Assembly: GCA_026399435.1 (NCBI GenBank)
Contig: JAPLQX010000013.1
Location: forward strand, 1 to 33,322
Direction: 5' to 3'
DNA from: Rhodocyclales bacterium
GTDB taxonomy: Bacteria; Pseudomonadota; Gammaproteobacteria; Burkholderiales; Rhodocyclaceae
DNA: 33,322 nt
In this document: one piece after another, positions 1-33,322 of the stretch
Layout of the letters: each line of letters opens with the position of its first letter
Numbering within the stretch: the stretch's first letter is position 1
Notes under the pieces: model-generated
Told to the model about the DNA's origin: nothing
The model's database searches: none
What the model saw: only the letters and a program-made list of their open reading frames with translations
Translations under genes and position numbers: made by a program

Positions 1-9
1 ACGTTGGGC
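1..9 (+). other. 3' end of an upstream integron attC site
   Basis: GTTGGGC at 3-9 fits the attC right-hand core consensus GTTRRRY and has the same position relative to a following cassette as the other attC sites in the window. The rest of the site lies outside. It marks the left boundary of the first cassette, which begins after the G at position 3. The seven bases alone would be weak evidence; the array downstream supports it. Confidence 0.6.
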
Positions 10-35
10 CTCGCGGCAGTAGGAGGGAGAGTTCA

Positions 36-542
36 GTGAAGATCGTTGGTCACCGCAGTCACTCTTGCAACCGTCATCGCGGCGCAGCGCACTGCGGGCG
101 CGCGCTCCAACCGTCGTCGCTTCCGCTGTCGTCAACATCTTCGGCGTCGCTGCCCGTCGCTGAGCGTGTAGCCACCGTGCCTTCGGCGTGGGCAGCCGTG
201 TGGCCTTCCCGTGCCTGTGGTGACAATGAACCCGCCGTGGCTTCGGTAACGTCAGCATCCGCACCCTTGTCACCGCTGCCCGCAGTGCCCGTGCCTTCGT
301 TGGCGCACCGTTGGCTTACCGTCGTCGCGCTTGCATGCCAAAAGCGTTCGGTCTGCGCCGGTGTTCCCGCCGCGCTCCGTCCCATCACCGTGTCGCCAGC
401 GCCGACTCCTGCGCGGACTCATTTTCCCGTGCCCTCGCGTAGTCTCTCGCCCAACCCGGCAGTCGACCCCGTTCCCTTCGGTCACTGGACGCTGCGCGAT
501 AAAGCCGCGCAGCGCCGGTCACTTCTACGTTGGACCCCATAA
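36..542 (+). CDS. unrecognised cassette ORF, 168 codons
   Basis: No family is recognised. The GTG start at 36 has a strong Shine-Dalgarno (AGGAGGG about 9 bases upstream), the main reason to list it. The product is rich in Ser, Pro, Ala, Val and Arg, with one weakly hydrophobic stretch near residues 92-102, and its last 20 or so residues are simply attC read through to a TAA at 540-542. A minus-strand frame (74-388) is equally open, so the cassette may be non-coding or coding on the other strand. It carries copy 1 of the dispersed repeat. Low confidence that a protein is made. Confidence 0.3.
   Translation: MKIVGHRSHSCNRHRGAAHCGRALQPSSLPLSSTSSASLPVAERVATVPSAWAAVWPSRACGDNEPAVASVTSASAPLSPLPAVPVPSLAHRWLTVVALACQKRSVCAGVPAALRPITVSPAPTPARTHFPVPSRSLSPNPAVDPVPFGHWTLRDKAAQRRSLLRWTP
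384..410 (-). repeat. dispersed 27-bp repeat, copy 1 (divergent)
   Basis: On the minus strand the core (386-405) reads TCGGCGCTGGCGACACGGTG, two mismatches from the 20-base consensus. It lies in the first integron cassette. Read on the plus strand, in the frame of the cassette ORF, it gives ITVSPAPTP, close to the VAVSPAPTF encoded by copies 2 and 5. Confidence 0.65.
449..535 (+). other. attC1 integron recombination site (87 bp, long type)
   Basis: Left core GCCCAAC (449-455) matches RYYYAAC; right core GTTGGAC (529-535) matches GTTRRRY. Between them is the stem shared by most attC sites here, with arms GACGCTGCGCG and CGCGCAGCGCC around ATAAAGC. The recombination point is after G529. Together with the site at 2231-2318 it forms a longer subtype carrying an extra GTCGACCCCGTTC segment. 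Confidence 0.88.
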
Positions 543-550
543 AGTCCTCA

Positions 551-1177
551 ATGCTGACTAAGCACTCACCTATCCGCTATTTGGCAATCGCCCTGCTTGG
601 CCACGCATCTTCTGCAAGCGCGCTTGATACGCCCACTGTGCCCGAATACTACGTGGCTGCGGCGATTGCGCAAGCGAGCCAAGTGCCAAAGACTGCCATA
701 AACCAAGAGCGCGCCATGGGCCTTTGCTTTGGTGTCGACTACAACCCACAAGATCGGCAATATCAGCAAGGCTATGCGAGCAGTCTTTCGCCAGAATATG
801 CGGCCGCAGAGTATTTCAAGCTTTACGAAAAGCGAACGGTCGCCGTGCCTGCATCGAGCAATGTTGAATTGGCTGAGCCGCCCAAGCATGGAAAAGTGGT
901 TTATTCCAAGTTCGAAGACGGATCTTTGAATCACCAATACATTCCTGACGTTGGTTACGTGGGAGATGAAAGAATCGTCTTTAAAGTCAACGTCGATCGA
1001 CAAACCGTAAAACTTGTTTACCTTCTAAAAGTAACCAAAGTGACAACCGGTGGCCAGGTATCCGACGATGTCTTTTGCAAGAAGACAGGCACACAATGGA
1101 AAATCTCTCTATCGGGTGGTACTCGGTTGGCGGGGTATGGTGTCCAACCCATCGTTCCAGGGGACGCTGCGCGATGA
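551..1177 (+). CDS. secreted cassette protein with an Ig/cadherin-like segment
   Basis: The frame is open from TTG at 530, but that lies in attC1. ATG at 551 is preferred because it begins a signal peptide (MLTKHSPIRYLAIALLGHASSASA, cleavage probably before LDTP), so the product should be periplasmic or secreted, about 184 residues when mature. The C-terminal half has the pattern PPKHGKVVY...YIPDVGYVGDERIVFKV seen in bacterial Ig/cadherin-like tandem domains, here a single copy. The stop TGA (1175-1177) lies inside attC2, so the last residues DAAR are encoded by the recombination site. Function unknown; the domain suggestion comes from pattern only. Confidence 0.7.
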   Translation: MLTKHSPIRYLAIALLGHASSASALDTPTVPEYYVAAAIAQASQVPKTAINQERAMGLCFGVDYNPQDRQYQQGYASSLSPEYAAAEYFKLYEKRTVAVPASSNVELAEPPKHGKVVYSKFEDGSLNHQYIPDVGYVGDERIVFKVNVDRQTVKLVYLLKVTKVTTGGQVSDDVFCKKTGTQWKISLSGGTRLAGYGVQPIVPGDAAR

Positions 1178-1211
1178 AGCCGCGCAGCGCCCCTGAACTC
1201 AAACGTTGAAC
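1142..1211 (+). other. attC2 integron recombination site (70 bp)
   Basis: Left core GTCCAAC (1142-1148), right core GTTGAAC (1205-1211), both fitting the consensus and nearly complementary to each other. The central stem is the one shared through the array, with apex GATGAAGC. The apex supplies the stop codon of the preceding secreted protein. Confidence 0.9.
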
Positions 1212-1269
1212 TAAACCGCTGACGCGGCGGTGACTCGCGCCACCACCGCGTCAGCGGTTTAGTTCAACG
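1204..1269. repeat. 66-bp near-perfect palindrome between attC2 and attC3
   Basis: Two 29-base arms (1204-1232 and 1241-1269) are complementary except for one pair, around an 8-base loop (ACTCGCGC). The arms begin with the attC2 right core (GTTGAAC) and end with the attC3 left core (GTTCAAC), so the polarity is the reverse of an attC. The cassette from 1206 to 1342 thus holds only this palindrome and attC3 and has no ORF of its own. There is no T-tract to suggest a terminator. Confidence 0.9.
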
Positions 1270-1348
1270 AATAGCGTTTATCCGCCGCCATGACTCTTCG
1301 TGCTCGACTTGCTCTCCCTCAGCGGCGGATAAACGCTATTCGTTGGCC
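1262..1348 (+). other. attC3 integron recombination site (87 bp, outlier type)
   Basis: Left core GTTCAAC (1262-1268), right core GTTGGCC (1342-1348). The arms CGAATAGCGTTTATCCGCCGC and its complement before the right core form a 21-bp perfect stem with a long loop. It shares no stem sequence with the other six sites, so this cassette probably came from a different integron. Confidence 0.9.
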
Positions 1349-1358
1349 GTCGCAAATC

Positions 1359-1760
1359 ATGCGCATCGTTACTATTCTTGCCTCTCTGTTCGTTCTGTCG
1401 CTAGGCGCTTGCGCTGAGCAGAGTGACCTTGAGTTTCATCGAAACGTTGTGGGTACTTGGACAGGGGTTGAAACACGTCCAGGTGTCGAGGTAAGGGGAT
1501 ACGAAACGTTTAAACCAGATGGACAGTTCGTGGTCGTCACTCACATCAAGAAGAATGGTGTAGCGCCTTTTGATGTGCAAACGTTTGGGGAATGGAAAAT
1601 TGACAACGGAATGCTGGTTACAGTAATTACTAAGAGCGATAACGCCGACCTTTCGCCAGTTGGTGACGTGTCGCGGGACAGAATCATCCAGATCACGGCT
1701 AGCACTCTTGAACTGGAGTCTCAGAGCGGGCGAAGACTGTATAGAGAGCGGCAACGATGA
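1359..1760 (+). CDS. cassette-encoded lipoprotein (133 aa)
   Basis: The open frame extends upstream to 1290, through attC3; ATG at 1359, 10 bases past the attC3 core, is chosen because it begins a clear type II signal peptide (MRIVTILASLFVLSLGAC, lipobox LGAC). The mature protein has the feel of a small lipocalin-like or DUF-type domain: VVGTWTG near the start, then GYETFKPDGQFVVV and GEWKIDNGMLVTV, the usual pattern of domains that begin with a W and close a short beta barrel. It should be membrane-anchored and exported. The gene ends two bases before attC4. No function can be given. Confidence 0.75.
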   Translation: MRIVTILASLFVLSLGACAEQSDLEFHRNVVGTWTGVETRPGVEVRGYETFKPDGQFVVVTHIKKNGVAPFDVQTFGEWKIDNGMLVTVITKSDNADLSPVGDVSRDRIIQITASTLELESQSGRRLYRERQR

Positions 1761-1761
1761 C

Positions 1762-1832
1762 GGCTAACCCATCCATCAACACGGACGCTGCGCGATGAAG
1801 CCGCGCAGCGCCGGTTATGTCAGACGTTGGGG
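1762..1832 (+). other. attC4 integron recombination site (71 bp)
   Basis: Left core GGCTAAC (1762-1768) and right core GTTGGGG (1826-1832) each deviate from consensus at one base. The central stem is the common one, apex GATGAAGC. Imperfect cores may make this site less active. Confidence 0.85.
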
Positions 1833-1907
1833 GTCTCCATCCGTACGTCATTGCTCTATAGCCAATCACAAGATTTCTCGCTGCGCTTCTGTTGCGGATT
1901 GCCTCTC

Positions 1908-1934
1908 GTCGCCGTATCGCCAGCGCCGACTTTT
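1908..1934 (-). repeat. dispersed 27-bp repeat, copy 2
   Basis: On the minus strand this is identical over 28 bases (1908-1935) to copy 5 inside dsrJ, 29 kb away; the core TCGGCGCTGGCGATACGGCG is at 1910-1929. It sits in the cassette between attC4 and attC5, upstream of the small membrane protein gene. In one plus-strand frame it gives VAVSPAPTF, as in DsrJ. Confidence 0.9.
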
Positions 1935-1987
1935 GGAACCGCTTGGGCGGAACAGCCGCGCTCTCGCTCTAGCCAGACTGTAAATTT

Positions 1988-2197
1988 ATGTCTACCAATT
2001 CGAAGTGGGCTTCTTTCTTTTTTTGCACCATCATATTTGGCGCAAGCCCTTATCTCTTCATGCTGATAAACCTTCACGTCACTGAAGGCAACTCAGATCT
2101 AAATTACTTCTTTTTCTACATCCTCATTACAGCGCCCGTCGCTTTTATCATTTTGCTTTTCGGCTTGTTCAGGTTTCTTAAGTCACGCCGGGCATGA
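1988..2197 (+). CDS. small two-helix membrane protein in cassette
   Basis: A 69-residue product with two hydrophobic segments (about residues 8-27 and 40-62) joined by a short acidic loop (TEGNSDLN) and ending in a basic tail (FRFLKSRRA), so probably an inner-membrane protein with its C-terminus in the cytoplasm. The ATG at 1988 has no convincing Shine-Dalgarno. AT-rich codon use differs from the chromosomal genes, as expected for a captured cassette. The preceding 155 bases (1833-1987) hold only copy 2 of the dispersed repeat and no convincing gene. No family recognised. Confidence 0.55.
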   Translation: MSTNSKWASFFFCTIIFGASPYLFMLINLHVTEGNSDLNYFFFYILITAPVAFIILLFGLFRFLKSRRA

Positions 2198-2230
2198 CAG
2201 GCCGAGGAACGCTCAAATGCTTAGCCAAAC

Positions 2231-2318
2231 CCCCAACCCTGCGGTCGACCCCGTTCGCTTCGCTCTCTGGACGCTGCGCGATAAAGCCGCGCAGCGCCGG
2301 TCACCTTGAACGTTCGGC
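2231..2318 (+). other. attC5 integron recombination site (88 bp, long type)
   Basis: Left core CCCCAAC (2231-2237), right core GTTCGGC (2312-2318), with one departure from consensus in each. It shares the extra GTCGACCCCGTTC segment with attC1, plus the common central stem (apex ATAAAGC). Confidence 0.87.
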
Positions 2319-2334
2319 GTCTTAAACATCGCGC

Positions 2335-2838
2335 ATGGCTATCGATCCCTCAACGTTCTGGGCTAGTGACTTTGATCACAACTCGCCAATCTCTGTGGAA
2401 TCCTTGAAAGAAGCTGAGCGAGTGCTTAACGTCAAATTTCCCGAAGAGTTGGTCGCCCTGTGGCGTGTTCAGAATGGCGGCTATACACAAGGGTTTGTGT
2501 TTCCTACAGGGCAAAAGACAACTTGGGCTGAAGACCATGTGCCGTTTCTCGAGCTTTTCGGAATTGGCTCGACACAATCACCGTCAGGCTCTCACAACAT
2601 TTTCAACAGCCAGTACATGACTCACGAGTGGGATCTTCCGCCAAAGCAAATTCTTCTCGCTGGCGAGGGCGATTGGTGAATCACTTTGGACTATCGAAAG
2701 TCCGAAACGCCGTGTGTCAGATGGCTCGATGTCGATTCGGGTGAAGATATAGAACTGGCTCCGACATTCAATCAATTCCTGGCAGGGTTGCTACCTGCCG
2801 CCGCCGTGGACGAGCAAACATGCCGTTTAGCTCCGTAA
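2335..2838 (+). pseudogene. SMI1/KNR4 (SUKH) family gene interrupted by in-frame TGA
   Basis: The first 114 codons encode a SUKH-type N-terminus: PISVESLKEAERVLNVKFPEELVALWRVQNGGY is the typical helix and WR..NGG signature. A TGA at 2677-2679 follows GEGDW. The same frame then continues with ITLDYRKSETPCVRWLDVDSGEDI and ...TFNQFLAGLL, the normal C-terminal part, to TAA at 2836-2838. The intact protein would be 167 residues, with Trp (TGG) the likely ancestral codon. SUKH proteins are often immunity proteins against contact-dependent or polymorphic toxins. The TGA is probably a nonsense mutation; sequencing error is possible. Confidence 0.8.
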
Positions 2839-2839
2839 C

Positions 2840-2909
2840 GCCGAACCCATCATTCCACCGGACGCTGCGCGATGAAGCCGCGCAGCGCCGGTGATTTCAA
2901 ACGTTCGAC
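2840..2909 (+). other. attC6 integron recombination site (70 bp)
   Basis: Left core GCCGAAC (2840-2846), right core GTTCGAC (2903-2909), with the common central stem and apex GATGAAGC. It begins one base after the restored stop of the SUKH frame. Confidence 0.88.
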
Positions 2910-2939
2910 CCCACATTCTCGCGAATCTACAGAGTGTTG

Positions 2940-2986
2940 TTGTGCATACAATAAACATTGACGCGCCAGCTATTTGTGCATACACT
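2940..2986 (+). promoter_or_regulatory. brnTA promoter with two 11-bp direct repeats
   Basis: A sigma70-like promoter is visible: TTGACG (2958-2963), a 17-base spacer and TACACT (2981-2986). The sequence TTGTGCATACA occurs twice, at 2940-2950 and 2974-2984, 34 bases apart; the second copy overlaps the -10 box. This is where an autorepressing antitoxin would bind. The brnT ATG at 2994 lies about where transcription should begin, so the mRNA may be leaderless. Operator role is inferred. Confidence 0.65.
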
Positions 2987-2993
2987 CTAGCCC

Positions 2994-3272
2994 ATGAAAG
3001 TCGACTTTGATCCGACCAAGAACGAGAGAAACATCAAAGAGCGCCAGCTTTCGTTCGACCGAGTGGCAGAAGTCGATTTCAATACTGCACTGGTGTTTCC
3101 GGACACCCGAAAGTCATATGGCGAAACCCGTTTCATCGCACTGTGCTACCTGGATCGCCGGCTGCATGTGCTGTGCTTTACCGAGACCGAGACAGGCATT
3201 CGGGTAATCAGCTTCCGTAAAGCAAATACGAGAGAGGCAAATAGACATGGCAAGCCGCAAACCATTGACTGA
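2994..3272 (+). CDS. brnT: BrnT-family ribonuclease toxin
   Basis: A 92-residue protein with the BrnT pattern: MKVDFDPTKNERNIKERQLSF at the N-terminus, FPDTRKSYGETRFIALCYLDRRLHVLCFTE in the middle, and the closing IRVISFRKANTREANRH typical of this RelE-fold toxin family. BrnT toxins cleave RNA and stop growth until bound by BrnA. Toxin first, antitoxin second, with a 26-base overlap, is the usual brnTA order. Carriage in an integron cassette with its own promoter fits the known role of toxin-antitoxin cassettes in stabilising arrays. The catalytic basic residues appear to be present. Confidence 0.9.
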   Translation: MKVDFDPTKNERNIKERQLSFDRVAEVDFNTALVFPDTRKSYGETRFIALCYLDRRLHVLCFTETETGIRVISFRKANTREANRHGKPQTID

Positions 3273-3522
3273 CACGCACGGCGAGGTCCGCGAACTAACC
3301 GCCGAAGATATGGCGAAATTTAGGTCGGCCGCGGAAGTATTGCCGTCATCCCTAAGAAAGAAACTAGGAGTGCGCGGCCCTCAGAAATCACCCACCAAAG
3401 AGCGCATCACCATTCGCTTGTCGAGAGAAGTGGTTGAGCAATTTCGCGAAAGTGGCGAGGGGTGGCAAACGCGCGTGGATGCGGCCCTGCGCGAGTGGCT
3501 CAAAAATCATTCTCCGGCATAG
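3247..3522 (+). CDS. brnA: BrnA-family antitoxin
   Basis: A 91-residue protein whose C-terminal half matches the BrnA antitoxin type: RITIRLSREVVEQFRESGEGWQTRVDAALREWL, a ribbon-helix-helix DNA-binding segment with the conserved GWQTRVDAAL. The N-terminal half would bind and neutralise BrnT. ATG at 3247 lies within the end of brnT, so translation is probably coupled. By analogy with characterised brnTA modules it should repress its own promoter, and the paired TTGTGCATACA sequences upstream are candidate sites. The gene ends 24 bases before attC7. Confidence 0.9.
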   Translation: MASRKPLTDTHGEVRELTAEDMAKFRSAAEVLPSSLRKKLGVRGPQKSPTKERITIRLSREVVEQFRESGEGWQTRVDAALREWLKNHSPA

Positions 3523-3546
3523 GCCATTGCCTCGTTCGCACGCGGG

Positions 3547-3616
3547 GTCGAACCCATCATTCCACCGGACGCTGCGCGATAAAGCCGCGCAGCGCCGGTG
3601 AATTCAGACGTTCGGC
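3547..3616 (+). other. attC7 integron recombination site (70 bp), last in the array
   Basis: Left core GTCGAAC (3547-3553), right core GTTCGGC (3610-3616), common central stem with apex ATAAAGC. It closes the brnTA cassette. No site of this type is found further right. Confidence 0.88.
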
Positions 3617-3641
3617 GTCATAATCCACACACCATCTAATC

Positions 3642-4877
3642 ATGCGCGATCGCCAATACTTGTTTTCTGATGCCGACTGGTTTTCAGTCGAGCAAAATCA
3701 ACTGAAAAAAATGCAGGAAGAGATTGCAGCCGTAAACGGCGACCGCCTGCTCAATACGGCAGTTGATGACCTAGCACGGTACTTCGAATCAAAATTCAAA
3801 ATTGAAGTCCCAGCACTTGTCACCGAAGAAATCGTTGTCGATCAGCGCGAGGCAAAGATTGACGTACGGCATGACCCAAGACGCTGGATCGATGACCGAA
3901 GCCGGCCAGTGTATGTTCCAGGAACTGAATTGGAAGTTGAGATTCCATTCACCGGGGACTCTGAAGTATTCCGTGTGCGGCCAACTTCCTACACAATGAG
4001 CCCGCCGAGGGCGGAAGTCCGATCAAATGCTTTGGTACTTCGAATCTCTGGAACAGACCTCACCGCTGATGGTGTTCAGCAATCGATTAACCAAACGATC
4101 AACGAGGTTCAATCTCATCTCAGCACATTACGCACAAATACCGCCGGATTGAATCAGCAGCTTTTTCAAGGAGCAAAGACATCTATTGAATCTCGTCGAC
4201 AGAAACTACTTGCTGACCGAAACCTAGTTGGCGCGCTTGGCTTCAAAATGAAACAGCGAGATGGAAATCAGCGAACTTTCTCCGCACCAGAGGTCAAGAG
4301 AAAAATCGCCCCGACAATGCCGCCCGCCAGTTCCGCCCCATACAAGCCGGAGCCGGTTTTGAACGACGACGACTACGAGCACATTCTTAGCGTCCTCGAC
4401 AACATGGCTCATGTCATGGAGCGTAGCCCGTCCGCGTTTCACCATATGGATGAGGAAGCACTGCGCACCCACTTTCTAGTTCAACTAAATGGGCACTATG
4501 AAGGCCAAGCGACAGGCGAGACCTTCAACTACGAAGGCAAGACCGACATCCTAGTTCGTTCTGGCGATAAGAACATCTTCATTGCCGAATGCAAATTCTG
4601 GGGCGGTCCAAAGAAGCTATCTGAAACCATCGACCAACTACTGGGATATAGCTCTTGGCGAGATACCAAAACCGCAGTGATCATCTTTAATCGCAATCGC
4701 GATTTCTCTCGCGTTCTCGCCACGATTCCAGAAGCCGCAAAACAGCATCCCAATTTCAAGCGCGAGCTGGCTGGGCGTACTGATACCCGATTTCGCTATT
4801 GCTTTTCGCATAGGGACGACGCGAATCGCGAGCTTCTGCTAGCCATCCTGGTATTTGACGTGCCTACGCCCCAATGA
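3642..4877 (+). CDS. PD-(D/E)XK nuclease-like protein at the distal end of the array
   Basis: A 411-residue protein. Residues 1-220 are unrecognised, with a helical stretch near 145-190. Residues 245-411 look like a restriction-endonuclease fold: helix MDEEALRTHFLVQL (269-282), then TDILVRSGDKNIFIAECKFW giving D302, E316 and K318, the D...ExK catalytic pattern, and helix KLSETIDQLLGY after it. It is probably a DNA-cleaving defence or repair protein; no methylase or partner is adjacent. It begins 26 bases after the attC7 core as if in a cassette, but has no attC of its own, so it is either the decayed last cassette or a flanking gene. Nuclease activity is inferred. Confidence 0.72.
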   Translation: MRDRQYLFSDADWFSVEQNQLKKMQEEIAAVNGDRLLNTAVDDLARYFESKFKIEVPALVTEEIVVDQREAKIDVRHDPRRWIDDRSRPVYVPGTELEVEIPFTGDSEVFRVRPTSYTMSPPRAEVRSNALVLRISGTDLTADGVQQSINQTINEVQSHLSTLRTNTAGLNQQLFQGAKTSIESRRQKLLADRNLVGALGFKMKQRDGNQRTFSAPEVKRKIAPTMPPASSAPYKPEPVLNDDDYEHILSVLDNMAHVMERSPSAFHHMDEEALRTHFLVQLNGHYEGQATGETFNYEGKTDILVRSGDKNIFIAECKFWGGPKKLSETIDQLLGYSSWRDTKTAVIIFNRNRDFSRVLATIPEAAKQHPNFKRELAGRTDTRFRYCFSHRDDANRELLLAILVFDVPTPQ

Positions 4878-4995
4878 CAATGACGCGTAGTTTCAACATT
4901 GAAGTGCAACAAGTCTCAGGACGCATTCCCGGTCCACCTGTGCCTATTCACGCTTTGCGTTATGCACGGCAGGTGTTTCCTGAAAGGAGCGACAA

Positions 4996-5394
4996 GTGAT
5001 TAAGGGAAGCTGCCTGTGCGGTGGTGTCCGCTTCGAGTATGACGGCGAAATCGAGGAGATTTCGATTTGCCATTGTTCGCAGTGCCGCAAGGCGCAGGGC
5101 TCGGCCTTTGCCGCGGTGGGCCCGATCGACTCCGCGCGCTTCAGGTTGATCTCGGGCAGCGAGCTGCTCAGGGAGTATCGAGCCACGCCGGGCAAGGCCC
5201 GGGTCTTTTGCGGCAACTGCGGCAGTCCGATCTACAGCGCGCGGGACGATCTGCCGGCGAAAAAGCGTCTGCGCCTCGGCACCGTGGATACGCCCTTCGT
5301 CTGCAGCAATGTCTTTCATATTCATGTCGGCTCGAAGGCGTCCTGGCTGGACATCGGCGACACGCATCCACGCTTTCCCGGGCCAAAGCGATGA
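4996..5394 (+). CDS. GFA/CENP-V domain protein
   Basis: A 132-residue member of the glutathione-dependent formaldehyde-activating (GFA) fold family, a zinc-binding beta-tent. Cys motifs: GSCLCGG near residues 5-10, CHCSQCRK (25-32) and FCGNCGSPIYS (about 71-81), the full zinc ligand set. GTG at 4996 is preceded by AAGGAG at a good distance. Family members bind glutathione or related thiols, but most, including this one, have no proven substrate. It is the first chromosomal-looking gene after the integron array; 4878-4995 shows no gene. Confidence 0.85.
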   Translation: MIKGSCLCGGVRFEYDGEIEEISICHCSQCRKAQGSAFAAVGPIDSARFRLISGSELLREYRATPGKARVFCGNCGSPIYSARDDLPAKKRLRLGTVDTPFVCSNVFHIHVGSKASWLDIGDTHPRFPGPKR

Positions 5395-5407
5395 CGGGCA
5401 TTTCAGC

Positions 5408-5887
5408 ATGAAGAAGCTTGAGGCGCTGCCGGCGTCGATGACGGAACTGGAGAAGGTTCGCGCGTCGTGCAGGAAGATGGTCCGGCGGCGCGCGGCAAGC
5501 TCGGGCGGCATGTCGCTGATTCCGATTCCGGGAGTGGACATCGCGGGCGACGTCGGCATGCTGTTGCAGTTGATCCCGGCGATCAACCGGAAGTTCGGGC
5601 TGACCCCGGAGCAAATCGAAGAACTCGATACGCGGCACAAGGTGGCGATTTACGCGATGCTGAAGAAAGTCGGCTCCGACCTGGCGGGCCGCGCCATTAC
5701 CCAAAAACTTGTCGTGGCTGCCCTGAAAAAGGTCGGCGCGCGCATGGCTGCAAAGCAGGTGCTCAAATACATTCCTTTCGCCGGGCAGGCTGCCGCGGCC
5801 GCGCTCAGCGTGGCGGCGATGATGTATCTGGGAAATTCGCATGTCGACGCCTGCTTCGAGATCGCCCGCGGCGCGATCGAGGAGTGA
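5408..5887 (+). CDS. DUF697/EcsC-like membrane-associated protein
   Basis: ATG at 5408 (159 residues) is chosen over upstream in-frame starts because those lie inside the GFA gene. The pattern SLIPIPGVDIAGDVGMLLQLIPAINRKFGL, followed by an amphipathic helix and a glycine/alanine-rich segment with FAGQAAAAALSVAAMMYLG, is typical of DUF697 and EcsC-like proteins, small membrane-associated proteins of unknown role. It starts 13 bases after the GFA gene and may be cotranscribed with it. Function unknown. Confidence 0.7.
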   Translation: MKKLEALPASMTELEKVRASCRKMVRRRAASSGGMSLIPIPGVDIAGDVGMLLQLIPAINRKFGLTPEQIEELDTRHKVAIYAMLKKVGSDLAGRAITQKLVVAALKKVGARMAAKQVLKYIPFAGQAAAAALSVAAMMYLGNSHVDACFEIARGAIEE

Positions 5888-5900
5888 GGATTCCAGGATC

Positions 5901-6785
5901 ATGAGGAGATGCCGATTGAAACTTCTTTTCTTTCTGGGTGCGATCCTGGCCTGCGGACCCGCGCTGGCGCAGCCGGCGCAGGCGAGCGACCTCCAGTTTC
6001 CTGCGGAGCCATCGGCTTTGTCTGCCGTCGAGCGGCCCAGGATGGCGCTGTTGAAGCCTGAAGGGGTCGGCCCGTTTCCGGCGCTGGTGCTGGTGCATCA
6101 GTGCGGCGGCCTGGGCAGTCCCCGCTGGCAGAACCAGTCGATGCTGGGCTGGGCGAAGGACGCGGTGGCGCGCGGCTATGTGGCGCTGCTGGTCGACAGC
6201 CTGGGCCCGCGCGGTGTGGATACGGTTTGTTACGGGCCGAAAGGCGGCGTGTTCTTCTCGCGGGGTGTCAAGGATGCGCTGCAGGCGGCGGAGCACTTGC
6301 AGAAGTTCGATTTTGTGGACCGCAAGCGCATCGCGCTGGCGGGATTTTCCTGGGGGGCGATGGTCAGCGTGCTGGCCAGCAGCGCCCGCTGGAGCGGCAA
6401 TGCCGTGCCGACTACCCGCTTTGCCGCCGCCGTTGCCTTCTACCCGGGGTGTTTCACCATCAGGCCGCCGACTGCCGCGTCCTACGAAATCGTGCAGCCC
6501 GATATCGATCGCCCGCTGCTGGTGCTGATGGGCCAGCTCGACAACGAAACGCCTGCCGACGAATGCGCGGCCAAGCTCGGCGCCGCCAAGGCGGCTGGCG
6601 CGCCGATCGAGTGGCACGTCTATCCGCAGGCCACGCACTGCTGGGATTGCAGCAATCTCGACGGTTTCTCGAAGACCGATGTGCGCGGCACCACGGTTAC
6701 CTACCGCTACAGCGTCGAAGACACCACCGACTCGCGGCAGCGGATGTTTCAGTTTCTCGACCGGGTGATGGGCGCCCGGCCTTAG
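5901..6785 (+). CDS. secreted dienelactone-hydrolase-family alpha/beta hydrolase
   Basis: ATG at 5901 gives 294 residues with a signal peptide (MRRCRLKLLFFLGAILACGPALAQ), so the enzyme is probably periplasmic. The nucleophile elbow is GFSWG (Ser about residue 146), in the usual dienelactone hydrolase position. LLVLMGQLDNETPADEC carries the acid and ATHCWD the catalytic His. The serine nucleophile replaces the Cys of true dienelactone hydrolases, so carboxylesterase activity is more likely. LVLVHQCGGLG forms the oxyanion-hole strand. Substrate unknown. The start follows the DUF697-like stop by 13 bases. Confidence 0.82.
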   Translation: MRRCRLKLLFFLGAILACGPALAQPAQASDLQFPAEPSALSAVERPRMALLKPEGVGPFPALVLVHQCGGLGSPRWQNQSMLGWAKDAVARGYVALLVDSLGPRGVDTVCYGPKGGVFFSRGVKDALQAAEHLQKFDFVDRKRIALAGFSWGAMVSVLASSARWSGNAVPTTRFAAAVAFYPGCFTIRPPTAASYEIVQPDIDRPLLVLMGQLDNETPADECAAKLGAAKAAGAPIEWHVYPQATHCWDCSNLDGFSKTDVRGTTVTYRYSVEDTTDSRQRMFQFLDRVMGARP

Positions 6786-6828
6786 GCTTCGCTGACAAAG
6801 AGCCCATCGTGTCGAGGTGTCCTGTCTG

Positions 6829-7051
6829 ATGCCATCGCAGCTTCGTGCCATGCAAGCCGACATTACCCATCTTGAAGTGGATGCCATTGTCAATGCCGCC
6901 AATTCCTCGCTGCTCGGCGGCGGTGGAGGCCGTGCGCGCGGCGCTGCCCGGGCTCGGCACCATCGAAGAGGTGTTCTTCTGCTGCTTTTCAGCGGCCGAT
7001 CTTGCGGTCTATCGCAGGCTGGTCAAACGTCAGCCGGCCGGGAAGGCATAG
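6829..7051 (+). pseudogene. macrodomain (ADP-ribose hydrolase) gene with central deletion
   Basis: Frame one, from ATG 6829, encodes the macrodomain N-terminus: [26 protein letters not shown], with the NAAN ADP-ribose-binding motif. After about 6925 the sequence matches in the next frame the normal C-terminus of the family: [33 protein letters not shown], ending at TAG 7049-7051. Roughly 100 residues between them, including the catalytic loops, are missing, and the two halves are out of frame. GGTGGA at the join would belong to both parents, suggesting a microhomology deletion. The product cannot be a working macrodomain. Confidence 0.82.
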
Positions 7052-7088
7052 AATGGCCGATCATTGTCTGCAAGGGGAGGGGGACAAC

Positions 7089-7865
7089 ATGAAAAAATCA
7101 CGCACGATGATTGCCCTGCTGCTGCCGCTGGCCGTCGTTCTCGATGTGACGGCAGCGGATTTGCCGATGGGCAACTGCGCCGCGCCGATGGCTGCCACGG
7201 ATCTTTCGCAATGCGATTTCTCGCGCAAGAAACTGGCGGGAAAGGACTTGCGTGGTGCGCGCCTGGCGGGCGCCAAGATGGAAAGCACCGATTTCCGCAA
7301 GGGCGATCTGTCCGGCGCGGATTTGCGCGGCAGCAACGCCAAATGGGCCAACTTCACCGGGGCCAAGCTCAACGATGCGGATCTGCGTGATGCCGATCTG
7401 TTTCATGCGACCTTCGATGACGGTGACCTGAGCGGGGCGAATCTCACCGGCGCCAACCTGTTCGGCGCCAACCTGATCAATACGAAGGCGGTGCGGGCCG
7501 ATTTTTCCGGCGCCTACCTGAAGGACATCCTGATGGAGGGGATCGATCTTTCCGGCGGTTCGATTCGCAACTGCTACGCGTTCCGCGCCGTGTTCAGCGG
7601 GGCGCGGCTGATCGGCACCGATCTGTCCGGGGCCGACCTGACCGGCGCGGCGATGGAGCAGGTCGATTTCACCAATGCCAAGCTCAAGGCGACGCGGCTG
7701 ACGGGCGCGACATTGCGCCAGGCGGTGTTTTTCAAGGCCGACATGCAGGGCGCCGATCTGGCCAACGCCGATGTCTGGAACGCCAGCTTCGACAAGGCGC
7801 TCAACCGGGACGACTCGGTACAGGAGGCGCTGGTCGAGCCCTTCGTCGCCCGGGATCGCCGGTAG
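7089..7865 (+). CDS. exported pentapeptide-repeat protein
   Basis: ATG at 7089 follows a strong AGGGGAGGGG ribosome site; upstream in-frame starts are unsupported. Residues 1-23 are a signal peptide ([23 protein letters not shown]). Residues about 45-245 are near-continuous pentapeptide repeats of the A(D/N)LXX type ([24 protein letters not shown]), which fold as a right-handed beta helix. The short N-terminal segment has two Cys (GNCAAPM, SQCDF) that may form a disulfide in the periplasm. Export argues against a DNA-gyrase-protecting (Qnr-like) role. Function unknown. Confidence 0.85.
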
Positions 7866-7901
7866 GCTTTTCCCTTCTCGCGGTCGAACGGGGGCACGGA
7901 T

Positions 7902-8750
7902 ATGAGCGGCGAACTCCTTCCCTTTGAATTGCGCGCCGCCGACGGCGTGAGCCTGTCGGGCCAGGCCTGGATGCCGCCCACGGTTCATGCGGTTGTGGCC
8001 GTGGTGCATGGCATCGCCGAGCATTCGGGGCGCTACGCCTTTCTGGCGGAGAGGGCCAACCAGCGCGGTCTGGGCGTCGTGTCGGTCGACCTGCGCGGCC
8101 ACGGGCGTTCGCCGGGCGAGCGTTCCTGGGTCGAGCGCTTCGACGACTACCTGCTGGATGTGGATGCGCTGCTGGCAAAGGCGCAGGAGCTTGCCGTCGG
8201 GCGCCGCGTATTCCTCATGGGACACAGCATGGGCGGCGCGATTGCCTTGCGCTGGCTGGTGCAGCGCAGGCGGCCTGTGGCGGGGCTGATCCTGTCGTCC
8301 GCGGCGCTCAAGATCGGTGGCGACGTGCCGCGCCTTCTGGTGGCGCTGGCGCCCCTGCTGTCGCGCTGGCTGCCGCATCTGCGCGGCACGCGCATCGATC
8401 CGGCGACCATCAGCCGCGATGCGGCGGCGGTGGCAGCCTATGTCGCCGACCCGCTGGTGAGCCTGCTGGCGCCGCCGGCCCGCACCGGAGCGGAACTGCT
8501 GCAGGCGATGGCGGCCAATCGCGCGGCCGCGGCTGCGCTCGGCCTGCCGGTGTATCTGTTTCACGGCGATGCCGACCGGCTGACCGATCCCGCCGGCAGC
8601 CGGGAGATTTTCGATCTGTGGGGCGGGCCGGATCGCACGCTGCGTCTCTGGCCCGGCAGCCGCCACGAGACCTTCAACGACCTGGATCGCGAGGCGGTGG
8701 TGGCGGAGCTGCTGGACTGGGTTCTGGCGCACTGCCAGCCTGCTCTTTAG
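7902..8750 (+). CDS. monoacylglycerol lipase/lysophospholipase-like hydrolase
   Basis: A 282-residue alpha/beta hydrolase of the serine aminopeptidase S33 / PldB type. The hallmark VVHGIAEHSGRYAFLAE is at residues 33-50, the lipase elbow GHSMGG (nucleophilic Ser near 107) follows, the acid is in LFHGDADRLTDP, and the catalytic His is in GSRHETFND. The GIAEHSGRY motif is characteristic of bacterial monoacylglycerol lipases and lysophospholipases. No signal peptide, so cytoplasmic. It is separated by 36 bases from the pentapeptide protein; no functional link is evident. Confidence 0.87.
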   Translation: MSGELLPFELRAADGVSLSGQAWMPPTVHAVVAVVHGIAEHSGRYAFLAERANQRGLGVVSVDLRGHGRSPGERSWVERFDDYLLDVDALLAKAQELAVGRRVFLMGHSMGGAIALRWLVQRRRPVAGLILSSAALKIGGDVPRLLVALAPLLSRWLPHLRGTRIDPATISRDAAAVAAYVADPLVSLLAPPARTGAELLQAMAANRAAAAALGLPVYLFHGDADRLTDPAGSREIFDLWGGPDRTLRLWPGSRHETFNDLDREAVVAELLDWVLAHCQPAL

Positions 8751-9151
8751 CCCCCTATCGCCCAATGAACTCGCCGAATGCGGAAATAAAATTATCCACT
8801 GTCGGGATCCGGTTGCATGTCTTATAGTTGACTTGTCACAAACAGGCGAAGCAAGACCCCGCCTTGCCTGTTTCCCTGAGCCGGCGCCAAAGCGCCGACT
8901 TCGTCTGTAGATCGGGAGCAACTCCCGACTGCGCCGTGATGGAATCCGCCGTTCGCGCCCCCAAGGATGCGGACGGCTGGATTCAAAGTGGCGCTGCTGC
9001 ACTGCAAGTTCATCCCTTGTTCCACGTCAACGCGGATTGCCGCGCCTGGGGGCATTGTGTAACTGTGGCAGCAAACCCATGATGCTTTAGTGGTTTTTAT
9101 TTCAGGTCTAAAGAGAAATGGCGGACCGGGCTGACAAGGGAGCGGACAGTA
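8751..9151 (+). promoter_or_regulatory. structured non-coding leader region upstream of rnfB
   Basis: No convincing gene in 400 bases. Four hairpins follow one another: AAACAGGCGA with TTGCCTGTTT (8840-8849/8864-8873, one G-U), CGGCGC-CAAA-GCGCCG (8882-8897), TCGGGAG-CAA-CTCCCGA (8912-8928), and AATCCGCCGT with ACGGCTGGATT (8943-8952/8973-8983, one bulge). A weak -10 (TATAGT, 8823-8828) lies just upstream, with a poor -35. This may be a structured 5' leader of the rnf operon, a small RNA, or a terminator of the lipase gene followed by chance stems. I recognise no known riboswitch. Confidence 0.4.
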
Positions 9152-10030
9152 GTGGAGTCGTTGTCGAATCTGGCGGTATCGGGGGCATTCATGGCCGGAC
9201 TGGGAGTGGTCCTGGCGCTGATGCTCGCCTTTGCCAACAAGAAGCTTTATGTCTTCGAGGACCCTCGCATCGGCGAGGTCGAGGAACTGTTGCCGAAATC
9301 CAATTGCGGCGCCTGCGGTCAGGCCGGCTGTCGCGACTTTGCGGAGAAGGTCGTCCATGGCGACATCATTCCCGCGCAATGCACCGTCAACACGCAGCAG
9401 CAGCGTCAGGGCATTGCCGACCTGCTCGGCGTCGCCGCCGGAACGGTGGAGAAAAAAGTGGCGCGGCTGGCCTGCGGTGGCGGCCAGCATGTGGCTTTTT
9501 TGCGCGCCCGCTATGAAGGACTGAAGACCTGTCGCGCGGCGGCAGTCGTGTCCGGCGGCGGCAAGGAGTGCGCCTGGGGCTGCCTGGGACTGGCCGACTG
9601 CGCCACGGTCTGCACCTTCGATGCCATCGCCATGGACCGGCACGGTCTGCCGCAAGTGGATAGCGAAAAGTGCACGGCCTGCAACGACTGCGTCGAGGTC
9701 TGCCCCAAGGGCCTGTTCAGTCTGGAACCGGTGAGCCACCGGCTCTGGGTGGCGTGCAAGAACCAGGCGGACGGCGACACCGCCGAGGCGTCCTGCGAAG
9801 TGGCGTGCACCGCCTGCGGCAAGTGCGTTGCCGATGCGCCGCTCAAGCTGATGCAACTGGCCAATAACCTGGCGGTGGTCAATTACGACTGCAACGACCG
9901 CGCCACGCGGGCTCCGATCGAGCGCTGCCCGACTGGTGCCATCGTCTGGTTCGACACGCCCGACCGGCCGGCCAAGGGAGCCGCCGCCAAGAGAATCCTG
10001 CGCAACGATCCTTTGCCGCTGCGTCACTAA
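9152..10030 (+). CDS. rnfB: RnfB, multi-cluster ferredoxin subunit of Rnf
   Basis: A 292-residue protein. It has an N-terminal transmembrane helix (about 7-29), then the RnfB cluster domain with SNCGACGQAGC (Cys 52, 55, 60) and C77. Ferredoxin-type Cys groups follow: C140/144/150/154, C174/177/180/184 in CTACNDCVEVCPKG, and C219/222/225 with C259. The last group lacks the usual fourth Cys in line (CVADAP), which C259-Pro may supply. RnfB receives electrons from ferredoxin at the cytoplasmic face. At 292 residues it is much longer than E. coli RsxB (192) and nearer the clostridial type. GTG start at 9152, with a weak ribosome site. It leads the operon, separated from rnfC by the PFOR gene. Confidence 0.93.
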   Translation: MESLSNLAVSGAFMAGLGVVLALMLAFANKKLYVFEDPRIGEVEELLPKSNCGACGQAGCRDFAEKVVHGDIIPAQCTVNTQQQRQGIADLLGVAAGTVEKKVARLACGGGQHVAFLRARYEGLKTCRAAAVVSGGGKECAWGCLGLADCATVCTFDAIAMDRHGLPQVDSEKCTACNDCVEVCPKGLFSLEPVSHRLWVACKNQADGDTAEASCEVACTACGKCVADAPLKLMQLANNLAVVNYDCNDRATRAPIERCPTGAIVWFDTPDRPAKGAAAKRILRNDPLPLRH

Positions 10031-10066
10031 GTCAGCACCACTGAATTCGAATTTCGAGGAAACACC

Positions 10067-13000
10067 ATGCCTACGTCAATCATCAAGAAAATATTCTCGT
10101 CGTCGCTGCTCGAACCAGGAAGCGCGGGCCAGAAGGCGAAGCCGGTGAAGTACCCCGGTGTGCGCGATGCCGTCGACGGCAATACCGCCGTCATCCACGT
10201 CGAGCGCGAGGCCTCCGACGCCGCCGGCGCCTACCCCATCACGCCATCGACGCAGATGGGCGAATACTGGGCCGAGGAAGTCGCCGCCGGCCACCTGAAT
10301 ATTTCCGACAAGCCGCTGATTTTCATCGAGCCCGAATCCGAGCATGCCGCCGCCGGCGTCACCGCCGGCATGTCGATGACCGGTCTGCGCGCCGTCAATT
10401 TCTCGTCGGGGCAGGGCGTCGCCTTCATGCATGAGTCGCTCTACGCAGCGGTCGGCAAGCGCCTGCCGTATGTGCTCAACATGGGCTGCCGCGCGATCAC
10501 CAAGGCTTCGCTCAATGTGCATGCCGGCCACGACGACTACCACTGCGTCGATGACACCGGCTTCATCCAGGTGATGGCGAAGAGCGCCACCGAAGCCGCC
10601 GACCTGAACCTGATCGCGCGCAAGGTGGCCGAGCTGTCGCTGACGCCGGCCATCATCGGCCAGGACGGCTTTCTGACCACGCACCTGATCGAGTCGGCGC
10701 TGTTGCCGGAGCGCGAACTGGTGGCCGAATACCTCGGCAAGCCGGACGACCTGATCGACACGCCGACACCGGCGCAGGAAATGCTGTTCGGGCCGAAGCG
10801 CCGCCGCGTGCCGGCGATCTGGGACGTGGATACCCCGCTGGTATCGGGCACGGTGCAGAACCAGGATGCCTACATGCAGGCTACCGCCGGTCAGCGCCCG
10901 TATTTCTTCGACCACATCGAGGCCATCACCAACACCTGCATGGACGAGTATGCCGCGCTGACCGGCCGCCGCTACCAGCGCGTTGCTGCCTTCAAGGCCG
11001 AGGATGCCGACTACCTGATTGTCGGCATGGGCAGCATGATCGTCCAGGCCGAGGCGGTGGCGGACTATCTGCGCGAAACGCGCAAGCTCAAGGTCGGCGT
11101 GGTCAACCTGACGATGTTCCGTCCCTTCCCCGGCGACCTGCTGGGCCACGTGCTGCGCGGCAAGAAGGGCGTGGCGGTGCTGGAGCGCACCGACCAGCCG
11201 CTGGCCGAAGACCTGCCGCTGATGCGCGAAGTGCGGGCCGTGCTGACCAAGTGCATCGAGAACGGCATGGCCGGGGCGGATGGCGTCAAGCCGTATCCCG
11301 ACTACGCCAGCTATTCCACGGCGGCCGACATGCCGCGCCTGTATTCGGGCTGCTACGGCCTCGGCTCGCGCGACCTGCAACCCGAGGCGCTGATCGGCAC
11401 GGTGGAGAACATGCTGCCCGAGGGCACGCAGCGCAAGTTCTTCTATCTCTCGATCGACTTCGCCCGCGACCCGCTGAATCCGAAGGACGAAGTGCATCAG
11501 CAGGACATCGCCGACAAATATCCGCGGATCCGCGAAATGGGCGTACGCGGCTCCGAGAATCCCAACCTTTTGCCGAAAGGCGCGATCACCGTGCGCATGC
11601 ATTCGGTCGGCGGCTGGGGCGCCATCACCACCGGCAAGAACCTGGCGATGACCCTGTTCGAGCTGCTCGGCTGGGACATCAAGGCCAATCCGAAATACGG
11701 CTCGGAGAAGAAGGGCCAGCCGACCACCTACTACCTGTCCGCGGCACCGGAACCGATCCGCATCAACTGCGAGTACGTCTATGTCGATGTCGTGCTCTCG
11801 CCCGATCCGGTGGTGTTCGGCCACAGCAATCCTCTGTCCGGCCTCAAGAAGGGCGGCTTCTTCATCATCCAGTCGAACCTGGGCAAGGAGACCTGGGCCA
11901 GCTTCCCGCTCTGGGCGCAGAAGTTCATCGTCGACAACGAGATCCGCGTCTACTACCTCGACGCCTTCCAGATCGCCCGCGACGAAGCCGGCGCAGCCGA
12001 GCTGCAGTTGCGCATGCAGGGCATTGCCTTCCAGGGAGCCTTCTTCGCCGCCAGCCCGCTGATGCAGAACGCCGGACTGACCGAGGAAGCGTTGTTCACC
12101 GCGATCGAGGACCAGTTGCAGGCCAAGTTCGGCGGCAAGGGCGCGCGCGTGGTGGCCGACAACCTGCGCGTGGTGCGCCGCGGCTTTACCGAGCTGACGG
12201 AAATCACCGACAAGGAGGTGGGCGCCACGCGCAAGCGCTTCGCCAAGCAGGATGCCGGCCTGCCCATCATGCTGCGGCAGCTGCCGGCGGGTGACGGCAA
12301 GACGGCCGACATCCACCGCTTCTGGGAGCAGACCGGCCATTTCTATCTGACCGGCAAGGGGAACGACAACCTGGTCGATCCCTTCATCGGCGCCTCGTTG
12401 CTGCCGGCCGCTACCGGCGTTTTCCGCGACATGACGGGCATCCGCTTCGAGCACCCGGTGTGGATTGCCGAAAACTGCACGGCCTGCGGCAACTGCTATG
12501 TCGAGTGCCCGGACTCGGCGATTCCCGGCCTGGTCAGCTCGATTCCGGACATCTTCAACGCCGCCGTCAATCGCATCGAAACCTCCGGCACGCCGACGCG
12601 CTTCCTGCGCCGTGCGGTGCGCTCCGCCGAGAAGAAGCTGCGGGCGCTGATCGACCGCAACGGGGGTGCCGTGCGTCCGCTGATCGATATCGCCATCGAC
12701 GAGGTGATCGCCGAGGCGCCGGACGCGGACCGCGGCGGCCTCGCCGCCGAGTTCACTCAATTGCAGATCCAGCTCGGCGGCTTCCAGTTCGGCAGCACCA
12801 AGCCCTACTGGACGCAGAAGGAGAAGAAAGCCAAGGGCAGCGGCGGACTTTTCTCGATCACCGTCAATCCCTATACCTGCAAGGGCTGCAAGCTGTGCGT
12901 CACGGTCTGCGAGGACAACGCGCTGGAAATGGTGACGCAGACCGACGAATCGGTGGATCGCCTGCGCCGCGACTGGAGCACATGGCTCGAGCTGCCGACC

Positions 13001-15010
13001 ACGCCGAAGGAATACAGCCGCATCGACAGCCTCGACGAGAAAATCGGCGCGCTGGAAACCCTGCTGCTCGACAAGAACAACTACAACTCGATGAACTGCG
13101 GCGACGGCGCCTGCCTCGGCTGCGGCGAGAAGACCGCGATCCACCTGTTCACCTCGACGGTGACGGCGCTGATGCAGCCGCGGGTCAAGGCCTTCATCGA
13201 CAGGCTCGACGACCTGATCGTGCGGCTGGAACAGCACATGCGCGTCAAGCTTGCCTCGGCGGTCGACCTGACCGACACCGGTGCCGTGCTGCGCGCCGTC
13301 GATGCGACCGGCCAGCATGACCTGACCCTGTCCAACTTCGCCGCCAGACTCAATGCCGACAAGCCCTCGCAACTGCTCGATCCGGCCTGGGTGAAGAACA
13401 CCGCGCAACTACTGGAGAAGCTCAAGGACCTGAAGTGGCGCTACGTCGAGGGACCGAGCAAGCGCGGGCGCGCCGAGATGGGCATCGTCAATTCCACCGG
13501 CTGCACCTCGGTGTGGGGTTCCACTTATCCGTTCAGCCCCTATCCTTTCCCCTGGACCTCGCATCTCTTCCAGGATTCGCCCTCGGTGGCGATGGGCATC
13601 TTCGAAGGCCACATGGCAAAGATGGCCGATGGCTTCAAGGCCGTGCGCATGGCCGAGATGGAACTGGCCGGCGACTATCTGCCCGATCGCGACGATGACT
13701 TCTTCCGCCGCTTCACCTGGAACAAGTTCTCCGCCGACGAGTGGCTGCTGTGCCCGCCGGTGGTATCCCTCGGCGGCGACGGCGCCATGTACGACATCGG
13801 CTTCCAGAATCTTTCGCGGGCGCTGATGTCGGGCATGCCGATAAAGGTTCTGGTGGTCGATACGCAGGTGTATTCCAACACCGGCGGCCAGGCCTGCACC
13901 TCGGGCTTCATCGGCCAGGTCTCCGACATGGCCCCGTTCGGCGCCGCCTCGCGCGGCAAGCAGGAGACGCGCAAGGAAATCTCGCTGATCGGCATGGCGC
14001 ACCGCACCTCGTACGTCATGTCCGGCACCATCGCCCACGTCAATCACCTGATCGAGAGCTATGTCGATGGCTTGAACAGTCGGCGTCCGGCGCTGTTCAA
14101 CATCTACGCCGTCTGTCCGCCGGAACACGGCGTCGGCGACGACCGCAGCGTGGACCAGAGCAAGCTGGCGGTGGAAGGCCGCGCCTATCCGCTGTTCCGC
14201 TTCGATCCCGATGCCGGCACCACGTTCAGGGAGTGCGTCAGTCTCGAAGGCAACCCGTCGCTCGATACCGACTGGCCGACCTACAGCCTCAAGTACATCG
14301 ATGACGACGGCGTCGAGCAGAGCATGACGCTGCCGATGACCTTCGCCGATTTCGCCGCCACCGAGGCGCGCTTCCTCAAGCAGTTCAGGAAGGCGCCGCC
14401 GGATACCTGGAACGACCAGATGGTCTTGCTGGCCGATTTCCTGAAGCTCGACAAGGACGAGCGCGAAGGGCATTTTCCCTACATCTGGGCACTAGACAAG
14501 AAGAACCGTTTGACGCGCCTGCTGGTTACCGAGGAGCTCGTCCGTTCCAGCGAGGAACGGCTGAATTTCTGGCGCCAGCTGCGCGGCCTCGCCGGCCTCG
14601 ACGCCGCTTCGTTGGACAGTGCCGAAGTGACGGAGCGGGTGCGCGCCGAGCTGCTGGCGAAGATTTCCGCCAGCCTCGGGCTTGGCGGAATGGCCGACGT
14701 CGGCCCGGCTGCAGGACTCGGCGCTGGCGATACGGCGGCGGCAGGCAGCTCTGGCGGCGACTACGAGGCGGTCTGGGTCGAGACGCCCGAATGCACGGCC
14801 TGCGACGAGTGCATCAACCTGGCGCCGAAGACTTTCGCCTACAACGACCAGAAGCTTGCCGTCGTCATCAATCCGAAGGGAGCGAAGTTCGCCGACATCG
14901 TCAAGGCCGCCGAGAAGTGCACGGCAGGCTGCATCCATCCCGGCACGCCCTGGAACATGAGCGAACCCGGTGTCGAAAAATTGATGGTGCGGGCAGCGAA
15001 ATACAACTGA
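10067..15010 (+). CDS. nifJ: giant pyruvate:ferredoxin (flavodoxin) oxidoreductase with C-terminal ferredoxin domain
   Basis: A 1647-residue single-chain NifJ-type enzyme (usual length about 1170-1200). It oxidises pyruvate to acetyl-CoA and CO2 and reduces low-potential ferredoxin or flavodoxin. Order: 2-oxoacid oxidoreductase N-domain (AYPITPST near residue 60), gamma domain (SVGGWGA about 510), two 4Fe-4S motifs at C804 (CTACGNCYVECP) and C938 (CKGCKLCVTVC), proximal-cluster Cys at 1016 (GACLGCG), and TPP motif GGDGAMYDIG (about 1235). Extra sequence lies between the two ferredoxin motifs, after C1016 and at the C-terminus. Residues 1549-1558 are encoded by the dispersed repeat and lead to an added ferredoxin domain (C1576, 1579, 1582; C1618, C1622). 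Another 2-oxoacid substrate cannot be excluded. Confidence 0.93.
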   Translation: MPTSIIKKIFSSSLLEPGSAGQKAKPVKYPGVRDAVDGNTAVIHVEREASDAAGAYPITPSTQMGEYWAEEVAAGHLNISDKPLIFIEPESEHAAAGVTAGMSMTGLRAVNFSSGQGVAFMHESLYAAVGKRLPYVLNMGCRAITKASLNVHAGHDDYHCVDDTGFIQVMAKSATEAADLNLIARKVAELSLTPAIIGQDGFLTTHLIESALLPERELVAEYLGKPDDLIDTPTPAQEMLFGPKRRRVPAIWDVDTPLVSGTVQNQDAYMQATAGQRPYFFDHIEAITNTCMDEYAALTGRRYQRVAAFKAEDADYLIVGMGSMIVQAEAVADYLRETRKLKVGVVNLTMFRPFPGDLLGHVLRGKKGVAVLERTDQPLAEDLPLMREVRAVLTKCIENGMAGADGVKPYPDYASYSTAADMPRLYSGCYGLGSRDLQPEALIGTVENMLPEGTQRKFFYLSIDFARDPLNPKDEVHQQDIADKYPRIREMGVRGSENPNLLPKGAITVRMHSVGGWGAITTGKNLAMTLFELLGWDIKANPKYGSEKKGQPTTYYLSAAPEPIRINCEYVYVDVVLSPDPVVFGHSNPLSGLKKGGFFIIQSNLGKETWASFPLWAQKFIVDNEIRVYYLDAFQIARDEAGAAELQLRMQGIAFQGAFFAASPLMQNAGLTEEALFTAIEDQLQAKFGGKGARVVADNLRVVRRGFTELTEITDKEVGATRKRFAKQDAGLPIMLRQLPAGDGKTADIHRFWEQTGHFYLTGKGNDNLVDPFIGASLLPAATGVFRDMTGIRFEHPVWIAENCTACGNCYVECPDSAIPGLVSSIPDIFNAAVNRIETSGTPTRFLRRAVRSAEKKLRALIDRNGGAVRPLIDIAIDEVIAEAPDADRGGLAAEFTQLQIQLGGFQFGSTKPYWTQKEKKAKGSGGLFSITVNPYTCKGCKLCVTVCEDNALEMVTQTDESVDRLRRDWSTWLELPTTPKEYSRIDSLDEKIGALETLLLDKNNYNSMNCGDGACLGCGEKTAIHLFTSTVTALMQPRVKAFIDRLDDLIVRLEQHMRVKLASAVDLTDTGAVLRAVDATGQHDLTLSNFAARLNADKPSQLLDPAWVKNTAQLLEKLKDLKWRYVEGPSKRGRAEMGIVNSTGCTSVWGSTYPFSPYPFPWTSHLFQDSPSVAMGIFEGHMAKMADGFKAVRMAEMELAGDYLPDRDDDFFRRFTWNKFSADEWLLCPPVVSLGGDGAMYDIGFQNLSRALMSGMPIKVLVVDTQVYSNTGGQACTSGFIGQVSDMAPFGAASRGKQETRKEISLIGMAHRTSYVMSGTIAHVNHLIESYVDGLNSRRPALFNIYAVCPPEHGVGDDRSVDQSKLAVEGRAYPLFRFDPDAGTTFRECVSLEGNPSLDTDWPTYSLKYIDDDGVEQSMTLPMTFADFAATEARFLKQFRKAPPDTWNDQMVLLADFLKLDKDEREGHFPYIWALDKKNRLTRLLVTEELVRSSEERLNFWRQLRGLAGLDAASLDSAEVTERVRAELLAKISASLGLGGMADVGPAAGLGAGDTAAAGSSGGDYEAVWVETPECTACDECINLAPKTFAYNDQKLAVVINPKGAKFADIVKAAEKCTAGCIHPGTPWNMSEPGVEKLMVRAAKYN
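14713..14739 (+). repeat. dispersed 27-bp repeat, copy 3, inside nifJ
   Basis: The 20-base core TCGGCGCTGGCGATACGGCG is exact at 14718-14737. Within nifJ it encodes GLGAGDTAA (residues 1549-1558), in the Gly/Ala-rich linker between the enzyme body and the fused ferredoxin domain. It uses the same frame as copy 4 in rnfG. Confidence 0.88.
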
Positions 15011-15017
15011 GCGCACG

Positions 15018-16358
15018 ATGAAGTTCCTCAACTACTTTCGCGGCGAAACCTTTGCCCGCGGCATCCACCCGCCGCAGCACAAGGAGACGGCGACGATGCC
15101 GATCCGCCGCCTGCCGTTTGCGTCGCAGTTGATCGTACACCTGTCGCAGCAGGTCGGTCGTCCGGCCAAGCCGCTGGTGCGCGTCGGTCAGGAAGTGCTG
15201 CGCGGCCAGCCGATAGCCGCCGCCGACGGTTTCGTCTCGGTGCCGCATCACGCGCCGGTCAGCGGCGTGGTGGAGGCGATTCGCCTGCATCCGACCGCCA
15301 ACGGGCCATGGAGCGAGGCGATCATCATCCGCGCGCATCCGGGTTCGACCCAGGAAGTGCTGTGGCAACAGCCGCAGTATCTCCCGGCGCTCGATGCCGA
15401 CGAACTGATCGAGGCGGTGCAGGACACGGGGATCGTGGGCTTGGGCGGCGGCGTCTTTCCGACCCACGCCAAGCTCAAGGTGCCCAAGGAATGGCCGGTG
15501 GATACGCTGGTGGTCAACGGCTGCGAGTGCGAGCCGTATCTCACTTCCGATCACCGCATCATGGTCGAAAAGCCTGCGGACATCATTGCCGGCATCGGCA
15601 TCGTGCGCCAGCTGCTCGGCGGCCCGCGCGCGATCATCGGCATCGAGGACAACAAGATGGATGCGGTCGAGGCGATCCGCGCCTGCCTGCCGGACGACGG
15701 CACGATCAGCGTCGAGGCGGTGCCGACCAAGTATCCGCAGGGCGCCGGCGAGATGCTGATCAAGACGCTGGTCGGGCGCGAAGTGCCGCCCGATTCGCGG
15801 TCTTACCAGATCGGCGCCTATGTGCAGAACGTGGTCACGCTGGCCCAGATGGGCGCGCTGATGCCGCGGGGCCTCGGCTTCATCGAGCGCGTCATCACCG
15901 TGGTCGGCACGGCGGTGGAAAAGCCCGGCAACTACCTGGTGCCGATCGGCACGCCGCTGCGCTTCCTGCTCGATTGTGTCGGTGCCCGCGACGAGTTTCT
16001 CGAAGTCGTGTTCGGCGGCCCGATGATGGGGCAGGCCGTGGCCTCGCTCGACACGCCGATCACCAAGGGCGTCTCCGGCATCCTGGTGTTTCGCGGCCGC
16101 GAGGTTGCGGAGCGCACGATGCGCAAGACCTATCCGTGCATCAAGTGCGGCGAATGCGTCGAGTCCTGTCCGATGGGCCTCAATCCGTCGGCGCTGGGCA
16201 TGCTGGCGGCCAAGCGCCAATACGAACTGATGAGCGAGCGGTATTTCCTCGGCACCTGCTTCGAGTGCGGCAGCTGCAGCTACGTTTGCCCGGCCAACAT
16301 TCCCCTGGTGCAGCAGTTCCGCGTCGCCAAGCGGATCCTGCGCGAGAAGGCGGCATGA
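15018..16358 (+). CDS. rnfC: RnfC, NADH/ferredoxin-binding subunit of Rnf
   Basis: A 446-residue peripheral membrane subunit that exchanges electrons with NAD(H). GLGGGVFPTHAKL is the glycine-rich NADH-binding motif. NGCECEPYLTSDHR follows, and a SLBB-like segment lies around 240-330. Two 4Fe-4S motifs are at C374-CIKCGECVESCP and C414-CFECGSCSYVCP. The long Ala/Lys-rich tail of gammaproteobacterial RnfC (over 700 residues) is absent, as in anaerobic Firmicutes. It starts eight bases after nifJ, so the two are almost certainly cotranscribed; rnfD overlaps its stop. Confidence 0.95.
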   Translation: MKFLNYFRGETFARGIHPPQHKETATMPIRRLPFASQLIVHLSQQVGRPAKPLVRVGQEVLRGQPIAAADGFVSVPHHAPVSGVVEAIRLHPTANGPWSEAIIIRAHPGSTQEVLWQQPQYLPALDADELIEAVQDTGIVGLGGGVFPTHAKLKVPKEWPVDTLVVNGCECEPYLTSDHRIMVEKPADIIAGIGIVRQLLGGPRAIIGIEDNKMDAVEAIRACLPDDGTISVEAVPTKYPQGAGEMLIKTLVGREVPPDSRSYQIGAYVQNVVTLAQMGALMPRGLGFIERVITVVGTAVEKPGNYLVPIGTPLRFLLDCVGARDEFLEVVFGGPMMGQAVASLDTPITKGVSGILVFRGREVAERTMRKTYPCIKCGECVESCPMGLNPSALGMLAAKRQYELMSERYFLGTCFECGSCSYVCPANIPLVQQFRVAKRILREKAA

Positions 16359-17488
16359 GTACCCCCTTGCTCGAAATCATTTCGGCGCCGCATCTCAAGG
16401 GGTCGCGCAGTGTCGAGATGATCATGCGCCACGTGGTCTGGTCGCTGCTGCCGATCTGCGCCTTCTACGTTCTCCAGTACGGCATTTCGGCGCTGGCATC
16501 CATCATTGTCGTGACTGCGACCTGCCTCTACGCCGAGCGCGCCTTTGTCCGCACCGGTACGCAGGCGGGCAACCTCGGCGACTATTCCGCAGTGATCACC
16601 GGCCTGTTGCTGGCGCTGACGCTGCCGCCGGGCTTCCCGTTGTGGATGGGCGCGGTAGCCGGTCTGGTCGCGATCGCCCTGGGCAAGGCGCTGTTCGGCG
16701 GCATCGGCTTCAACGTTTTCAATCCGGCGCTGGTCGGTCGTGCTTTCGTCCAGGCAGCCTTTCCGACCTCCATTGCCACTTACACCCCGTCATTCCTCGG
16801 TGGCCGTTTCACCGAGTTCATTCCATCCTCGCTGGCCTGGCCGCTGATGACGCCGGCCGACGCCGCGCTGTGGCTCAAGCTGAAGAACCTCGATGCCCTG
16901 GCCGGCGCCACGCCGCTGGCGAAGTGGAAGTTCGACGGCGTGGTGGCGAATGCCGTCGAGCTGCTGACTTCGCTGTCCGGCCACATGGCGGTCGGTCCGG
17001 CGCCGGCCCTGGTCCTGCTCTGCGGGCTCTATCTCGCGGCGCGCCGCTTCATGGACTGGCGCATCCCGATCGCCATCCTCGGCAGCGCGGCACTGACCGC
17101 CTGGCTGCTGTATGCCATCGATCCCTCGCGCTACCCGAATCCCTTCTTCATGCTGTTCTCGGGCGGTCTGATCCTCGGCGCGGTGTACATGGCGACCGAC
17201 ATGGTGACCTCGCCGGTGACGCCCGCCGGCATGTGGGTCTATGGCGCGCTGATCGGCCTGCTGACCGTGGTGATCCGCTACTACAGCGGCCTGCCGGAAG
17301 GCGTCATGTATGCCATCCTGATTGCGAACGCCGCTTCGCCGCTGATCGAGAAAGTCACGCAGCCAGTCACCTTCGGCCGCGGCGTTCCGGGACGCAGCCG
17401 CGAGGGCACGCCGGGTTATGTGTCGCGCACCGATGCCAACGCTGCGATACCGAAGAAGCGCTTCCTGCGCAACAAGCCAAAGAAATGA
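16355..17488 (+). CDS. rnfD: RnfD, FMN-carrying membrane subunit
   Basis: A 377-residue NqrB/RnfD-family integral membrane protein with about nine or ten transmembrane segments. The covalent FMN site fits AGAT at residues 183-186 (Thr186), close to the position known in Vibrio RnfD. GFNVFNPALVGRAF and MATDMVTSPVTPAG are family signatures. It is part of the ion-translocating core. ATG at 16355 overlaps the rnfC stop in ATGA, indicating translational coupling. Confidence 0.95.
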   Translation: MSTPLLEIISAPHLKGSRSVEMIMRHVVWSLLPICAFYVLQYGISALASIIVVTATCLYAERAFVRTGTQAGNLGDYSAVITGLLLALTLPPGFPLWMGAVAGLVAIALGKALFGGIGFNVFNPALVGRAFVQAAFPTSIATYTPSFLGGRFTEFIPSSLAWPLMTPADAALWLKLKNLDALAGATPLAKWKFDGVVANAVELLTSLSGHMAVGPAPALVLLCGLYLAARRFMDWRIPIAILGSAALTAWLLYAIDPSRYPNPFFMLFSGGLILGAVYMATDMVTSPVTPAGMWVYGALIGLLTVVIRYYSGLPEGVMYAILIANAASPLIEKVTQPVTFGRGVPGRSREGTPGYVSRTDANAAIPKKRFLRNKPKK

Positions 17489-18225
17489 ATACGCCTCACA
17501 CCCACCACGCAGTTCTTCCAGCCGGCCGCCCTGCCCACGGGATACCGCCGCCGCAGGTCACGCCTACGACCGGGATGGTGCGCACTCTGGGCCTTGTCTC
17601 GGCCATCTGCGGCCTGATCATCGTCGGCGCCTACCAGAGCACCTACGACGCCGTCGCTGCCAACAAGCGCATCGCCACCGAGCGCGCGGTGTTCAAGGTG
17701 ATCCCGGCGGCCAAGTCGATCGCAGAATATGTGGCGCTGCCCACTGGCGGCGTCGAGCCAAGAGTCGGCGCTGGCGACATGGCGACTGTGCCGGGCGCGG
17801 TCAAGTTTTTCGCCGCCTATGACGAGAGCGGCAAGCTTGCCGGCATCGCCGCCGAAGGTGCGGCCAAGGGTTACGCCGACACGGTGCGTATCATGTTCGG
17901 CTACTCGCCGGGGTGCCAGTGCGTGGTCGGCATCGGTGTCGTCAACATGCGCGAAACGCCGGGCATCGGCGACAAGATCATCACCGACAAGGACTTCCTT
18001 GCCAACTTCAAGGCCCTCGATGCCAAACTCAGCGCCGATCTGTCGATGCTGGCGAACGCGGTCAAGACAGTCAAGCATGGCACCAAGGTCAACCCCTGGC
18101 AGATCGATGCCATCGCCGGCGCCACGATTACCTCGCGTGCCGTCGGCAAGGCCATCGACGATTCGGCGCAGGCGCTGCTGCCGCGCCTGGTTCCCAACCT
18201 CGACAAACTCGCGGGCAAATCATGA
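17485..18225 (+). CDS. rnfG: RnfG, FMN-carrying periplasmic subunit
   Basis: A 246-residue subunit with one N-terminal transmembrane helix (about 31-50) and an FMN-binding domain. The covalent FMN threonine is Thr214 in AGATITS. ETPGIGDKI (157-165) is the second family motif. Residues 93-101 (RVGAGDMAT) are encoded by the dispersed repeat, in the stretch between the membrane anchor and the FMN domain. CQC at 144-146 is unusual for the family. It overlaps the rnfD stop by ATGA. Confidence 0.94.
   Translation: MNTPHTHHAVLPAGRPAHGIPPPQVTPTTGMVRTLGLVSAICGLIIVGAYQSTYDAVAANKRIATERAVFKVIPAAKSIAEYVALPTGGVEPRVGAGDMATVPGAVKFFAAYDESGKLAGIAAEGAAKGYADTVRIMFGYSPGCQCVVGIGVVNMRETPGIGDKIITDKDFLANFKALDAKLSADLSMLANAVKTVKHGTKVNPWQIDAIAGATITSRAVGKAIDDSAQALLPRLVPNLDKLAGKS
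17760..17786 (+). repeat. dispersed 27-bp repeat, copy 4, inside rnfG
   Basis: Three mismatches in 27 from copies 2 and 5; the core at 17765-17784 reads TCGGCGCTGGCGACATGGCG. It encodes VGAGDMA, in the same frame as copy 3. It lies in a part of RnfG between recognisable domains. Confidence 0.8.
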
Positions 18226-18872
18226 ATCCGACTACGGCCAAGACATGGGATGAGTTCATGGAGGGCATCTGGCGCCAGAACCCGGTGTTCGTCATGGTGC
18301 TGGGCATGTGCCCGACCCTCGCGGTAACCGTTTCTGCGGTAAATGCCCTGTCGATGGGACTGGCAACCCTGTTTGTGCTGGTGTGTTCCTGCGGACTGGT
18401 GTCGATGATGCGCAAGGTCGTGCCGAAGGAGGTGCGTATCGCCGTCTACATCGTGATCATCGCCACCTTCGTCACGGTGGTTGATTACGCCATCCAGGCC
18501 ATCAGCCTGGCGCTCTACGACGCGCTGGGCGCCTTCATCCAGCTGATCGTGGTGAACTGCATCATTCTCGGCCGCGCCGAGGCGCACGCGGCGAAAAATC
18601 CGCCTGTGCCGGCGATGATCAATGCGACCGGGATGGGCATCGGCTTCATCATCGGCCTGTTCGCGCTTGGTGCGGTGCGCGAAATCCTCGGTGCCGGTGC
18701 GCTGTTCGGCGTTTCCCTGTTCGGCTCCAACTTCCAGCCCTGGGTGATCATGGTGCTGCCGCCCGGCGGCTTCTTCGTGCTCGGCGGCTGGCTGCTGCTG
18801 TTCTCCTGGGTCGAGCGCAGGAAGCGGCGCAAACAGTCAGGCAAACTCGGGGAGGCCACGCAAAATGCATGA
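18222..18872 (+). CDS. rnfE: RnfE, membrane subunit
   Basis: A 216-residue NqrD/RnfE-family membrane protein with six predicted helices. Family signatures: NPVFVMVLGMCPTLAVT near the N-terminus and VVNCIILGRAEAHA, where the conserved Cys (about residue 25 and 108) are thought to hold a 2Fe-2S cluster shared with RnfA in the membrane core. It ends with a basic tail. ATG at 18222 overlaps the rnfG stop. Confidence 0.95.
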   Translation: MNPTTAKTWDEFMEGIWRQNPVFVMVLGMCPTLAVTVSAVNALSMGLATLFVLVCSCGLVSMMRKVVPKEVRIAVYIVIIATFVTVVDYAIQAISLALYDALGAFIQLIVVNCIILGRAEAHAAKNPPVPAMINATGMGIGFIIGLFALGAVREILGAGALFGVSLFGSNFQPWVIMVLPPGGFFVLGGWLLLFSWVERRKRRKQSGKLGEATQNA

Positions 18873-19443
18873 GACCGCCTTCCAGATTTTCGTCAATGCG
18901 CTGCTCGCCAACAATTTCGTGCTGGCGATGTTCCTCGGCCTGTGTCCCTTCCTCGGCGTCTCGGGCAAGCTCGACACGGCGTTCCCGATGGGCGTGGCGA
19001 CCACTTTCGTGATGCTGGTGGCCTCGCTCTGCGCCTACGGCCTGAACCTGCTGCTGGGCTACTTCCATCTCGAATTCCTGCGCCTGATCTCCTACATCGT
19101 GATCATCGCCTCGTCGGTGCAACTGGTCGAAATGGTGTTGAAGAAATACAGCCCGGCACTGTTCCGCGCGCTCGGCATCTACCTGCCGCTGATCACCACC
19201 AACTGCGCCGTGCTCGGCGTTGCGCTGTTCCAGACGGCGCGCGAATACGACTTCGTCCAGTCCGTCACCTTCAGCGTCGGCGGCGGCGCCGGGTTCACCC
19301 TCGCGCTGGTGCTGATGGCCAGCGTGCGCGAGCGGCTGCAGCTGTCGAATGTTCCCGACCTGGCGCAGGGCACGGCCCTGTCGTTGATGCTGGCCGGGAT
19401 TCTGTCCTTGTCCTTCATGGGCTTCGCCGGTCTGGGTGGCTGA
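18865..19443 (+). CDS. rnfA: RnfA, membrane subunit
   Basis: A 192-residue NqrE/RnfA-family membrane protein with six predicted helices, the inverted-topology partner of RnfE. NNFVLAMFLGLCPFLGVS and ITTNCAVLGVALF carry the two conserved Cys matching those of RnfE. It begins eight bases before the end of rnfE. In Gammaproteobacteria rnfA is first in the operon; here it closes the CDGEA run. Confidence 0.95.
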   Translation: MHETAFQIFVNALLANNFVLAMFLGLCPFLGVSGKLDTAFPMGVATTFVMLVASLCAYGLNLLLGYFHLEFLRLISYIVIIASSVQLVEMVLKKYSPALFRALGIYLPLITTNCAVLGVALFQTAREYDFVQSVTFSVGGGAGFTLALVLMASVRERLQLSNVPDLAQGTALSLMLAGILSLSFMGFAGLGG

Positions 19444-19445
19444 TC

Positions 19446-19652
19446 ATGACCTACCTCGTCACCGTCGGCCTCATCTTTCTCATCATGCTCGCCGGCATCG
19501 CCGTCGAGCGCCTCTACCGGCGTTTCGCCGCCAGCAATCCGCAACTCGGGCCGTTTCGCGACACCAGCAAATGCGGCAGCTGCTCGGCCGGCAGCGGCTG
19601 CAGCGACACCCCCTGCGATGCCGATGCTGCAAGGCCGGCCGCGCCTCGCTGA
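19446..19652 (+). CDS. NqrM-like Cys-rich small membrane protein
   Basis: A 68-residue product: one N-terminal transmembrane helix (about 4-20), a basic stretch (ERLYRRF), then a Cys cluster, CGSCSAGSGCSDTPC (about 43-57). This layout matches NqrM (DUF539), which delivers iron to the Cys site between NqrD and NqrE in the Na+-NQR complex. RnfA/RnfE are homologues of those subunits, so the same maturation role for Rnf is a reasonable inference. It starts two bases after the rnfA stop. Confidence 0.75.
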   Translation: MTYLVTVGLIFLIMLAGIAVERLYRRFAASNPQLGPFRDTSKCGSCSAGSGCSDTPCDADAARPAAPR

Positions 19653-19676
19653 TCAATTTTTTCCGGAGTCAATGCC

Positions 19677-20534
19677 ATGCCGATATCGAAGCCGCCTGCA
19701 CCTCCTCCGTCGAGGACCTATTCCGCCATCCTCACGCAGTCGCACCGCATCACGCCGCCCGCCTCGCGCGAGGAGGTCCGGCATCTGGTTTTTCGCACCC
19801 ATGACCAGTCCTTCGACGGCGCGCTCGGCAATTGCATCCGGGTCCTCGCGCCCGGGCAGTTCGGCAATCCCCACCATGCTCGTCTCTACTCGATCATGGA
19901 TCTGGAGCGGCGCAGCGACGCCACCGAGTTTGCCATCTGCGTGCGCCGCTGCTCCTACATCGACGACTTCAACGGCGAGGAATACAAGGGCGTGGCGTCG
20001 AACTACCTCTGCGACATGCACCCGGACGACACCCTCCAGTTCGCCGGCCCGGTCGGCTATCCGTTTGTGATTCCCGACGACAAGACCGCCGACATCCTGA
20101 TGCTGGGCATGGGCACCGGCATTGCGCCCTTCCGCACACTGATACGCCGAATCTACGAAAAGATCGGCGGCTGGCAGGGCAGGGTGAGGCTGTTCTACGG
20201 CGCGAAGAGTCCGCTGGAAATGCTCTACATGAACGACGAGAACAACGACCTCGCGAATTACTTCGACCAGCCGACCTTCAAGGCCTTCCAGGCCGTCAGC
20301 CCGCGTCCCGCTTTCGACGCGCCGGTGGCGCTGGACCAGGCTCTGGAGCAGAATGCCGCGGAAGTCTGGGAAATGCTCAAGCGGCCGGGCACGCGGGTTT
20401 TCGTCGCCGGTACCGGTAACATGCTCGATACGATCGAGCAGGCCATGATCGCGCTGGCCGGTTCGGGCCGAAGCTGGGCGGCCGTGCAAAAGGAATTGAT
20501 CTCCAGCGGACGCTGGAGCGAAGTGTTGTACTAG
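19677..20534 (+). CDS. plant-type ferredoxin-NADP(+) reductase
   Basis: A 285-residue FAD enzyme. FAD motifs: RLYSIMD (R-x-Y-S) near residue 69 and the phosphate-binding VASNYLCD near 106. NADP motif GMGTGIAPFRTLIRR lies near 144, and FVAGTGNMLDTI in the C-terminal half. It ends in Tyr (WSEVLY), the residue that stacks on FAD in plant-type FNR. It resembles the FNR-like reductases of cyanobacteria more than bacterial FpR. Lying 24 bases after the NqrM-like gene, it may pass electrons between ferredoxin (from NifJ) and NADP(H). Confidence 0.87.
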   Translation: MPISKPPAPPPSRTYSAILTQSHRITPPASREEVRHLVFRTHDQSFDGALGNCIRVLAPGQFGNPHHARLYSIMDLERRSDATEFAICVRRCSYIDDFNGEEYKGVASNYLCDMHPDDTLQFAGPVGYPFVIPDDKTADILMLGMGTGIAPFRTLIRRIYEKIGGWQGRVRLFYGAKSPLEMLYMNDENNDLANYFDQPTFKAFQAVSPRPAFDAPVALDQALEQNAAEVWEMLKRPGTRVFVAGTGNMLDTIEQAMIALAGSGRSWAAVQKELISSGRWSEVLY

Positions 20535-20589
20535 AAACTGTTCGAAGTTTTTCTCGCAAGCCAAATCTTATATAGAGGGAGGATTTACC

Positions 20590-21429
20590 ATGGGAATGCT
20601 CGATTGGTTCAAAAGTATCGTTCGGGGGGAAGAGAGTGCGCCGGCGGCATCCCCGGCAGCAGGGGGGGGGCCAGACCAGAGTAGCGAACTGGCCGGCTTG
20701 AATTTCAAGACGGCGGTTGACGCCCACATGAAATGGAAGGTCCGCCTCGAAAGCTACATCAACGGCACCAGCGAGGAGCAACTGAAGGTCGAGGTGGTTT
20801 GCCGCGACGATCAATGTCCCCTCGGCAAGTGGATCTACGACAAGGGCGGTGAAAAGTTCGGCTTTTCCGAGACCTTCTTCGACATGAAGGCTCACCACGC
20901 GCTTTTCCATCGCTCTGCCGGCGGGGTTCTGGCGGCGGCGCAGTCAGGCGACAAGGCTGCCGCCCTCAAGCTGCTGCACGGTGGCGACTACGTCAAGGCC
21001 TCGGAGCGCGTCAAGATGCTGCTGGCCCGGATGTTCGTCATTGCCTCGGAAGGCACCGAGGCGATCGATTCCCACATCAAGTGGAAGTCGCGACTGCAGT
21101 CCTACATCAAGGGCGACAGCAAGGAAGATCTCAAGGCCGAAATCGTGTCCCGCGACGATCAATGCACTCTCGGCCACTGGATCAACGGCATCGGCGGCGA
21201 GCGTTTCGGCCAGATGCCGGTTTTCGCGGTCGTCAGGTCGCGTCACGCCAACTTTCATCGTTGCGCCGGCGAAGTGCTGGCCGTCGCCCAGCAGGGGGAC
21301 AAGGCCAGAGCCTTGCACATGCTGGAGGAAGGGGCCTACCCCGACGCCTCGGAGCAGGTGGCGGAGGCCATTGTTCACCTCTTCGAGCAACAGAAGATCA
21401 CGGCCGCGCAGCCGAAGACTGCTGCCTGA
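20590..21429 (+). CDS. tandem CZB (chemoreceptor zinc-binding) domain protein
   Basis: A 279-residue soluble protein made of two CZB domains and nothing else. Domain 1: H46, C76 in CRDDQCPLGKWI, H103 and H107 in HALFH. Domain 2: H162, C192 in SRDDQCTLGHWI, H219 and H223 in HANFH. Each set is the 3His/1Cys zinc site. CZB domains usually sit at the end of chemoreceptors or diguanylate cyclases and sense zinc or oxidants at the Cys-Zn centre; a stand-alone pair next to Rnf is unusual. The ribosome site GAGGGAGG precedes ATG 20590. The N-terminal linker (Gly25-27) is encoded by nine consecutive G. Role unknown. Confidence 0.85.
   Translation: MGMLDWFKSIVRGEESAPAASPAAGGGPDQSSELAGLNFKTAVDAHMKWKVRLESYINGTSEEQLKVEVVCRDDQCPLGKWIYDKGGEKFGFSETFFDMKAHHALFHRSAGGVLAAAQSGDKAAALKLLHGGDYVKASERVKMLLARMFVIASEGTEAIDSHIKWKSRLQSYIKGDSKEDLKAEIVSRDDQCTLGHWINGIGGERFGQMPVFAVVRSRHANFHRCAGEVLAVAQQGDKARALHMLEEGAYPDASEQVAEAIVHLFEQQKITAAQPKTAA
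20662..20670 (+). repeat. G9 homopolymer in the CZB-protein gene
   Basis: Nine consecutive G encode three Gly (residues 25-27) before the first CZB domain. A gain or loss of one base would truncate the protein early. It is the longest homopolymer I saw in the window. Confidence 0.9.
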
Positions 21430-21447
21430 CGCTTTTCCAATGCTGGC

Positions 21448-21479
21448 CGCATCCGTGCCCCGGGCATGGCACGGATGCG
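21448..21479 (+). terminator. 12-bp hairpin after the CZB-protein gene
   Basis: CGCATCCGTGCC and GGCACGGATGCG are perfectly complementary around an 8-base loop. It lies 19 bases after the stop codon. No T-tract follows, so termination is plausible but not certain. A second, smaller stem (GCCCGT-AATG-ACGGGC, 21535-21550) lies just before ald. Confidence 0.45.
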
Positions 21480-21595
21480 CAGCAGTGGAAGGTGATGGTC
21501 AGGGACATCCTCGCGTTCGGATGGATGCTTCAGCGCCCGTAATGACGGGCTGGTGCATACTTCGGCGAATTTCGTAGCACCACGAGGAGACGAAA

Positions 21596-22711
21596 GTGCG
21601 CATCGGCATTCCCGCCGAAATCAAGTCCGGCGAGTTCCGCGTCGGCCTGGTTCCCGCTTCGGTGCAGGATCTCTGCGCCGCCGGTCACGATGTCCTGGTA
21701 CAAACGGGCGCCGGGGCCCCGATCGGTTTCAGTGATGCCGACTACATGGCGATGGGTGCGCGCGTCGTAGCCAGCGCAGCAGAGGCCTGGGCGGCCGAAC
21801 TGGTGGTCAAGGTGAAGGAGCCGCAAGCGGCCGAGTTCGGCTTTCTGCGGCCGGAGCAGGTGCTATTCGCTTATCTGCATCTGGCCCCGGACTTGCGTCA
21901 GGCCGAAGCACTGCAGCGCGCCGGCTGCGTTGCCATCGCCTACGAAACGGTGACCGACCGCGACGGCCAACTGCCGCTGCTGGCACCGATGTCGGCGGTA
22001 GCCGGACGCATGGCCGTGCAGGTCGGCGCGCACTTCCTGGAGAAAACTCACGGTGGCCGCGGCATCCTGCTCGGCGGGGTGCCCGGTGTTGCGCCGGCGC
22101 GAGTCACCATACTCGGTGCCGGTACTGTGGGAGCAAATGCATTGCGCATGGCGGTGGGGCTCGGCGCCGAGGTGACGGTCATCGACCGCATTCAGAAGCG
22201 CCTCGACGCGCTGGACCGCGAGTATCACGGGCGTGTTCGCACGCTGATGGCAGACATGGCGGACATCGAGGAATCCGTGCGCCACGCCGATCTGGTGATC
22301 GGCGCCGTTTTGCAGCCGGGCGGTCATGCGCCGAAGCTGATCGATCGCGCCTTGCTGAAGAAGATGCAGCGCGGCGCGGTGATTGTCGATGTGGCCATAG
22401 ACCAGGGCGGCTGCTGCGAAACCTCGCACCCGACCACGCATGCCGATCCGGTTTTCGTCGAGGAAGGCGTGCTGCACTATTGCGTCGCCAACATGCCCGG
22501 CGCCGTGCCGCTGACCTCCACGCTGGCGCTGAGCAACGCCACCTTGCCCTACCTGCGCGCGCTGGCCGGAAAAGGCTGGAAGCAGGCGCTGCGGGACGAT
22601 CCCGGCCTCGCCGCCGGCCTCAACGTCTGCGCCGGGCAGATCACCCATCGCGCCGTGGCGGAGGCGCTCGGCAAGGGCTTCAAGCCACCGGCGGATTTTG
22701 TTGCGACGTGA
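21596..22711 (+). CDS. ald: alanine dehydrogenase
   Basis: A 371-residue NAD-dependent alanine dehydrogenase, interconverting L-alanine with pyruvate and ammonia. N-terminal [20 protein letters not shown] is the family signature. Catalytic Lys lies in VKVKEP (about 74), His in YLHLAPD (about 96), the NAD fold in [11 protein letters not shown], and the late signature in VDVAIDQGG with Asp near 270. The GTG start has AGGAG upstream. It could feed pyruvate to the PFOR nearby, but it is separated by a hairpin and probably has its own promoter. Confidence 0.95.
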
Positions 22712-22890
22712 GCAGAGCAGCGAAAATCAAGGCTCCAACAGTCGCACGCAACGCTCAAGCCGGCGCCAGCCAGCTAACATTGAGCCGCGAACTCAGGCGA
22801 TATCTCGCAATGAGCCTTGGCTGGGGATGCCGCGCGTAGCAGCTATACTTTGCGCAGATGGCAATCTGACATCTGGAACCTGGAGAACGT

Positions 22891-23313
22891 ATGCCTGACT
22901 CGATTACCGGTGGTTGCTTGTGCGGAAAAATACGTTACACGGTGAGCCAACCGCTGCAGAACATCATTGCCTGTCATTGCACCCACTGCCAGAAAGCGTC
23001 CGGCGCCGGTGCGAGTTACAACGCTGTCGTCCCCGTCAGCGCGGTAAGCTTTACCTCCGGTCTGCCCAAGCTCTATGAGGATACCGCGCAGAGCGGAAAC
23101 ATCCTGAAGCGATTTTTCTGCGGCGACTGCGGCTCACCGATCTATAGCCAGAGAGAAAAGACGCCGGAGATGGTCGTGCTCAAGGTCGGCACCCTCGATG
23201 ACTCCGATGACATGAAACTGATCATGAATATCTGGACAAAAAGCGCCCGTCCATGGATGCACATAGATCCTGCAACGGAATGTCATCCCGAGAATCGGCC
23301 TGTCAAGTCGTAG
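22891..23313 (+). CDS. second GFA/CENP-V domain protein
   Basis: A 140-residue GFA-family protein with the full zinc set: GGCLCGKIRY (residues 7-16), ACHCTHCQKASG (about 27-38) and FFCGDCGSPIYSQ (about 74-86). The ribosome site CTGGAG precedes ATG 22891, and a good -10 (TATACT, 22844-22849) stands upstream without a clear -35. It is clearly diverged from the GFA gene at 4996. Substrate unknown. The rest of 22712-22890 shows no gene. Confidence 0.87.
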   Translation: MPDSITGGCLCGKIRYTVSQPLQNIIACHCTHCQKASGAGASYNAVVPVSAVSFTSGLPKLYEDTAQSGNILKRFFCGDCGSPIYSQREKTPEMVVLKVGTLDDSDDMKLIMNIWTKSARPWMHIDPATECHPENRPVKS

Positions 23314-23346
23314 CGGCTTTCAGCTTGCTGATTCCGAGACGTCGTT

Positions 23347-23362
23347 GCGGGTAGCCACCCGC
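23347..23362. terminator. hairpin between convergent genes
   Basis: GCGGGT-AGCC-ACCCGC forms a 6-bp perfect stem in the 63-base gap between the GFA gene (+) and emrB (-). It may terminate transcription from both sides, though there is no T-tract on either. Confidence 0.4.
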
Positions 23363-23376
23363 CGCTCCCGCCTTGG

Positions 23377-24972
23377 CTAGTGTGCGGTTGCCTCGTCCCC
23401 CTGCCGGGAGAAATGACCGCGTTTCATCAGCAGCAGCAGCGGCAGGGCGGCCAGCAGGGCCACGCCGAACAGCAGGAACAGCCGTTCGAAAGCCAGCATG
23501 GTGGCCTGCTTCATGACCATGCCATCGAGCAGCCGCAGCGCCTTCGCCTGTGCCAGCATTTCCGGCGCGCCGTGACTGATGACCAAGGCCTTGAGCTTGG
23601 CCAGGCGCGCCAGGGTGGCGGCGGAAAACTGGTTGACATGAACCAGCAGTTCCGCCCGGTTGGCTTGCTGGAACTGCTGGAACAGGGTGGCCGAACTGGC
23701 GATGCCGACGCTGCCGCCAAGCTGTCGGGTCAGGTTGTAGAGGCCGCTGCCGGCTGTCACTTCCTGCGGCGCCAGATTGCCCAGCGCCAGGTTGTTGAGC
23801 GGGATGAACACCATCCCCAGGCCAACGCCGCGCAGGATCATCGGCCAGAGGAAGTCGTCCCAGCCCGATTCGACGGTGAACAGCGAGTGCTGCCACATGG
23901 CATAACCGAAGATGCAGGCGCCGATCACCACGAATACGCGCAGGTCGAGACTGGTGTTGGCGGTCATGCGTCCCATCACGGCCATGGTGAAACCCGAGGC
24001 AAGCGCCCCGGGCAGGATCACCATGCCCGTTTCCCATGCGGTAAAGCCGAGCAGCGTCTGCACATAGACGGGAAACACGAACACCGTGCTGTAGAGTGCG
24101 CCGCCGACCAGGAAGCCGAACACCAGCGAGGCGGCAAACTGGCCGTCGTGGAGGATGCGCAACTGCACCACCGGATGATCGTGGCGCAGTTCCTGCCAGA
24201 CGAACAGGGCCAGCGCGGTGACGCTGACGATGGCATAGGCGACGATCTCGCGCGAGGCGAACCAGTCGAGCTTCTCGCCGCGCTCCAGCATGGTCTGCAG
24301 GCAGCCGATGCCCAGCGCCAGCAGCAGCAGACCCAGTGCGTCGACCTTCTCGGCGCGCGCTCCGTACTTCGAATCGGGGACCACCATCAGGGTCAGCAGC
24401 AGGGCCAGCGCGCCGAGCGGCAGGTTGATGTAGAAAATCCATGGCCACGACGCCGTATCGGTGATCCAGCCGCCGAGGGTCGGTCCGAGCATCGGCCCGA
24501 CCATGATGCCGAGGCCGAAGATGGCCATCGCCGTGCCCGCTTCTTCGCGCGGAAAGACCTCGTAGAGCGTCGCTTGGGCCGTCGAGATGAGGCCGCCGCC
24601 GCCGAGTCCCTGCACGATGCGCCAGAACACCAATCCCTCCAGGCTTGTGGCATTGCCGCAGAGGAAGGACGAAATCGTGAACAGCAGGATCGACAGCGTC
24701 ATATAGTTGCGCCGGCCGAACCAGTTCGACAGCCAGCCCGAAATCGGCAGCACGATCACGTTGGCCACCACGTAGCCGGTCGACACCCAGGCCACCTCGT
24801 CGAGGGTGGCGCCGAGCGAACCCATCATGTGCGGTATGGCGACATTGACGATGCTGGTGTCGACCAGCTCCATCATCGAGGCGAGCGTCACCGTGAAGGC
24901 GATCAGGTAGCGCGCGGCCTGGACTTCGGCGTCGGTGCCGACGCGGCTGAGGCCGGGCAGCAGCGGTTTCAC
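23377..24972 (-). CDS. emrB: EmrB/QacA-type (DHA2) multidrug efflux permease
   Basis: A 531-residue major-facilitator protein with 14 predicted helices. DTSIVNVAIPHMMGSLGAT is the helix 1 signature (motif D1), GWLSNWFGRRNYM motif A, and GLGIMVGPMLGPTLGGWITD motif C of drug antiporters. It should expel hydrophobic compounds by proton antiport, with EmrA as adaptor. GTG at 24972 overlaps the emrA stop (GTGA). The C-terminus ends in a short charged tail. Confidence 0.92.
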   Translation of the reverse strand: MKPLLPGLSRVGTDAEVQAARYLIAFTVTLASMMELVDTSIVNVAIPHMMGSLGATLDEVAWVSTGYVVANVIVLPISGWLSNWFGRRNYMTLSILLFTISSFLCGNATSLEGLVFWRIVQGLGGGGLISTAQATLYEVFPREEAGTAMAIFGLGIMVGPMLGPTLGGWITDTASWPWIFYINLPLGALALLLTLMVVPDSKYGARAEKVDALGLLLLALGIGCLQTMLERGEKLDWFASREIVAYAIVSVTALALFVWQELRHDHPVVQLRILHDGQFAASLVFGFLVGGALYSTVFVFPVYVQTLLGFTAWETGMVILPGALASGFTMAVMGRMTANTSLDLRVFVVIGACIFGYAMWQHSLFTVESGWDDFLWPMILRGVGLGMVFIPLNNLALGNLAPQEVTAGSGLYNLTRQLGGSVGIASSATLFQQFQQANRAELLVHVNQFSAATLARLAKLKALVISHGAPEMLAQAKALRLLDGMVMKQATMLAFERLFLLFGVALLAALPLLLLMKRGHFSRQGDEATAH

Positions 24973-26021
24973 TTCGTCGAGACGGTGACGAACACGCTCA
25001 TCCCGGGTCGCAGGGGACGCAGCGGATCGGCGCTTTGCTTGACGCGGATGCGCACCGGCACCCGCTGCACCACCTTGGTGAAGTTGCCCGTGGCATTGTC
25101 CGGCGGCAGCAGGGAAAAGCGTGCACCGGTGGCAGGGCCGACCGAGGTGACGGTGCCCTCGACCGTTTGCCCCGGGTAGGCGTCGATTTCGAGTTCGGCC
25201 GACGCGCCCGGCTTGAGGTCGCGGACGTCGGTTTCCTTCATGTTGGCGACGATCCAGATGTCGGTCAGCGGCACCAGCGACAACAGCGGTTGGCCGGAAG
25301 CGACGAGCTGGCCCGGTTCCATGTTCTTGTTGCTGACGATGCCGCTGGTGGGCGCCACGATGCGCGTGTCGGCGAGCTGGATCGCCGCCAGGTCGCGCAC
25401 CGCGCGGGCCGATTCGACCTTGGCCAGGGCGGCGCGCAGGGCGGCGCCGGACGCCGTGACCTGCTCGCCGGCCGACGTCGCGCTTTCACGGCTGACCTTG
25501 ACCTGGGCGAGGGCGGCCCTCGCCGCCGCCTCGGCGGAATCGAGGGCCTGCGGCGACAGCATTTTCTTTTCAACCAGCGGCCGCAGGCGGTCGAGATCCT
25601 TTTGTGCCTTGTCGGCGTTGGCGATGGCCTGCTCGATACCGGAACGCGCGGCGGCGGCGGCCGCGCGGGCCGCGGCGACCTGGGCGCCGGCCTGGCCGGT
25701 CTGGCCTTCCTTGCCGGCGTTGGCCACGGCGAGTTCTAGGTCGGCCTCGGCCTGGGCCAGCTTCGCCCGGTAGTCGCGGTCGTCGATGCGTGCCAGCAGG
25801 TCGCCGGCCTTGACCGCCTGGTGGTCATCCACCTTGACTTCATTGATGAAGCCGCCGACCTTGGTCATGACCGGAACGATGTGCCCCTCGATCTGGGCAT
25901 TGTCGGTACTGACGTGGGACAGTCCCCACCACCATTTGTGACCGAGCCAGGCGGCGAGCGCCAGTACGGCGATGACGAGCACCAGGCGGGGAGAGGCCTT
26001 GCCGCGGGAGACTTTATGCAT
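24969..26021 (-). CDS. emrA: EmrA-type membrane fusion protein (HlyD family)
   Basis: A 350-residue periplasmic adaptor with an N-terminal membrane anchor (about 12-32), the biotinyl-lipoyl half STDNAQIEGHIVPVMTKVGGFI, a long alpha-hairpin coiled coil (about 85-205, Ala-rich), and the return lipoyl motif IVAPTSGIVSNKNMEPGQLV. It bridges EmrB to an outer-membrane channel; no TolC-like gene is nearby. ATG 26021 is the first gene start after cobA on this strand, so the emr pair probably forms a separate operon. Confidence 0.92.
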   Translation of the reverse strand: MHKVSRGKASPRLVLVIAVLALAAWLGHKWWWGLSHVSTDNAQIEGHIVPVMTKVGGFINEVKVDDHQAVKAGDLLARIDDRDYRAKLAQAEADLELAVANAGKEGQTGQAGAQVAAARAAAAAARSGIEQAIANADKAQKDLDRLRPLVEKKMLSPQALDSAEAAARAALAQVKVSRESATSAGEQVTASGAALRAALAKVESARAVRDLAAIQLADTRIVAPTSGIVSNKNMEPGQLVASGQPLLSLVPLTDIWIVANMKETDVRDLKPGASAELEIDAYPGQTVEGTVTSVGPATGARFSLLPPDNATGNFTKVVQRVPVRIRVKQSADPLRPLRPGMSVFVTVSTK

Positions 26022-26074
26022 AAGGAATGATTCGGGCGTTGCGAAAGCGGCACCTTACCACAAGCCGCCGTTCA

Positions 26075-26090
26075 GCCCGGTGCGCCGGGC
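26075..26090 (-). terminator. hairpin between cobA and emrA
   Basis: GCCCGG-TGCG-CCGGGC, a 6-bp GC-rich stem 42 bases after the cobA stop (reading the minus strand). It could end the dsr/cobA transcript before emrA. There is no T-tract. Confidence 0.35.
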
Positions 26091-26106
26091 ACTGCGGTTG
26101 ACGACT

Positions 26107-26133
26107 TTCGCCGTACCGTCCGCGCCGACTCTT
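26107..26133 (-). repeat. dispersed 27-bp repeat, copy 6 (divergent)
   Basis: Minus-strand core (26109-26128) TCGGCGCGGACGGTACGGCG, three mismatches in 20 and five in 27 from copy 2. It begins at the last base of the cobA stop codon, so it is non-coding here. Confidence 0.55.
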
Positions 26134-26900
26134 CAGACGTCGTTTTCGGCGAACCAGCGCAGCTTGTCGCGCAGCGTCACTACTTCGCCGACGATGATCA
26201 GGGTCGGCGCGCGCAGATTGGCGGTCTCGGCCAGCGCCGGCAGGGTGGTCAGCGTGCCGGTGACGGTGCGCTGGCTGGGCTGCGTGCCGTGTTGCACGAT
26301 GGCGGCCGGCCAGTCGGCGGGCAGGCCGTGTTCCATGAGCTTGGCGCACAGGTGCGGCAGGCCCGACAGGCCCATGTAGATGACCACGGTCTGGCGCCGC
26401 CGGGCGAGCCCGGGCCAATCGAGGTTCATGCTGCCATCCTGGAGGTGGCCGGTGACGAAGACGCAGGCCTGGGCGTGATTGCGATGCGTCAGCGGGATGC
26501 CGGCATAGGAGGCGACGCCGGCGGCCGCCGTGATGCCCGGCACGACTTCGAAGTTGATGCCGTCGGCGTGGAGGGTTTCGACTTCCTCGCCGCCGCGGCC
26601 GAAAATGTAGGGGTCGCCGCCCTTGAGGCGCACCACGCGCTTGCCGGTCCTGGCCAGGCGCACCAGCAGCTCGTTGATTTCTTCCTGCGGCAGCGAGTGG
26701 TTGCCGCGTTCCTTGCCCGCATAGATACGCTCGGCGTCGGGGCGCGCGAGATCGAGCACGGGCTTCGACACAAGGTTGTCGTACACCAGGACATCGGCTT
26801 CACCGATCAGGCGCGCGGCCTTGAGGGTCAGCAATTCCGGGTCGCCGGGGCCGGCGCCGACGAGATAGACCCAGCCGGGCAGAGCAGAAATGGGCTTCAT
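26133..26900 (-). CDS. cobA: uroporphyrinogen-III C-methyltransferase (SUMT)
   Basis: ATG at 26900 is preferred over one 51 bases upstream because [21 protein letters not shown] places the family motif at the usual distance (255 residues). Signatures: [32 protein letters not shown] and [20 protein letters not shown]. It makes precorrin-2, the branch point to siroheme, which is the prosthetic group of DsrAB. Its position after dsrN and dsrR, where other dsr clusters end, suggests a dedicated role in cofactor supply. A hairpin in the 120-base gap before it may make its expression semi-independent. Confidence 0.93.
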
Positions 26901-26959
26901 GGACGCGAAATATACCCGACAGAGCTCCGGATATTCGAGCGCAGCGAGCAAATTAGTCG

Positions 26960-26990
26960 CCTCCCCCGGGAGGGGGAGGGCGGGAGGGGG
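26960..26990 (-). promoter_or_regulatory. GC-rich palindrome and G-quadruplex motif between dsrR and cobA
   Basis: CCTCCCCC-GGGA-GGGGGAGG (26960-26979) is a perfect 8-bp hairpin. On the plus strand five G-runs of three or more lie within 26968-26990, which fits a G-quadruplex; the dsr transcript would carry the C-rich complement. It may terminate or attenuate transcription into cobA. Function inferred. Confidence 0.45.
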
Positions 26991-27020
26991 TGTCGCTTAT
27001 GCCGGTTTTGCTTGTGTCCA

Positions 27021-27359
27021 TCAGGAACAACCTCCACCGCAGCCACCGCAGCTCTTCGCGGCCGGCGGCGCGGTGCAGCCGCCGCGAAAGATGAACTGGA
27101 ATTCGCCGGGCTGCACCTCGCTGAAATCCAGCGTGGTGTTCTCCAGCAGGGGCTGGCTGAGCGGCGAGATCAGGACCTCGACGCCATGAGCGTCGAGCAC
27201 CAGGTCGTCTTCGCGCTCCTCGTCGAAGCCCATGCCATAGACCAGTTCGCCGTCGTGCTCGTCGAGCTTGGCGGCCACGCGCAGCATGCGCTGGCGGTCG
27301 GGTTGTTCGGCGGCGGCGCGGGCGATCTGCTCGGCGGCAGTCGGGGTCATGGCGAACAT
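27021..27359 (-). CDS. dsrR: DsrR, A-type scaffold-like protein of the dsr operon
   Basis: A 112-residue IscA/ErpA-fold protein. MFAMTPTAAEQIARAA, YGMGFDEEREDD and HGVEVLISPLSQPLLENTTLDF are typical of DsrR. The first two Cys positions of true A-type iron-sulfur carriers are absent, as known for DsrR, which acts on dsr expression after transcription in Allochromatium. Unlike that, this one has a C-terminal tail with four Cys (GGC...SCGGCGGGCS). It overlaps dsrN by 13 bases. Confidence 0.88.
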   Translation of the reverse strand: MFAMTPTAAEQIARAAAEQPDRQRMLRVAAKLDEHDGELVYGMGFDEEREDDLVLDAHGVEVLISPLSQPLLENTTLDFSEVQPGEFQFIFRGGCTAPPAAKSCGGCGGGCS

Positions 27360-28798
27360 GGGGCAGTTTCCTTTTTATCGGCGGTCAGGCAGGCGCGCAC
27401 GTGCTGGACGAATTTCGCCGGCCAGTCGCAGCGGCTGGTGGCGCGCAGGTGGGTGTAGGAGGCGAGCAGCCGGTGCAGCACGACGCCGTCGCGCTGGCCG
27501 TCGATGCCGTGCCCGCGGCGGACCGCATAGGCGTAGCGGGTGTCGGCAGGCAGGCCGTGCAGGCTCGAGTAGTGAAATTCGTGGGCGTGCAGCATGGCGG
27601 ATTCGGCGGCGGGGTCGAACGCGGGGTCGGAGCCGGCGCCTTCCCCGGCCGCATGCCACGGATGGTTCGCGTTCGGTTCGAGCATCACGTAGCCGCGGCC
27701 GACGGGCTTGGCGTGCATCCGGATGTCGCCGGGAATCACGCCGACCATGGCAGCGGCTTTGCCCTTCCATTCGATGCTGCGGGCTAGATACATCAGGCCG
27801 CCGCATTCCGCATAGGTGGGCAGCCCGGCCTCGATGGCGCGCCGGATGTCGGCGCGCAGAGGAGTATTGGCTTCCAGTTCGTCGAGAAAGCACTCGGGAA
27901 AGCCGCCGCCGATCAGCAGGCCGTCGCAGGGCGGCAGCCTCGAATCGTGCAGGGTATCGAAGAACACCGTTTGCGCGCCGGCTGCCGTCAGCGCGTCGAG
28001 GTCGTCGGCGTAGTAGAAGCCGAAGGCGGCATCGCGGGCAACGGCGATGCGCACCGGTGCCTCCACGCTGCGCCATTGCGGGGGCGGCGGCGCGAGGGTG
28101 ACGTCGGTATGGCTGATGGCCAGCAGGCGATCGAGATCGACCTGTGCGGCGATGCGTTCGCCGATCGCGGCGATGTGGCGTTCGGCCTCCGCGGTTTCAT
28201 TCACCGGCATCAGGCCCAGATGGCGTTCGACCAGCGCCAGCTCGGCATCTTCCTGCACGGCGCCGATCACCGGGACGTCGGTGTAGTGTTCGATCACGGC
28301 ACGCAGCTTGGCCTCGTGGCGGCGGCCGCCGAGACGGTTGAGGATCACCCCGGCGATTCGGATGTTGCGATCGAAAGCCTGATGGCCGAGGATCAGCGGC
28401 GCGATGCCGCGCGTCATGCCGCGCGCGTCGAGCACCAGGATTACCGGCAGGTCGAGCAGGCGGGCCAGCGCGGCATTGCTGTTCGAGCCGTGGAGGTCCA
28501 GCCCGTCATAGAGTCCCTTGTTGCCCTCGACCAGACAGACCTCGGCGTCATGGCCGTGGCGGGCGAATTCGGCCTGCAGTTCGGCGTCGGGCGAGAGAAA
28601 AAAATCCAGGTTGTAGCAGGGCCGGCCGGCGGCGACCGACAGCCACAGCGGATCGATGTAGTCAGGGCCCTTCTTGAAGGGCTGCACCGTGCGCCGGGGC
28701 TGGCCATGCTTGCCCGAACTCAGGGCTGCCGCGAGGCCGATGCTGACGGTGGTCTTGCCCGAGGACTTGTGCGCGGCTGAGATGAGGAAGCGATGCAT
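27347..28798 (-). CDS. dsrN: DsrN, siroheme amidase (CobB/CbiA family)
   Basis: ATG at 28798 (483 residues) is preferred to a TTG nine codons upstream because it gives MHRFLISAAHKSSGKTT, where the P-loop starts at the usual distance. The N-terminal half is the ATP-dependent synthetase domain; KGPDYIDPLW and CLVEGNKGLYDGLD are CobB signatures. The C-terminal half is a class I glutamine amidotransferase with nucleophile Cys in YAECGGLMYL. DsrN amidates siroheme for the sulfite reductase. It lies 23 bases after dsrP. Confidence 0.92.
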   Translation of the reverse strand: MHRFLISAAHKSSGKTTVSIGLAAALSSGKHGQPRRTVQPFKKGPDYIDPLWLSVAAGRPCYNLDFFLSPDAELQAEFARHGHDAEVCLVEGNKGLYDGLDLHGSNSNAALARLLDLPVILVLDARGMTRGIAPLILGHQAFDRNIRIAGVILNRLGGRRHEAKLRAVIEHYTDVPVIGAVQEDAELALVERHLGLMPVNETAEAERHIAAIGERIAAQVDLDRLLAISHTDVTLAPPPPQWRSVEAPVRIAVARDAAFGFYYADDLDALTAAGAQTVFFDTLHDSRLPPCDGLLIGGGFPECFLDELEANTPLRADIRRAIEAGLPTYAECGGLMYLARSIEWKGKAAAMVGVIPGDIRMHAKPVGRGYVMLEPNANHPWHAAGEGAGSDPAFDPAAESAMLHAHEFHYSSLHGLPADTRYAYAVRRGHGIDGQRDGVVLHRLLASYTHLRATSRCDWPAKFVQHVRACLTADKKETAPCSP

Positions 28799-28821
28799 GG
28801 CGCCCGCGCCGGGCAGCGGAC

Positions 28822-30021
28822 TCAATCCGCGATGCTGCCGGCGGCTTCCAGCTTGGCGCGGTCGTCGTGCGGCATGAAATTCAGCGCGCGTGCGCCAATC
28901 ACGGTAATGGTGAAGGCGATGCCCAAGCCGCCGAGCGACAGCAGAATTTCGGGCAGGCTGGCCGTGTAGTGGTCAACTGCGCCATCGAAGAAACTGCTCT
29001 TGACGTCATAGCCGGGGAAGATGTCAAGCGGGAAGGCCTGGCCGCCAATGATGAACACATAGAGATGGAAATAGGCACCGACGATGACGAGGAGAGCGGC
29101 GACATTGACCCAGAGGGTCCGTTTGCAGGTGGCCGGATTGAACAGCAGGGCCAGCGGCAGCAGGCTGCCAATCAGGACCTGGCCAATCCAGAACATGCCG
29201 GCGAACTCGCTATCGAAGAGGATGAAATATTCGAAGGCGATGTTCTTGGCGAAATAGGCGTTGGCCAGGTGCAGCACGGCGGTCAAGTACAGCACGGCGG
29301 CAATAAAGGTGGCCAGCAGGTTCTTCATGCGCTGGTGCACCAGCGGCGGCAGCGCCTCGCAGCGTGCGGCATACATTGACGCCTGCACCGGGATGAATAC
29401 GGCAAGGCCCCAGGCGAAGGACATGACGATGAACATCGGCGCCAGCAGGGCGGTGCCATAAGCCTGGCGCGCGACGAGGAAGGCGAAGATGGATCCGGTA
29501 CCGGAAGTGAGCACGACGCGCCAGACGAAGGTGGCCAGACCGGCGGCCTTCGAGTACGGGTTCATGCGCCGTTCCATCAGGGTCCACAGATAGACCGCGA
29601 CCAGGCCGTAGAAGACCGGGTAGAGAATCATGTTCCAGCCGAAGACCGAAGTCAGGTTGACATGCGTCGCCGCAACGATCGCGCGGTCGGCGCGACCCAG
29701 GTCGAGCATGATGACCGCAAGGCCGCCGCTCATCATGGCGATGCCAAGCAGACCGGACAGCGGCGCGCGCGACTTGTAGAGCGCCCGGCCGAAGACCGAA
29801 CCCATCGAGGCGACATTGAGCACGCCCGAAGCGGCCACGATCAGGAAGATCGCAACGACATGGGGCAGACCCCAGACGATCTGGTTGTTCATGCCGGTGA
29901 CCACGTGGCCTGAATGTTCCATGTAGAGCGCCGCGGCAACGCCGAGGGCTGATACCGCGCCACCAATTGCTGCAAACAGGTAGAAGAGGCCTTCTTCGTT
30001 TCGGGAGTTGGGTGTGAACAT
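28822..30021 (-). CDS. dsrP: DsrP, NrfD-like quinone-interacting membrane subunit
   Basis: ATG 30021 gives 399 residues with about ten transmembrane helices of the NrfD/PsrC family. Motifs include GWNMILYPVFYGLVAVYLW and VFIPVQASMYAARCEALPPLVHQR. With DsrO (periplasmic) and DsrJ it exchanges electrons with the quinone pool as part of DsrMKJOP. The conserved Glu of the quinone pocket cannot be assigned with certainty. It begins two bases after the dsrO stop, so translation is coupled. Confidence 0.93.
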   Translation of the reverse strand: MFTPNSRNEEGLFYLFAAIGGAVSALGVAAALYMEHSGHVVTGMNNQIVWGLPHVVAIFLIVAASGVLNVASMGSVFGRALYKSRAPLSGLLGIAMMSGGLAVIMLDLGRADRAIVAATHVNLTSVFGWNMILYPVFYGLVAVYLWTLMERRMNPYSKAAGLATFVWRVVLTSGTGSIFAFLVARQAYGTALLAPMFIVMSFAWGLAVFIPVQASMYAARCEALPPLVHQRMKNLLATFIAAVLYLTAVLHLANAYFAKNIAFEYFILFDSEFAGMFWIGQVLIGSLLPLALLFNPATCKRTLWVNVAALLVIVGAYFHLYVFIIGGQAFPLDIFPGYDVKSSFFDGAVDHYTASLPEILLSLGGLGIAFTITVIGARALNFMPHDDRAKLEAAGSIAD

Positions 30022-30023
30022 GA

Positions 30024-30791
30024 TCAGATTCCCTGGTAGCGCACGCCGGGATTCAAGCGCAGATCGGCACGAACCTGGGTGGTCGGCACGCTGGCGATGC
30101 GCTTGGCGATGTCGCTGGCGGGGTCGTTGAGGTCGCCGAACACCATGGCGCCTTCGGGGCAGGATTCGACGCAGGCCGGTTGCTGGCCCTTGTCGACGCG
30201 ATGCACGCAGAGCGTGCAGCTTTCGACGCAGCCCTGGCCGCGCGGAACTTCCGGGTTCTGCTGGGTCAGCGGCGTATGGACGAATGAGCGCGCCTTGTAG
30301 GGACAGGCCATCATGCAGTAGCGGCAGCCGATGCAGGTGTGGCGGTCGACCAGCACGATGCCGTCGGCGCGCTTCATCGAGGCGCCGGTGGGGCAGACGT
30401 CCACGCAGGGCGGCTCGGCGCAGTGCTGGCACATCATCGGCAGTTGCGTGACGCGGCCGTCGCGGCGATCGACCAGCTCGATCTTGCGTATCCATTGCGA
30501 GTTCTGGCGCGGATCGGGGAGTTTCTCGCTGACGCCGTTTTCGGTGTGGCAGGCGTCGATGCACTTGGTGCAGCCGGGTGCGCATTTTCCGGCGTCGATC
30601 AGCAGACCCCAGCGCACCGCGGGCGAGGCGGCGGCGCCGGCTTTGCGCGCGTCGGCGGCGTTTGCCTCGCCGACCGCCATCAGATGCCGGCCGGGGGCGA
30701 TGACCGTGAAGCCGAGGCCGGCTACACCGGCGCCGGCAGCGGCGATGAAGGCGCGACGCGGGTTGCTGTCGGGGGATTGGGGGGCGGTCAT
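30024..30791 (-). CDS. dsrO: DsrO, periplasmic iron-sulfur subunit of DsrMKJOP
   Basis: ATG 30791 gives 255 residues. A Tat signal is present: SNPRRAFIAAAGAGVAGLGF, twin-arginine at about 11-12. Four Cys groups of the NrfC/PsrB type follow: CAPGCTKCIDACH, CQHCAEPPCVDVCPTGA, CIGCRYCMMACPYKAR and CVESCTLCVHRVDKG...CVESCPEGAM. The first group (C-x3-C-x2-C-x3-C) is the DsrO variant. It transfers electrons between DsrJ and DsrP. It overlaps dsrJ by ATGA. Confidence 0.93.
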   Translation of the reverse strand: MTAPQSPDSNPRRAFIAAAGAGVAGLGFTVIAPGRHLMAVGEANAADARKAGAAASPAVRWGLLIDAGKCAPGCTKCIDACHTENGVSEKLPDPRQNSQWIRKIELVDRRDGRVTQLPMMCQHCAEPPCVDVCPTGASMKRADGIVLVDRHTCIGCRYCMMACPYKARSFVHTPLTQQNPEVPRGQGCVESCTLCVHRVDKGQQPACVESCPEGAMVFGDLNDPASDIAKRIASVPTTQVRADLRLNPGVRYQGI

Positions 30792-31201
30792 GGTTTCACT
30801 CCCGTCGCCTTGAAGCCGGCCTTGGGCTGGTGACATTCGAAGCAGTCGAGTTTCACGGCCGCATAGGAGTGGCAGCTTTCGCAGAAGTCGCCCCTGCCGA
30901 GCACGGAGCCGGTCTTCTTGCTGGCATGGCACTCGATGCAGGCGTTGAGCGAGGCCGGTTCGCCGCGGATGCCGGAGCGCAATGTCCGGTCACGCTGGTG
31001 CTTGAGCATCTCCATGTGGTTGCGGCGCATTTCCTCCGCCGGGGCGATGCACTTGCCGCCGCTCTCCGTCGTCATGTTCGGGACCGGTGTGCGCTGGGGA
31101 TGCGCTTCGCCGCTGTGCGCAAAAGTCGGCGCTGGCGATACGGCGACCACCGCGGCGATCATCAGCAGAAAGCGGACCAGGCGCAGCACAGTATTACTCA
31201 C
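30788..31201 (-). CDS. dsrJ: DsrJ, triheme cytochrome c of DsrMKJOP
   Basis: GTG at 31201 (137 residues) is chosen because it overlaps the dsrL stop by eight bases and starts just before a signal/anchor helix (LRLVRFLLMIAAVVAV). Residues 19-27 (VAVSPAPTF), the end of that signal region, are encoded by the dispersed repeat. Heme sites: CIECH (88-92), CESCH (107-111) and CFECH (120-124). The conserved C51 in GGKCIAPAEEMRRNHM is the Cys that ligates the unusual His/Cys heme in DsrJ. A GTG four codons later would still allow export. Confidence 0.92.
   Translation of the reverse strand: MSNTVLRLVRFLLMIAAVVAVSPAPTFAHSGEAHPQRTPVPNMTTESGGKCIAPAEEMRRNHMEMLKHQRDRTLRSGIRGEPASLNACIECHASKKTGSVLGRGDFCESCHSYAAVKLDCFECHQPKAGFKATGVKP
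31121..31147 (+). repeat. dispersed 27-bp repeat, copy 5, inside dsrJ
   Basis: Identical to copy 2 over 28 bases; core TCGGCGCTGGCGATACGGCG at 31126-31145. It lies antisense to dsrJ and encodes VAVSPAPTF at the C-region of the signal peptide, directly before a likely cleavage site after FA. Confidence 0.92.
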
Positions 31202-33170
31202 CGAGACCCATCTGGATGTAGCCAGTGGGGCAGACGTCGGCACAGATGTGGCAGCCAATGCACTTGTCGTAGTCGGTGGCGACGTAGCGGCCGGTCATGG
31301 TCTCGGTTTTCTTGACCTTGTACACGGCGGTCTGCGGGCAATACACGACGCAGTTGTCGCACTCGAAACACTGGCCGCAGCTCATGCAGCGCTTGGCCTC
31401 GGCGATCACCTGCGCTTCGGTCAGCGGATCGAGGCGCTCCTCGAAGTTGCCCAGCGCCGAATCCTTGTTCAGGTGCGTGATGTGGCGCTTGTTGCGGTTG
31501 GTGAATTGGAAATGGCCGAGGAACAGCTGGTCGTGCGGAATCACGTAGCGGTCGGAACGGTTTTCGTAGTTGTGCACCACTTCCTTGCTCTGGTCGGTAC
31601 CGCGCAAGGGGCCGTCGATGGCACCGAGCTGGACGCCCTTCTCGACATACTTGCGCATCAGGTCGAAGGAATGCACGTCGATCTTGGGCCGGCGGCCGGG
31701 TTCGACGCCTGCCAGGTACTGGTCGATGCCTTCCGCGGCGATGGCGCCATGGCCGACGGCGGTGGTCAGCAGATGGGGACGGATCACGTCGCCGCCGGCG
31801 AACACGCCGGGCTTGCCGGTGACCTGGTAGTTCTTGTCGGCGGCAACCATGCCCTTGCCCGAGTTGAACTCCTCGATGCCGGTGAAATCGACGGCCTGGC
31901 CGATGGCGGAGACGATCAGGTCGGCCGGCAGGTCCTTTTCCGTGCCTTCGATCTTCTTGATGTCGAGGCGGCCCGAGATCATTTTTGCTTCGCACTGCAT
32001 CACGCGCAGCGCAGTGGCACGTCCGTCGGCGCCCTTGACCACGGCGACCGGCATCCAGCCGCCCATGATGGCGATGCCTTCGGCCTGGGCATGCTCGATT
32101 TCGGACTTGCTGGCGGTCATATAGACGGAGGTCAGGGTGACTTCAGCGCCCTGGCGCAGGGAAATGTCGGCCACGTCCTGGGCCAGGTGGCCGGCGATGG
32201 CGCTTTCGAAATCCGTCGGATTGACCTTGTCGATGTGGCCGAGGCGGCGCGCCACGGTGGCGACGTCCATCGAGGTGTCGCCGCCGCCCACCACCACCAC
32301 GCGCTTGCCGACGGTCTTCAGGCGGCCGTCGTTGAAGGCGCGGAGGAAGGATGTGGCGGTAACGACGTTCGGCGCGGTATGGTCTGCCGGATCGCCGGGC
32401 AGCGGCAGGGCGCGGCCGGACTGGGCGCCGAGCCCGAGGAAGATCGCGTCATAGCTTGCGCGCAACTGTTCCATCGTCACATCGGTGCCGATGCGGGTCT
32501 TGAGGTGCACTTCAACGCCCATATCGAGGATGCGCTGGATTTCGGCGTCGAGCGTGTCGCGCGGCGTGCGATAGCCGGGGATGCCGTAGCGCATCATGCC
32601 GCCGAGAAATTCGTGTTCGTCGAAAATGGTGCAACTGTGGCCCTTGAGCGCCAGCTGGTAGGCGGCCGACAGGCCGGCCGGGCCGCCGCCGATGATGGCG
32701 ACCTTTTTGCCGGTCTTCTTTTCCGGCGCCTTGAACTTCAGATTGTTCTGGATCGCCCAGTCGCCGAGGTAGTGCTCGACCGAGTTGATGCCGACGTGGT
32801 CTTCGACTTCATTGCGGTTGCAGCCGGTTTCGCAGGGCGCGGGGCAGACACGGCCCATCACGGAGGGTAGCGGATTGGCTTCGGTCAGGCGACGCCAGGC
32901 GTATTCCTGCCAGCCCATCGGCTTGCCGTCGGCGCCCATGACACCCACGGGTGGCTTCTCGATGCCGCGCACGATGTTGAGATAGCCGCGGATGTCTTCA
33001 CCGGACGGGCAGGAACCCTGGCAAGGCGGGGTCGACTGCACATAGGTCGGGCACTTGTAGGTATAGCTGGCCTGAAAGATCTGCTGCTGCCAGCGTTTGA
33101 CCTGGGTGTCGCCTTCCTTGTAGCGGCGGAAGGTCAGCTTTTCGGTGTGGGTTTCAGGCGTGGCGGACAT
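31194..33170 (-). CDS. dsrL: DsrL, NAD(P)H:acceptor iron-sulfur flavoprotein
   Basis: A 658-residue protein of the glutamate-synthase small-subunit type. N-terminal Fe-S Cys: C40, C50, C54, C109, C113, C117. FAD fold VAIIGGGPAGLSAAY at 157-171; NAD(P)H fold RVVVVGGGDTSMDVA near 297-311; second FAD motif KPGVFAGGDVI. The C-terminal part has two 4Fe-4S motifs, CMSCGQCFECDNCVVYCP and C637-CIGCHICADVCP. DsrL carries electrons between NAD(P)H and DsrAB/DsrC and is required for sulfur oxidation; its presence with dsrN and dsrR marks the oxidative pathway. It is preceded by GGAGACC and lies 27 bases after dsrK. Confidence 0.95.
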   Translation of the reverse strand: MSATPETHTEKLTFRRYKEGDTQVKRWQQQIFQASYTYKCPTYVQSTPPCQGSCPSGEDIRGYLNIVRGIEKPPVGVMGADGKPMGWQEYAWRRLTEANPLPSVMGRVCPAPCETGCNRNEVEDHVGINSVEHYLGDWAIQNNLKFKAPEKKTGKKVAIIGGGPAGLSAAYQLALKGHSCTIFDEHEFLGGMMRYGIPGYRTPRDTLDAEIQRILDMGVEVHLKTRIGTDVTMEQLRASYDAIFLGLGAQSGRALPLPGDPADHTAPNVVTATSFLRAFNDGRLKTVGKRVVVVGGGDTSMDVATVARRLGHIDKVNPTDFESAIAGHLAQDVADISLRQGAEVTLTSVYMTASKSEIEHAQAEGIAIMGGWMPVAVVKGADGRATALRVMQCEAKMISGRLDIKKIEGTEKDLPADLIVSAIGQAVDFTGIEEFNSGKGMVAADKNYQVTGKPGVFAGGDVIRPHLLTTAVGHGAIAAEGIDQYLAGVEPGRRPKIDVHSFDLMRKYVEKGVQLGAIDGPLRGTDQSKEVVHNYENRSDRYVIPHDQLFLGHFQFTNRNKRHITHLNKDSALGNFEERLDPLTEAQVIAEAKRCMSCGQCFECDNCVVYCPQTAVYKVKKTETMTGRYVATDYDKCIGCHICADVCPTGYIQMGLGE

Positions 33171-33197
33171 GAAGGGTCTCCATTTAAGTCTTGTTCG

Positions 33198-33322
33198 TCA
33201 TTGCTCGTTGTTGAGCACGATCGCGGTACTGACCAGTTGGTGCACGCCGCCGACCATGCTCATCTTGAAGCCGTAGTAGGGCAGCACCTTGGTGAATTGG
33301 GCCTTGCAGATGGCGCAGATGG
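33198..33322 (-). CDS. dsrK: DsrK C-terminus (partial)
   Basis: Only the last 41 residues are in the window. ICAICKAQFTKVLPYYGF and VGGVHQLVSTAIVL match the C-terminal CCG (HdrD-like) domain of DsrK; CAIC holds two of the ligands of the noncubane 4Fe-4S site that acts on DsrC trisulfide. The stop is TGA at 33198-33200. The rest of dsrK, and presumably dsrABEFHCM, lie to the right. Confidence 0.9.
   Translation of the reverse strand, partial: ICAICKAQFTKVLPYYGFKMSMVGGVHQLVSTAIVLNNEQ

What the first reader, a model, noticed from the sequence alone, without database searches (positions are those of the whole stretch)
384..31147. A 27-bp dispersed repeat occurs six times, in genes, cassettes and intergenic DNA
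Core TCGGCGCTGGCGATACGGCG is found at 1910-1929 (-), 14718-14737 (+) and 31126-31145 (+) exactly, and with 2-3 mismatches at 386-405 (-), 17765-17784 (+) and 26109-26128 (-). Copies 2 and 5 are identical over 28 bases and 29 kb apart; chance identity of this length is negligible. The ends (GTCGGCG and CGGCGAC) form an imperfect inverted repeat. I know no family with this sequence. Options: a non-autonomous mobile repeat like RPE in Rickettsia, an uptake or protein-binding signal, or a conversion-spread element.
Basis: seen in the sequence. Interest (0 to 1): 0.8.

Follow-up and report, generated by a model that had tools for sequence, protein, structure and literature searches.

The report
Genome-wide DNA tag in Sulfuritalea

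Summary
The six copies are real and far above chance, but a tiny sample: the genome holds 345 (reversed-pattern control 4). All 31 genomes of the genus, most likely Sulfuritalea, carry 50-712 copies; five of 42 other family genomes are raised. The unit is AARAGTCGGCGCTGGCG-NN-ACGGCGA, sharp-edged, with unrelated flanks. It is not a clean insert at the sites tested: six of six motif-free outgroup genera align without gaps at a copy in moeA, so that copy arose by substitution. It is held at DNA level (rare Ala codon GCT in 16 of 21 orthologues against 14 of 262 flanking Ala codons), shows no strand bias, avoids close spacing (6 gaps under 500 bp, 22 expected), and is absent from an island that splits comM. 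These are published properties of DNA uptake sequences, described for Pasteurellaceae and Neisseriaceae (PMC5031613 passages). Best reading: an independently evolved uptake-type tag (0.58); function untested, no receptor found. The motif also hosts small hairpin inserts.

The parts
384..410 (-). motif copy (2 mismatches in the 20-bp core), in the integron-like cassette array
1908..1934 (-). motif copy (exact core), in the cassette array between the attC-like repeats at 1765-1841 and 2251-2327
14713..14739 (+). motif copy (exact core) read in frame as LGAGDTA near the C-terminus of a pyruvate:ferredoxin oxidoreductase-type protein, in what looks like a linker; the motif is at this site in 20 of 24 genus rows although the flanks have diverged
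17760..17786 (+). motif copy (2 mismatches) read in frame as RVGAGDMA in an RnfG-type protein; present in 12 of 14 genus rows; the two rows below the threshold have no gap inside the motif
26107..26133 (-). motif copy (3 mismatches) that begins on the last base of the stop codon of the minus-strand ORF 26133-26951
31121..31147 (+). motif copy (exact core), read on the minus strand as AVSPAPTF in what looks like the signal peptide of a DsrJ-like ORF (30788-31258 -)
   Evidence: NF038038, E 8.6e-19, 68 bits, below its curated cut-off of 100; the signal peptide is my reading
469..3625 (+). six attC-like repeats of an integron-like cassette array (context of copies 1 and 2)
   Evidence: family D1; 'attC' and 'integron' are recalled labels, not tested
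10067..15010 (+). pyruvate:ferredoxin oxidoreductase-type ORF that carries the copy at 14713-14739
16642..18225 (+). RnfG-type ORF that carries the copy at 17760-17786

Best explanation
The motif AARAGTCGGCGCTGGCG-NN-ACGGCGA is an uptake-sequence-type tag of Sulfuritalea and a few related genera. Shown here: it is hugely over-represented, shared and kept at orthologous sites, arose by substitution in place where this could be tested, is conserved at the DNA level, lies on both strands without bias, avoids close spacing, prefers some reading frames, is rare in low-GC DNA, is absent from one acquired island, and is scarce in two separate places of the genus tree. Inferred: a surface DNA receptor (probably a minor type IV pilin, as ComP is in Neisseria) prefers DNA that carries the tag; tagged fragments from relatives are taken up and recombined, so tag-creating mutations are spread by biased uptake (molecular drive), mainly where coding constraint allows. 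Small hairpin elements additionally use the motif as an insertion site.
For: Abundance: 345 against 4 reversed control in G000; 50-712 copies in 31 of 31 genus genomes; AGTCGGCGCTG is the 11-mer with the highest excess in the G002 sample (109 against 4.45 expected) and in the G000 sample (44 against 2.6). Sharp edges, no flank similarity. Origin by substitution: gapless against 6 of 6 motif-free outgroup genera in moeA; 13 of 16 and 15 of 22 comparable sites gapless between the G000 and G002 samples, partly the same sites seen from both sides. DNA-level upkeep, ascertained in G000 and counted in the other rows: GCT 16 of 21 and 9 of 12 Ala against 14 of 262 and 10 of 234 in the flanks; ACG 19 of 20 and 10 of 10 Thr against 59 of 119 and 12 of 29 (the rows are related, so not independent). 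Distribution: 139 + / 133 - over 1.6 Mb with GC skew positive in 14 of 16 bins; gaps under 500 bp 6 against 22.1 expected; dispersion 0.72 in 283 five-kb windows with GC of 0.60 or more, p 0.00014. Foreign DNA: no copy in 62.9 kb, GC 0.598, expected number of such gaps 0.006, most of it an island with a DDE transposase that splits a comM-type gene; 7 copies in 37 low-GC windows against 265 in 283. Frames: of 211 copies inside called genes 98 lie in the KVGAGDTA frame and 10 in the two Arg/Trp/Tyr-rich frames. Low density in the sisters G017 and G022 and, apart from them, in G026. The same properties are described for uptake sequences in passages of PMC1939737, PMC3630211 and PMC5031613 and in the abstract and section 11 of PMC7371117; ComP as the DUS receptor in passages of PMC12616744.
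Against: No uptake or transformation test: no held paper has both Sulfuritalea and natural transformation. No receptor was found; ComEC, DprA and GspH/FimT-type genes do not separate motif-rich from motif-poor genomes. Motif-poor G017 keeps ComEC and DprA, while motif-rich G005 (712 copies, 99% complete) has no DprA hit over the cut-off (one weak hit) and G001 (83% complete) none; G030 (79% complete) has no ComEC hit. The motif is longer than the 12-nt DUS and 9-nt USS printed in PMC5031613, and sparser (about 1 per 5.9 kb in G002). No tight pairs as in Neisseria: in the 800-kb sample the closest copies were 259 bp apart. Over all 1.6 Mb the spacing CV equals random (0.996 against 0.995); evenness shows only after dropping the largest gap in data and simulations alike, or in GC-masked windows. 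Density also rises with GC within the other windows (12.6 to 25.6 per 100 kb), so part of the low-GC scarcity may be composition. An excess in non-coding DNA could not be settled: my gene callers give 93 of 272 copies in 15-17% of sequence, but the better one missed at least three genes that Pfam confirms and that carry copies (moeA, an ABC transporter, rnfG). Two copies lie in the window's cassette array. Contigs filed as viral carry the motif too, about 4-fold less densely than host DNA under the same sampling. One site lacks about 30 bp in G026. RAYT-type genes have a copy just downstream more often than background, which the uptake model does not predict.
Confidence: 0.58

Rival explanations
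1. A binding site for a chromosome-organising, replication or segregation protein that must be spread over the core chromosome.
For: Avoidance of close spacing, absence from an acquired island, DNA-level conservation. PMC1939737 (passages) says that the even spacing of uptake sequences was itself once read this way by Karlin et al.
Against: No orientation bias along what looks like one replichore (139 + / 133 -). Not enriched between divergent genes: 11 copies in 44 kb against 24 in 37 kb of convergent gaps (imperfect gene calls). Low density in G017, G022 and G026 and presence in only some genera would need a dispensable system.
Confidence: 0.15
2. A very small mobile dispersed repeat (like the Nostoc SDRs, RPE or REPIN) that jumps into genes and intergenic DNA, the 27-bp form being a minimal or internally deleted element.
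For: Sharp edges with unrelated flanks. Exact copies can form a weak stem. Longer variants share the same ends but contain hairpins, and different variants sit at the same site in different species. RAYT-type genes lie just upstream of copies in 7 of 9 and 8 of 18 cases against 28 of 311 genes. One site lacks about 30 bp in G026.
Against: Gapless orthologues without the motif in conserved genes; no clean gap of 24-27 bp; avoidance of close spacing and absence from the island; copies are maintained rather than decaying at two sites tested; RAYT-type genes were not found in motif-rich G001, G007, G012, G019 and G067 (some of these genomes are incomplete).
Confidence: 0.13
3. Short single-stranded DNA copied from a source element (retron- or DGR-like, or gene conversion) overwrites partly matching sites, spreading the motif and its hairpin variants without insertion of the short form.
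For: Would explain gapless gain at partly matching sites together with whole hairpin inserts swapped into the motif.
Against: No source element or reverse transcriptase was looked for. Does not predict avoidance of close spacing, nor absence from islands beyond recency. Orthologues show intermediate mismatch numbers.
Confidence: 0.08
4. Selection on the encoded peptide KVGAGDTA, the DNA motif being a by-product.
For: 98 of 211 copies inside called genes lie in this frame.
Against: Other frames and the opposite strand hold the remaining 113 of 211; some copies are non-coding, e.g. window 26107-26133; synonymous positions are fixed, including the rare codon GCT.
Confidence: 0.02

Closest known systems
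DNA uptake sequences of Neisseriaceae (DUS) and uptake signal sequences of Pasteurellaceae (USS)
   Same: Hundreds to thousands of copies, both strands, genes and non-coding DNA, origin by point mutation, even spacing, absence from acquired islands, lineage-specific (PMC1939737, PMC3630211, PMC5031613 passages), and use of the motif as an integration site by a mobile element (PMC7371117, section 11).
   Different: Unrelated and longer bipartite sequence (22-bp core against 12 and 9 nt as printed; an extended USS of about 30 bp is recalled), lower density, no tight inverted pairs seen, no stop codon in any frame of the consensus (by inspection), no known receptor, no uptake assay; a different family of free-living sulfur bacteria.
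Small dispersed repeats (SDR) of Nostoc, including SDR5 inside HIP1
   Same: 21-27 nt size range (recalled from Elhai 2008, which I did not read); a small element inserted precisely inside a highly iterated motif (PMC4390886 passage), as the hairpins are here.
   Different: SDRs are described as mobile; the short motif here was gained without insertion at the sites tested.
REP/REPIN elements with RAYT transposases
   Same: Hairpin variants nested in the motif resemble REPs; RAYT-type genes often lie just upstream of a motif copy.
   Different: The short motif forms at most a weak stem, lies largely in genes, and is abundant in genomes where no RAYT-type gene was found.
Rickettsia palindromic elements (RPE)
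   Same: Found in frame inside genes (RPE: recalled).
   Different: RPEs are far longer, palindromic inserts (recalled); the motif here is no insert at the tested in-gene sites.

Membership tests
DNA uptake sequence (DUS/USS kind) | Preferential uptake of DNA that carries the motif | not testable with these tools
   needs an uptake or transformation assay
DNA uptake sequence (DUS/USS kind) | Strong genome-wide over-representation, conserved within the lineage | tested here: met
   weak in G017, G022 and G026
DNA uptake sequence (DUS/USS kind) | Evolves by point substitution in existing sequence, not by insertion | tested here: met
   at the few sites that could be compared; one site with a gap of about 30 bp is against
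DNA uptake sequence (DUS/USS kind) | No orientation bias along the chromosome | tested here: met
   (1.6 of 3.8 Mb of G002)
DNA uptake sequence (DUS/USS kind) | Even spacing | tested here: met
   after dropping the largest gap in data and simulations, or in GC-masked windows, and by scarcity of short gaps; the raw CV equals random
DNA uptake sequence (DUS/USS kind) | Excess in non-coding DNA | tested here: inconclusive
   93 of 272 in 15-17% of sequence, but my gene calls miss some genes that carry copies (against 66 and 90)
DNA uptake sequence (DUS/USS kind) | Depleted in recently acquired DNA | tested here: met
   no copy in one island; 7 copies in 37 low-GC windows; other gaps not examined gene by gene, and the cassette array of the window holds two copies
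DNA uptake sequence (DUS/USS kind) | A specific receptor (ComP-like minor pilin) | not tested
   only ComEC, DprA and GspH families were counted
DUS of Neisseriaceae in the strict sense | 12-nt DUS dialect sequence | tested here: not met
   the logo and top words show another sequence, compared by eye with the DUS printed in PMC5031613
Mobile small dispersed repeat (SDR/RPE type) | Precise empty sites without the element in orthologues | tested here: not met
   one imprecise gap of about 30 bp
REP/REPIN with RAYT | Hairpin, extragenic | tested here: not met
   weak stem only; 211 of 326 copies wholly inside called genes
REP/REPIN with RAYT | Abundance goes with a RAYT gene | tested here: not met
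   no Y1_Tnp hit in motif-rich G001, G007, G012, G019, G067; five in motif-poor G022; but copies lie beside RAYT genes

The most novel reading that the evidence does not exclude
Sequence-tagged self-DNA recognition evolved independently in free-living freshwater sulfur-oxidising betaproteobacteria, using an unusually long bipartite tag (22-bp core). The tag is so abundant that small hairpin elements, and perhaps RAYT genes, use it as a landing pad and ride its biased uptake.
Probability: 0.35. Interest if true: 0.87.

Novelty: new variant of a known kind. Interest (0 to 1): 0.76.

Why it matters
The review seen in passages (PMC5031613) describes sequence-specific uptake for two families, Pasteurellaceae and Neisseriaceae, and why it exists is an old dispute. 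An independent case in a free-living environmental genus with 31 genomes here, motif-rich and motif-poor members, and a cultured species would make the origin and loss of such tags directly testable. It would also give a built-in marker of foreign islands in these genomes.

Tried and rejected
Rejected: chance; clean insertion of 24-27 bp at the sites compared; RAYT as the force that maintains the short motif (no hit in G001, G007, G012, G019 and G067, of which G019 is 99% and G007 90% complete, the others 83-86%); presence of ComEC, DprA or GspH/FimT as the explanation of motif-poor genomes (nearly universal); a different dialect in G017 (no word stood out in 318 kb); peptide-level selection.

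Weak or misleading steps: the codon table is biased because its sites were chosen by matching the motif, so I use; the identity figures printed count rows without coverage as mismatches and are not used; one search used loci of one strand only and was redone; one search had a one-base offset in comparing the halves and served only to notice longer variants. The gene calls put a false gene over moeA, so counts of frames and non-coding copies come from the second caller, which still misses some genes. The tree rests on one block of 3418 columns, the motif's columns included, without support values. A PHROGs scan of three window ORFs gave one hit of unknown function.

Confidence was lowered from 0.60 to 0.58 and the mobile-repeat rival raised from 0.12 to 0.13 for these reasons.
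Full report
Observation. The identical 28-mers are copies 2 and 6. In the genome of the window (G000, 2.88 Mb in 57 contigs, 81% complete) the 20-bp core occurs 345 times with up to 3 mismatches (164 +, 181 -), against 4 for the same pattern read backwards.

Who has it. In 121 genomes every one of the 31 genus members is positive (50-712 copies; reversed control 0-5 each). Of the 42 other family genomes G037 (619), G067 (652), G048 (185), G052 (39) and G043 (30) stand out; the other 37 have 0-16 and the 48 genomes of the order 0-14, near their controls (0-8). With the tighter pattern AGTCGGCGCTGGCGNNACGGCG (up to 1 mismatch) G037 has 495, G067 532, G048 62, G052 15 and G043 none, reversed control 0 in all five. 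An exact 28-mer scan of named genomes gave 19 stretches: 5 titled Sulfuritalea, 3 Rhodocyclales, 2 Rhodocyclaceae, 4 'beta proteobacterium', 4 from one 'Burkholderiaceae' MAG and 1 from a 'Gammaproteobacteria' MAG. Contig C1 of G024 (72,558 bp) has the length of one of the Sulfuritalea records. I therefore call the genus Sulfuritalea (lineage). G002 is one contig of 3,802,648 bp; that this is S. hydrogenivorans sk43H is recalled, not tested.

Anatomy. The logo of 54 copies from 433 kb of G000 gives AARAGTCGGCGCTGGCG-NN-ACGGCGAY, with nothing conserved outside. The core positions were used for selection, so only the outer bases (AARAG and the last two) are unbiased. Exact copies fold into a weak interrupted stem as single strands. 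The word AGTCGGCGCTG has the highest excess of all 11-mers in the samples of G002 (109 against 4.45) and G000 (44 against 2.6); 318 kb of G017 shows no such word.

How copies arise. Orthologous regions across the genus show the motif at the same place: near the C-terminus of the PFOR-type protein in 20 of 24 rows while the flanks have diverged, in an RnfG-type gene in 12 of 14 rows, in a Lys/Ala-rich protein in 17 of 24 covered rows. At the RnfG-type site G022 reads RVGGGDGALAPG where G000 reads RVGAGDMATVPG, without a gap. In an ABC transporter and in moeA (Pfam) relatives differ by a few point changes. At the moeA site all six motif-free outgroup genera fetched align without a gap. Between the G000 and G002 samples 13 of 16 and 15 of 22 comparable sites were gapless; of the 10 gapped comparisons six involve longer variants and none is a clean motif-sized gap. 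Against these, one site lacks about 30 bp in G026; it lies in the 5' part of an ORF called in G000, whose start is uncertain.

Maintenance. At the PFOR site, found in G000 and counted in the others, Ala is spelled GCT in 16 of 21 rows against 14 of 262 Ala codons in the flanks; Thr is ACG in 19 of 20 against 59 of 119. At the RnfG-type site GCT is 9 of 12 against 10 of 234, ACG 10 of 10 against 12 of 29. The rows are related, but the DNA word, not only the peptide, is kept. In motif-poor G017 the comparable sites have 4-10 mismatches (6 gapless of 11). G017 and G022 are sisters and G026 lies elsewhere in a one-block tree without support values, which suggests that density fell at least twice.

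Distribution. In 1.6 Mb of G002 there are 272 copies, 139 + and 133 -, on a stretch with GC skew positive in 14 of 16 bins that begins with dnaN- and gyrB-like ORFs by my reading, so probably one replichore. Raw spacing CV is 0.996, as random; the largest gap, 62.9 kb, has an expected number of 0.006. Dropping the largest gap in data and simulations alike gives 0.83 against 0.96 (p 0.002), the three largest 0.76 against 0.92 (0 of 4000). Short gaps are scarce: under 500 bp 6 against 22.1. In 283 five-kb windows with GC of 0.60 or more (265 copies) the dispersion is 0.72 (p 0.00014); the 37 windows below have 7 copies, and density keeps rising with GC above that. The desert is mostly a low-GC island of about 60 kb with a DDE transposase that splits a comM-type gene (Mg-chelatase/ChlI domains on both pieces); that comM is an island hot spot is recalled.

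Genes and frames. With my second gene caller 211 of 326 copies (272 of G002, 54 of G000) lie wholly in called genes: 98 in the KVGAGDTA frame, 54 and 27 in two antisense frames, 22 in another sense frame, and 5 each in the two remaining, Arg/Trp/Tyr-rich frames; 111 are called non-coding, 4 partial. The caller misses some genes (moeA, the ABC transporter and rnfG were not called), so the apparent excess in non-coding DNA (93 of 272 in 15% of G002) is not settled.

Nested elements. Several longer variants keep the motif's ends: a 21-bp insert with the hairpin TCCCgNAGGGA, inserts of about 36 and 60 bp with longer stems, and others (lengths and stems by inspection). At one site G000, G005 and G010 carry three different forms. 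This looks like small elements inserting into the motif, as an ICE of commensal Neisseria carries a DUS in its attP (PMC7371117, section 11 read) and as SDR5 sits inside HIP1 (PMC4390886, passage). Similar hairpins also occur outside the motif (e.g. G002 near 274,489 on the minus-strand count and 327,886). RAYT-type genes often have a motif within 250 bp downstream: 7 of 9 and 8 of 18 (two of the 18 were cut at the stop codon and one hit is doubtful; many are orthologues), against 28 of 311 genes with mostly non-coding downstream DNA and 125 of 1299 of all called genes in G002. I cannot explain this.

Interpretation. PMC1939737 (passages) describes uptake sequences as evolving by point mutation, evenly spaced, without orientation bias, in excess in non-coding DNA, and spread by uptake-biased molecular drive; PMC3630211 (passages) as the most over-represented repeats, in permissive regions; PMC7371117 (abstract) uses their atypical distribution to find islands; PMC5031613 (passages) names two families with such specificity. 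The motif here meets the testable properties except the non-coding excess, which stays open; uptake itself is untested and no receptor was found. Of the competence genes counted, ComEC was found in 30 of 31 genus genomes, DprA over its cut-off in 31 of 33 genomes, missing in motif-rich G005 and G001, and GspH in 32 of 33; none follows motif density. Searches for uptake sequences with Rhodocyclaceae or Rhodocyclales and for Sulfuritalea with natural transformation gave no paper, and the sequence itself and S. hydrogenivorans with repeats (15 of 16 papers listed) gave nothing relevant by title in the held library; that is no proof of absence from print.

Rivals are given with their weights. The strongest is a chromosome-organising protein site; lack of strand bias, presence within genes and repeated decline speak against it without excluding it.

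Noticed in passing
L182-L186 (G002:C1:458,493-521,427): A low-GC island of about 60 kb with a DDE transposase splits a comM-type gene (N-terminal piece 521129-522019, C-terminal piece near 459951-460520, both minus strand) and holds no motif copy.
   Followed up: partly
L386-L389, L391, L392, L394, L396, L397, L400, L404, L405, L410: RAYT-type (Y1_Tnp) genes of about 250 aa frequently have a motif copy 46-220 bp downstream of the stop codon, several times more often than other genes.
   Followed up: partly
L036 12099 and 14181 (motif-strand index), L044 14313, L042 8900, G002 200621 and others of that kind: At least five kinds of hairpin elements nested inside the motif; different kinds at one site in different species.
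   Followed up: partly
window 469-3625: Integron-like array of six attC-like repeats with cassettes, among them a SUKH/SMI1 protein and a BrnT-type toxin; two motif copies lie in or beside it.
   Followed up: no
window 1204-1269 and 1265-1345: Near-perfect inverted repeats (29 nt 97%, 24 nt 100%) just behind an attC-like repeat.
   Followed up: no
window 26133-33170: Cluster resembling dsr genes (DsrJ- and DsrP-like hits below their curated cut-offs, a DsrL-like oxidoreductase by my reading), with the motif in a putative DsrJ signal peptide.
   Followed up: partly
   Followed up: partly
G043: 30 hits to the 20-mer but none to the tighter bipartite pattern: perhaps a different variant of the motif.
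   Followed up: no
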